From contig JADGKB010000006.1 of the NCBI GenBank assembly GCA_027604185.1, positions 124,001-188,000 on the forward strand: DNA of 64,000 nucleotides. The letters run 5' to 3'. The notes below the pieces were generated by a model. It made no database searches, was not told the DNA's origin, and worked only from the letters and a program-made list of their open reading frames with translations. Position numbers and translations under genes: made by a program. Below are positions 1-64,000 of the stretch, in pieces (within the stretch, counting starts at the first letter, position 1; every line of letters starts with the position of its first letter). The DNA is from Boothiomyces macroporosus. Taxonomy: Eukaryota > Chytridiomycota > Chytridiomycetes > Rhizophydiales > Terramycetaceae.

Positions 1-204
1 CTTGCTTCCGATATTACAACAATGATGTTTGAATTGCTGGTCTGTGATATCGCGGTTGAAGGTCTGGTCCCATATTGCGATAATGATTTTGAAGTTGATG
101 GACGGATTTGTGAAGTAATTAATGGCTCAGTTTCACTCATAAAGTTTGTTTATTTCATTGGAATTTATACTTTTAAAGTAAGCTTTTTTCATGCAAAAAG
201 CTAA
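1..204 (+). CDS. possible 3' end of a gene cut by the left edge
   Basis: A reading frame is open from base 1 to a stop ending at 204, giving up to 67 residues with no recognisable domain. It would converge on the minus-strand gene that stops at 201, so the two would share 3' ends. The minus-strand poly(A) signal of that neighbour (TTTATT on the plus strand, 149-154) lies inside this frame, which argues that the true stop may be earlier or that the frame is not coding. No start or function can be given. Confidence 0.25.
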   Translation, partial: LASDITTMMFELLVCDIAVEGLVPYCDNDFEVDGRICEVINGSVSLIKFVYFIGIYTFKVSFFHAKS

Positions 205-1571
205 TACTGTGGTTTAAAGTCAGCGCCATTGTTTTGAACTGGCGGATACGGAGAAGAGTAATCTGATGGTGGTCCATTAGGTGGCTGATAAACACCAGGA
301 GGTGGTTGGTAATTTCCAGGAGGTGGGATTGTTGGTGGTTGGTAATTTTCTGGAGGAGGTCCACTAGGAGGTTGGTAATTTCCTGGTGGTGGGATTGTTG
401 GTGGTTGATAGACAATACTGGAATCAGGTTGTCCAGAGTACCCATTGGAAGGTGCATAATCAGCTGATCGATATCCGTTTTGCAAAGGTGGAGGAATATT
501 AGGAGGTTGATACTGTTGTGGTGAGCATTCATTCAACTTTTGTGTAGAGCTATAATCGCCTGGAATCATTGCTCCAGGTTTGGTTATTCGAACTACTTTT
601 TCAACGCATTCCGAATCATCACACTCGTCATTCCTGTGCTTCCACTTTGCTATCCCTAATGGGACGATTCCAATTACAATACAGACCAGCATTACAATCA
701 AAAAGTCATTTTTAGTTCCTTCATCGACTCTGGCTGCAATTCTTAATGGGAGGAATAATCCAAATGGCAAAAGCACCCCAAACCAGATAAAGATATTGGC
801 AGCATGAGGATAGTGTGAAAAGTACCGGTCGCAGATAAATATTTTTGTTCCATAAATCAAGACTATCAGCATAATCAAAGCCACGAATCCGAACCCTACC
901 CAGCTGCCAACAGTATATGAAATACTAAACGCAACGGTTGAAACACGGTTTGGGTCGTAATAGCAAGGCTCTGAGCCTCCAACCACTTTTGAGCTTACCA
1001 GTGCTTGAGCAGAAGCAAGGTCAGTGTTGAAATCTTTAGAATATACAGAAATCTGCGTACCATTTGACACTGGATATGATACTTGAATGTTTGCGGTGTA
1101 GCAGAGAGGGCAAGTGACTGTACACTGCAAGTTGTCCACGTAGTCACAGCAATAACAGTTGCAATCATAAGAACGGCAACTTTGAGTACAAACGTTGTTC
1201 GAACAAGAGGTTGTGCATGAAGTACATGTGCTGCAACACTGACTGCAGCATTTATATCCGGTCCCACATGTTTTACCTAGTGTAGGGCATGAACCTGTAC
1301 CATTGCCCGAACACGAAGAAGGGGAGATTGAGTTGTAATTACTGATTACAGTTCCGCAATCTTGAGTTCCAAGTGCTGATTCTGTACAGCTTGAACATGT
1401 AGAGTAACAACAATATCGCGAAACCAGTGTAGAGTTGAGATTTTGGCAGGTTGTACCTGTATATCCGGCTCTTTGAATTTCTGGATAATCGACTGCAAAG
1501 AAAACAGGAAAGAATAATGCGCTTGCGAGTACAAAAGCTACGATGAACCCAATTGTTTTGCAGTTTACCAT
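201..1571 (-). CDS. membrane protein with Cys-rich ectodomain and Pro/Tyr-repeat tail
   Basis: This is an intronless 456-residue protein of unrecognised family. Residues 7-26 form a hydrophobic signal or anchor segment. They are followed by about 120 residues very rich in paired cysteines (CC, CxxC, CxCC), consistent with a disulfide-rich extracellular domain. Three more hydrophobic segments lie near residues 220-245, 255-278 and 288-308. The last 110 residues are a low-complexity tail of imperfect repeats built on YQPP..IPPPGN and YQPPSGPPPEN, probably cytosolic and potentially able to bind WW or SH3 domains. The layout (Cys-rich head, membrane, Pro/Tyr tail) recalls animal Shisa/WBP1-type adaptors, but I see no homology I can defend. 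The first ATG, at 1571, directly precedes the signal segment and is the likely start. Confidence 0.75.
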   Translation of the reverse strand: MVNCKTIGFIVAFVLASALFFPVFFAVDYPEIQRAGYTGTTCQNLNSTLVSRYCCYSTCSSCTESALGTQDCGTVISNYNSISPSSCSGNGTGSCPTLGKTCGTGYKCCSQCCSTCTSCTTSCSNNVCTQSCRSYDCNCYCCDYVDNLQCTVTCPLCYTANIQVSYPVSNGTQISVYSKDFNTDLASAQALVSSKVVGGSEPCYYDPNRVSTVAFSISYTVGSWVGFGFVALIMLIVLIYGTKIFICDRYFSHYPHAANIFIWFGVLLPFGLFLPLRIAARVDEGTKNDFLIVMLVCIVIGIVPLGIAKWKHRNDECDDSECVEKVVRITKPGAMIPGDYSSTQKLNECSPQQYQPPNIPPPLQNGYRSADYAPSNGYSGQPDSSIVYQPPTIPPPGNYQPPSGPPPENYQPPTIPPPGNYQPPPGVYQPPNGPPSDYSSPYPPVQNNGADFKPQY

Positions 1572-1676
1572 GTCGCGTTTTGGGTAGAGTTTTATTCTTT
1601 AAAATCATTTACATCCCACATTTGGATAAATTCAGCAGTGTTATTTTAGACTGGTGCCCACCATCAACTGTTTAGT

Positions 1677-1684
1677 TGACGTAA
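1677..1684 (+). promoter_or_regulatory. TGACGT (CRE-like) box upstream of 7TM gene 1
   Basis: TGACGTAA ends 13 nt before the ATG at 1698. The two paralogues of this gene carry the same TGACGT core at nearly the same distance (2778-2785 and 11536-11541). TGACGTCA is the classical ATF/CREB bZIP site. Use as a bZIP site here is inference from position and recurrence. Confidence 0.45.
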
Positions 1685-1697
1685 CAAGTTTGAAAAA

Positions 1698-2580
1698 ATG
1701 ATATTGAATGTCATATCAACAGTAGCTGTCGTTTTTGCAATTATTTTGATTCTGACTTTATTCTATTACGAATATAATGGATTATTTCAAAGGTCTTATA
1801 GTCGGTTAATTATGGGAGGTCTCTTCCTCAACCAAATAGGCTTAATCCATCGACTGGTTGCAATACAATTGCCACCACTGGATATTACTCTGTTAATGGA
1901 TGGCATCAATAACGATTTCATAATTCTGGAAGCGCACCTGACTGGACTTTTCCTTGTATTGATTAACATCCAAACTCTGACGATTTTCAAGCCTTTGGAT
2001 GAGCGAATTACAAATCGAAAAATTGGAGTAATGTATGGATTCTTCCTTACAACTTACTTGGGAGGAGCTCTTGTCCACATTACTCAAAACTACCTTTCTA
2101 TATTAAGTCCCCTTTTAAACTATTTCATCATCTTGGAAACGGCTTCGTCATTGATGATGGATAACTTTATAGGAATATTTTTATCAGTCATTCTGCACCG
2201 AAAGCTTAAAAGCATTGACCAGGGAAACATTCTAGTAAAATCTGAACTAGGGCAACTGATTGGAGGTAATATTATTGCTGTGTTTAACGGCTGGGCAGCA
2301 TTCTGGCTGCTACTATATATTGAATTTAGATCGCCCACAGGTAAGCCTCATTGACGTAGATGACAACAGAACATACCTGTATTTTACTCAGTATGCATTA
2401 GTGTGCATACATGCATTGATTTTGGTAGTGATGTTTCTAAAAAATAAGCGGATCGCTTTGTTACGCAAAGAGGAGCTATCTGAACCATCAAAACCTCCAA
2501 TCTTAAAGAAATTGTCAACACGCAATAGTACAGCGAATGATAAATCAAGATACGCCCCAACAATTTTAGTGGAAAAGTAA
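1698..2580 (+). CDS. 7TM protein, unassigned family, copy 1
   Basis: Exons 1698-2340 and 2360-2580 are joined across a 19-nt intron and give 287 residues. Seven hydrophobic segments are visible (roughly residues 4-24, 38-56, 72-95, 112-130, 145-170, 185-205, 220-240), followed by a basic tail. It is clearly paralogous to the genes at 2796 and 11555. All three share QxPPLD after TM2, the block LINIQTL in TM3, then LDxRIT, and an intron at the same phase-1 position just before TM7. I do not recognise the family. The topology would suit a receptor or a membrane sensor, but there is no diagnostic motif. The tandem arrangement with copy 2 suggests recent duplication. Confidence 0.85.
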
Positions 2581-2777
2581 AGATTACATGGTCAGAATCT
2601 CCTTGGAATCAGTTTCTAGAGTGTTCTTTAGACTATCGTTTAGCTTCAATCCAAACTATACCAACGCGCCAATCAAATGGACAATACAATAATCATATTA
2701 ATCCAATTCAAGGAATAATTCCAATAAACGATAATAAACCAGACTAAATTCTTTCTGAAATCTATCAAAATTCTAGT

Positions 2778-2785
2778 TGACGTCA
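2778..2785 (+). promoter_or_regulatory. perfect TGACGTCA (CRE) box upstream of 7TM gene 2
   Basis: A perfect palindromic TGACGTCA ends 10 nt before the ATG at 2796. It matches the cAMP-response-element consensus and has counterparts before both paralogues. Its closeness to the start codon implies a very short 5' UTR or a transcription start immediately around it. Confidence 0.5.
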
Positions 2786-2795
2786 GCTTGCCAAC

Positions 2796-3696
2796 ATGAT
2801 TGAAATTATTTCAAATACCGTCCTGGTACTCGCTGTAATATTAATACTGTCGCTCTTTATATACGAGTACAATGGATTATTTAAAAGATCTTACAGCAGA
2901 ATAATTATAGCTATCATGGTGCTCAATCTACTAGGGTTGATTCATAGAATAGTCCTGAATCAGTTGCCACCACTTGATGTAAAGAACAAAACTTCAGATG
3001 CGATACAGAATGATCTTTTAGTGGTGGAAGGTCATCTCACTGGATTATCGCTATTGCTGATCAATATACAGACACTAAATACATTTAAAATCTTGGACGA
3101 AAGGATTACAAAGACTAAAGTAAACATGCTCTATACATTTTATTCTAGCTGCATTGTATTTGCTGCTGTTGTACATGTAGCTGGTACTTTTATTAATTCA
3201 ATCAACGTTTTGGTGAATGCTACACTACTAATAGAAATGTTTACATCTCTTTTTCTGGATAATTTTATAGGGATATTCTTGTCTGTTACGCTATACAAGA
3301 AATTACGCCAAGTTGCTGTAGACCAAAGAGTGGTAAAGACAGAGATTGCCGGACTGATACTTGGAAACATTATCGCGATATGTAACAGTTGGGCAGCAAT
3401 CATTTTCTTCATATTAATCCCATTCATATCGCCAGATGGTAAGCTTCAACTAACAAGACAATTCTAGAAATTACTATTACTTTACACAGTACGCATTTGT
3501 ATGCATGCAGTCTATAATTATTATTGCAATGTTTTTGAAATACAAGAGGATTGCGCTGTTGAAAAGGCAAGATGAATTGGTGGAATCAAAGAAACCCTCA
3601 TTGAAAAAATTGTTGATGGAACAGAATTCAAACAAGGCCGGAGAAGCAGCCACTGTTCTAACTACACAACTAGTAGCTGTAGTTGGTATAATGTGA
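2796..3696 (+). CDS. 7TM protein, unassigned family, copy 2
   Basis: Exons 2796-3438 and 3458-3696 are joined across the 19-nt intron 3439-3457, which contains a perfect ACTAAC branch motif four bases from its AAG acceptor. The spliced product is 293 residues. It has the same seven hydrophobic segments and signature motifs as copy 1 (QLPPLD, LINIQTL, LDERIT), and the intron falls at the same codon. The C-terminal tail is shorter and differs in sequence. The stop lies only 11 bp from the stop of the MED8-like gene on the opposite strand. Confidence 0.85.
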
Positions 3697-3707
3697 AAGA
3701 TCTCTAT

Positions 3708-4008
3708 TCATTCGCACAACAGGTCGCTCGGTTGCATTTGATTCTTTCCATACTCAGCCATTAGTATGTCTACCGACTCTGCACATTCTGGAAATACACT
3801 AAACACAGGCATCAACACCACAAATAAATTCAGATTCATACAGTTCAGTAATCGCACCATATATGGAAGAAATTTCAAAGAATTCGGGCCATGTTAATGT
3901 ACTAGGATCCTGGTCAAGGAAATAAAGCACTTTTACAATATTATCCCTGATTCTTTCTTGATATTGATTAAAAGACAGGCTGACATAATTATGATGTCAA
4001 CGGTCCAT
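3708..4008 (-). CDS. MED8: Mediator subunit 8-like gene (exon structure unresolved)
   Basis: The minus strand carries a long open stretch containing a helix followed by LTWPEFFE, which resembles the TWP-containing core of Mediator subunit MED8. A second open stretch in another frame (with FPECAESVDIL, ending at the TGA 3708-3710) resembles the following FP..E..L segment of MED8. No 18-22 nt GT-AG intron joins the two frames. The only frame-correct GT-AG choices are about 31, 34 or 43 nt, and a 45-nt intron would be needed after a short ATGGACC first exon. Either this gene has longer introns than all its neighbours, or it carries a frameshift or sequence error. It lies 44 bp downstream of the MLH3 stop on the same strand. 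Confidence 0.45.
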
Positions 4009-4052
4009 GATTGTTTCATTTACGAGAACGTTATGAACTCTTAACAGAGAGT

Positions 4053-5696
4053 TTATTTTAATGAAATTAAAGGTGCTATTGATGGCCGCCCGTGAGCACA
4101 TTGAAACGGAAACTATCTTAAATCCAACTACCTTGCATTTTAACAGTGACTGTATGATCCATTCGCACTCTGCCTTAGATAGTTTCATTCCAAACATTAT
4201 TGCTGATCGGCAAGCTTTGGATTTAAAATGATCTACAACTGGGTTTGGGACTAAATCCAGCCCTACAGTTTCGTAATAGTCCAAAGAGTCTTTAATGATT
4301 TGAGCAAGTACATTTAATTCGGTTGTTCTAAAGTCCTTTCTGATTGTAAATCCTGTACAGTTTAGATGAATACCAATTCTAAGCAACTTTTTACAGTGCT
4401 TTTTCGCTTGCTCTTGATAATACGGCTCAAATGAATATTCAAATTGCACAGGTGATATGTCGCTAACGAAACAGTGCAGATACTCTTCCAATTTGATACG
4501 TTCGTGAGCAGCATGCTGATCAACCACCAGAATCAAACCATCAGCTTGGCAAGCAATGAATTTCTTGTCTACTTGGCCAATCACTTTTATCTTTTTGAAT
4601 TGCTCAACATTTAAACTCACCAAAGTGCCTTCTTTACATCTTGGCAGTGGTTGCTTGGGAAGCTCTACAGGATTAACCCATTCAAAATTAGATCCACAAC
4701 GATTCAATGATAGTGGCTTTGGAGCACTGGTAGCCTTGTATACTGGTGTACTCACTGTTTGTACTCTCTTGGGCTTTTTGTGTTGAGTCATTTTTACATC
4801 ATGTGCCAAATTAGAATCAGATGATGGCCCAAGTGCGCTAGCAATCAACTGTTCCAGAAAGCTTATATTCTACTTTTAATTGCTTTTACTTGGAATATAA
4901 TTCCGCCGCTCCGTTCAATGAAATCACTCGGAACCCGTATATCCAAAAATAGTCCATTGCAAAATCTCTTGCAAAATCTCCTCAATGAAAACTCTGGTAT
5001 CTTGTTGATATCTGGTTAGTGATATATACAAATGTAGTAACGTTGCAACGGCAAGTAAAACCCGCTGATCTGAAACTCTCCTTGAACAATGGACGGGATT
5101 TCTCTACCTTGGACGCGAAACAGATTCTGAAATGAGCGGAGAGAGCTTCTCGCTCTTTCAATATGGAAACTAGTGTACTCTGAACGGTAAGAAATGCTAG
5201 TATGAGGATTAATCAATGCATATTTGATTATCGAATTTTTCATCTCACTTTCATCAATGGTTTGCCTTATTGGTGTTGAATAAAACAAACCCCGACAGCA
5301 CACCACTGTGCCTTCGCCAAGCAGTAGTCGCTTGATTTCTTCCTTTCCGTTTCGAATTAGCTTGTAGCTGACAATATTCTTGTGCTTGGAAATAATTTCA
5401 AGTTCTTTGCTAATCGAAGCAACTTGGCACAGCGCTTGGTTAAAGACAAATACTCTTCCCTCTAAACCCATAAGTATTGTTCGAATACACTATGTCAGGA
5501 AATTCAAACCATTGGCGGTACCAATCCACTCCAAATCGGCAAACCCTGTTCCATTATCAGAACAGATGACGGTAAATTCAGTCCAGTTCACGGCTAGATC
5601 TATCTTGGACGATTGCGAATCAATGCTGTTCAGCATCAATTCAATGCACACCTTCAAAACAGAGTCCAAACAATACAGTGCAGCAATTTTTTCCAT
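4053..5696 (-). CDS. MLH3: DNA mismatch repair / meiotic endonuclease MLH3
   Basis: Six exons (5696-5510, 5489-5454, 5434-5030, 5011-4890, 4869-4132, 4112-4053) are separated by introns of 20, 19, 18, 20 and 19 nt and encode 515 residues. The N-terminal GHKL ATPase shows ELMLNSID and SDNGTGF, then TYGFRG. The C-terminal domain has the metal-binding endonuclease motif DQHAAHERIKLE, the MLH3-type ACRSAIMFG block and, only after splicing, FPFQCAHGRPS. With MLH1 it should form MutLgamma, which nicks DNA in mismatch repair and resolves meiotic crossovers. The protein is short for MLH3 because the linker is reduced, but all catalytic motifs are intact. The 18-nt intron 5012-5029 is the shortest in the window. 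Confidence 0.9.
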
Positions 5697-6210
5697 TCCA
5701 CGTTTTTATTTTGTGGAGGAAAATCTTTTTGAAAATTTTTGCGCTTGAATAAAACTGAAAAGCTTAAATTATGAAACATTCCACAATGGTGTTTATTGTT
5801 TGTTTTGTCTTGTGATGTTTCAGGGGAATATTTTTTTTGGTTACACTGAATAAGGCTTTAAGCTTGTGGAGTCACGTGTTTTTTAGATAAGGAATTACTG
5901 GCGGAAAACGACACAAAACGTGCACCGCGACATTTGCGATAAGGAAAAACTTAAAACGGCTAACTTGGAAATGGTAAATACACCAATTGCTAACAAAAAC
6001 CAGGGTGATCAACGCTAGATTATGAACTTGGAAACACCATCAAAGGTCCCTTGAAAAATGTTAAACTTTCTGAAACTCAAACATTTTTGGATTCAGCCAA
6101 TTAGATTCGCCGCTAGCCACATACCGTCCAGTATAAAATCAAAAAAAAATTAAAAACTTTACACTCTTGTCAGCTTATTATTTAAACAGTAAATTTTTTC
6201 CTAACAGTAG
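5697..6210 (+). promoter_or_regulatory. eEF3 upstream region with TATA box
   Basis: This 514-bp gap separates the MLH3 start from the divergent eEF3 start and holds no reading frame I can support. TATAAAA at 6132-6138 lies about 75 bp before the eEF3 ATG and is followed by A/T-rich tracts, as expected for a strong promoter. It is by far the largest promoter space between two divergent genes in the first 35 kb apart from 11195-11554, which fits high expression of eEF3. Confidence 0.5.
6189..6207 (+). other. candidate 19-nt intron in the eEF3 5' UTR
   Basis: GTAAATTTTTTCCTAACAG has the donor, CTAAC branch motif and CAG acceptor typical of the coding introns in this window, and it ends three bases before the eEF3 ATG. 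It is untranslated, so there is no frame test; the call rests on motif and length only. Confidence 0.5.
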
Positions 6211-9200
6211 ATGGCTCAAAAACAAATTGCTGACTTATTGGCTAACGTCATTTCCAACTCCCCAGTTGAAGAACGTCAAAAGGCTGCTTCTGACTTGGCA
6301 GCTACCATCAAGACTGCTGGCTATTCTTTTGGCTTAATCGAATGCCAAGTTCTTTCCACCTTGAAGCAAGCTGGTCTTAACAAGAAAGCTGACTATGCTA
6401 GAGAAGGAGCTATGTTTGCATACAAAGAATTGGCTTCTCAATTGGGCCACCCAGCTGAACCATATTTAATTCCAGAACTCACTGCTATCTTGAACGGATA
6501 TGGTGACAAGCAAGCTTCTGTAAGGGATGCTGCTAAATTGGCCGCTGATGCTTTGATGGCTCTGCCTTCCCGTTTTGCTGTTCCTATTCTTGTCCCTATT
6601 TTGTTGGAAAACTTGTCCAACGAAAAGAAATGGCAAACAAAGATTGCTGCCCTTCAATTCTTGGGCAACCTCACCAAGACCTCTGCTTCACAAGTTCAAG
6701 AATGTTTACCATTAATTATTCCAGTTGTCTCTGATACTATGTGGGCTACCAAACCAGAAGTCAAAGTTGCTGCCACTGAATGTATGACCCAAGTCTGCGG
6801 CACTTTGGATAACATTGACGTTATTCCATTCTTGCCAGCTCTTATCTCTTGTATCTCTAGACCAGAAGAAGTGCCAGAATGTGTCTTCAAGCTTGCTGCT
6901 ACTACCTTTGTGCAAGAAATCAAGGCTCCTACCCTTGCTATCATGGTTCCGTTGTTGGTCCGTGCTCTTACTGAACGTAAACCTGCTGTTTTGCGTCAAA
7001 ACTGTGTTATCATTGATAACATGTGTAAACTTGTAGAAAACCCAGCTGATGCCCATCAATTCTTGCCAAAGCTTATGCCTGGATTAGATAGAACTATTGA
7101 AATCGCTGCTGACCCTGAATTAAGAAACGTTGCTTCCAACGCTAGAGCCACTCTTATCAGAGTCGGAGGTGGATCTTCTGCTGAAATCGAAGACCCTGCT
7201 GCTGTCCATGCCCGTTTAGAAAAGGAACACCAAGACGCTGTCGACATGGTTCTTGCTGAAACCAAGAAAGTCGCCGACAAGACCTTTGATGTTGACACTG
7301 CCAAATTCGTTGCTTCATTGATCATTGTCATGTACAACTCTAGAGTTTTGGCTCTTGCTGACTGGGCTACCTGTCTTACTCCTTACCTTGACCCTGTTCT
7401 TGGACACGAAAACTCCAAGAAAGTCATCAAGCCAATTTTGGACCACTATGTTGAATTGGACAAACTCCGCCAAAAGGAAGCTGATGTCTACGATGCTGAT
7501 GAAGGTGAAGAATTATGTAACTGTGAATTCTCCCTTGCTTATGGTGGTATGATTCTTTTGAACAACACCAAGCTTCGTTTGACCAGAGGTCAACGTTACG
7601 GTCTTTGTGGACCTAACGGATGTGGTAAATCTACCCTCATGCGTGCTATCGCTAACGGACAAGTTGAAGGGTTCCCTCCAGCTGATGAACTCAAGACTGT
7701 ATTCGTAGAACACAAGCTCCAAGCTTCCGAAGCTGACTTGTCTGTCTTGGACTTTTGTTTGTTTGACAAGGAATTCGAACGTGAATGGGTTGCAGGTGTT
7801 TTGGAATCCTTTGCTTTCGATGAATTCCGTCGTTCACAACCTGTCGGTTCCCTTTCTGGTGGTTGGAAGATGAAGCTTGAATTGGCCAGAGCTATGATGG
7901 AAAACGCCGATATCTTGTTGCTTGATGAACCTACTAACCACTTGGATGTTGCTAACGTCTCTTGGTTGTGCGACTACTTGGTTGGTTTGAAGGATGTTAC
8001 TTCCATGATTGTTTCCCACGATTCCGGTTTCCTTGACAGAGTATGTACCCACATTATCCACTACGAAAACCGCAAATTGAAGGCATACAAGGGTAACTTG
8101 TCCAAGTTTGTTGAACAAAAGCCAGAAGCCAAATCCTACTACGAACTGTCTGCTGCTGCTTTCTCATTCAAGTTCCCAGAACCAGGTTTCCTTGACGGTG
8201 TCAAGTCCAAGGATAAGGCTATCTTGAAGATGACCAACATCAACTTCACCTACCCAGGTGCTTCCCGTCAATCCTTGTTTGACGTTTCCCTTCAATGCTC
8301 ATTGAACTCTCGTGTAGCTGTTATCGGACCAAACGGTGCTGGTAAATCCACTGCTATCAAGGTTCTTACCGGTGAAGTTATCCCAGATACTGGTGAAGTC
8401 GTCAAGCACCCTAACTTGAGAGTTGCTTACGTCGCTCAACACGCTTTCCACCACGTTGAACAACACTTGGACAAAACTCCTAACGAATATATCAGATGGC
8501 GTTACCAATATGGTGAAGACAGAGAAGTTGCTGCCAAGGCCACTCGTCAAATGACCGAAGAAGATGAGCTTCAGATGAAGAAGATTGTTCAAATTGAAGG
8601 AGAAAAATACCAAATCGAAGAAATTCAAGGTCGTCGTAAGGCAAAGAAGTCATTTGAATACGAAATTAAATTCGTCAACCGTCCAATCGACGACAACCTC
8701 TGGATCACCCGTGAAAAGCTTGAAAACTGGGGCTTTGAAAAGATTGTCCAAGCATTCGACGACAAAATCGCTGCTCTTGAAGGTGCTTACCAGCGTCCAC
8801 TTACCCATGCCAACGTTGAAAAACACTTGGGTGATGTTGGTCTCCCAGCTGAATTTGCTTCCCACGCCCGTATCCGTGGTCTTTCTGGTGGTCAAAAAGT
8901 CAAAGTTGTCTTGGCTGCTTGTATGTGGAACCAACCTCATATGCTAGTTCTTGATGAACCTACCAACTATCTTGATCGTGACTCCCTTGGTGCTCTTGCA
9001 GGTGCTATCACTGACTTTGGAGGTGGTGTTATTATTATTTCCCACAATGCTGAATTCACTGATGCTCTTTGCCCAGAAAAATGGTTGGTCAACGATGGTA
9101 GATTGGTGATCACTGGTGCTAAACGTGAAATGGCTGTAGAAAAGATTGAAATCAAAGAACAAGAAACCGTTACCGATGCCTTTGGTAACGTTACCAAATT

Positions 9201-9309
9201 GAAGTCTACTCGTAAACTTTCCCGCAAAGAATTGAAAGCCAAGGAAAAGAGAAGAGCTCAAAAGATCAAGAACGGCGAACCATTGTCCTCTGATGAAGAA
9301 GACTTTTAA
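6211..9309 (+). CDS. translation elongation factor 3 (ABC-F ATPase)
   Basis: This intronless 1032-residue protein has the full length of fungal eEF3. The first 320 residues are HEAT repeats. A four-helix region and two ABC cassettes follow: Walker A GPNGCGKST near residue 466 with signature LSGG near 547, and GPNGAGKST near 705 with LSGGQ near 890. A chromodomain-like insertion sits inside the second cassette. Both DEPTNHLD/DEPTNYLD Walker B motifs are present, and the C-terminus is the lysine-rich ribosome-binding tail. eEF3 drives E-site tRNA release and late translocation in fungi. Codon use is strongly biased (GCT, GGT, AAG, TTG, GAA), unlike the neighbours, as expected for a very abundant protein. 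AATAAA lies at 9336-9341. Confidence 0.98.
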   Translation: MAQKQIADLLANVISNSPVEERQKAASDLAATIKTAGYSFGLIECQVLSTLKQAGLNKKADYAREGAMFAYKELASQLGHPAEPYLIPELTAILNGYGDKQASVRDAAKLAADALMALPSRFAVPILVPILLENLSNEKKWQTKIAALQFLGNLTKTSASQVQECLPLIIPVVSDTMWATKPEVKVAATECMTQVCGTLDNIDVIPFLPALISCISRPEEVPECVFKLAATTFVQEIKAPTLAIMVPLLVRALTERKPAVLRQNCVIIDNMCKLVENPADAHQFLPKLMPGLDRTIEIAADPELRNVASNARATLIRVGGGSSAEIEDPAAVHARLEKEHQDAVDMVLAETKKVADKTFDVDTAKFVASLIIVMYNSRVLALADWATCLTPYLDPVLGHENSKKVIKPILDHYVELDKLRQKEADVYDADEGEELCNCEFSLAYGGMILLNNTKLRLTRGQRYGLCGPNGCGKSTLMRAIANGQVEGFPPADELKTVFVEHKLQASEADLSVLDFCLFDKEFEREWVAGVLESFAFDEFRRSQPVGSLSGGWKMKLELARAMMENADILLLDEPTNHLDVANVSWLCDYLVGLKDVTSMIVSHDSGFLDRVCTHIIHYENRKLKAYKGNLSKFVEQKPEAKSYYELSAAAFSFKFPEPGFLDGVKSKDKAILKMTNINFTYPGASRQSLFDVSLQCSLNSRVAVIGPNGAGKSTAIKVLTGEVIPDTGEVVKHPNLRVAYVAQHAFHHVEQHLDKTPNEYIRWRYQYGEDREVAAKATRQMTEEDELQMKKIVQIEGEKYQIEEIQGRRKAKKSFEYEIKFVNRPIDDNLWITREKLENWGFEKIVQAFDDKIAALEGAYQRPLTHANVEKHLGDVGLPAEFASHARIRGLSGGQKVKVVLAACMWNQPHMLVLDEPTNYLDRDSLGALAGAITDFGGGVIIISHNAEFTDALCPEKWLVNDGRLVITGAKREMAVEKIEIKEQETVTDAFGNVTKLKSTRKLSRKELKAKEKRRAQKIKNGEPLSSDEEDF

Positions 9310-9335
9310 ATAGACTCATCAGATTTTTTTAATTC

Positions 9336-9357
9336 AATAAACAGTTTTTCATTTATT
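9336..9357. terminator. back-to-back poly(A) signals of two convergent genes
   Basis: AATAAA at 9336-9341 serves eEF3. TTTATT at 9352-9357 is AATAAA on the minus strand and overlaps the TGA stop (9357-9359) of the convergent small gene. The two 3' ends therefore overlap within about 50 bp. Confidence 0.6.
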
Positions 9358-9803
9358 CATTGCCATACTATTGTCGCATGTTTGTCTGCAAGCTGGTTGA
9401 TCTTGTCTACAATGGATTTGAACAGCTTCTTTTGTTCCGGGGTTGGCATGACAGAAGAAGGTGATGAATTGCACCCTTGGTTTGGTAGATTTTGCCACTG
9501 GAAACCTTCAGCTTCGATTTTCACAGAGACATCGAATCCGTAAATATCCATACACCCAGTTGGCTTCTCCATTGGCAGCCCTTTAAACTCATTAATGAAA
9601 GCGGTCACTTCCCCTATTTCGCTTGCCTGCAAATCCGCAGATTTCGTTTGCAAGTATCCTTCAACCGCTTGCTGATCGCTTGATTTTAAAAACTTTTGAA
9701 TAGAAACTTTTCTATTTACTGAATCGATAATAACTGATCTTTTAGGCACAGGTGGTGCGAATCCTCCTACCACACCTTCAACTACTTGGACTGAAAACGA
9801 CAT
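9357..9803 (-). CDS. 148-residue protein of unknown function
   Basis: The frame starting at ATG 9803 encodes 148 residues. I recognise no family, signal peptide or membrane segment. The N-terminus is hydrophobic/glycine-rich (VVEGVVGGFAPPVPKR) and the C-terminal third is amphipathic helix. The frame is open further upstream, but that part overlaps the 3' end of the TCD gene, so the internal ATG is preferred. Only 25 bp separate this start from the stop of the same-strand gene upstream, so co-transcription or a promoter inside the upstream gene is possible. Confidence 0.65.
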   Translation of the reverse strand: MSFSVQVVEGVVGGFAPPVPKRSVIIDSVNRKVSIQKFLKSSDQQAVEGYLQTKSADLQASEIGEVTAFINEFKGLPMEKPTGCMDIYGFDVSVKIEAEGFQWQNLPNQGCNSSPSSVMPTPEQKKLFKSIVDKINQLADKHATIVWQ

Positions 9804-9828
9804 TTTTGAAAAAATAATTTCACAAAAA

Positions 9829-11194
9829 TTAGCGATATTTATTGAGTTGGTTTTCCTTTGCAAATCTGGCTTGGACATAGTCAACAAACTCTTGGCCGTA
9901 TTTTTCTACAAACTGCGAAGGTTGGAGGGCCATGTGTTTTTGAGCTTCTTGTTTGGTCAAGCAGATGATATTCCCGAATTTTGGGAGTTTGGTAGGGTCC
10001 CATCGGACCATTACCAATCGGTCATTGACTGTTCCGTCAATTGCGCTTTTTCCTCTCCAAGTGTCTTCAAATATGAACCCCAAGTCTTGCGCAGTGAGGT
10101 AAATCTTTACAGTGCTACGTTAGATAGGAAATACTCTTTGCCTTGCAGTTTGCTCTCAAGTGCGTAATGATCCTTGTAGAATCTTTCGTACATTCGCTTG
10201 TTTCCTTTGGCACTTAGTGGCTCTGTTGGAAAATCTGCCAGTTCAGTCAATACATGAGAGCACATTGCATTTCCAAATAGTGCTGGGATTGTACCCAGAA
10301 CTGGCAATATTCTGGATCTGAAAGATGGCAAAGTAGAATACTGGTCTGCTTCTTCAACTTTCGACTCTTCCAAAGGCAATAATTTCACACTTCCTGGTTT
10401 TTCAGTAGAATAGACCACAGGGAATCTAGCATGGCAGTTCTTCATTTTCAAAATGCCTCTAGTTGACCTTGCAAGAGGATCTTCAAATGTTTCACTAATG
10501 TCTGCAACTTGAATTCTGAATTAATTCCAAATACCTAGAAGGATCCGCTTTGGCACCAGCTCCCATTGAAGATATGACTCTAATCTTGTTTTCGATACAG
10601 TACTGAATCAATTCAGCTTTAGTTTCCAAGTGGTCAATACAGTCTTGTTAACATCTAGTTACCTAGAACATAATCTGGATTACTAGCCAACAACTCCTTT
10701 GCCTTTGCCAATTCAAATAATTCTACTTTGGCTTCAATATTACAGTGCGGTACTATTTGCAGCAAGTGGTTTTTCATTGCAATTACTTTGGGGATTCCGA
10801 CATCCTTTCTAGTAGCAACTGCATGACGGTTTAATGAAGATAATGTAACTTGGTCGAAATCAATAAATCTGACGTGCTCTACTCCTGACCTAACTAATAA
10901 ATGTGCGGCATGAGACCCAACACCTCCCAATCCAACAACGATAACAAATGATTTACGCACTTTATCCACACCTTCTTTACCAAGGAATGCGATATTCCTT
11001 GACAACTGTTCATCCATCAATTCCTGGTATTCCTCCTCTTTGTCGAAAAAAGAAAGTTCAGACTTGATATTCCTGATTGTTTTTTGTTTCTGAATACGAT
11101 ATACTAGCGACAAGCCTAAAGCGGTTATAACTGAGCTTGTTATAGCCGTGGTTAGTATTGGCTTGGCATTGAATATCTTTGCTATTTCTTCCAT
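9829..11194 (-). CDS. tRNA threonylcarbamoyladenosine dehydratase (TCD1/TCD2, E1-like)
   Basis: Four exons (11194-10663, 10643-10535, 10515-10135, 10114-9829) with introns of 19, 19 and 20 nt encode 435 residues. The N-terminus has a hydrophobic anchor (residues about 15-32), as in the yeast mitochondrial outer-membrane Tcd proteins. The ThiF/MoeB/E1 fold follows, with the nucleotide motif GLGGVGSH, then NRHA and, after splicing, VLDCIDHLETK, SSMGAGAKADPSR and VLGTIPALFG. These are hallmarks of the TcdA/Tcd family, which cyclises t6A to ct6A at position 37 of ANN-decoding tRNAs. The C-terminal FEDTWRGKS block is also typical. A divergent gene (7TM copy 3) starts 361 bp away. Confidence 0.9.
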
Positions 11195-11554
11195 CCTGAA
11201 AAAAAAATCAAAGGCAGATATTTTGAACGTGAATCACTGATGCATGATCAAGTTTTATTTCCATTGAGCGCGGAATTCCATATCAAATTGAATATTTCCG
11301 ACTTTGCAATTTCTACGACTTTGATCATTAGAAGGCTTAACACTGTCTTTAAACTCTGAGTGTTTATAATCAGTGTTAGCTTGAACCCTAAACGTCAGTA
11401 TCGTCTCACACTCGTTTCTATACCACGCGGAATATTTCAGCATGTCCTAGTGTACCTCATTTGCGAACCTGCCAATTTGATTTTATCTTGGGAATCAATT
11501 CTTTCCTCTCTGGCGAGGAAAGCTTATATGCATGATGACGTTTTCCATTTTCCA
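11195..11554 (+). promoter_or_regulatory. divergent intergenic region with TGACGT box
   Basis: These 360 bp separate the TCD start from the 7TM copy 3 start. TGACGT at 11536-11541 lies 13 nt before the 7TM ATG, matching the position of the same box before its two paralogues. A frame open upstream of 11555 would add about 65 non-homologous residues, so I do not treat it as coding. Confidence 0.45.
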
Positions 11555-12410
11555 ATGAACATCCAACTCCTTTCAGATACCTCATTGATAATTGTCATCA
11601 TTGGTGTATTAGGACTGATAGTATACATCATAGCAACACGGTTAATACAAAAGAGTTATGCAAAGCGGATTACTATTCTCCTGGTATTGGATTTAGTTGG
11701 TCTGGTCCATAGATTGGTAGTGAATCAAATGCCACCACTAGACTTGGGAAACACAAATAATCAGATACATAATATTTTCCTCATTATTGAAGGCCATGCT
11801 GCTGGATATATCATTTCATTGATTAATATCCAAACGCTAAATATATTCAAAGTGCTGGATCCAAGAATCACTAAAACAAAGATATACTGCTTGTACGGAT
11901 ACTATACCATATTGTTTGTACTAGACACCATCTTTCATGCTATTCAAGACTATTCACCAAATTTGCAAATCTACTTTATCGTCTTGATTGCTTTTGAAAT
12001 GATTTGTGTATTCATTTTGGATAATTTTGTTGGAATTCACCTGTCGATAATACTTGCTAGAACGCTTAGGGAACGTAAACTGGAGGAACGAGGCGAATTG
12101 GTGCCTCTTGTCATTGGAAATGTTTTTTGCGTGATTAATAGCTGGTTAGCAACAATCTTCTTTATGCTAGTAGATCAGTCTTCTCTAGATAGTACTCTTA
12201 TTTGACATAGACACGTCTAAAAACTATCTCTACTTTGTGCAAGATTGCTTAGTGTGCGTTCAAACCATTGTTGTAGTATTAATGTTCCTGCGGTACAAGA
12301 AAATCGCATTGTTAAAGAAGCAAGAACCAAATATTCTCAAGAAATGGATTCAAAAATACCGCAAAGTATTTCCCGAGAACCAAAAGATTACAGATATTGA
12401 TACCAATTAA
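11555..12410 (+). CDS. 7TM protein, unassigned family, copy 3 (dispersed)
   Basis: Exons 11555-12191 and 12211-12410 are joined across a 19-nt intron and give 278 residues. The ATG at 11555 is chosen because it aligns with the N-termini of the two tandem paralogues at 1698 and 2796; an in-frame ATG at 11528 is the alternative. It shares NQMPPLD, LINIQTL and LDPRIT and the phase-1 intron before TM7, so the intron predates the duplication. The tail is basic. Its 3' end is 19 bp from the convergent SppA stop. Confidence 0.85.
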
Positions 12411-12429
12411 TCAAATATAACTTTAACCT

Positions 12430-14447
12430 TTATTCCAATTTAATATCATTGCTAAATGAATATTCATGGCTGATTTTAGGATTAAATTCATTCATTGCTT
12501 CAAATGTCATTGTTTGTAATACGCCAGTAAAGAATTGTGCAGTTTCATACTGAACTAGCTTTACAAAGTCATTTGCACTGCTAGAGTTGGATAGTCTTTC
12601 AAGTAGAGTAGGTGCTTTAGGGAATACTTCTGTTTCGATCCAAAGAGGGTGATTTATATCAATTTTTTGGTTTTGTAATGCTTCGTTTGTAGCAGCGAGA
12701 ATAGCAGCGCCTAAGCCTCCCATTTTATCCACCAACTTGTGGTCATTAGCTTGTTTTCCTGACCATACTTGACCCTGAGCAACTGTTTCTACATGATCCA
12801 TCGATAGCTTTCTGCCTTGACTTACTTTCTCCTTGAATGTCTTGTAAAATTCTTGTACTTGTTTTTTAGATCGTTCCCAATAGTTATCCCCAAGATCATT
12901 CATTAGCGATGCGTTTTTAGCTCCTTCAGAAAAGTAGTACTGGTCAAAAGTAATACCAAGCTTTTCAAATATTTCGGGTGGTATGACGGGCCTCATTAAC
13001 GCTACACCAATGGAGCCGGTAATTGTGCCTGGACTGCTGAAAATAGTCTTGGAGGAAACAGAAGAATAAACACCTAAATTAAATAACCATTACCCCCAGA
13101 AGCACACATATTACCATAGCTGGATATAACTGGCTTGTTGTACTTTTTAGAGACGTAATCAACTGTCTCCCAAATAGTATCTGAAGCAATAACATCACCA
13201 CCACCAGAATCGATACGTAGTACGATCCCGCCTACTTCTTCATCTTCAGCAGCTTTTATTAATGCCTTTGAAACAGTAGTAGATCCAAAAGCACCGTCAC
13301 CCCTATTGATTGTACCAATCATGTTAACCACTCCAATTTTTAGCTTTCTTTCGTATCTCTTTGAATCTTTGATTGCTTCAGTGTTCTTGGCATTGTAGTA
13401 GCGTACGAGAGAAATAGCGGGATGGCCATCGATTAAGGAATCTTTAAACAAAGGGGTAAGCTCCCTCTTGTAGGCAATTTTATCAACCAGGTTGTACTTT
13501 ACGCATTCAGAAGCAACCAAAGGAGAAATATCCATCAACGACTCCAGTGTTGCCTAAAGTTACAACTAAATTACCTTTTCATCACCTTTGCCAAATTTAA
13601 TCCTTCTTGAATTCCCAATTGTTTCTTTAAACTGGTCATTCAAGTTACTTAATAGGTTGTTCATGTTCTCTTTTTGCTTTTCTGGAAGCGTGGTCTCAGT
13701 ATAAGACGAGATAACCGACTTGTAATCGCCAATTGCGAATGCTCGAATTTTCAATCCTACTTTTTCAATTAAATTTTTAAAAAACTACAGTCAGCTAATG
13801 CTTACCGTTCTTGATGAAGCAAATCCGTTTAATGGAATGTTTCCAGTAGGCTCCATTCGTATTTCATCAAACACAGTCGCGAGATAGTAATCCATTTGGC
13901 TTTCAAACGTGTCTGTGAATGCAACCGTTTTAAAAACTCCTTTCCCCATTCTCTTTTCTTTTGCTTTTTTCAACATGTCAATTGATGTACGCAATTCTTG
14001 CAGTTGGGCGAATCCTAACCCAGAGGTTGTACCAGTACGGCTGAAATCCACGTATAATCCTTTAATTCTATCATCATGCTGAATCCATGTAAGCAGCTTG
14101 ATCAAATTAAGAAATGTGATTGAGGGTTTGTGAGGAGCAGTAGATACCAGTGTACTAAGACCTGAATTCGTCTTTGGGGCTTCTGTGACCGCGATATGGT
14201 TATATTTCCAATATACGACGGAATTGTCTTCGATATATAGCATTTCTAGTCGTTTTTGATATACCCTGGCAACACCAGATAATACCACCAAGCCAGAGCC
14301 AGCTAAAAATGTGTACCTCGCTAAGGTACCCGCCTTCTTTGTATAATTCCATCCTGACTGAAATCTCTGCTTCCACTGTGACTGAGTTGAATTGAGCCTT
14401 TTGGGCAAGTGCAAGATTTTGAATTTTTTCATAAACAATTTTTCCAT
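12430..14447 (-). CDS. SppA-type serine protease (signal peptide peptidase A / protease IV)
   Basis: Four exons (14447-13806, 13784-13575, 13553-13094, 13073-12430) with introns of 21, 21 and 20 nt encode 651 residues, close to the 618 of E. coli SppA. A basic, Ser/Gln-rich N-terminus and a hydrophobic segment near residues 40-60 suggest an organellar membrane anchor. The N-terminal half contains GDYKS with the catalytic lysine. The C-terminal half has MCASGG with the catalytic serine, completed only by splicing into CASGGVYSS, followed by SPGTITGSIGV. SppA proteins degrade residual membrane peptides in bacteria and chloroplasts; in fungi they are uncommon, and mitochondrial location is my inference. 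It shares a 128-bp divergent promoter with kinesin. Confidence 0.9.
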
Positions 14448-14575
14448 TGGATTCTACTATTAATAGCGAGTCTCATATTCCATTCATTAATCCTTTTAAT
14501 GTATTTGAAACCGTCGTTGCGGTTCAGGCTTTTACTTCAAGCCACCTTAAATTTGCTTTTGTCTTTTTTAAACAA

Positions 14576-17453
14576 ATGGGTAGGACGAAAGCTAATTCCA
14601 GATACAAATATTAGAGTCGTCTGTAGATTCAGACCTCAAAATAAGCGTGAAATTGCTGAAGGAGGTGTGCATATTGTTGAATTCGACGATGAAATGACCG
14701 CAGTCAAATGCGACGTATTTTTGATTAATCGTAGAGCAAGGAAGCTGTTGGAAATTTCAATTTCGACAAGGTGTTTGATTGGAACAATAACCAATTGGAC
14801 GTATTCACATACTGCGCAGAATCAATTGTCAACGACATTATGGATGGGTACAACGGGACCATTTTTGCTTATGGCCAAACAGGCTCTGGTAAGACCCACA
14901 CTATGATGGGTGATATGGAAAGCAAAGACTTGAAAGGTTTAACTCCACGTATTGTAGAGAAGATATTCAAAACCATTGTGGACTCTTCCAGTGATTTGGA
15001 ATTCACTGTAAAGGTATCTTATATGGAAATATACATGGAGAAAATCAAGGATTTACTGAATCCTGCCAACGACAATTTGCCGGTTCATGAAGATAAATCA
15101 AAGGGTGTATATGTTAAGGGTCTACTGGAAATCTTTGTAGGCAGTGTCGACGATGTATATGAAGCTATGCGTAGGGGTCAAACAGCCCGAGTAGTTGCCA
15201 ACACGAACATGAATGCTGAGAGTTCACGTTCTCACTCTATATTTGTTTTGCAAATTACTCAAAAGAATCTTCAAACCGGCTCTGTCAAGACTGGAAAACT
15301 GTCTTTGGTTGACTTGGCAGGTTCCGAAAAGGTAGGAAAGACTGGAGCCACTGGGCAAACTTTGGAAGAGGCAAAGAAAATCAACAAATCGCTCTCTGCA
15401 TTAGGAATGGTTATTAACGCTTTAACCGACGGAAAGGTAACCCTTGTAATTTACATAGTCTTCTCATGTACCATATCGTGATTCAAAATTGACGAGGATT
15501 TTGCAAGAATCATTAGGTGGTAACTCTAGAACAACATTAATTATCAATTGTTCTCCTTCATCATTTAATGAATCTGAAACTGTTGGTACTTTGCGATTTG
15601 GTATGCGTGCAAAGTCCATCAAGAACAAGGCCAAGATTAACACCGAATTGAGTCCTGCAGAATTAAAGAACTTGTTGAAAAAGACAAAAGCGGAAATTGT
15701 GGTGTTACAAAATCAATTGGGAAGCTTGGTGGAAGAGCTCAATGTTTGGAGATCTGGCTCTTCAGTTCCATCTTCTGATTGGGTTACGATCGACGATTCC
15801 ATTCTTGCTTCCAGCACCACAATCGCACCTGCTTTACTAGACATTGCCAGAACAAGCACTCCAGTTGTTGCTTCAGAAATTCCGTCTGATGAAAAAGAAG
15901 AATTCCTGAAACGAGAGAATGAATTGGAAGACCAGATTGCTGAAAAAGAAAAGGAATTAAAGGCTCAATTATCACTAGTTGAATCATTAACTGAAGAATT
16001 AAACTTTTTGAAGCAAAGAGATGGAGAACTATCCCAAGCAAACAAGCTTCTTACCACCGAAATCAATGAAACAAAGTTGATGCTGGAAAAAGTAATGTTT
16101 GAAAATAAGGAAGTCAACATTACTCTCGATAATTTGAAGGAAAACAACATTGATCTTGAATCCCAAATCGATAACTTGAAGGTTTGTGAATTTAATTTTT
16201 AGAAGCAAATTGAAGAGATTCAGTCCAAACCGCAAGAACACGCTGAAGATATTGTAGAAAAAGAAAAGAAAAAGCAAGAAAAGATGGCGCAGATGATGGC
16301 AGAGTTTGATCCTACTACTGTAATGGATGAAAAGGAAAAAGACTTGCGTCAGACTATGGCCAAGTTGTCTCACATGAAAGAGCACTCCGAACCACCATCT
16401 GACCCAGAAACCATTGCTGCTCAGCATTATGAACTCATTGAGGCTAAAGCCATCATTGCCACACACGAAGCAACTATAGACGAATTGAATTTCAAATTCA
16501 AAGAAGCCCAAATAGACTTGAACGCATTTAAATCACGAAAAGAAGAATTGGAAAACAAGTTGGCTGAATTGGAAAGCGAATATGAGCAGCTATTGGAAAA
16601 GACCATTCAAGATGAAGAACAAGTTGCTGGAGGAGAATTCACAAATGTCATTCATGATCTTAAAGCCAAACTGGAAGTACAATATAATGCAAAGCGAGAT
16701 TTACAGGAAGCTGAATATGAAGCACTTCAAAGAGAACTATTTAAAAAGGAAGAGGAAATTGAACGTATGAAGAAAACCATTGCTGAACAAGTATCAAAGA
16801 ATGAACAATTACAGTCAGCATTTGATTCCATGAAAGGCATTTCCTCTGGAAGTGAATCTGATAAGGAAATTGAAAAGATGAGAAAGACAATGGCAACCCA
16901 ATTAGTCGAATTTGATGGAATGAAAAAGAGATTAATGAAAGATTTGGAAAACAGATGTGAAAAAGTAGTGGAACTTGAAATTTCTTTGGATGAAACCCGT
17001 GAACAATACAACAACATCCTAAAGAATTCAAATTCCAAAACTCAACAGCAGAAAATGGCATTTTTGGAAAGAAATTTGGAACAGCTTACGATTGTTCAAA
17101 AGCAGTTGGTAGAACAGAATGCAACCTTGAAAAAAGAAGTTGCCGTTAGTGAAAGAAAGCTTGCTACCAGAAATGAACGTATCCTCAACTTGGAAGCGCT
17201 CTTGAGCGATTCTCAACGAAAAATGAGCGAACAATATCAAGAGTACTTTTTGGTTAACCATAGCTATGAAGAAAAGCTTGCTGTGTTGAGAAACAAGTTA
17301 AAGGAATCTCAAGCGCAACAGCAAATCACTCCATGGATTCAAAGTAGCAAAATTGCCAAACCACTCCGAGGCGGTGTAGCTGGTCTTGCAACAGAAACAG
17401 TTGAAGATGATGACGACATTAATCCATTTGAATATCGTAATTCTTTAAACTAA
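14576..17453 (+). CDS. kinesin-1 heavy chain
   Basis: Five exons (14576-14579, 14602-14714, 14735-15436, 15459-16181, 16203-17453) encode 930 residues; introns are 22, 20, 22 and 21 nt. The first exon is only four coding bases (ATGG). It is required to give the canonical start MDTNIRVVCRFRPQN. The motor domain has GQTGSGKTHTMMG (P-loop about 86-93), SSRSHS and VDLAGSE, then the neck and a long coiled coil to about residue 890. The tail carries the autoinhibitory/IAK motif KIAKPLRGG, diagnostic of fungal kinesin-1. It transports organelles and vesicles to microtubule plus ends. Confidence 0.96.
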
Positions 17454-17503
17454 TCTAGAAACTCCACAGAAATCATTAAATGCTAAACGCTCTTCATGGT
17501 ATG

Positions 17504-17701
17504 TCAGTTTATTGAAAAAATAAAAAGTCTTCCATTGAACATGTCCAGTTGGCTGGTGTTGCTGCTGCCGATTGCACTGAAGTAGTATTTTTTGGTCTTG
17601 TGGGATATTTCAGTGAGGAGTTTTTGCATGAGTGCTATGTGGATCGAGTCCATTGCACAATCAAGTCGGATTTGTTTGGGTTGATACCTCAACGTTGACA
17701 T
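17504..17701 (-). CDS. small hypothetical protein (65 residues)
   Basis: A 65-codon frame starting at ATG 17701 lies in the 378-bp gap between kinesin and the helicase. The protein is mildly basic with a predicted helix in its first half; I recognise no family. Minus-strand AATAAA (17508-17513) lies directly before the stop codon, a layout seen for several confirmed genes here, which mildly supports it being real. It has no intron with the usual features. Confidence 0.4.
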   Translation of the reverse strand: MSTLRYQPKQIRLDCAMDSIHIALMQKLLTEISHKTKKYYFSAIGSSNTSQLDMFNGRLFIFSIN

Positions 17702-17831
17702 CTTTTGGCCATTTGCTCACAAGAAATGATCATGAGAATACCATATGTTAATTCTATTGGTGGCTTAAAGCTGTGGTGGCTTAGAAATTGCTGATTTGGT
17801 AAACATTAGTATTGTCCTTTCCACCAAATAA

Positions 17832-20800
17832 ATGGAACGATTCTCAAAATGGATCGTGCCATCTGTAGCAAATTTGAATGATCCTGATACTATTCAATAT
17901 CCAATATTTGTCGAATTTGACGCATTGTTCCTGCGTGCACTACATATGTCACATGGAAAGGATGATTGTCCTCCAGCACCAATTACAGTCTTTGCTGTGT
18001 TTGAAAGACTGCTGGAACTTCTACTGTCCAGTAGTAGTGATGTGTGGTTACTACATACCGAAGGAGTGTTTCAAGCGCAATGGAAGAATATGAGTGCTAC
18101 CACTCAGCTACTTCGCAAAATTCTGCTGGATATTGTCTACCAACACCATAAAGGTGTAAAGGTTCACTGTATTTCATCATTGGAACAATTGGGAGGTTTA
18201 GTTTTGGAACAGACACCCCAAATCTACATTACTCAAGACTTCACTGATTTTCAAGAAACTACAAGTTTTCTGTTAAAGAATATTGAAAACTTTCGAGACC
18301 GGTTCTTCTATTTGGAATGCTGTTATCTAATAAGGGGAATTGCTATTTTGACTACCAATGATCTGGACATTAGGAGTGATTTAAAATTCCCAATAATCGA
18401 GCTGCTTCCAAAAATGGGGAAAAATGTAGTTATTTTCGTCAATCAGAAAAGGAAGCTTTACTGGAACCCAGTAACTGAACTAACCGGAAATATTAGACTT
18501 TCTCTTTCAAATGTTCTTGAACAGTGTTACAGCCAAATTGGTGATGCTGATGTAGCAGAATTTGGGGATGAGAATACACCGGAAAATCTGTCGAATATAG
18601 TAGAAGTATGGTCGATACATCGAACGGTTCTTGAAAGGATATCATTTGAAGATCGGCAATTTGTTCTTTCAGTAAACTATCCGAAATCAACACAAACCAT
18701 CATCGAAACCATATCTTTGCGCATACTCACAATTCTGGATAATTCGTTATTTATTTCAGCAGAATTTATTGACTTGTATGATCCAAAGATTCTCTACATA
18801 GTTGCAAACCATATGGATGAAGTCAAAAAAGCAATAGAAATTCCCCAGCTTTTGTCAGAAAACTTAAACTCAATCCGCGAAGCAGGGAGTATGGAAAAGT
18901 CAAGCTCGTCTTTTTTGAAAAAATTGGCTGAACATGATGTATTTCTGACGAGTAATGAATTTGTTTCAACCAGAACCCCAGATACATTCCCAAACTTCTT
19001 TTGCAAAAACATTTCTGAACAACATTGGCACAACAGTAGATTGTTAGACGATGATTACAGATTACAGGCAAAAAATCATCGCCAATTGCGTTCTTTACAA
19101 AAAGAAGCCACTTATAACCAAAGGTTTGGTGAGTCGTTTAAAACAGCTTCCAAGTTCGACAAACGTCTAACCATAACTCTCAATTCATGCGAACAGGAGA
19201 CAGCGGCCTCCAAGAAAAAGAAAGGTAAAAAGGAATCATCTTCGGCTAAAGTGAAACAATTAGCTTTGGAACTTGCGAAAGAAAAGGAAAAGGAAAAGTC
19301 CATAAAAGAACTCAATCGAATAGTCAAGATTGCAGATTCTAAAAATTCGCTAAAAGAAACAGTGATATATTTAGAAGATGAAATATCAAAGATTGTAACG
19401 GACAGTGATCTGGAATTATTTTTGTATTTTGCTCTTTGCAAAAGATCAAGTCAACTAGTTGAGAAAGAACAATCTTTGGATTCAAAGGTGCGGCTGTTTA
19501 CAACTGCTAGGGATTTGTGGAGATTCCACCAGTTCCGATTAGATCCTAAAGAAAAGGACACTGTCATGGCTTACTTTCTTCAACTAAACATGCATGGGTT
19601 GGTGGAAAGGTTATCAAATGAAAATGCTAAACCAACAAATGATGATCAGAGCGTTGACTTTCAATTGGAGTACTGTGGTCACTTGTTACCTCGAAAAACG
19701 TATTCTGTTCATGACGACCGTGTTTCAAAGTTCTTTGTTCCGGATAGATGGCAAGTTGGGATGCTTGATGCCGTAGACGAACGTAAGAGTATATTGGTTT
19801 CTGCCCCTACATCTTCAGGCAAAACCTTTGTGAGCTACTATTGCATATCGAAAATTCTCGATTCGAAAAAGAAAATAGTTTTTGTAGTCCCAACAAAAGC
19901 ACTGGTGAATCAAATAAGAGCGGATATTTACAACCGATATGGACGCATTTATGCAGTATTCACACGAGATGAACGTAATGACAATTGTATGACTGCACAG
20001 GTTTTAATTACCGTTCCGCAAGTTCTTGAAACGCTTCTTCTTAGTCCAGAGGGTAGAAAATGGGCAGAATCATTGCACTATGGAATACTGGATGAAATCC
20101 ATTCGATTGATGACAAGGAGAGTGGTTCATGCTGGGAAAGGATATTGGCTTTGATTCCATGCCCTGTAATCTGTCTCAGTGCAACGATAGGTAATTTTCC
20201 CCTCTTCTCTGAATGGCTAAACAAAGTACAAGTAGAAAAAGGATACAAGTTACACATTGTCCTCAAATCGGATCGATGGAATGACTTGGTAATTTCTCAA
20301 TATACTGGAACGCAAAATACTGCTTACAATCCCTCTTCCGAATTCTGGCAGTTGGATAAATTAAACAAATCAAGTGTGAATATGACCAACTTTTCACATT
20401 TTCACCCTATGAGTCTTTTTACTACTCCCAATGGATGGATGCTTTTTAAGACCCAAAATTCATTGCAACATATTCAACTAACTCCCAAACAATCAAATGA
20501 GCTTTTCGCAACACTTAAACGACTTAGAAAAGAGTTCAATCTCAATATTGACAGTATTGATCCGAAACACTTTTTCAAGGAGACCCCTTTTCTGGATAGA
20601 AATCAAGTGCATGATTGGTCCTCCAAATTGAAACAGTATTTGTGTGGCGAGCTCAACCCCGTTCAGATAAAACGTGTGTTTAGTGAATTACCTAGCGGTC
20701 ATGTACCTGTGATCAGAGGCGAAATGGACAGGTTTTTCAATCTCCTAGTGGAGCTAGATTGCTCTGATAGACTTCCTGCTATCGCTTTTGTGCTTAACAA

Positions 20801-22373
20801 TAATGGTTGCAGGAACTTGGCTTTCCACTGTCTCCGAATATTAAGACGTGTGGAAGAATCACAGAAGAAAGCAGTTGCAGTGGAGAAGCATAGACGAGTG
20901 AAAACAAAGAAGAAAACTGTCTCTAAAGATGAGGAAGATATTCCAGAAGACGACATAGAGACAATACATCGTAAGCATGCATTCAAAGGCAAAATTTCGC
21001 TTGAATTAGACAATTATTGGATTAATCGGCTACTTTATAAAACAAATTGGGATGCCAAAAACGAATATATACTAGCGCTACAGTTTGGAATCGGAATACA
21101 TCATGGGGCAATGCCAAAAGTATACCGGGATTGTGTAGAGGCTCTGTTTAGAGAGGGCAAACTACGTGTAGTAATTGCTACCAGTACACTTGCAATGGGG
21201 ATCAATATGCCATGTAGAACAGTAATTATATGCCAAGATTCGAAATTCTTGAGTCCACTGATGTATCAACAAATGGCAGGCCGAGCTGGGAGAAGAGGGT
21301 TTGATTCCGAAGGTCATGTTGTATTTTTTGAAACTCCACTCTCAAAATTGTCAACTCTCATTTGTTCACCTTTACCGGAGTTGAGGGGTAACTCAACGTT
21401 CACAACATCCACAGTACTACGATTTGCGAATTTGTATCATTCTGTGGATGCAAAAATACAAGAAAGTGTAATTCAAGCATTGTCATTACTACTGAGAATC
21501 CCACTTTCAGCATATTCTCAAAAGTCTAACAAGGATATTGTATCTCACAGGCTTGCATTCTCATGCGGTCTCTTGCAAACCATTTCCATTGTTGATCAAA
21601 ATTTAAAACCAATCGCTTCCTCAGCAATGAACTTGTTGGAACGATTGCACTATCATGACCCAGCGAACTTGATTCTCTTGCTCTTGCTAAATTCGTCGGA
21701 ATTGATGGATTATATTGAATCAATTCCCAGCACAATTGAAGCTTCAGAGAACCTTATGGGGATATTCTGTCATCTTTTTAATAGACGCAAACTCCCGCAT
21801 CAATATGTAAGACTTGAAGGATGTACAAACATTCAACTACCGAAACTTGCTCCTGGTATTGCGAAGCGAATCAATGAATGGAATGCCTTGCTTGAGAAGG
21901 AACTTCATCAGTATTTAGTAATGCAGTTGCAGCACAAGCCAAACTTTGAATTGCCTTTATCAAAGCTATCACTACCCTACTTTACCAATCGAATTGAATC
22001 AAGTCTCAGCATATTGTTACATTCAACGACACATCACCAAAAGTCTGTATTACAACATCCGTTTGTTGCTATTCGTGGAACACCAGATTCAGAAGCCTCA
22101 CCAATAGACTATGTACTTCCAATTCAAGCACCTGTATTCGTTGAAGATTCGTCATTGAATAACTATGCCCTTCTATTCTACAAACATGGATCAATGAAGA
22201 CACTTGCACGAGAAAATAAGATGCCTGATCATGGAGCTTGGGATGTCTTGAAGGACTGGTCACTCTGTTTGCGCTCAATGAGGGAATGCATGAAGCCAGA
22301 CGAGTCCAAGTTTGGACAAGTTGTAACTTTAATGGTTGAGCAATTTACAGAGCATTTCTCAAAAACCCAATAA
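17832..22373 (+). CDS. DDX60-type Ski2-like DExH helicase
   Basis: This intronless frame of 1513 residues contains a Ski2-family helicase core in its middle: Walker A APTSSGKT near residue 658, DEIH box near 753, SATIGN, and motif VI QMAGRAGRRG near 1149. The long N-terminal region, RWQVGMLDAV before motif I and the overall size match the DDX60/DDX60L family rather than SKI2, MTR4 or BRR2. A lysine-rich spacer (residues about 455-475) and another around 1010-1040 are low complexity. In animals DDX60 is an antiviral RNA helicase; its role in fungi is unknown to me. The lack of introns over 4.5 kb contrasts with its neighbours. Confidence 0.88.
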   Translation: MERFSKWIVPSVANLNDPDTIQYPIFVEFDALFLRALHMSHGKDDCPPAPITVFAVFERLLELLLSSSSDVWLLHTEGVFQAQWKNMSATTQLLRKILLDIVYQHHKGVKVHCISSLEQLGGLVLEQTPQIYITQDFTDFQETTSFLLKNIENFRDRFFYLECCYLIRGIAILTTNDLDIRSDLKFPIIELLPKMGKNVVIFVNQKRKLYWNPVTELTGNIRLSLSNVLEQCYSQIGDADVAEFGDENTPENLSNIVEVWSIHRTVLERISFEDRQFVLSVNYPKSTQTIIETISLRILTILDNSLFISAEFIDLYDPKILYIVANHMDEVKKAIEIPQLLSENLNSIREAGSMEKSSSSFLKKLAEHDVFLTSNEFVSTRTPDTFPNFFCKNISEQHWHNSRLLDDDYRLQAKNHRQLRSLQKEATYNQRFGESFKTASKFDKRLTITLNSCEQETAASKKKKGKKESSSAKVKQLALELAKEKEKEKSIKELNRIVKIADSKNSLKETVIYLEDEISKIVTDSDLELFLYFALCKRSSQLVEKEQSLDSKVRLFTTARDLWRFHQFRLDPKEKDTVMAYFLQLNMHGLVERLSNENAKPTNDDQSVDFQLEYCGHLLPRKTYSVHDDRVSKFFVPDRWQVGMLDAVDERKSILVSAPTSSGKTFVSYYCISKILDSKKKIVFVVPTKALVNQIRADIYNRYGRIYAVFTRDERNDNCMTAQVLITVPQVLETLLLSPEGRKWAESLHYGILDEIHSIDDKESGSCWERILALIPCPVICLSATIGNFPLFSEWLNKVQVEKGYKLHIVLKSDRWNDLVISQYTGTQNTAYNPSSEFWQLDKLNKSSVNMTNFSHFHPMSLFTTPNGWMLFKTQNSLQHIQLTPKQSNELFATLKRLRKEFNLNIDSIDPKHFFKETPFLDRNQVHDWSSKLKQYLCGELNPVQIKRVFSELPSGHVPVIRGEMDRFFNLLVELDCSDRLPAIAFVLNNNGCRNLAFHCLRILRRVEESQKKAVAVEKHRRVKTKKKTVSKDEEDIPEDDIETIHRKHAFKGKISLELDNYWINRLLYKTNWDAKNEYILALQFGIGIHHGAMPKVYRDCVEALFREGKLRVVIATSTLAMGINMPCRTVIICQDSKFLSPLMYQQMAGRAGRRGFDSEGHVVFFETPLSKLSTLICSPLPELRGNSTFTTSTVLRFANLYHSVDAKIQESVIQALSLLLRIPLSAYSQKSNKDIVSHRLAFSCGLLQTISIVDQNLKPIASSAMNLLERLHYHDPANLILLLLLNSSELMDYIESIPSTIEASENLMGIFCHLFNRRKLPHQYVRLEGCTNIQLPKLAPGIAKRINEWNALLEKELHQYLVMQLQHKPNFELPLSKLSLPYFTNRIESSLSILLHSTTHHQKSVLQHPFVAIRGTPDSEASPIDYVLPIQAPVFVEDSSLNNYALLFYKHGSMKTLARENKMPDHGAWDVLKDWSLCLRSMRECMKPDESKFGQVVTLMVEQFTEHFSKTQ

Positions 22374-22601
22374 AGTGATCGGATTCTTTGACTGCGGATT
22401 CCTTTTTGTTGATTAGAAAGAGCTAGCAATATTGGACGTTAGAGCTTTCATGTTCCGTGAAATACGATCTATTAATTTCCAAAGTGAATATAGTGTGAAA
22501 TACAATCTGTTTATTTAGAATGTGTTTTGAAACAACCTAGGAGGAAATTATGGTTCCAATAAATATTAAAAGATCTGTCTATCTAGACGGGATATAAATT
22601 A

Positions 22602-23585
22602 CTATATCTTACGGAATCTACCTTGAACAAATATTCTATCCATAGAGAGTTCCTTTTTCCTATTGATAACTTCTTTCAGAACATAGTCATTCTCAATCAT
22701 TTCAAGGCCCACTTTCTCACATAAGGACTGTAAATACGCTGGGGTGAAGAATAGAGTAAAAGTGCCATCTCCACGAACATAGAAGCGTTCATCTATCTTG
22801 TTTTCTGCTTTGAATCGTAACTGCGATGCATCATAGAGTCCATAATCCCTGAACATGAAAATACCTCCAGGTTTCAATACTTTGGCAATATTTTCCATGC
22901 AAACATCAATCTTTTGCGGTGGAATGGCCGATAAGCAAAATATTGATGACAGCAGATCGATACTATTTGGTTCAATTTCATCCAACAAATCACGTGTGGT
23001 CATATCACACACAAATGCTTTGCACCTGGTTGGATCGTATTCCGAATTCTGTTGGACTAGCTCGATAGCTTTTGGTGAAAAATCGCAGCAATATATAAAC
23101 AGCTCTGGATTAGCTTTTAACAGCGGAAAGACAAAATTCCCCACACCACAGCCAATCTCCAGTAACTTTCTATCGTTACCAACCTTTCCCAGTTCCGGAA
23201 ATTCTCGTTCAGTCCAATGCCGATCTTTGAAGAAATTTGTGGTATTTCGTTTGTAAAACAAGTTCCAGCTCTTTGCTGCTTCTCTGACATACCGTTCTTT
23301 GTTGAACTCTGAAGGGGCTTTTGCTGAATTGTTTTGTTTTTCAAGCATCTCCTTGGCCTTAACTTCCTTTTCTCCTGTAATAGCTTCAGCCCTTTCTAGT
23401 TTTTTCAAGACTTTGCTTTGTGGTTCAGGTGGATAATTTTGTTCGTTTCCCAAACTATTCGATTCATCGCTTAACTCCCTACTTTCTGTGATATGGTTCC
23501 CTTTTAATTGCACTCCTATCAGCTCTACTTGGTCCATAACTGTTCTGCTCTCAATTTTCAAGTTCACATTTATGTGGCGCAGCAT
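22602..23585 (-). CDS. tRNA m3C methyltransferase, METTL2/6/8 (Trm140) family
   Basis: This single-exon protein has 327 residues. After a charged, poorly conserved 95-residue N-terminus it has WNLFYKRNTTNFFKDRHW and REFPEL, the signature of METTL2/METTL6/METTL8/Trm140. The SAM-binding motif I EIGCGVGNFVFPL, then CDFSP and the post-motif CLSAIPPQK follow. These enzymes methylate C32 of tRNA-Ser/Thr/Arg. The ATG at 23585 is first; an ATG 16 codons later is possible. It is divergent from RPL20 with 104 bp between starts. Confidence 0.88.
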   Translation of the reverse strand: MLRHINVNLKIESRTVMDQVELIGVQLKGNHITESRELSDESNSLGNEQNYPPEPQSKVLKKLERAEAITGEKEVKAKEMLEKQNNSAKAPSEFNKERYVREAAKSWNLFYKRNTTNFFKDRHWTEREFPELGKVGNDRKLLEIGCGVGNFVFPLLKANPELFIYCCDFSPKAIELVQQNSEYDPTRCKAFVCDMTTRDLLDEIEPNSIDLLSSIFCLSAIPPQKIDVCMENIAKVLKPGGIFMFRDYGLYDASQLRFKAENKIDERFYVRGDGTFTLFFTPAYLQSLCEKVGLEMIENDYVLKEVINRKKELSMDRIFVQGRFRKI

Positions 23586-23667
23586 TAATGGTGATTGGTT
23601 GGAAAATAATATTCCGTACCGACTTTTTTTTGAAGTCTCATTGCAAGTAAAATCTTTACATTTTAAA

Positions 23668-23688
23668 GTAACGCATTACTAACAACAG
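23668..23688 (+). other. candidate 21-nt intron in the RPL20 5' UTR
   Basis: The stretch starts GTAACG, contains the exact branch consensus TACTAAC and ends ACAACAG, one base before the RPL20 ATG. Length and motifs match the coding introns of this window exactly. There is no frame test because it is untranslated. Confidence 0.6.
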
Positions 23689-23689
23689 A

Positions 23690-24239
23690 ATGGGTCGCCT
23701 TAATGAATATCAAGTTGTTGGACGCAAATTCCCTACTGACAAGGAACCAACCCCAAAGCTTTTCAGAATGAGATTATTTGCACCAAATGAAGTCGTAGCC
23801 AAATCCCGTTTCTGGTACTTTTTAAAACAAAACAGCAAAGTAAAGAAGGCTTCCGGAGAAGTTGTTTCAGTCAATCAAGTATTTCAATTTTAAACAATAG
23901 ATTTTCGAAAAGAAACCAAACACTGTCAAGAACTTTGGTATCTGGATTCGTTACAACTCCCGTTCTGGTACTCACAACATGTACAAGGAATACCGTGAAC
24001 TTACTCGTTCAGATGCAGTAACCGCATGTTACCAAGATATGGCTTCTAAACACCGTGCTAGATTCCACTCTGTTCAAATTATTAAGGTTGCAGAAGTCAA
24101 AGCTGAAGATGTACGTCGTCCATACATTAAACAAATCCTTCAACCAGGTCTCAAGTTCCCACTTCCTCACCGTGTTCTCAAGACCACCAAACAACGTGCT
24201 GCTCTCTTTGCCGGAAAGCGCCCTGCAACTACTTTCTAA
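23690..24239 (+). CDS. RPL20: large ribosomal subunit protein eL20 (L18a)
   Basis: Exons 23690-23878 and 23901-24239 are joined across a 22-nt intron and give 175 residues, the normal length for eL20. The N-terminus contains [10 protein letters not shown] and RMRLFAPN, the second exon begins IFEKKP, and [13 protein letters not shown] is conserved. Without splicing the frame ends after five spurious residues. It is a structural protein of the 60S subunit. Codon bias resembles eEF3. AATAAA lies about ten bases past the stop. Confidence 0.97.
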
Positions 24240-24313
24240 GCTATGTTTTAATAAAGAGCTCAAAAGAATTGGTTTGAATTTTAGTCTGGCGCATTGACAT
24301 TTTTCTCTCCCAA

Positions 24314-25102
24314 ATGCCCATCACCGACATGAGCTTATTTAGAGATTACGAATTAGCTAGATCAGTCAAACCAGAAGTAGCAGCTGTATATAAATTGAAC
24401 CATGAACAACAAACCTACGACTTGGCGGCTCAAAAATCAATGCAATACAGCAGATTAGATAGAGGCAAAAAATCAATTTGGCAAGTGCTGGAAATCTTAG
24501 GAACCATAGTCGATGATTCGGATCCGGATACTGATCTATCGCAGATTCAGCATGCGCTACAATCTGCTGAAGCTGCTCGCAAAGATCACCAGCCAAATTG
24601 GTTCATTTTGACTTGCCTCATTCACGACTTGGGAAAGCTACTCATTACCTTTGGAGAGCCGCAGCATTTTGTAGTTGGAGATACATTTCCGCTTGGGCTT
24701 CCATTCTCTTCAAAGATTGTATATCATGAATACTTTGCATGCAACCCAGATACAAAGAATCCAAAATACAACAATGGCCTGGGGATGTATACACCAAACT
24801 GTGGATTGGATTCAGTAGTAATGTCCTTTGGTCATGATGAATACTTGTATCATGTTGTAAAGAAATACCTTCCAAAACAAGCCTGCTTCATAATTCGATA
24901 TCATTCCTTTTATGCTGGGCACACTGCTGGAGAATACAAGGAATTGCTGTCGCAAGCTGACGTTGAAAATATGAAATGGCTCAAAGAATTCAACAAGTAT
25001 GACTTGTACTCCAAATCGGCAAATCCTGTTGATCTGTTGGCTGTCAAAGACTATTATCAAATTCTGATTGCTGAATTCTTTCCTCCTGAAATAGATTGGT
25101 AG
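24314..25102 (+). CDS. MIOX: myo-inositol oxygenase
   Basis: This intronless 262-residue protein belongs to the MIOX family. The di-iron ligands of the HD-like fold are all visible: H80, H104 and D105 (LIHDLGK), H174 (FGHDEYLY), H197 (RYHSFYA) and D230 (NKYDLYSK). MIOX cleaves myo-inositol with O2 to D-glucuronate, the first step of inositol catabolism. The start is the first ATG and precedes a normal N-terminus (DYELARSVKPEV). The gene is 74 bp downstream of RPL20, and its stop lies 33 bp from the convergent stop of channel gene B. Confidence 0.95.
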   Translation: MPITDMSLFRDYELARSVKPEVAAVYKLNHEQQTYDLAAQKSMQYSRLDRGKKSIWQVLEILGTIVDDSDPDTDLSQIQHALQSAEAARKDHQPNWFILTCLIHDLGKLLITFGEPQHFVVGDTFPLGLPFSSKIVYHEYFACNPDTKNPKYNNGLGMYTPNCGLDSVVMSFGHDEYLYHVVKKYLPKQACFIIRYHSFYAGHTAGEYKELLSQADVENMKWLKEFNKYDLYSKSANPVDLLAVKDYYQILIAEFFPPEIDW

Positions 25103-25135
25103 TCGAATAAAATTGTTTTTATTATACTCTACAAA

Positions 25136-28100
25136 CTATTCTCTCTTGCCTAAATTGGATGCAATACGCTCCTCTGCAATCTTTTGCATCTTTTCAGCCA
25201 TTTCTGGATATACTTCTAAAATAAAATTAAGGTCTGATCTTGACAAGGAATATAAATTACAAGATGAAGTTGCTCTAATTGACGCGGTTCTCTTCATATT
25301 ACCAAAAAGCAATGCGATTTCTATGTAAGATCTGGCTTACCTCCAAAGAATTGGCCAGGTGACAGCTGGGCTACTGCAACGTTATTCACGACTACTTCTA
25401 GCGTTCCCGAAGCAATAAAGAACATCAAGTCGCCGGCAGTTCCTCTTTCAATTACCAAATCATCCTTCAAGAAGTGTGCTGGCTTCAAGATCATGACTAC
25501 TTGGGAGATAAAACCGTTGTCGGCACCTTTAAAGAATGGAACTTGGATAATCAAAGCCCTACATTCTCTCATATATATAGCCTATGATTAGATATCTATT
25601 ACCAAACGAAGAGGATGATTTAATTCAGATAAAATCTTTGTTTCGTCGAAATATTTGCCCAAGGAGTACTTTAGTTGATAATAGTCCAGGATCTTTTTCT
25701 TTAATTCTCTGCCCAATCCCTTATAGGTAATGTACTGCCCTACTTGTTCCAGTTGCTCGTTGAATTGGCGGCCAGAACTGAATTAAACGGAAATTACCTG
25801 TCCAAGCCGATCATGAAACTAGAAATGTTACCAACGAATAGCGACATGAGGGATACATTGCAAATCATATTTAATATTTTTAGCCAGCGATCAAGAGGTA
25901 CTTTTGGAGGAACTGCACCACACCCAGTATTCAACATTTCAGTTGCTGAGGACCAAAAGTGAAGGGTATACATTTCAGCTTCGTTATATATAGGGAAAGC
26001 ATTTGGAATTGCTTGCATTCTAATCAAAAAGTTTGCTGAACAGCTGTGCCAATGCCTGATATTAGTTATTTCTTACCAATACAGTGTCATGGTAAACAAA
26101 ATCTTTCCTGCTTGAACAGCTGAAATATTGACATCATTTCTTCTTACCCAATCGGTCATGTAGTCAGCAATCCAAGAAGATCTGTTACTGACAAGTATTC
26201 GAACAAGTGGAAACGCGTGAACCAAGCATACCAATCTAACCCAATTATTTAATACAGGATCAGTAACTGCAGCATCGACTATAAACACCCATGGAATGCC
26301 AGTAATGAAATCCACTACAAATGAACCGTTTTTCCAGTAAATGACAATCAACTTTTTTGGCTCCATTTCGACTTCCTGGTGTAATCTGCAACCAGTTTGT
26401 AGTTTAAGCAAGAAATCAAATAGAGAGGTGATAAATACAACTATACTTATGGCTGGTAGTATGTCTGTTTCAGTGGCAAATCCAAATGAAACTGGCAAGA
26501 CTATAGCCACTACCAGGTACAACAATGTAAATACGCTGTTTGCAATTCTTGAGAATAATGAATTTGGATGAAGGGGGCAGTATGTTGTCGATGGTTGGTA
26601 TTTGTTCCAGAGTCTAACTAATTTCTGGCTAAACGTTTGGTTTCCCATATTGCCCATGTTACCCATGCTATTCGCTTTGGCTGCGTCATTTTCGTTGTTT
26701 TGCTGCATTATTTTTCTTTGGGTGATCTTTGGCTTGACAACTTCATCATCTTCATCATCCTTATCTTTATCAAGGTCAATTTTAACATCCGCGCTTGGAG
26801 TTGCAGCCTCAGCAGAAGCCAGTATTTTACTTTCACTTTTTGGAAGTGGGGCTTTCGGGTCATTTAGATCATCTTCGGATGGATCTTCAAGAACAGCTGG
26901 CTCTACTGCGATTTTCTCTTCCACAGTTTCAGGTACAACCAAACTCATAATGGACTTTTTGTTGTTCTTGCTCCCCAAAAACTCAATTGATTTCATTAGT
27001 TCAGGATCAACATCAACGTTGTCACTGCTGATATGCTTGCTGATGAAGGATCTATCCAAAAAGTTTTGTACCGATGATTTCCGTTTGACAGCACTTAAAA
27101 CTTCTCTGATCTCTGAATTTTCCACTGCCTCCAAAATTTTGTTTTTTGAGTTGGGATCTGTACTGTAAAATGGACTTTCTGGGTTCATAGGAATTGAAGG
27201 CAATTCTTCGCCGTCATTCTCCAAAGGGGTTTCCAAAGAAGATATATTGAAAGTCGGAGAAGTAGCTTGCATTTGAGACTGCTTTCTTTGAGCCTTTTTT
27301 GCCGCCAAGATATCCAATGCTCCTTGTGAGGGAAACAAAGAGTTTTTCCTCGACATATGATGATCAACGGAGAAGGATCTATCCACTAACGCAGCAGTAT
27401 TCTTTGTAATCATTACTACACCAACTTTGTTATTAGCTAATCTTTCTTCAGCAGTCTTCTTCATCATTGTAGCCATGCTTGGATTAATATCCAAGATGAT
27501 TTCGAGGTCACCTTGCGAAAGAGAGTATAGCACGCATTCAGTAACAGCCCTAATGGAAGCCGTGCGTTTCATGTGGCCAAACAAAAGTGATATTTCTAAT
27601 ATTATCCACCAATTACCTCCAAAGAACTGGCCTGCCTTTAATGTTGTCACAGATTTTCCTTCCACTATTACTTCGACAACACCTGACGCAATAAAGAACA
27701 TCTGGTCCCCAGTGGTGCCTTGTTCAATAATGAAATCATCGTGCAAAAAGTGGTTAACCTTTAATTGACACACAACTTGGGTGATAAAGCTGTGATCAGC
27801 ATCTTTAAAGAATGGCACTTGTAGTATAAGCGGTCTGCATTCTCTCATACAAATAGACTACAAATTAGTTCCAGATTACGACACGAAGTGGATGGTTTAG
27901 CTCAGCCAAGATCTTTTCTTCATCAAAGTACTTGCCCTTTGAATATTTAAAGTGATAGTAGTGTACAATTCGTTGTTGTAAATCTCTTCCGAGGCCTTTG
28001 TATTTGATGTACTGATTAACCTCTTCCAACTTTTCTGTAAATTGTCTGCCGGAGCTATCCAATCGCAACATGAAAGTAGTGATGTTTGCTGTAAACAATG

Positions 28101-29245
28101 CCAGCAAGAATGCAGAGAAAAGCATGTTGAATATTTTAGACCACCTATCCGAAGTCAAAGTTGGTCCCGCAACACCCCATCTTTGATTAATAAATGATTA
28201 CCCTGAAGAGAACATTATACTAGATGCTTCAAAGAATGAAATTGTATAGTGCTCAAATTCATTTTGTTCATTCTGAAGGGTTGGATTCAGCTCAGACACC
28301 ACACCTCGCAATTGCAAAAAGTAAACAGCGCAGGTAAACCAATGCCTAATATTAAATCTACTCACCAGTAAAAAGCCATACCAGAAAGAATAGAGATCGA
28401 TTTGATAATGGCGGAGTTGATTTCATATTTCCGGATGATTTTCGTTGCCATTTCTGAAATCCAAGAAACTCTCGTACTGGTAAATGTTCTTACAACAATG
28501 AATGCATTAAGCATGCAAATCAAAGACCAATTCATATTTTGCATCGATCCGGGTGGTTGAACCACAGCATCAATTATAACAATGTATGGAAATCCAAGTA
28601 CTGCATTCCAGATCAACAATTTCGAGTCCCAATGATACTGATACACTACTTTTGGATCCATTTCTAACTCTTGTTCCACAATTATCCCGGTATTCAAAAC
28701 CATAACCGTGTCTATTATCACCACACCCATTATATACAAGGACAAGGGGAGTAGCATTTGATGCTTATAAGGATATGCTAGAGATAGTGGCAAGAGGATA
28801 GCATAGATGATTATGAAAATTGAATTCAAACTACACCATAGTTGAGCTAGTAATGAGAGTGGATGAATCGCGCATTGGTTAGTGTCTGCCGATTCATACT
28901 CTGTAAGTCCACGATTAACATCATATTGGTATTGCATAAACTGTTTGAAATTCCTTGGAAACCATTTCTTATTCAAAAAGGCCTCTTTAATTTCCTCTGC
29001 ACTCAATTTCACATCTACATTAACTGGCATTAACCTTTCTTGTTTACTGCAGACTTGCTCAAATCATCTACAAGAAAATCTTTTAATAAATCCACATCCT
29101 TGTTCAGAGCAAGCATTGCTGATTTTGCTTCATTCTCTGGAAGGTTATCGATTGCGTTCCTCATTCCAGTCAAATGGGCTTTGATTTTAAGTAATTCATT
29201 ATGAAATTCCCCGACTTTAGCTTTGATATCCTCTCCGGCAGCCAT
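25136..29245 (-). CDS. two-module cyclic-nucleotide-gated-type channel B
   Basis: Ten exons (29245-29035, 29014-28366, 28345-28202, 28180-27880, 27857-27617, 27595-26077, 26055-25798, 25777-25603, 25581-25341, 25320-25136) with nine introns of 20-22 nt encode 1307 residues. The order is N-terminal coiled coil, six-TM module, C-linker and cyclic-nucleotide-binding domain (CNBD), an acidic/lysine linker, then a second six-TM module and CNBD. Both CNBDs keep GQFFGEI/GEIALLFG and KRTAS(I)R, the phosphate-binding cassette, so nucleotide binding is expected. The selectivity-filter positions read GWG (335-337) and GCG (1066-1068) instead of GYG/GFG. S4 segments have few charges. Intron 27596-27616 is 21 nt without an in-frame stop and would be missed by simple frame reading. 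It is paralogous to gene A immediately upstream. Confidence 0.9.
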
Positions 29246-29326
29246 AGAAATTTCTCTAAACTTTGAATTACGCGTCGTGAAAATACAAGATGACGTATGA
29301 CATAAATCGGTGACTTTATTTTATGA

Positions 29327-32300
29327 TTATTTTTTCCTCGTTGTGTCGCTCTTGATTCTCTCCTCTGCAACAGCCTGCATCTTTTCTGCTATTTCTGGAT
29401 ATACTTGCAAAATAAAGCTGAGGTCATTTCTGGATAAAGAATACAGATTGCAAGCCGTTTTCGCACGAATGGTAGCGGTTCTCTTCATATTACCAAATAG
29501 GAGAGCAATTTCTGAGTTAATATGGTGTTACCTCCAAAGAATTGGCCTGGGTTCAATGTGGCTACTGGTTTGACATCCACTACTACTTCTAAAGTGCCAG
29601 AGGCGATAAAGAACATCAAGTCGCCAACAGTGCCCTTCTCAATCACCATATCTCCGGGCAAGAAGTAGCACAGCTTCAAGATCATTACCACTTGTGATAA
29701 GAAGCCATTATCTGCATCCCTAAAAAACGGTACTTTAAGAATCAAGGGCCTGCATTCCTTCATACAAATTGCAAGTCTTAGTGGATGGTTTAATTCTTCC
29801 ATAATTCTATTTTCGTCGAAATATTTACCCAATGAATATTTTAGATTGTAGTACTGAAAGATTTTTCTTCGCATGTTCATGCCCAGGCCTTTGTAGTCAA
29901 TGTATTGTTCTATTTCTTCGAGCAGCTCATGGAAGCGGGCACCAGAACTGCTTTAAACAGCCTCTTACCTATCTTGACTGATAATATAACTCGCAATATT
30001 TCCCACAAACACAGCGTAAAAGGTCGCATTCAAGGTCAAGAAGACTACATCCAGCCACTGATCAATAATTGATCGAGCAGTAGTTAAACCGCAACTGTAA
30101 TTAATTCATAGAAACCTAGAATACATTGCTTCTCCAGCTACTGACCAAAAGTACAATGTATACGTGCTAAAGAAATTATCATTTTCTAAAAACATGGAAT
30201 AGCTAACACTTTGATAGCGATCTAGCAAGACTTTTATGCAGGATTTCCAATGCCTATCATAAAATCGGAATTACCAATATAATATCATGGCACACAAAAT
30301 TTTACCAGCTTGGAAACTGGAAGCATTAATGCTATACTTTCTAACCAGATATTGGATTTCCTCTCCTATCCAGGTTGGTCTATTAGCACTGAAAATTCTA
30401 TAAACTGGGAAGATATGCACCAGACAAATTAGACGCACTGTTAAAAGTGTTGAACCATAATACTCTGCAATTATATACCAAGGAAGTCCACATATAATGT
30501 CAAAGACTAAATTTCCATTTTTTAAATGGTGGATGAACACTGCAGATGGCACTGTCTCTGGCCCTTTGTCACTGTAGAAACAGGTTTGAAGCTTTATCAA
30601 AACTTCAAATACTGATGTGATAAACACTGCTATCCAAATTCCTTTGAGAAGATCAACTTCTGGGAAAGCGATAGTAAATGGTACCAAAATTGATGTAATT
30701 AGGAACACGATAATATATACACTGTAAAAGTATTGGTTGAAAGGTGTGTAAGGTGTCAATGGGCAATAGGATGTAGATGGTTGATATTTGCTCCAAAACC
30801 TTTTCAACAATTCTTTCCTTGAATATTCTACTGGTGCGTTAAGCAAGATTTGATTGACAATCTTTTTTCGCTTTGGAGCGGCTTTCTTTCCTGTTTCCGA
30901 GACAATCCCACTACCCAAATCAGACATTGCATCCATGTCATCGTGGGATGCTTCTTCCTTCTTAATGCTCTTTTTTTCCGCATCAGAGGGCCTTTGAGGC
31001 GGTTCTTCCTCATCTTCATCCACTGGCAGTATAAAATCGGAATTTCGATTGCCATTTTGGAACGAAGCCGATCTCGATGTTTTTGCGATAAATTCAACAA
31101 TTTGATCGGCAGCGTTTGAGCTGTCTGATCCGGTTGACCTGTTTGCATTTCTACGTTTCATACTCATAATGGATGACCTTCTTATTCCTGATTGTGATAG
31201 TCTAGGATCCTTAATCCCACTCCTTGAATTTTTTTGAGCATCAGCTAATGCTTGTGCATTAAGTGACTGTCTCCTAATAACGCTTCCGATGATGCTGGCA
31301 ATTTCTTCGTTTTGAATTTTTTCAAGTTCTTGGATTTCTGCAATATAAGCTGACTGATATCTGTCAGGCTTGAAATCCGCTTTGCTTTTCTTGGTTTCAT
31401 CTTTTGATAACTTGTTTGCCGCTGCTGGTAAAAGCAAATTAGTGTCTGGACTTTCTGCTGATGAACTCAATTTAGGAAGTGACTTTAGTTTTGACTTTAA
31501 ATCTGGTGACACTATTTGTGTTTTGAGAGATCGTCGTTGAATATTATCATCTGAAAATGTCTTTGGGAGGAAGGACTTTCTTGAATTTGAAACTACTCCT
31601 TCACCATTAATTGCAGCATCTATCTTTACCGACACAACCACATTTTCCAACTGTTTACTTTCCTCTTTTTTTATTGAGTTTCTGTTCGAGTTACTTTTCA
31701 TTGATTTCAGAGAGCTTTTTCGTTTGATTTCCTTAATTGAAGAAACCAACGCTGAAAATTGTTCTTTATCAGCATCTGAATGCATATTGATTCCAGTCAC
31801 TGCACTAGGAGTTCGGTTTCTAATTGCCTGAAGGACACCTACAGCTCTTTGCGCTTTCAACTCTGTAGTAGCAGCATTACTGGAACTTCGAGATCTTGTG
31901 TGTACAGAAGATCTCCTGGACGAACTTCCAGCAACTTGAATGGTCAAGTGTGTCTGTAAAATTTCATGCGACAACTTTACGTTTTCTGAGGAAGGGGAAA
32001 GGCTCAAACGGGATTTCCTCCTACGACTAGGCTCATTTGCATTTTCAATATTGGGAGATTGTAAAATCAAACTATTGGGTTGATCACCTAGTTTGGGCGG
32101 TTCAATTTCGATAGATATTTCAGTGTTTCTTCCACTTGAATACGCTGTATTTGTGATATCCGCTCGGTTAACGGATTTGGTGTCTTCTTCTTTAACTTTG
32201 TTGGGGATAGTTATAACAGGTGCATCCGATTGCTCGTCCAGTATAATTTGAGGGGGTTGATTTGGTACTACGTCAGCGATTACCTCGATCTGCGGTTTAT

Positions 32301-35010
32301 TTTCAGTTTCATCTTCAACCTTTATAGCTGGAGGTTGAGTTGGTGTCAAATCATGAGCTCCGTCGACTGTCTGAGATTTTGCCTCATTCTCCGTTGATTC
32401 TGGAGGGGATAATACAGGAGGCATCTCTGGGTATAACTTCCCTGTTGATGCATCTGCAGAAAGTATATTTGCAGTTGGCGGCTTGCCATCTACTTCACCT
32501 TCGAGTGCGTTATTCCGAAGTTTGATTGTTTCTAATACGCCTAGATTTCTTTGGGCTTTAATTTCTTGCACTGCTGTGTGAGTTTTTGCTTTTCGTGCAT
32601 TCTTTGGAGTGTAGTTTTCGTCCTCGTCCTCTTTTGTCTCGAGAATGCGTTGGGGTCTATGGTTAGTTTGGAGATACCGTTGATCTTTGGCGCTGTCCAA
32701 TTTTGAAGCGGTGGGGGAGGTAATACTTATTGATGCATTCAAACTGCTAGTTGTCTGATTAACGGCTTGTGGATATGTCTCCAAATCTGTATCAAGGTAC
32801 TGAGGCTCTTTTTCCATTGATTTTGAATTCAGCTGTACTTGCTTCAATACCCCCAAAGTCCTTTCGTTACGAATCTCCTTGTTTTTTTGCTTTTTCATTT
32901 GAGTAGCTTTGTTGATATTTATCGATAAAGAATTGGCCCTTTCTATCCCTTTGCCTTTGTCTTCGGTATGAGGGATAATGTCTCCAGCGGATTTCTCGAT
33001 TCGGATCTTTCCACTGTTTCGGCCATCTTTGTTACTTTCGACAGAATTTTCAGGATGTATTTCCATTGACGTATGCTTGCCACCCAATTTCTTGCTGTCA
33101 TTTTTTGTAACTGCATCCATTGATTGGAATCCTTTTTCCAAAGATTTTGTTCGAATGACTGGATCTGGTGGGACTAATTGTGCTTGATTATTCTCAGATT
33201 CTTCAGGAATGTTGATAAGCACTTCGTTAGTTGGAGGTTGTTCGGCTACTTCATCTACTTCTGCGGCCGGTTCCAACATGGCATTCACTTTTTTATCGGC
33301 TTCCATCTTTGCTTTGTCACTAGCCAGTCTTGCTTCAGCAGTGCTTTTAATAATTTCAGACATTTCGGGGTTTGAGTCAATCACTAGTTCAAGATCAGAC
33401 TGGGATAAAGAGTAGATAATGCAGTTTGTAATTGCTCGAATTGTAGCCGTTCTATTTGTCATTCCCAGTAATATAGCGATTTCTGTGTTAATACAGTCTA
33501 CCTCCGAAAAACTGACCAGCTTTCAAAACTGAAACAGATTTTCCAAACACAATTACCTCTACGTATCCTGAATAAATAAAGAACATTTCATCCCCATATG
33601 ATCCTTGCTCTATAATCACATCGCCGCTAAGATAATGTTCAATCTTCAAGTAGGTTATAATCTGGCTAATAAAACTGTGATCCGCCTGCTTGAAGAATGG
33701 CACTTGTAAAATTAAACTTCTGCATTGCTTCATTGCGATATCCTAACGTAAAATATTTGAAAACCTTTCTCAGCGGGTCATTCAATTGGGAAAGCAACTT
33801 TTCCTCGTCAAAGTACCGTCGTTTAGGGAATTTGAACAAGTAAAACTGCATAATTCGGTCCTCTAAATCAGCACCAAGGCCTTTAAACCTGATAAACTGT
33901 CTTATTTGACTTATTTTTTCTTCAAAGTTTCTTGATGTGCTATCCAATTGATACACATACGTAGTAACGTTTGCAGTGAAAAAAGCCAGTAGAACTACTA
34001 CAGCAACCATATTGATGATTTTAAACCATCTCTCATTGTTTGTGAAGGCCATCAAAACAACCCACCTAAATTAGCACTAATTACTGAGTACTGAAAACGC
34101 TACCAAAACCTTCAAAGACTGCAGTAAAGTATTCAAGAGAATCTACTGTGTCCTGATATGTTACCAGATTGAGGTATTTGAAATATTCCAGCACAGAAGC
34201 ATACCAGTACCAGTAAACAAACATAACCACAACGACAATAGCTACATTCTTCAATTGATGATTCAGGTTATATTCAATAAACAATTTTTTGTGTAATTCA
34301 GTCAAATAAGAGGTTCGGTTGCTTTTCAAATACCTAATGAACGCGTAAGCATTCAACAAGCATATAGGTTTCCATGGGTCTATATTGGAGCCTACAAAGG
34401 CGATATAGGGTATACAAGTTACAAAATTCCAAATCAGCGTTTTTCTTTGGATATGGTAATTCATTATAGTTTTCTGCTCCATTTCGAGCTCCTGTTCAAA
34501 AATAATACCGGTTTTGATTGTAATGACTGTATCAAGGATGACCATCAATGTTTGCGATATTGATAGAGGCACTAGGCCAGATTGCAAATCTACATTACCC
34601 AGGAAGTTGGGTAAAAGCGCAGTGTAAATACACATATAAATCATATACACACTTGTCCAAACCTGGGCAAACATTGAAAGAGGGTGAATGGGACACTCTG
34701 TTTCCGACGAAGGCTCGTATTTGCGAATTCCATCATGGACATTAAACGTATAGCCGTAGAATTCTTGGGCATTTTTCGGCCACCATTGAACTTCATTTAC
34801 ATAGATCATTTTGGTTTGTTTAAAGTTCTGTTTGATTTCGGATTTCAATGCGTCTAATTCTTTTACCACACCTCGCAGAATGGATTTGGATTCGCTCTTG
34901 TTTGACTTGAGTGAATCTTTGATGGATTCCAGCTGACTTTTTATGTTATTCATGTATTTCTGGTAGTCTTCGAGCTTTTTGCTCATTTCCATCTCTGCTA
35001 AAGCCGCCAT
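29327..35010 (-). CDS. two-module cyclic-nucleotide-gated-type channel A
   Basis: Eight exons (35010-34085, 34065-33765, 33742-33502, 33482-30275, 30253-30116, 30094-29969, 29947-29532, 29511-29327) with introns of 19, 22, 19, 21, 21, 21 and 20 nt encode 1846 residues. It is built like gene B: coiled coil, six TM, CNBD, linker, six TM, CNBD. The linker is about 750 residues, Ser/Lys/Glu-rich and carries three copies of a short motif. CNBD motifs GEIAILLG..NRTATIR and GEIALLFG..KRTATIR are intact. Filter positions read TQWV (308-311) and SSCG (1604-1607), even further from GYG than gene B. Its partner is probably gene B: two two-module subunits would make one four-module pore. Flagellar or light/cGMP signalling is a plausible context from fungal zoospores, but that is inference. 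Confidence 0.9.
31807..32880 (-). repeat. three copies of a 16-20 residue motif in the channel A linker
   Basis: Encoded segments at 32880-32827, 32568-32509 and 31866-31807 read NERTLGVLKQVQ, KAQRNLGVLETIK and KAQRAVGVLQAIR, each preceded by E(I/L)(R/K). The consensus is roughly E-[IL]-[RK]-x-Q/E-R-x-[LV]-G-V-L-x-x-[IV]. They are spaced about 104 and 234 residues apart in otherwise poorly conserved, probably disordered sequence, so they look like docking motifs rather than a folded domain. Confidence 0.7.
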
Positions 35011-35181
35011 CAAGAGATATCAAGAAATAAACGCGTTATTCATTATGTAATGGGATCATGTGACTTTGAGGACGTAGAAACCGTGGTAACTTGCTATCTG
35101 TATCCAGTGGTTGAGGGATACAGCTAATAGAATGGGTAGGCTATTTTACTCAAACTCAAATTTTTTTTTGGAAAATCTGAA

Positions 35182-36471
35182 ATGGCCAGAGGAAAACCGC
35201 TAGCGAAAAGTCAGTCAGCTTCCAAAATTCGTAATTATTAATTAAAGATAAGCATTGCATTTGGAAATCCCTCAAAAAACTGTTGGATTGGTTTATGTAG
35301 TGGGGAGTGGAGATTGCGCTCAACTAGGATTAGGACCAGATGTATTTGAAAAGGAACGACCTGCAAAGATTGGATATTTCGATGATCTGGAGATCGTGTC
35401 GGTCGTAGCCGGCGGTATGCATACAATTGCTCTTTCTGCAAAGGGAAAGCTGTACTCTTGGGGTTGTAATGATCAAAAGGCATTAGGCAGATCTGGTGAA
35501 GAATCCGAGCCAGCCCCAGTAGAAGGCTTGGATGATGTTACTGTTGTTTCAGTTGCTTGTGGTGATTCTATTAGTGCTGCTTTGACAAGTGCTGGATTGT
35601 AATAATTACTAATATTTAGAGTGTACGCATGGGGAACTTTTAGAGGAACTAATGGTATATTTGGATTCGCCCCTGGAATCGAAACACAGCCAACTCCATA
35701 TCTAATCTCTGAATTGAAAAATATTGTTGAAATCAGTGCTGGAACTAATCATTTAGTGGCATTAGCAAAGGATGGTAACCCAAACTTGACATCAGGCAAA
35801 ATTTATACCTGGGGTATTGGTGAACAAAATCAGCTGGGTCGTAAAGTAATGTCTCGTCATGCTTTTGAAGCATCTTTACATCCTAGGCCAATCAACTTTA
35901 GGCCATATAGGAAAACTTCAAAGTTTCCACACGTGTTTTGTGGATGCTATCACACTATACTTGTTCACGAGTCCAACACATTATTCACATTTGGATTAAA
36001 CAACTATGGTCAGTTGGGTCTGGGGCATTTAGATGAAATGGATATACCCGATATGGTGGAGGGGATTGATGGATCAGTGGAAATTAAACAAGCTGCCGGT
36101 GGAGAGCATTTTACTGTTATTTTAGACGTAGAAGGTACTTTATATTAACATCAGGGCAAGTGTATGTATGTGGAAGGAACGATAGCGGGCAATTAGGACT
36201 CCCAGCTTCGGAATATCCAGAACATTGCTCTAAAGCTACCAAATTAGACCTTCCTAAAATAAGATCTATTGCTTGCGGCGCCGCATTCAGTTTAGCAGTG
36301 ACTGAGGAGTCAGACTTGTATGCTTGGGGATATGGTGAAATGGGGCAATTAGCTAACGGATCAGAGGATGCACCAACACCATTCCAAATTGATTTGAAAG
36401 GCAGAAAAGTCATTTCAGCAGCTGGTGGTGGCCAGCATACTGTCATTCTTGTGGAACCAAAGGCTGAATAA
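35182..36471 (+). CDS. RCC1-type Ran guanine nucleotide exchange factor
   Basis: Four exons (35182-35230, 35253-35598, 35620-36134, 36155-36471) with introns of 22, 21 and 20 nt encode 408 residues. The basic N-terminus MARGKPLAKSQ resembles the chromatin-binding tail of RCC1. Seven RCC1 blades follow, with repeated GGMHTIAL, YSWGCND, CGCYHTILV and GGGQHTVILVE elements. RCC1 loads Ran with GTP on chromatin for nuclear transport and spindle assembly. The first exon is recovered only if intron 35231-35252 is removed; a frame open from 35255 would otherwise give a truncated start. AATAAA overlaps the stop (36467-36472). It shares a 171-bp divergent promoter with channel A. Confidence 0.93.
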
Positions 36472-36486
36472 ATATCATCATTACAC

Positions 36487-36715
36487 CTAATTGAACATTT
36501 TCCACTTTTGAATATCCTTCAATTTTTTGAGCTTTATCGTGTGATGACTGCTAGCATAATCGACTTTGTGCATTTGATCTTCAACTGGATTCCGTAAGAA
36601 TTGTTCCAAACCTGGTAGACAAGCCCAAACATGAGCATTGTTGGTGCCAGGAGTGCCACAATTTTATTGGCGCTTGGTAATGGTTATTAATACTACAACG
36701 AATAAAACTGTGCAT
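36487..36715 (-). CDS. possible small spliced gene, two competing models
   Basis: The minus strand ends in a protein-like stretch with EQFLRNPVEDQMHKVDY and a stop at 36487-36489. Model 1 reads it as one open frame of 59 codons without an ATG. Model 2 starts at ATG 36715, removes a 21-nt intron and a 19-nt intron with normal ends, and gives 62 residues in one frame. I recognise no family. It lies between RCC1 and the C2H2 gene, with only 15 bp to the RCC1 stop. It is the only content of this 271-bp interval. Confidence 0.35.
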
Positions 36716-36742
36716 ACTTTATTACAAAAAATTACAAAACTA

Positions 36743-37294
36743 TTAATGCTTTCTTTGCATTCCTTTACATCCCTTTACAGTAGAATGTCTATGAAGTGCG
36801 TCCATTCTAGTAAAGCTCTTTGGACATGTATCGCACTTGTATGGCCTTATTCCCAAATGGATTCTATCATTAATAAAATATTACCGAACATGTCTTTTCA
36901 GGTCATGATTCCTACTAAAGCTGCTTGTGCACATAGGACACTGGAATGGTTTAGAAGGGTCTTTGCGAGGCAGAGGCTGTGGTTCTTCTTCTTCCATTTC
37001 AAATATTTCGTCGTCCGAAGCTTCTTGGAATATCTGACATGGAGCACAGGTCTCGTTTTCAAACTCTCCTAGATATATTTGTTTTACATAAGGTTTGTAC
37101 ATGTCTCCGTCCATAAGAACGTCTTGCGGGTTGATTATATATCTCCATTGGTCATCAAGAGGGTTGTCATCCATGATATCGCTTAGAGGAGATCCGTATA
37201 GTTCAGAATATTTAGGAGACCCATAGGCAGAATCTACGCCATCTTTCGTTGAATTGCTATACATGTTTTGGTATGTGTTGATTATTATTGTCAT
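36743..37294 (-). CDS. C2H2 zinc-finger transcription factor
   Basis: Exons 37294-36885 and 36863-36743 are joined across a 21-nt intron and give 176 residues. An acidic N-terminal region (activation-like, EMEEEEPQPLP) precedes two C2H2 fingers: CPMCTSSFSRNHDLKRHVRIH and, in exon 2, CDTCPKSFTRMDALHRH with the TGEKP-like linker LGIRPYK. The arrangement RNHDLxRH followed by a finger with DALxRH..KGC recalls fungal stress or cell-cycle regulators of the Swi5/Crz1 kind, but two fingers are too few for a firm assignment. Finger 2 exists only after splicing. Confidence 0.85.
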
Positions 37295-37922
37295 TTTGTG
37301 AAAGTTTAACTTGGGTTCCGTCCTATTTGAATGACTATCAGTGTGGCTTAGTGATTAAAGGACAGGGGGTGGATTGCAATTCCGTTTTATGGGGCCGAGC
37401 CAAAGACGTAGTCCAGGCTCAACACCTTAATTGTGTAGATAAATGAACAAATACAGGAATAATAATACTACAAAGACCGCCATTTCATTCACTCTCTAAT
37501 ATCTAGATTTTTAGTTTATGAACCTTAGTGACTCACAGTTTACTGACGCGCATTGATTTGATATGACTCTGTATCAACCACATGTGATTCAAACTGGAAC
37601 AATCAAGAATAATCAAGTGGGTAGCAATTATTGTACGTGTGCAATGAGAATTTTCAATATTTGGTGGATCTCAAATTCCTTATTTTTCCATCATCCTTAT
37701 TTTCGTTCAGGGTCAATGTGCACACATGAATATTAAATAATGGATTTGCCTTAAAAATAGTGATAAGGGAGAAATATCTATCCGAGGCTTTCAAGAGAGC
37801 CATTGGTTTCTTGGTCACTAGAATGCCGCCTCCTTGCATGTGCATATTTGCGCCAAATTAAAAATGTGAATTCGACTACTAATCAAACACACAATTTTCG
37901 AAAATAGTTTTTTATATTTTTC
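37295..37922. other. 628-bp intergenic region with a tRNA-like element
   Basis: No reading frame here is convincing on either strand. The only structured sequence I noticed is at 37341-37386: an A-box-like TGGCTTAGTG (37344-37353) and a B-box-like GGATTGCAATTCC (37371-37383), which could form a T-arm. The spacing is too short for a complete tRNA and I cannot build an acceptor stem, so it could be a pol III remnant or chance. Confidence 0.3.
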
Positions 37923-38522
37923 ATGTCTGAATCTCTTACTTCGTTCCCTGACTTGGGAATAGTAAAGGTGTCGGAAAAGGAAACGGAAAACGATGGTAAG
38001 TAATAGTAATGGATAGAGGATGGATTCTTGGAGAGATTGGCCAACGTTCCTAAATTCCAACCGCTGATTCAATCCTCACTTCAACCAAAAACGTTCAGTA
38101 TTTTCCAAGACAAGCACTTGAATACAGAGTGTAACACTAAATTAACCAGTCCTGCTAGACCCAGATCCTTATGAAAAAGTAGCACTCAATTTTCAAGTAT
38201 TTTTAAGACATTCTACAATCAAATTACTTCAGGATCAGAAATCCTTGGATGCAGAAATGGTCGCGATAGATTCTACCATTACAAAGATTAGTAATACCCT
38301 TAATCAGCGAGTAGGTGCGTTTCATTCGCTTAATGAAAACTTCAGGAATAGTAATTGGGATTAATCGCAGTGAATGAATTGGTTTCTGGGGTAAACAAGA
38401 CCTTGGGAATGATTGAGAAAATTGGGAAAACCTTGACAGTAATGCAACGCCAGTTACCTCTTCAAAAGAAACTGAACAGCAAAAAGTACCCTAATCTCGC
38501 AAGATATCTGTCAATCAGCTAG
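37923..38522 (+). CDS. BORCS5: BORC complex subunit 5-like protein
   Basis: Four short exons (37923-37995, 38017-38130, 38150-38350, 38371-38522) with introns of 21, 19 and 20 nt join into one frame of 179 residues. No single exon is long enough to stand out. The spliced protein has PKFQPLIQSSL, then LLDPDPYEKV and three helices of coiled-coil type ending at MQRQLP. This pattern resembles BORCS5 (myrlysin), the BORC subunit that couples lysosomes or vacuoles to Arl8 and kinesin-1. The presence of kinesin-1 in the window fits, but homology is judged from memory of the family pattern. AATAAA follows the stop within five bases. Confidence 0.6.
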
Positions 38523-38627
38523 TAGAATAAATGTATTAATTTCTCTCAATCTAAAGAATATGGGAATCGGTTTCTTTTGAAAATATCGCCCAAATACAGC
38601 TACGTCTCATCGCACTTTGCTGGGTGA

Positions 38628-41191
<2,564 letters not shown>

Positions 41192-41244
41192 TAAATGTTA
41201 ATTAAAATACCAGTTTCAAAATCACCTTTATTATCAATTTTACA

Positions 41245-41828
41245 TTATTCATAAGAAGGAGGCGGCAGATCCTCTTGTACTTGAGCTCCAGAACTGCTTT
41301 CCAACGGAATAGTGTCATACAACGGAAGCGGCTCAACATAAGTTGCCGGTAACGCTAAATCAGTAAAGCCGTACTTCCCAAGTTACTTCTCAAATGCTCA
41401 AAATAATTCTTAAAGTCCAAGGCGTCCTTGCTAAACCCAAGTTTCAAATTACCCCACTCCAGAATCAATCCTTCATCCTGTACAGCTCTAAGCGATCCCG
41501 ACACACTGCCTCCAGATATCCACCCTTTGACAACTTTCAAATCCCTATATTAATAAAAAGTACGTGAAATTTTGCAGGGGAAAGTGAAAGGATTGGAAAT
41601 TAGTCTTTTTGAGCGGAATGTATACTATTCGAATGTTTGTAAGCAAGAGTTTTCCAGCTTGTGAGTGGAATATTTGGCCTTGACCGCTAAGGTTAAGATT
41701 GGTTACGGGAAGCCGCCGCCGGATTCGTATTCGAATGAAACCGAGTCTTGGGATAGGAAAATCTTTTCTTCAGAGTATAGGACTGGGTCGGTTTGGTTGG
41801 GCTGGAATTGTATTTTGTTTAGGGACAT
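41245..41828 (-). CDS. WBP2-like GRAM-domain protein
   Basis: Four exons (41828-41707, 41686-41564, 41544-41375, 41354-41245) with introns of 20, 19 and 20 nt encode 174 residues. The product starts MSLNK and has a GRAM/PH-like core: FHSQAGKLLLTNIRIVYI, FHFPLQNF, and GGSVSGSLRAVQDEG followed by GNLKLGFS. It ends with a proline-rich tail finishing PPPSYE, a PPxY-type WW ligand. This is the architecture of WBP2 and its fungal relatives. WBP2 proteins are adaptors for WW-domain partners such as NEDD4/Rsp5-type ligases or transcription coactivators. Confidence 0.85.
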
Positions 41829-41891
41829 GATTGTGAGAGTTAAATTGAAAGCCACTTTGGCAAAGAAGAAAATGGAATAATTGGACAGGGT

Positions 41892-43595
41892 TTATTTTTC
41901 AATCTTAAAGTTGGGCTTTTCTTTTGTTCCGCCTTCGTTCTTTATAAAGCAAGGGTAGACTCCGAGGTCGTTCGCCAACTCTAGAAACTCTACCCTGGCC
42001 CGGCCAATTCCGTTGATTGAATGCTGAATGGATCCGCCTAGAGGCTTACCGTAAAAGGGAGATTCTACGATTAAAATAAATGTACTCATCTTGGGGTCGA
42101 ACCGGTAGGCGTCGTTGTATATTCCGCGTAGCTTTTCAAACAGCGCTTCCGACTCTTTTATGCTATCACTAAGCTTCTTTTGCTTAATTTCAAAGTTAGA
42201 AAGCCTCTCTTTATCAGACAGTTCCTCTAGCTTTAGCACTTTTCCAAGCTCAGCATTATACTTGCGAACATTATTTTGTAAAACTTGGTATTGATACCCC
42301 AGGAAGAATGCTTCGCAGTAACAAATCAGCGAATAGATTCTATACATTTTCGAGTTCTTTAGGACACTTTTCATTGTATATGATCTATAATCTTCCATAG
42401 ATTGCTTCTTGTACAGAAAACTAGTTTCTTTCTTTGATTAGCTAAACTTACATGCATTGCATGACACAAATCAGTGTAGTAACATAACAGAGCAGCGGAA
42501 TAATGGACCAAAGTCCTGACAGTATGGTTAGGACCCTTACCCCCAAGCTTGTCATCTGCAAATCGCTTGTGGGCTTTTCCAAGAAGATTCCAATCACCAG
42601 ACTCCTAAAATAAGCAGAAATTACCACTCCATACTCGAATTCAGCATTGGGAACAAAGGATGGTATACTGGATGATTTAGGAAGTTTGTCTTTTGGTGTT
42701 TTAGCTTGTTGCTCATCCGATTTTTCTTTAGGTGTCTTTGAATAGTCTTCACTCTTGTCTTTGGGACTAGACCTTGATTGATCATCCTTTGGTGTGCTCC
42801 TTATAGATTTATCCTGTTTTGGCGTATCTTTAAGAGATTTATCACTTCTCGGAGACCGGTCTCTTCTGGTTTCCACAGGCGATTTATCGCGCTTTCTTTC
42901 GTCGCGACCTTCATCTTTAATCGATGATCTAGAAGACTCTTTTTTCCCATCAGTTGAATCTGCATCAGACAGCTGCCTCTTGCGACCATCCCTATCCTCC
43001 CTTTCTTTGACGGGACTCCCTCTAGATTTTTTACGTGGTGGAGAATTGCTTCTGGTTATCGACCTCTCTCTCTTCCCTCTTTCTCGCTCGCTCCTATCTC
43101 TTCCTCTCCGTTCGTCTTCTGTGTTCTGACCATCTTTTGAATTTACGTCCATATTTTCTTTTTTGATAAAGTCTTTTGGGTTGAACGCTGCTATTAAACA
43201 AGGCAAACCTTTTCTTACTACCGGAACTGGGGTTTCTTCTTTGCTATTCAGTAATTTTTGGACTTCGTTATCCAAGCTGTTTACTTGTTCAAGGAACCCC
43301 TGAATTAATCAAAATATACCCTTGGGGTATTATAATTTCCGCTGGGAAGTAAAGGAGGCGACTCCCAGCCAACGAATTCCTTGCCTTTCTTTGGCAGGAC
43401 TGAATCCGGTATTTCCAGCGTTACTTTCTGTACAGGTTTTTGTTCGGGTTCAAATTCATATTTAGTGGTAGATATACAAGGTCCCAGGATAGGACCAAAT
43501 CCGGTCTTTGGATTCCCAAGAAAGGATCCGTTTTCTGGGTTTTCAATTGGAATGAATGGCTTATCAAAGAATTTTTCAAAGTACAGGTCTGCCAT
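41892..43595 (-). CDS. nuclear protein with Ser/Arg/Lys-rich centre, function unknown
   Basis: Four exons (43595-43320, 43299-42625, 42604-42452, 42431-41892) with three 20-nt introns, all phase 0, encode 547 residues. The N-terminus is Pro/Gly-rich. Residues about 120-290 are highly charged with RDRS, KRDKSP and repeated TPK/SPK motifs, typical of nuclear disordered regions. The C-terminal 240 residues are helical; they begin EYGVESGDWNLLGKAHKRFAD and contain a long run of YS/CYY-type helices. The C-terminal half faintly resembles the C-terminal homology domain of AF4/FMR2 elongation factors, but I would not assign it. AATAAA overlaps the stop. Confidence 0.75.
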
Positions 43596-43805
43596 TCGAT
43601 TAACGATTTACAAATTTGAAAAAAGTTTATCCTCCAGCTTGATGATATTCAACCCAAGCAGCAAATCAACAAGCGGAAACTAGTTGAATATAATCACAAC
43701 CAAGCGAAAAATAGTGAATAGAATCACAACCAAGATGCAAACTGGTCGATATCATTTCGCGATATCACACGACAATTTATAGTACTCCAATAGGTGCAGA
43801 CATTT

Positions 43806-44740
43806 TTATTTCTTTTTCTTTTTAGGCTCCTTCTCATTCTCTTCATTTTTCCGTTTCTTGTCCTTCTTTTCAGAAGACTTTTCCTTTGGCACTTTGGACT
43901 TTTCAGGAGTTTGAGCTTCCTTGGCCTTCTTTTTCTTGTCCTTTTTCTGAGAAGGGGCTTTCTCTTCTACTGGTGCTTCTATGACTTGGCTAGAAGGCTC
44001 GTTGATGAGTTCTGCTCCAAGCTCCTGTGTGTCGACATCCATTTCATCTTCGTCGCCCTTAAAGATAATCTTTTTCCTTATTGGTGTTTTTTCATAGTCA
44101 GTATCATCAGCATAAGGGTCAACAATTCCTTCCCTTTCATCAACTTCCACGGGAATTTCTGGCAATATAGCCATTGGAGGAGGTGGCAAACCTGTCAGAT
44201 CCACAATGCCAGTTCCGTCAGACAGCATACTTCCATGAATAGATAGGATATCATTACATGTTTCAAATCTGCATTAGCAATAGTAACCTTTCCGCTTTGA
44301 ACTTTACAACTGAACCCGGTTTAATTGTAACATCTCCCACAGTCCAAACATTTTCCTCATAGTCCCAACTCCATCCTGGTAACTTTTCACGAGCTATTGA
44401 AGCATTAAACAGTCCATAAACCAGACAACCAACATGATCCGGAGATACTTTGTTTACCACGCCAATCATTGAATCTTCTACTTTTGGGGAAAACACTGTA
44501 AAGTCGACTTGTATATCAAAATGCATATATGGCGACTCTGTTTGTATGACCGCATCTCTAGATAACAGCTTTATATTCTGATATTGCAGCACTACTCCTT
44601 TGACTTCTGGAATATATCTCATTAGCAATCAATTACTTTTGCAACAGCGCATCGAGGTAATCTTCTATTCCTGCACGTGTGTTTGAAATGAATTTTGGTG
44701 CCAAGTGTACTTTTAACTGCAGAGTAACTTTTTCCAACAT
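43806..44740 (-). CDS. RPA43: RNA polymerase I subunit RPA43
   Basis: Exons 44740-44637, 44617-44288 and 44268-43806, with two 19-nt introns, encode 298 residues (yeast 326). The N-terminal Rpb7-like part has LAPKFISN, YIPEVKGVVLQYQNIK and SPYMHFDI. The OB part has VNKVSPDHVGCLVYGLFNASI. The C-terminus is a long acidic then lysine-rich tail ending KKKKK, as in other A43 proteins. With A14-type partners it forms the Pol I stalk that contacts Rrn3. The second intron ends in a GAG-free CAG acceptor but the first ends TGAG, a rare acceptor. The start lies 20 bp from the divergent Gemin8 start. AATAAA overlaps the stop (43805-43810). Confidence 0.9.
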
Positions 44741-44760
44741 TCTTTAAAAAAGAAAAAAAA

Positions 44761-45163
44761 ATGCGAGATTTGTTTCACCACTTGCTTTTTCCAACTAAAA
44801 AATTACAGATAAAGGAAGCCGATTGGGATACGTATTGCGAGCCTTGTAAAAGAAAGTGGGAGCAGTATTATCGCGACTTGGGATGGGTGGAAGCCGACTC
44901 TGATGACGAGCCAGAGCTGCAATATCTGACACCAGAGATGATCCAGATATTCAGAAACTCGGAGATCTTTAGAATGGAAAGTAAATAGAGATTTAATAGT
45001 AGAAAAACGGACCAGAATGCAGCTGCCAGTTGTAGAAGCGGAAGTCTTGGAGATTGAAGAAGATTACAAAACTGCTGCATTGAAGGCCAGATTAGACGGT
45101 CGCTTCAAGGAGGGCGAAAAACGGAAGCCCGTTGTTTGGCCAGTACTTGCCATGTCATTTTAA
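44761..45163 (+). CDS. Gemin8-like SMN-complex protein
   Basis: Exons 44761-44980 and 45000-45163 are joined across a 19-nt intron and give 127 residues. RKWEQYYRDLGW matches the tryptophan/tyrosine motif of Gemin8. The helical segment TPEMIQIFRNSEIFR and the C-terminus, with FKEGEKRKPVVWPVLAMSF at the very end, match the conserved Gemin8 ending (F..H....P.YWPVIPLKF in animals). Gemin8 bridges SMN to Gemin6/7 during assembly of Sm cores on spliceosomal snRNAs. Its presence suits a genome so dependent on splicing. The ATG at 44761 follows an A-rich tract. Confidence 0.72.
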
Positions 45164-45170
45164 ATTATAG

Positions 45171-45290
45171 ATGCAATGATGAAACTCTTATCCTTGCACT
45201 GAATACTTGATCTGCAGCCAGAAAGAGGAATAAAGTACCTTTCTGGTCAGCATTTCAAGATCAATGTAGATAGTAAGGGTGACTGAGCAT
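45171..45290 (+). ncRNA. candidate C/D-box snoRNA
   Basis: A C box ATGATGA (45176-45182) and a D box CTGA (45283-45286) are flanked by complementary ATGC (45171-45174) and GCAT (45287-45290), the terminal-stem geometry of a C/D snoRNA. A D'-like CTGA lies at 45199-45202. No clear C' box is visible. It lies directly after the Gemin8 stop on the same strand and contains the likely Gemin8 AATAAA (45229-45234), so it might overlap that 3' UTR. These are short motifs and chance occurrence is possible. Confidence 0.35.
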
Positions 45291-45312
45291 TAAATGTAAA
45301 TAAAAAGTGGAT

Positions 45313-46023
45313 TTACTTGAATCTCGATTTGACAGTTCCGTCTTGCATTCCAAAGTATACACCATCGGATAATCCACAGAATAAGCCAGTTTCAACAATA
45401 CCTGGAATTACTTGCAATTTCAAATCAAGGGATTTAGGATCTTTGATTTCCCCAAAGTCAGCATCAACAACAAACATTCCGTTGTCAGTGACGACTGGGC
45501 CAGCTTTGGCAGTTGCCATTCGCAGAACTGGCTTTCCTCCTAATTCCTTTATTCTGTCCATAACAGCTACATAAGCGGAAGGAACTACTTCAATTGGCAC
45601 TCCCTTTTTCCATTGTTGACCAAGAGCAGAGGAATCTTTACGATAATCAGCAACAATAAACCACTTTGCACTATTTGCAATCAACAATTTTTCCTGCAAT
45701 TGACAAGCACCACCACCTTTAATGGCATTCAATCCGTCATCTACCTCATCAGCTCCATCAAAAGTAACGTCAATTTTAGGATATTGGTTAAGAGTAGCCA
45801 ATGGAAGTCCGTGTTGAACAATCAGCTGTTGCGATTGGAAAGAAGATGGAATACATGCCTTGATATCCAGAGATTCCTGTTTAACTCTTTCTGCTAAACG
45901 CTGCACTGCGTAGACAACCGTTGAGCCAGACCCAATTCCGATAATCTTTGTGGATGCGTTGATTTGCTGGTCGATTGCTTGGAAAGAAGCCTTCTGCTTT
46001 GCTAGTTCTGCCAAGTCTGCCAT
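45313..46023 (-). CDS. ribose-5-phosphate isomerase A
   Basis: This single-exon gene encodes 236 residues from ATG 46023. The frame is open 24 codons further, but the internal start matches the family N-terminus MADLAELAKQ. Conserved motifs are GIGSGSTVVYAV, PSSFQSQQLI, DVTFDGADEVD, KGGGA and GIVETGLF. The enzyme interconverts ribose-5-phosphate and ribulose-5-phosphate in the pentose phosphate pathway and so supplies both AROM (erythrose-4-P) and ADE5,7 (PRPP) routes that are also encoded nearby. There is no sign of regulation in the sequence. Confidence 0.95.
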   Translation of the reverse strand: MADLAELAKQKASFQAIDQQINASTKIIGIGSGSTVVYAVQRLAERVKQESLDIKACIPSSFQSQQLIVQHGLPLATLNQYPKIDVTFDGADEVDDGLNAIKGGGACQLQEKLLIANSAKWFIVADYRKDSSALGQQWKKGVPIEVVPSAYVAVMDRIKELGGKPVLRMATAKAGPVVTDNGMFVVDADFGEIKDPKSLDLKLQVIPGIVETGLFCGLSDGVYFGMQDGTVKSRFK

Positions 46024-46135
46024 TGCCCTACGAAAAATTGTTGCAACAAAAAAAAGGTGTTTCAGAATTTGATGCAGCAGTGGGTCTGTAATCAATCATG
46101 AATCAAGTATTTTTTATTTAATGCAAGCCTGCGGG

Positions 46136-47580
46136 TTAGAAAATGTGCTTTTGGAATGCCTCAGAATTTGCAAATCTGGCAATCTTGTTATCTATCAAAG
46201 AGTCCTTTATGTGAGAATCCAGTGTATCAAATAAATCGATATGCAGCTTGTCTGAAGTTGACAGCTCCTGTACTTTTTTGCAAATGTCGACTTTCATCTT
46301 GAACGGAAGATTCATCTGACATTAGTTCAAAGTACCTCATTGATTGCATTCGCCATTAGGAATTCTTCCACAATGCGGTTTCTTTGCACTTTGAGTAAAC
46401 CGATATTTCCCATTCGTGCGATTTTGCGATATTGCTCAATAGCTTGGATGAATATTAGAGTTTCCACGCAATATTCTCGTGCCAAAAAGTCGCTGAATAA
46501 TTCCAAGAGCGCAGGGGTAGCTAAAATTTTGTTTAGTAATTCCCTTAAATCTGACCTTTTGGAATTTTGATCCAAGACAAGTTGCTTTGGTTTTAATATA
46601 AACAATTTCTGGGTCGCATTTGGGTTGATAGTGCAGGTAGTACCTGTAGAGCTGGTCCTCCGGTGATCTATTGTCTTTCTGAACTGTTTTTGTGGAGCAT
46701 TGTAAGCTCTTTGATCCAACCACTTTGTGTAGAACATCATAATCAATGGATAGATCAATGCCAAAAAGTAGAGCACCGGCAAGCACATTAGTTTCAAAAT
46801 TGCAATATAGTCGACTGGTGAAAAGTAATATGCAACTGATTCAAACACATAGATTGACATTACTAGAATTTCAAGCCAGTATTGATTCGTGATTCCAAAT
46901 GCGTGATATTTAACACTATATTAGCAGCAGTGTACCTTTTGCAAATAACTATCAGTACAATACTCTGAATAATTATTAGACCAACGTGTACGCTACCCCA
47001 AATTTGTACGAATAGAGATTTGGGTAGTGCAGCCCACAATACAACATACAGGGCTATCACGAAGCAGGAAATAATAGCGTACAGTGTCCAGATATACCTT
47101 GTGGAAACTAGCGGTTTTACTCTTTTCAAGTGATCTTCCAGATTATTGGGCAACCCTGAATTTCTAGACTGATGAACTTGCTGCTGAAGGGTAAGAAATT
47201 GCTGTTGGTTATAATATCGCATATATATTGGTGCATAAGCGTAAACTGCTAGAATTTCTAGGTTAGATATATCTACGAGCAATGTCTGTTAGCAGGATAA
47301 ATACACCGCTATGAGGAATAACACCTTGCTTCATTAGAAAGAGTAATGCGACATGAACTGTATCGATGAATGCTTGAAATTGTACAAGAATCCATGAACG
47401 GTGAATTATTGCTGGTTCATTCCTAAAGTAGATAAATAATGGCAGTGAAGCTGTCAATAAGAGGATCTGTATTGATAATCTAATGGACAGGTATAGGGAT
47501 TCGCTATCCATAGGAAACTGTTGTGGGTCTACTATTTTCCATCCATGGTTACGCGCCATTGTTTGCCCAACGATGCCCAT
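46136..47580 (-). CDS. seven-transmembrane RGS protein
   Basis: Four exons (47580-47277, 47257-46936, 46915-46336, 46315-46136) with introns of 19, 20 and 20 nt encode 461 residues. Seven hydrophobic segments occupy about residues 25-275. A basic cytosolic linker and an RGS domain follow (LNKILATPALLELFSDFLAREYCVETLIFI, then I..EFL..NA..E, and C-terminal helix DLFDTLDSHIKDSLIDNK completed by the last exon). RGS domains accelerate GTP hydrolysis by G-alpha; the 7TM-RGS layout is known from plant RGS1 and some fungi. The ATG at 47580 overlaps the divergent DNAAF4 start; ATG 47559 is the alternative and would leave 13 bp. Confidence 0.9.
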
Positions 47581-49001
47581 AGTCGTAAAAGGAGAGATTT
47601 GTGATTCAAACAATCAGTTGGTAATCACTATACCGTTAAGGAACGTTCATCCAACCAAAGTAGATGTTTATTCGAATGATCTCTATGTTAAAGTCCACTT
47701 TCCTCCATACTTTTTCGAATATGATTTATACGACAGGATAGATCCAGAAGAGAGTGTCGCATCTATTGGGGAGGGGTTAGCGATACTAAAGTTACAAAAA
47801 AGAGAACCCAAGCTGTGGGACAAGACTCAATACACGGGAGATGATATTAAAGAAAGAAGACAAAAGGCAGAGGAGGAACAGCTTAAATTTGAAAAGGAGG
47901 TTCCTCGTCATTAATACTAGAAAAAGCATTCGAAGCTCGTCCAGAAGAGAGAGAAAGAGCGGGATCTTGTTCGTACACAAATCACGGTTGAGCAAGAGAA
48001 GAGGGAAAGTATTCAAAAAATAAAGGACAAGGAACTTGAAGACACAAAGAATAATTTGGCTTCATGGTCAAACGAAATTAGGGAAAAGGAGATCCAAGCA
48101 AAGTTAGATAAACAAGAGATGGAAAGCAAACAGTTTATAAAGGAAAAGAACGATTCAGGATTCTTTACCAGCGAAGATTATTCCTCTGCGACGAAAAAGA
48201 ATTCCATAGGAACAGTTATATTTACAGACGAAGACATGGTTGTAAAAAACACGGATGATTTGGATCAGATAAAGCTGGAAAGTGATGACGATTCTGATAT
48301 TGATGTGGAAGCAATACGAGCGTCTGTACGAGCAAAGCTATACAAGGATGATTCACCTGCTCCACGACGCGAAGGCACAACTAATGTCAATATTTCATTC
48401 TCATCAAGAGGATCTATTCCTACTACAACAGCGAGAGAAACTGAAGATGGTACTTTCTACTAACAACAGAAAAATGGATGACTAGAATCAAGCTGATAAA
48501 AGCTATGCATGCAAGAAACGAAGAAAACAAGACTGCTGAAATCAAGGAAGGAGAAACATGTACACATCACTAATTGTAGCGGAAACTTTGAAAGAAAAGG
48601 GGGATAATCAGTTCAAGCTTGGTAACTTTGATGGTGCGCTCAACGCATACCATGACTCACTAACGCTCGACCCGTTAAACTACAATTGTTTATCCAACAG
48701 AGCGGCATGTTACTTGAAAAAACAAGAGTTAGAAAACTGTATCAAAGACTGCACTAGAGCATTGGAGTTGGTGGAACGTGAAGAAACAATCATCAAGGAC
48801 GAGTTGAAAAAAGACGATGGGCTCTTGAACGACCGCTTAGCAATTAAAGTAAAGTTGTACGCTCGACGGGGATCTGCGTATTCTGTGAATGATTTGAAAA
48901 AAGGTCTTGAGGATTACGAATCCGCATTGAAAATAGATCCACAGAATACTAAAATCCAACAAGATGTTGATCAATTGCGAAATATGCTCAATAAAGCCTA
49001 A
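47573..49001 (+). CDS. DNAAF4: dynein axonemal assembly factor 4 (DYX1C1)
   Basis: Four exons (47573-47899, 47921-48449, 48470-48559, 48580-49001) with introns of 21, 20 and 20 nt encode 455 residues (human 420). The order is an N-terminal CS/p23 domain (LVITIPLRNV, YVKVHFPPYFFEY), a charged coiled coil, the EKWMTRIKLIKAMHAR linker and three C-terminal TPR repeats (KEKGDNQFKLGNFDGALNAY, NRAACYLKKQELENCI, GLEDYESALKIDP). DNAAF4 works with HSP90/HSP70 to preassemble axonemal dynein arms. Its presence is direct evidence for motile flagella in the life cycle. Intron 48450-48469 contains a perfect CTACTAAC. Confidence 0.93.
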
Positions 49002-49249
49002 ATGTTGGTCATTCCTTGACGGTCATTTTGGGGACATTGGCTCAGCGGCCCATTAGACCGCTTACGGCAAGTTATACCACAATTTACGGTTGCCTGCAGC
49101 CAAAGCTAAATGAAACAAAAGGATTAGATAAAGGTGAGCACATTTCCTTTGATTTTACCTTTTGTCATGTATTTCCAAATGGCGAGAATTCTCCCCACGA
49201 ATATGGAGGGCACATGTCAACATGACAAAATATTTTTCTTTTCGCCAAA

Positions 49250-50738
49250 ATGATAACTGAACTGGACCACTATGAAAAGGTAGAATCCCAGCTTATAGTA
49301 GATTTTGCATTTGATTGCGACAGCGCATGACAAATATCAGCTCACTATGAATGGAATCTTGACCCTTGAAGTAGAATGTAGTACTTTGAATGAAAAGACT
49401 TTGAAAGATATGTTGTTCAGGACTGTAGCGGATAACAGTAGACTGTCTTCGCTTATCAGAGACGGCTATTTTGTTCCGGCGGGAGAAACGCTGCAAGATT
49501 TAGAATTGGATTATTCCGTTCAAAATGTTCCTCTAAACTGGTCTGAAAAAGCACAGGAAATGGTTATTGAAAGCGAAATGAATAATCCTGTCAAATCACA
49601 CTATCTGCCTTGGAGAATTCGATTCTATCTATCACCTAGCTTTAAAAGGGATGGGAAATCCTTTATGCAGCTGCATATTGGTCTTTCAATGCTCCACACA
49701 CTGACTGATGGGATGGGTGTTACCATTATCATGAAGTCGCTTGTTGAAAATTTGCACAAAGCAATTACCAGCAAGAGCAAAATACCAATAGACACCCCAT
49801 TAAATGAAGAAATAATACCAAATGCCTTTTCATCTGTGTCAATCCTTGACCCTAGATTAAAAATTGCGTGGTATGTCTGGCCATTCCTATTTCTATGGAG
49901 ACTGCTGTTTGGCCTTTGGTTTGCAATCAACGCTATATCAGGGCTATTCTTTCCAACTGTAGATTACAAGAGCAAGCTGGATCCAACCCTAATTGAAGTA
50001 AAATCAATGGAAAATGTAAATTCACACAGATACCTCAGATTGGATAAAGATACCACAAGCAAACTTCGAAATATCGCTAGAGAGCACGGTGGATCAGTGA
50101 CCTCATTATTGGAAAGCGCTGCTTGTATAGCATATGCTAAAATGTCTGAAAGCTACGGTAGGGACACCAGTTACTTTACATTTACCAACATGGTCAATAT
50201 CCGGCCATTTTGTTCTAACCGTGACGTTATACCTCATTTAAAAGGAAATGCAATCTTGAATGCACTAGAATACCGTTATGAAATGAATGATGAAGAAAGT
50301 TTCTGGTGGCATATATCCGAAATGAAAAGAAGAATACAAAGAATCAGTATGCATGTTGGACCCTCTTGCAGAATGATAAATGTGATGCCAGTACATCTGA
50401 CTGCTATGTTATTTTGTGTTCAAAAAGTTACTCATTGGAGGGATAGTGCATTCTTGTTTAGTAATGTTGGCATGTTTGAGGGTGAACAGTTAAATTGGGC
50501 TCCAAAGATCAAAGTCTTGAATGTAATTGGCTCGTCGAGCAATGTGTATGAAGGAAATCGTAATTTAATCAATATTACCTGTCTCACTATTGACGGTAGA
50601 TTAGGCTTTAGCTTTGTGTTCCCAAACAACCTTGTTCCATTGGAAGATGCAGATTATTTTATCAAGACATACCAACTGGTTTTACAAGAAATTCTAAAGA
50701 ACAAAGAAGTACTAGTTGGTGACTTGAAAAATCTCTAA
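49250..50738 (+). CDS. HxxxD acyltransferase, membrane-associated, copy 1
   Basis: Exons 49250-49279 and 49302-50738 are joined across a 22-nt intron and give 488 residues. The protein is of the condensation/alcohol-acetyltransferase or wax-ester-synthase superfamily. The catalytic HxxxDG appears as HTLTDG (about residues 142-147), and the C-terminal half has a FSNVGMFEGEQLNW block like the structural D/N-F-G-W element of that fold. A hydrophobic hairpin near residues 200-225 suggests membrane association. The 10-codon first exon is accepted because the tandem paralogue at 51186 has the equivalent sequence. The acyl donor and acceptor cannot be deduced. Confidence 0.82.
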
Positions 50739-51185
50739 TATAAATTTTAATATTGAATACCTTTGCCCCAATCTTTACGGCTCCTAGTTCAATAAGTCCG
50801 CCGATGGAAAACTGCGTTTCATGTAACTTTTTTTGGATGTGAATATCCCATTTAACTTCCACCTACCAATACTACATGGTGAATTTATTGATTCAGAGTT
50901 TGGACATCACCTAAAATCTTGAACTGGCCTGCTATATATGTGAGTTTTTTTATGGAATATCGGTGGTGGCTATTTTCATGTGCTTGGCTCCAATTTTGGA
51001 TCTGGACGGAACGGTCAATCTGCGACAAGTGTATAATCAACAACAAAGGATATAGATATCTGCTATCGGATAGCATTCATCATGGAATCACTCCTGATGG
51101 AGAAACCCTGACCAATTTATACAGTGATATTTACTGAACGGCTGGGGCACTGACTTATAAAAGCAACTGCAAGAAAATCTTTACC
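50739..51185. other. 447-bp interval with unresolved frames
   Basis: It lies between the two acyltransferases. On the minus strand a 40-codon stretch (WDIHIQKKLHETQFSIGG, near 50740-50860) and GQFKILGDV (about 50905-50935) look protein-like. On the plus strand a Trp/Cys-rich frame covers 50919-51137. I could not join either set with introns of the usual size, so I annotate no gene. It may be a decayed or missed gene. Confidence 0.3.
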
Positions 51186-52655
51186 ATGAATTATTTCGAC
51201 AAATTAGTCCACGTACTGAATACCGGAAACGACCAGTCAGAGCTATCTATTGGGGGACTTTCAACCGTGGAGATCGAAACAGTAGCTACTATTAATTTCT
51301 AGGGACACCTTTCCAATGATACAATCAAGGATGCATTGAACAGGACAATTACCAAGAATTCTAGATTATCTTCAATTATTAGGGATTTCGACACTGTTCC
51401 TGCCGGAGATGTGCTCTCAGACTTGGTTGTAAACTGCAAGATAACCAAAGTGCAAGAAAACTGGGATATGAAGGCAAAACAGGCAACTTTAGAGTTTTTG
51501 TTAAACTATCAGATCGACCACACTCAATTGCCATGGCATATGGAATTTTTCAAATCTCCAATATTCAAAAAGGGAGATAAAAAGTATGTGGAGCTACATG
51601 TCGGAATTAAAATCTCACATGCACTGACAGATGGTATGGGAATGACGATGATTTTGAAATCATTTGTGGAAAGTTTGTCTGAAGCGATGGAATCCAAAGA
51701 ACCTATCTCGCAAGATACTCTTCTTACAAAGGAAGGAGGTCCTTGCTCATACAAGCATCAGAAAATCTTGGATCCAAGATTTGGTGATTTCGGGATATTT
51801 TGGATCTTTGTTTTCCTATGGAGAGCAATTTATGGGCAGTTAATCTTACTTTATATTCTACATGGCTTATTCTTTCCTGTCTACAAGTACAAGAGCTCAC
51901 TGGATCCAGCGGCACTGAAGAATAAAAAGGTGGAACGGTTGAATGGGTATCGCCACTTGAAAATCAACAAGGATTTAACTGAAAGCTTGAGGGCAAAAGC
52001 AAGAGCACAGGGATCCACTGTAGGAAGTGCCTTACAAGCCGCTTGTATGATTGCGTCAAGGAAATTGATTGAAAAGAAAGATGGCCATAGCGAATATTTC
52101 AACTATGTCAACATCGTCAACATTAGACCTTTTAGTGTTTGCGAACCGCATGTTATTTCAGAGATGAAGGGGAATTCTATTCTTAATCACAACAACTATG
52201 GCTATCATATGACTTCAAAAGATTTGTTTTGGGAACACGCCAAAAAATTAAAACACAAAATGAATCACTTGGTATCCTATACTGGGGCTTCATGCAAGAT
52301 GCTACTAATGATCCCGCGTCAAGTTATACTGCAATTATACAGTTTGCAAAAAGTTCACCACCAGAGAGACTACTCTTTCGTTATGTCTAACGTTGGCAAT
52401 TTCAACAGAGACCAAGTCAGCTGGGCACCAAAGATTACTGTAAAAGACGTTTGTGGAACTGCCAGTACCAACTTTAGAGGAAACAGGTGCTTGTTTGGTG
52501 TTACCAGCATAACTATTGATGGCGAACTAGGATTGAATATTGTCTTTCCAGCTTATTACGTCCCCGATGAAGATGCGGATTTCTTTGTAGAAATGCTTGA
52601 ACATGCACTCGCGTCTGCTGTTGAAATCAACGCACCATTAGTAGCAGAATGCTAA
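51186..52655 (+). CDS. HxxxD acyltransferase, membrane-associated, copy 2
   Basis: Exons 51186-51281 and 51303-52655 are joined across a 21-nt intron and give 482 residues. It is collinear with copy 1: catalytic HALTDG, hydrophobic hairpin GIFWIFVFLWRAIYG.., VNIVNIRPFS, and the SNVGNFNRDQVSW block. The intron lies in both genes shortly after the first helix but at different codons (after residue 10 in copy 1, residue 32 in copy 2), so at least one was gained, lost or shifted after duplication. The substrate is unknown. A short direct repeat of GTTAGTAGCAGAATG straddles the end of this gene (52635-52690). Confidence 0.82.
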
Positions 52656-52800
52656 CTATTAATAAACGTTGAACTGTTAGTAGCAGAATGTAACTGTAAA
52701 CTTTATCTTACTGATGACACCTTGCAAATCACTACAATCCGCATCCGGGCAAAGCCACTTTTCATCACCAAAAAATCATTCGCAATTAATCTCCTTGCTA

Positions 52801-57522
<4,722 letters not shown>

Positions 57523-57548
57523 AATAAAGTAGTCTCTCAATTACATAT

Positions 57549-58927
57549 TTATTTACTAATCTCATATATCAAGCACATATTGGTGGATACACCTTCCCAG
57601 CCTCGTGTTCCTGAAGTTGTCACTAAAAAAGATTCATTGAAATCTAGATTAATTACAAATTACGCATTGCAGAGATTAGTCCACCATGATGACCAGGTAT
57701 AATAGAGAACGGTACTAAAGGTGCCAACAAATCTTGGTCAACAGACACATCAGCAGATTTTTCTTCAGGCTTGGGAATTGGTTCATTATTAGCACTGAAA
57801 AAGTCCATATTGAATGAATCATTAGCAAATGATGGAAAGAGATCATTGTTTTCGGTCTGGAACATTGCTTGATCTGCATTTGGTTTAACTGGTTTTGCTG
57901 TGGCTACTTCTTGTGCCAAATGTTCTAGATCCCAAAGTCTCAAATTATCGTGGGAGGCACTAGAGTTACTTTGTGTTACATTAGTAGATGCCTTGAAGGT
58001 AATGCTCCTACGGAGCTAACTCTTCCAGAGCTATTTGGCAGTTTCAAAGTTTGAAGAAGACTGCCTGAGGCATAATCAATCTCATCCACTGAAGCGTTTC
58101 TTCGGCCAACATACATTTTGGAGCCATCTGCGCTCCAACATGCCGACATTGACCAAGCGGGAGCTCCAGAAATACTGGCAGGTATCTTTTTAACAAATCC
58201 ATCTTTTTTGCGAATATCGTAAATATAAATAGACCCGTCATAACAGTTTGCAAGAAATACATTTGTCTAGGTTAGTGATGTATACATTATTGGGATGAAA
58301 CTCTAATGCCGTTATGTGAGTAGACAAATCTGAATATTCGGTTATCACTGACCCATCATCCAAGTCCCATAGCTTGACTAATTTGTCCCATGAGCCGCTA
58401 ACTAGTGATCTTTCTTCTGGTGCAATTTGAAGTGCAGAAACCACATTTTTGTGTCCTTTCAGAACATGCTGCAGCTAGATTAATGGCAGTTACTTTTCCT
58501 TCTTCGTGTCTAACAGTCCATAGATTAATATTGCCCGTTTGATTTCCAGTTACCAGCCATACAGCCTCAGAGTGCACATCCATGCTGTATACAGGTGATA
58601 TTTTAGGTGGGTCTTCTGGTGTTGGTCCTGGTCCATCTTCATTTTCCCAAGCAGATATCAATGCTCCACCTTTCTGGATAGTATCTACCAACCCATGCTT
58701 TTGCGCACCAGTAAGATTCGCGCCGCCATTAACAGATGCGATAGTATCATATTTTCTAATGAACCCTAGCATTAGGATTGGTAACCATCTTCGCCTCCAG
58801 TAAAGATCCATTTGTAATTCCTTGTCGCTACCGAGGCATTGATTCCGCATGGATGAACTGCCGATATCTCTAATCAGGTAAGAATTACTGTGGGGACAAT
58901 CTCTAGCTTTTTCTCCTCCTGAACCAT
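57549..58927 (-). CDS. SPT8: SAGA complex subunit SPT8 (WD40)
   Basis: Seven exons (58927-58889, 58867-58786, 58765-58494, 58474-58286, 58266-57980, 57959-57664, 57643-57549) with introns of 21, 20, 19, 19, 20 and 20 nt encode 419 residues. WD40 repeats read WIFTGGEDGFIRKYD, VTGNQTGNINLWTVRHEEG, LVSGSWDKLVKLWDL and, across an intron, LLIASHDNLRLWDL. The last exon, found only by splicing, supplies SGTRGWEGVST, the conserved SPT8 ending. SPT8 links SAGA to TBP. The acidic N-terminal extension of yeast Spt8 is absent. The first acceptor is GAG, rare here. The stop is 26 bp from the AROM stop; the start is 31 bp from the U1A-like start. Confidence 0.93.
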
Positions 58928-58958
58928 CTTTGAGAAAAATTATTTTTTTGCGATCTTC

Positions 58959-59607
58959 ATGACTTCAATACCACCAAATCAGACTCTATATGTGCGAGGA
59001 TTGAACGATAAAATCCCTAAATTACAACTCAAGAAACAGCTTTATTTCCTGTTCAGTCAGTTTGGACGAGTCCTGGATATCGTAGCAAAAAAGACAATCA
59101 AAGAACGGGGACAAGCGTTTATTTGCTTTGATGATCTGCAAGGAGCAGCGGCAGCAATGAGGACGCTTCAAGGATTTGTGATTTTCAACAAACCGATGGT
59201 ACGTACGAGTTTATTCTAGACAATCCAGTACAGCAAGACAAAATCCAACGTAATAAAGATTAGAGATGGCACCCTGTTCAAGAAAGAAAAGAGAGGAAGA
59301 GAAGACGAAGACGAAGGTGAAAACAAGCGAACCAGATTGGACGATCAAGGTAGATTTGCTTTAAATGATAGACCATCAAACCCTGTTTGTTACCAATCTG
59401 CCACCAACAGCAACAGAAGATTCAGTAGCTACTCTATTCCAGCAATACGACGGGTTTGTTGAGCTTCGAATGGTGCCAGCAAAGCCGGGGATTGCTTATG
59501 TGGAATTTACGTCTTTGGAGAACGCAGTCGCAGCATTGAACGTTCTCAATGGATATGTCATCACTCCAACTAATACATTGAAAATAGTATTACATAATTC
59601 TGAATAA
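58959..59607 (+). CDS. U1A/U2B''-type spliceosomal RRM protein
   Basis: Exons 58959-59198, 59220-59349 and 59372-59607, with introns of 21 and 22 nt, encode 201 residues. Two RRM domains flank a short charged linker. RRM1 starts NQTLYVRGLNDKI and has RGQAFICFDD and KPMTIQYSKTKS, the pattern of U1A/U2B''. RRM2 has TLFVTNLPP and ends LKIVLHNSE. Fungi usually keep one protein of this type serving U1 or U2 snRNP. RNP1 here is RGQAFICF. AATAAA (59603-59608) overlaps the TAA stop. Confidence 0.93.
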
Positions 59608-59623
59608 ACTTTATTGAAATGAA

Positions 59624-60478
59624 TTAAGCAGAGTTGTCTTTTCCAGACATTTTATGGGATGAACTCACTTGGCCAAATACAATCTTTTTCGCAGAGATAT
59701 AAGATAGATCTAGGAAAGTGTGCAGCTGCAGAGCATATGTCCACGACGGCATAAAGAAGCCGGTGTGGTCGATGTAGTTGTCATCGAAATAATCCCAGAC
59801 ACCAAACACTGCGATTGTAAAGTTGAGTAGCAAGATTGCAATCAATCTCATACCTATTGGTGTCACTGCTATATCCGCAAATGTTTTTTGTCTTTGCTTG
59901 CTATGGGAAGATGTCAAAGCATAGATGAATGCAGTGGACCCACACGCAGAAAATATACCTTCAGCTGCCTGCCCGATAGCTTCAAATAATCCAATATCCT
60001 ATAATTAACCAGCAATTACCCTGAAGTGAACATTCGTTGCTAGCTGAGAAACCCCGATTTGAAATTGATACGACACAAGACACCCAAAGAATGAGCCAAC
60101 CCCTTTGAATGCCAAAACGATTAATTGGAATGCAATCATGACTTTGAAAATAGTGGAGCTTTTTCCAAAGAAGATTTTTACTCTGTAAACCATCATTGTC
60201 GTAATTCCTAATGTAGTTAGGATATTCAGCAGGTAATTTGCGACCAGCACATAACCAATGTTTGTCAATTCATACGGCGACATGAAATAATCCAGCCCAA
60301 TAAACTGTGCAATTATAAACAGTGCTAGTATAATCCATGTAAAGAATGACGACTGCCATAGAAATGATTTTGCTGAATCGAGTTTGCTGAATAAAATTAC
60401 AGAAGCGGTTGCAAAGTCGTGAAATGCAAGTCCTAAAAATATTCCTGAAGGAGTTCCATAAGCGTTGAAATCCCTCAT
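59624..60478 (-). CDS. 7TM protein, unassigned (family 2)
   Basis: Exons 60478-60020 and 59998-59624 are joined across a 21-nt phase-0 intron and give 277 residues. Seven hydrophobic segments are visible, the fifth created by the exon junction (DIGLFEAIGQAAEGIFSA). I recognise no family and it does not share the signature motifs of the 1698/2796/11555 family. It is divergent from another 7TM gene at 60702, with 223 bp between starts. Function unknown. Its 3' end is 16 bp from the U1A-like stop. Confidence 0.8.
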
Positions 60479-60701
60479 GTTTAGTAAGAATGGAAAATGA
60501 AAATTCCTTCATTAATTAATAGCGCCCCAATGTTTCAAGGATTGTTCATGTGTACTCACCGCTGGTAGGGGGTGGGGGTGTCAAGCCAAAACAATGACAT
60601 ACATCTGCGAGAGCCAGCGGTAGGGCTAAAAATTACAAAGAAAAAAATGAGGCAACCATTGAACGAATATATTTAAACCCCAGAGGGCTATTCACCATCA
60701 A

Positions 60702-61679
60702 ATGATTTCACAGGACCAATTTGGTGTTTTGTGCTCTTGCGGGTTGATTCTAGCTGGCAGTGTTGAAACATGCTTTGTTGCAAGATACCTGTTGCGTGTT
60801 GATGTAAAGTCAACCATGCTATACAGAGTAGCTACTCTGGGGTTTGTATCCAGCTTGATTTTTCTGTTTTGCGATTTGATTATCATCTTTTCAATGGCTT
60901 TGGCGTTATTTAATCAAATTCAAGGAACAGTTAATCTTGGAAACCTTTTGCTTGCATTCCAACAAATATCTCTCTCCTTCAAGTTCTTGGTAGTAGCCAG
61001 CATTGGATACCTTATACTATCAAGAATCAGAGCGTTTTATGGACTCAAGTCAAAGCAAGTTATTTTCCACATTATATTTTACTCTGTAGTCACACTATCA
61101 AATTTGACAGCAACGGTATTGACGATTTACTCGTTCCAAACACTCCAATATCCTGATTTATTTGTACTAAACCAATTCAACTTGGTTCCACACCATGCAA
61201 GCTTTGAGCGGATATTTATCGATGGTAGATTTACAAAGGTAAAGATGATTTAATTGTAGCTGATTTTTAATATTTATCAAATATCGTTTCTTTCAGAAGC
61301 TCTTCTTATTACCGCGGGAACAGCAATCTTTTATAGGACATTGGCAAACAGGAGTGGATTGAATAATAGCGAAACAACCAAGGCAATCACCAATGATTCA
61401 ACCTTGATCTTGCTATTTGTGGTTTCTGGAATGGCAATCTGCAAGTCATTAATGACGTTTGTTAGACTTTCCTCCGCTTATGCCTCTATTGCTGCAGATT
61501 TGGTTCTCTTTTTATCATGTGCACAATATCCGTTGGAACTGTATGTATTCCTAGTATCTACCTATGAAACCAGTAGAGATATTGTAAATTCACCAAAGAA
61601 AATTACGGATGATGTTGCACCAATAACCGATATCATTGCTCAAGAGTATTTCGAACCAGACTCTCCTGCGACTCTTTAG
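60702..61679 (+). CDS. 7TM protein, unassigned (family 3)
   Basis: Exons 60702-61238 and 61260-61679 are joined across a 21-nt phase-0 intron and give 318 residues. Seven hydrophobic segments and a hydrophilic acidic tail are visible. The segment spanning the second exon start (LIFNIYQISFLSEALLITAG) is interrupted by a stop if the intron is kept. Size and topology resemble the neighbour at 59624-60478, but I see no clear shared motif. An A/T-rich TATATTTAA (60668-60676) lies 25 bp before the ATG. Confidence 0.8.
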
Positions 61680-62560
61680 AATTAACAATAAATGTAAATG
61701 AACTGTAATTTTTCATTTAGTTACAGCCAGCTGTATAGATTTTCCGTTAATGGTGGACGAGCAGCATGGCACATGATCGTAAAATGGGCAGTGACAGGCC
61801 AATGTACGCTAGCTAATTAAATTACCGTTCGATGGTCTAATGAATACCAGCATGCCTCAAGCGTGCAGCATTTTGGTCTGTGTCGTTGTAAATGCGAACA
61901 ACGCGAGCACCATGGCATTAATCAAATAATCTATTCTTTGAATTTTATTCGAGCACAATTATTGGTTGATGTAATGGGATTTTGGTGGATTATAATCCAG
62001 TGGGTGTGTGGTAGGCCAATAAATTATTACTGGACGACCACAGGGATATTCACGGATAAGCGTGCAAACAAATATACCTTCCTCAGAATTAATTTACCGC
62101 AGTCAACAGATCGTCTGGTAACTTGCGAGAAACTACTTTATCATGGCGAAGAATAAGAGAAATTTACCCGATTGAAGGGAATCGCTCTTTACCTTTCGAA
62201 ATTACAATTTGGTGATTTCTTCTGTCGTTTTTAGTTAGTTGAGACGTCATAGTACTAGTAAAAGATGCACACACGACCACTTTTCTGTGGGTACAGACAC
62301 ACCTGATCTGAATTGTCAGATCGCGTCTTTTCCCACCAAAATAATGGATGAACTGTCAACTCTCTTATCATACTAGATGGTAAACTACTATCGAAGGTCA
62401 TTGTTAGATTAACCGCTCACAGATTCGAGAGCATCTTTTACTGTTCAATTTGTGAAAGACACTCTAATTTCCGAAATGTTCCCCCAACTTTCTGGTCTGG
62501 ATACACGCAGTGACAATTAAAACTATAAATACAGGCATGTGGAGAGCACTTTAAAAAGAT
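61680..62560. other. 881-bp intergenic region upstream of the lipase
   Basis: This is the largest gap in the window. A 97-codon frame at 61863-62156 has a Trp/Cys-rich, unlike-protein composition and no intron features, so I do not call it. An ACGTCA motif occurs near 62244-62249. TATAAATA at 62524-62531 lies 29 bp before the lipase ATG and is a credible core promoter. The size suggests a regulated promoter for a secreted enzyme. Confidence 0.5.
62524..62531 (+). promoter_or_regulatory. TATA box of the lipase gene
   Basis: TATAAATA lies 29 bp upstream of the lipase start codon in otherwise unstructured sequence. Position and perfect match support a core promoter with a very short 5' UTR. Confidence 0.5.
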
Positions 62561-63586
62561 ATGTCTATTCTCTTTCTCATTGCAACTGCCCTCTCTGCTC
62601 CTGCTGTAGATTCAACTTGGGCGACTCCTCCAGCTAATGAAGACCTTAGTGCACCAATGTCTTATGAAGAGTACTCTCAAAGAATGGCTCCTTCAACCCA
62701 CACTTTTGTTCCTCAGGATAATAGTGTGGTAAAGCGAGACTGGGCTGGCCAAGTTGATTCAACCACTGCATCAAACTTCGCGTTGATGATGCAGTATGCA
62801 ACTGCTGCCTACTGCCCGAGCACCACCAACACTAAAACATGGAACTGTGGGGTTCGATGTGGGGGATCTACCTCTAATACCGTCATTACTGCTTCTCATG
62901 AAAACTACTTGACTGGTGCTGCTGGTTATGTTGGTTATAACGATGATCATCAAGCAATTATTGTTGCAGTTAGAGGTACTGCAAATATCCAATCTGCGGT
63001 TCAAGATATCCAGCTGTGGCAAACACCCGCAGATATGGGTGGATTTACAAACTCCAAAGCTCCATCTTCTGCTCTTATCCACCAAGGTTTCAAAAATACA
63101 TACTTGGATTTACAGGCAACTATTCAATCTGCGTTGAGCGCATTGGTTGCCAAGTACCCAAACTACAACATTCTTTTCTCTGGCCACTCTTTGGGAGGTG
63201 CAGTTGTATCTTTGGCGGCTATGGATACTTACAACATCATGGGTGATGCAGTCGCTGACAAAATATCTGTCTTTACTTTTGGAGAACCTCGAGTTGGTAA
63301 TTTGGACTTTGCAAACTACATTGATAGCCTCCCATTTGCATCTAGAATCTATAGAGTAGCAAAATCTGGCGATTTAGTGCCTCACATTCCACCTGAAAAC
63401 TTTTTTGGATTCACTCATCACGTAGACAACTACGAAATCACCAGATTCGGCAGTGCAACAAACTACTGTGTTACTACCGGGCCTGGCGGAGAATCAAATA
63501 GTTGTGGGTCAGACCTGATCTTGTTGAATGTAGTAGATCACATCACCGGATACTATGGGTGGTATACTTACCCATGGGTTTGCTGA
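62561..63586 (+). CDS. secreted class 3 lipase
   Basis: This intronless 341-residue protein has an N-terminal signal peptide (hydrophobic residues 2-13, cleavage near APA). A propeptide ends at a Kex2-type KR site (residues 58-59, VVKRDW). The alpha/beta-hydrolase lipase-3 domain has the nucleophile in GHSLGG (S210), the aspartate in SGDLVPHIPP (D271) and the histidine in VVDHITGYYG (H327). Six to eight cysteines suggest disulfides. It should hydrolyse triacylglycerols or other esters outside the cell. AATAAA follows the stop by about 25 bases. Confidence 0.93.
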   Translation: MSILFLIATALSAPAVDSTWATPPANEDLSAPMSYEEYSQRMAPSTHTFVPQDNSVVKRDWAGQVDSTTASNFALMMQYATAAYCPSTTNTKTWNCGVRCGGSTSNTVITASHENYLTGAAGYVGYNDDHQAIIVAVRGTANIQSAVQDIQLWQTPADMGGFTNSKAPSSALIHQGFKNTYLDLQATIQSALSALVAKYPNYNILFSGHSLGGAVVSLAAMDTYNIMGDAVADKISVFTFGEPRVGNLDFANYIDSLPFASRIYRVAKSGDLVPHIPPENFFGFTHHVDNYEITRFGSATNYCVTTGPGGESNSCGSDLILLNVVDHITGYYGWYTYPWVC

Positions 63587-64000
63587 ATTGTTCCATTATT
63601 GTTAGAATAAAGATTGAATTTATGTTGAATTTGGTGATAGACAACTGACTGGAACAGATCTATTTGATCAGCTGCCATACAGAGGAAACTGTAGGGCGGA
63701 GAAACCCCAGCTGGGACATTGAGAAAAGACTCGTTCCGAAAACACGGCGTCCAAGATTTGTGGAATATGCGAATAATGAACTCTGATTTATCTTTTATTG
63801 TTCACTAATTCATCACCGGTCATGAACAACTTTATTCATGACATTTGCTTTTAGGCTGAATTGTGTCTTGCTTTTGTACTACATTGCGGAAGGCTGGGAC
63901 TGATGGTCCGTGTCCACTTGAGCGTGCCATCCTCTTCATGCAAAGAATGTTTAGTATTCCCCAACAACTGCAGCAAAAATCTCCAGGCAATAAAAAAGGT
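63587..64000 (-). other. right-edge region, possible 3' end of a minus-strand gene
   Basis: After the lipase terminator no plus-strand gene is visible. On the minus strand a frame with MKRMARSSGHGPSVPAF ends at a TAA (63832-63834) that overlaps AATAAA, the stop/poly(A) layout common here, so it may be the last exon of a gene continuing beyond 64000. Too little sequence remains to assign a product. Confidence 0.25.

What the first reader, a model, noticed from the sequence alone, without database searches (positions are those of the whole stretch)
1698..61679. All 77 resolved coding introns are 18-22 nt long
Frame arithmetic plus restoration of invariant protein motifs (for example [12 protein letters not shown] in [17 protein letters not shown] in ADE5,7, KSSHVPYRDSK in kinesin, CAHGRPS in MLH3) fixes 77 introns in 25 genes: 18 nt x1, 19 x18, 20 x28, 21 x20, 22 x10. 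I know such lengths as the norm only from nucleomorphs and some ciliates; fungal introns are normally 50 nt or more. A whole fungal genome with a 20-nt modal intron would be a remarkable minimal-splicing system.
Basis: partly seen in the sequence, partly recalled or inferred. Interest (0 to 1): 0.95.

Follow-up and report, generated by a model that had tools for sequence, protein, structure and literature searches.

The report
Twenty-nucleotide introns throughout a fungal genome
The genes of this chytrid fungus appear to be interrupted by introns only about 20 nucleotides long, among the shortest known, although the splicing-machine parts checked here look ordinary, so it could serve to ask how small an intron can be and still be spliced.

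Summary
Confirmed, and genome-wide. The window belongs to the chytrid Boothiomyces (spliced ADE5,7 identical over 788 residues to a B. macroporosus protein). With no preferred length, a gene finder recovers one sharp peak at 19-22 nt in the window and on another contig; decoy dinucleotide pairs show no peak. My window models hold 90 introns of 19-22 nt in 25 of 34 gene models, plus one plausible 18-mer. A strict 19-21-nt consensus occurs 1072 times in the 15.2-Mb assembly, its reversed form 16 times, suggesting roughly 23,000 tiny introns. Anatomy: donor GUAAUU with +5 G mostly lost, branch A at position 14-15, AG 5-6 nt later. Yet the U1, U2 and U6 contact sequences and Cwc25's glycine plug look canonical, and SF1, U2AF65, Slu7 and Prp18 are present. 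So the machinery does not look reduced, although the 5'SS-branch spacing is far below the ~50 nt reported for human spliceosomes. No RNA was available, so excision is inferred. Five introns are already removed in a public gene model; ten library searches showed no paper on them.

The parts
1698..2580 (+). gene model with one 19-nt intron, 2341-2359
   Evidence: starts where the finding starts
2916..3696 (+). gene model (5' start uncertain), 19-nt intron 3439-3457
   Evidence: also found by the flat-length run
3997..5696 (-).
9357..11194 (-). gene model with introns 9891-9909, 10115-10134, 10516-10534, 10644-10662
11528..12410 (+). gene model, 19-nt intron 12192-12210
12430..14447 (-). gene model with introns 13074-13093, 13554-13574, 13785-13805
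14499..17523 (+). kinesin heavy chain (extreme N-terminus of model uncertain) with introns 14715-14734, 15437-15458, 16182-16202, 17243-17263, 17437-17458
   Evidence: spliced motor domain aligns to kinesin 1goj with no gap at the two junctions it spans
23690..24239 (+). gene model with introns 23815-23835, 23879-23900
25136..29245 (-). channel-like gene model: introns 25321-25340, 25582-25602, 25778-25797, 26056-26076, 27596-27616, 27858-27879, 28181-28201, 28346-28365, 29015-29034
29327..35010 (-). channel-like gene model: introns 29512-29531, 29948-29968, 30095-30115, 30254-30274, 32657-32677, 33483-33501, 33743-33764, 33940-33960, 34066-34084
35182..36471 (+). RCC1-like gene (by eye): introns 35231-35252, 35599-35619, 35775-35795, 36135-36154
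36743..37264 (-). zinc-finger-like gene (by eye), intron 36864-36884
37923..38522 (+). upstream gene that the model fuses to ADE5,7 (end = first stop when its last exon is read on): introns 37996-38016, 38131-38149, 38291-38311, 38351-38370
38721..41191 (+). ADE5,7 (GARS-AIRS) with introns 38818-38836, 38935-38956, 39024-39043, 40047-40067, 40976-40997
   Evidence: spliced protein letter for letter equal (788 aa) to public B. macroporosus HK103_005982
41245..41828 (-). gene model with introns 41355-41374, 41545-41563, 41687-41706
41892..43595 (-). gene model with introns 42065-42085, 42432-42451, 42605-42624, 43188-43208, 43300-43319
43806..44740 (-). gene model with introns 44269-44287, 44618-44636
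44761..45163 (+). gene model with introns 44832-44852, 44981-44999
46136..47559 (-). gene model with introns 46316-46335, 46916-46935, 47286-47304, 47532-47552
47573..49001 (+). gene model with introns 47900-47920, 48450-48469, 48560-48579
51186..52655 (+). gene model, intron 51282-51302
52714..57522 (+). AROM with introns 53135-53154, 53467-53486, 54720-54739; likely true start (by eye) is the later methionine MIHKVKI
   Evidence: spliced N-terminal 845 aa aligns to AROM 6hqv
57549..58927 (-). WD40-repeat-like gene (by eye): introns 57556-57576, 57644-57663, 57960-57979, 58267-58285, 58475-58493, 58766-58785, 58868-58888
58959..59607 (+). U2B''/U1A spliceosomal protein with introns 59199-59219 and 59350-59371
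   Evidence: aligns to U2B'' 5mqf_X
59624..60478 (-). gene model, intron 59999-60019
60702..61679 (+). gene model, introns 61239-61259, 61445-61465
   Evidence: ends where the finding ends

Best explanation
These are U2-type spliceosomal introns of the nuclear genome of Boothiomyces (Rhizophydiales, Chytridiomycota), held genome-wide to about 19-22 nt (the confidence below is for this part). Shown from sequence: GT..AG ends; donor consensus GUAAUU with the usual +5 G mostly lost; a YUAAY branch site whose A sits at intron position 14-15; the AG 5-6 nt further on, too close for a tract in between; about 2 introns per kb of coding sequence. Also shown: snRNA genes with canonical contact sequences, and genes for SF1, U2AF65, Slu7, Prp18 and Cwc25. 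Inferred, and less certain: an otherwise ordinary spliceosome removes them by intron definition. 5'SS and branch-site recognition must then be sequential or tightly packed, because U1/U6 contacts at about +1..+6 and the U2 branch helix at about 9-15 (recalled footprints) leave only 2-3 free nucleotides. SF1 is anchored by the branch motif, and the AG just after it is used. Introns would have been shortened to the smallest length that fits donor helix + branch helix + AG, which would explain why both spacings are nearly invariant.
For: Flat-length gene finding with decoys in the window and on a second contig. Motif-free set: best branch A at position 14-15 in 95 of 113 and 5-6 nt from the end in 98 of 113. 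Donor-to-branch/acceptor distances without any gene model: 71 pairs at 19-22 nt for GTA[ACT][ACT]T, mean 1.02 per length over 30-400 nt, at most 5 at any one length beyond 25; two reversed donors give 2 and 0 pairs at 19-22. Whole genome: 1072 strict matches vs 16 reversed; all 20 strict matches in the 264 kb sampled are predicted introns (those predictions used a motif-trained model). ADE5,7 with five introns removed equals the public protein exactly. Kinesin, AROM, U2B'', U2AF65 and SF1 align to solved proteins after excision. snRNAs U1, U2 x2, U6, U2AF65, SF1, Slu7 (76), Prp18 (77), Cwc25.
Against: No RNA data, so excision itself is not shown. The public protein is probably also a gene prediction and could share a bias. 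U1's canonical 5' end does not fit the GUAAUU donor at +5. SF1 and U2AF65 are kept although there is no tract after the branch site. U1 scores just under Rfam's cut-off (68.8 vs 69.5 bits) and U2AF65 under its curated cut-off (230.7 vs 310.3, matched in pieces; that family also rang in two bacterial controls, presumably through its RRMs). U5 was not found (that search rang in no control, so it is uninformative); U4 was not searched. One AROM junction (53467-53486) lies at a six-residue alignment gap.
Confidence: 0.93

Rival explanations
1. The introns are real (so this overlaps with the first part of the best explanation), but the machine is specially adapted: factors such as Smu1/RED (which relieve short 5'SS-branch spacing in human) or SPF45 (which replaces U2AF on truncated tracts) carry the load, or Prp8, Yju2 or Isy1 have changed.
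For: Human spliceosomes need about 50 nt between 5'SS and branch site, and Smu1/RED become essential when it is short (PMC6692369, abstract and passages). SPF45, not U2AF, serves some human short introns (PMC8363638, abstract). Here the spacing is 14-15 nt.
Against: None of the parts examined is visibly altered; the Cwc25 plug that differs in Stentor looks canonical here.
Confidence: 0.3
2. A second, sizeable class of ordinary-length introns exists and was missed.
For: 35 of 471 model calls are outside 18-23 nt, some with good motifs; 11 of 118 flat calls of 24 nt or more carry the full motif against 2-5 of 175-183 in four decoys.
Against: No second mode in the length-unbiased runs or in the gene-model-free spectrum. 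At least one motif-bearing long call (window 38291-38370) joins the donor of one short intron to the acceptor of the next; the other ten were not examined. Introns in untranslated regions could not be seen.
Confidence: 0.06
3. The segments are not spliced but bypassed in translation or removed at DNA level, or they are assembly errors.
For: No RNA evidence in hand.
Against: GT..AG ends with a YUAAY motif at fixed spacing, genes of the spliceosome, and genome-wide recurrence would have no obvious reason under these alternatives.
Confidence: 0.02
4. The contig is foreign (nucleomorph, ciliate or other contaminant).
For: Such lengths are described from those groups (PMC10245619, PMC6461891).
Against: Elongation factor 3 is 99% identical to a Boothiomyces protein, with other chytrids next; ADE5,7 is identical to a B. 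macroporosus protein; the same introns occur on another large contig and across the assembly.
Confidence: 0.01

Closest known systems
Chlorarachniophyte nucleomorph introns (Bigelowiella natans; PMC6461891, passages)
   Same: Length 18-21 nt, GU-AG, canonical U1 and U6 contact sequences, about 3 introns per kb of coding sequence (about 2 here)
   Different: 865 introns in a 373-kb relict genome with no obvious 5' motif beyond GU; here an estimated 23,000 in a fungal nucleus, with a GUAAUU donor and a clear YUAAY branch site
Stentor / heterotrich ciliate introns (PMC9505925, section 2 parts 1-2 and section 2.6)
   Same: Nearly invariant length and branch position; the single most abundant intron sequence (1.55% of 15-mers) also begins GUAAUU; canonical U1, U2 and U6 contacts; 5-nt tail after the branch A
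   Different: 15-16 nt with branch A at position 10-11 (here 14-15); the Cwc25 glycine plug is reported missing there and is present here
Mikrocytid introns (PMC10245619, abstract and passages)
   Same: Uniform, tiny, conserved sequence
   Different: 16-17 nt, 224 introns, strongly reduced spliceosome in a parasite; here none of the five protein families searched was missing
Blastocystis introns (PMC12817076, one passage)
   Same: Median 19 nt
   Different: Not a fungus; signals not compared here
Other fungal introns (PMC8476143 and PMC7426719, passages)
   Same: Spliceosomal introns; chytrids are intron-rich; Malassezia is said to have 'very short introns' (no number given)
   Different: Cryptococcus introns, called relatively short, average 63 bp; the passages seen describe no fungal genome with a 20-nt mode

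Membership tests
U2-type (major) spliceosomal introns | GT..AG boundaries | tested here: met
   Only GT-AG gives the 19-22 peak; 16 decoy pairs in the window and 9 on C1, both including GC-AG and AT-AC, do not
U2-type (major) spliceosomal introns | YURAY branch site near the 3' end | tested here: met
   98 of 113 motif-free introns have the best site 5-6 nt before the last base; 72 of 112 carry GTA plus a full YTRAY 5-7 nt before the end
U2-type (major) spliceosomal introns | U1, U2, U6 snRNAs with matching contact sequences | tested here: met
   U1 is just under Rfam's cut-off (68.8 vs 69.5 bits) but matches end to end; donor +5 does not match U1
U2-type (major) spliceosomal introns | removal from mRNA via a lariat | not testable with these tools
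   no RNA data
U12-type (minor) introns | RTATCCTT donor and TTCCTTAAC branch site (recalled) | tested here: not met
   consensus donor GTAATT, branch YTAAY; this speaks of the bulk; minor snRNAs and single introns were not searched
Nucleomorph-type tiny introns | 18-23 nt length | tested here: met
Nucleomorph-type tiny introns | no 5' motif beyond GU | tested here: not met
   +3 A 0.86, GTAATT commonest
Heterotrich-type tiny introns | 15-16 nt, branch A at position 10-11 | tested here: not met
   19-22 nt, position 14-15
Heterotrich-type tiny introns | Cwc25 lacking the N-terminal glycine plug | tested here: not met
   predicted Cwc25, taken from an internal methionine of a fused gene model, begins MGGGDLNLKKSWHP like the solved CWC25 5yzg_X
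Reduced spliceosome (mikrocytid / microsporidian type) | loss of many spliceosomal proteins | tested here: inconclusive
   5 of 5 protein families searched were found (U2AF65, SF1, Slu7, Prp18, Cwc25), and U2B'' is in the window; the full set was not surveyed

The most novel reading that the evidence does not exclude
A fungus with a complete, canonical spliceosome (no snRNA change, SF1/U2AF kept, Cwc25 plug kept) removes some 23,000 introns whose 5'SS-branch distance is about 14 nt, less than a third of the ~50 nt given for human spliceosomes. The published minimum would then not be a limit of the conserved core but of the human assembly route. Loss of +5 G, seen also in Stentor's most abundant intron sequence, could be a convergent mark of tiny introns on which U1 and U2 cannot both sit.
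Probability: 0.5. Interest if true: 0.9.

Novelty: new variant of a known kind. Interest (0 to 1): 0.85.

Why it matters
Work on human B complexes puts the minimum 5'SS-branch distance near 50 nt (PMC6692369, abstract and passages). A chytrid (Boothiomyces is free-living and culturable, as recalled) that works genome-wide at 14-15 nt would make that limit testable without parasites, nucleomorphs or giant ciliates. It also suggests that tiny introns need neither the reduced spliceosome of mikrocytids nor the missing Cwc25 plug of Stentor. In practice, a survey that discards introns under 30 bp, as PMC10639083 did (passage), would lose nearly every intron found here (443 of 471 calls are under 30 nt).

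Tried and rejected
(1) Loss of Slu7 or Prp18: considered because (recalled) yeast needs them only when branch-AG spacing exceeds about 7 nt; rejected, both genes are present. (2) Altered Cwc25 plug as in Stentor: rejected. (3) Compensating change in U1 or U6: rejected for the U1 5' end and U6 ACAGAGA. (4) Depletion of 3n introns as (recalled) in Paramecium: not seen; 21-mers fall between 20-mers (169) and 22-mers, and 40 of 122 lack an in-frame stop; detection bias makes this weak. (5) U5: nothing in the genome or in any control, uninformative. (6) Rfam scans of the window and C1:1-200000 found no family. (7) First genome-wide pattern had the wrong spacing and found only rarer 22-24-mers, 30 vs 7 reversed; the corrected pattern is. 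(8) One search stopped on a script error after its main counts; the rest was repeated. (9) Intron lengths of relatives (Terramyces, Globomyces, Batrachochytrium): only proteins were at hand; passages of three papers gave no lengths.


Full report
WHAT WAS CHECKED. A small gene finder (codon usage trained on the window's long open frames) could excise any GT..AG segment at one flat price. Over lengths 10-200 it already peaked at 19-22 nt, 32 of 69. Over 10-60 nt, 39 of 60 excisions were 18-22 nt long; 16 decoy dinucleotide pairs under the same rules made 31-67 excisions each but only 0-5 in that range, with no peak. With learned splice-site weights and a learned length prior (so no longer independent of length) the window holds 92 introns, 90 of them 19-22 nt (19x19, 20x28, 21x34, 22x9), in 25 of 34 gene models; a looser prior gave 100, again 90 at 19-22. 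The two others are model errors or unresolved (see observation check).

IDENTITY. Elongation factor 3 (6211-9306) is 99% identical to a Boothiomyces sp. JEL0838 protein; the next named hits are Globomyces, Batrachochytrium and other chytrids. The spliced ADE5,7 protein, made by removing five introns of 19, 22, 20, 21 and 22 nt, equals B. macroporosus HK103_005982 letter for letter over 788 residues. So the public gene model must already remove these five; whether public models do so for the other window genes was not checked. Boothiomyces is in Terramycetaceae, Rhizophydiales. The assembly is 15.2 Mb in 216 contigs.

PROTEIN EVIDENCE. After excision, ten window introns fall inside protein alignments without a gap at the junction: five in ADE5,7; two in kinesin against 1goj, one of them at KSSHVPYRDSK, the other with a one-residue gap three residues away; two in AROM against 6hqv, one of them inside [12 protein letters not shown]; one in U2B'' against 5mqf_X. 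Junction positions were computed. Of the remaining introns of the aligned parts, AROM 53467-53486 lies at a six-residue gap and U2B'' 59350-59371 at the very start of the second aligned domain. Outside the window, two of five U2AF65 introns lie inside a gap-free part of the alignment to U2AF65 6tr0, and the Slu7 profile matches in two pieces that meet at profile position 143 with 17 bases between them, where the finder places a 20-nt intron.

GENOME-WIDE. On 200 kb of contig C1 the flat finder gave 19:28, 20:57, 21:27, 22:16 of 215 calls of 10-60 nt; 9 decoy pairs gave no peak, 0-8 at those lengths. With learned weights and prior, window plus C1 give 471 introns, 436 of them 18-23 nt (18:1, 19:92, 20:169, 21:122, 22:46, 23:6). 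Counting 149 models of at least 240 coding bases: 433 short introns, 1.99 per kb of coding sequence, 2.9 per gene, 29 genes with none. Sixteen small loci from other contigs (at least two pairs overlapping, so not independent) give 92 of 100 introns at 19-22 with the learned model and 25 of 39 in the flat run. A gene-model-free test pairs donors GTA[ACT][ACT]T with YTAAY-N(1,2)-YAG ends: 71 pairs at 19-22 nt, mean 1.02 per length from 30 to 400, at most 5 at any one length beyond 25; two reversed donors give 2 and 0 at 19-22. In the whole assembly the strict pattern GTAATT-N(4,5)-YTAAY-N(1,2)-YAG occurs 1072 times, the reversed pattern 16 times. In the 264 kb sampled all 20 strict matches are predicted introns and make up 20 of 436, which scales to roughly 23,000 introns; the sample of 20 is small, and duplicated contigs (below) inflate the figure.

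ANATOMY. In the motif-free set of 113 introns of 18-23 nt the best branch A is 5-6 nt before the last base in 98 and at intron position 14-15 in 95. In the larger, motif-trained set of 433 the figures are 353 and 341. Nineteen-mers are mostly 14+5, twenties 15+5 or 14+6, twenty-ones mostly 15+6. The donor is GUA(A)-U-U: +3 A 0.84-0.86, +5 G only 0.13-0.18, +6 U 0.50-0.57; GTAATT is commonest. Flat-run calls of other lengths carry weaker signals (+3 A 0.49 against 0.86; -7 A 0.44 against 0.80).

MACHINERY. U6 has UACAGAGA, both U2 genes GUGUAGUAUC, U1 the 5' end AUACUUACCUG; U2 and U6 are over Rfam's cut-offs, U1 just under. U2AF65 is predicted with an arginine-rich N-terminus, a tryptophan motif resembling the U2AF35-binding one (by eye), two RRMs that align to solved U2AF65, and a C-terminal part matched by TIGR01642; that family match (230.7 bits, in pieces) is under its curated cut-off of 310.3 and the family also rings in two bacterial controls. 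SF1 aligns to solved SF1 over hairpin, KH region and zinc knuckle. Slu7 and Prp18 are present. Cwc25, read from an internal methionine of a model that the finder fused with its neighbour, begins MGGGDLNLKKSWHP and aligns to solved CWC25 from residue 1. All five protein families searched were found. U4, U2AF35, Smu1, RED, SPF45, Prp8, Yju2 and Isy1 were not searched; the U5 search was uninformative. Organisms of PDB entries are not named here because the tool did not give them.

HOW IT MOST LIKELY WORKS. Shown: the signals and their spacing. Inferred: intron definition by an otherwise ordinary spliceosome. In human B complexes the 5'SS and branch helices are 15 nm apart, an estimated minimum of about 52 nt, and shortening to 35 nt abolished assembly on one substrate (PMC6692369, abstract and passages). 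Here 14-15 nt suffice, if the introns are spliced as inferred. With about +1..+6 in the U1/U6 contacts and about 9-15 in the U2 helix (recalled footprints), only 2-3 nt are free, so simultaneous U1 and U2 binding in the human geometry looks hard; sequential recognition, or U1 leaving early, is the simplest way out. A weakened U1 contact (+5 G mostly lost although U1 is unchanged) fits that idea but does not prove it. Stentor's most abundant intron sequence (1.55% of its 15-mers) also starts GUAAUU (PMC9505925).

COMPARISON AND NOVELTY. Length equals that of chlorarachniophyte nucleomorph introns (PMC6461891, passages); Stentor is shorter, 15-16 nt (PMC9505925); mikrocytids are 16-17 nt with a reduced spliceosome (PMC10245619, abstract and passages); Blastocystis is given a median of 19 nt (PMC12817076, one passage). 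A 2025 paper counts 23 nt among the shortest known and compares it only with Stentor and Bigelowiella (PMC12316389, passages). Ten library searches listed no paper on 20-nt introns in Boothiomyces or any chytrid. Limits: three lists were capped (15 of 47, 5 of 24,324 and 12 of 396 shown), the four papers holding both 'Boothiomyces' and 'intron' were seen only as listings, most subscription journals are not held, and Malassezia's 'very short introns' (PMC7426719, one passage) were not quantified. Verdict: real and genome-wide by sequence, a new variant of a known kind, notable for the apparently unreduced machinery and the fungal host.

Noticed in passing
L045 (contig C49) and L046 (contig C100); also repeated pattern hits on C2 (280991 vs 323587) and C3 (205544 vs 227162): Identical 3.3-kb sequence on two contigs, and runs of repeated intron hits at a constant offset within contigs, suggest duplicated or haplotype-redundant stretches in the assembly.
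   Followed up: partly
window 25136-35010 (-): Two gene models (1307 and 1832 aa), fused by an earlier run into one of 3084 aa, hold four GQFFGEI motifs, two each, within channel-like and cyclic-nucleotide-binding-like segments. It may be a multi-repeat fused channel; the name is by eye, no family search was run.
   Followed up: partly
window 1698-2580, 2916-3696 and 11528-12410 (+): Three nearby genes encode similar-looking multi-pass membrane proteins with an intron near the same place, perhaps a gene family of unknown function (by eye).
   Followed up: no
window and C1:1-200000: No Rfam family reaches its cut-off and ARAGORN, run with its bacterial setting, finds no tRNA gene in 264 kb.
   Followed up: partly
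L023 and L024: Two U2 snRNA genes, differing mainly in the 3' half.
   Followed up: no
introns of window plus C1: No obvious deficit of 21-nt introns (a multiple of three), and 40 of 122 lack an in-frame stop, so their retention would not create one.
   Followed up: partly
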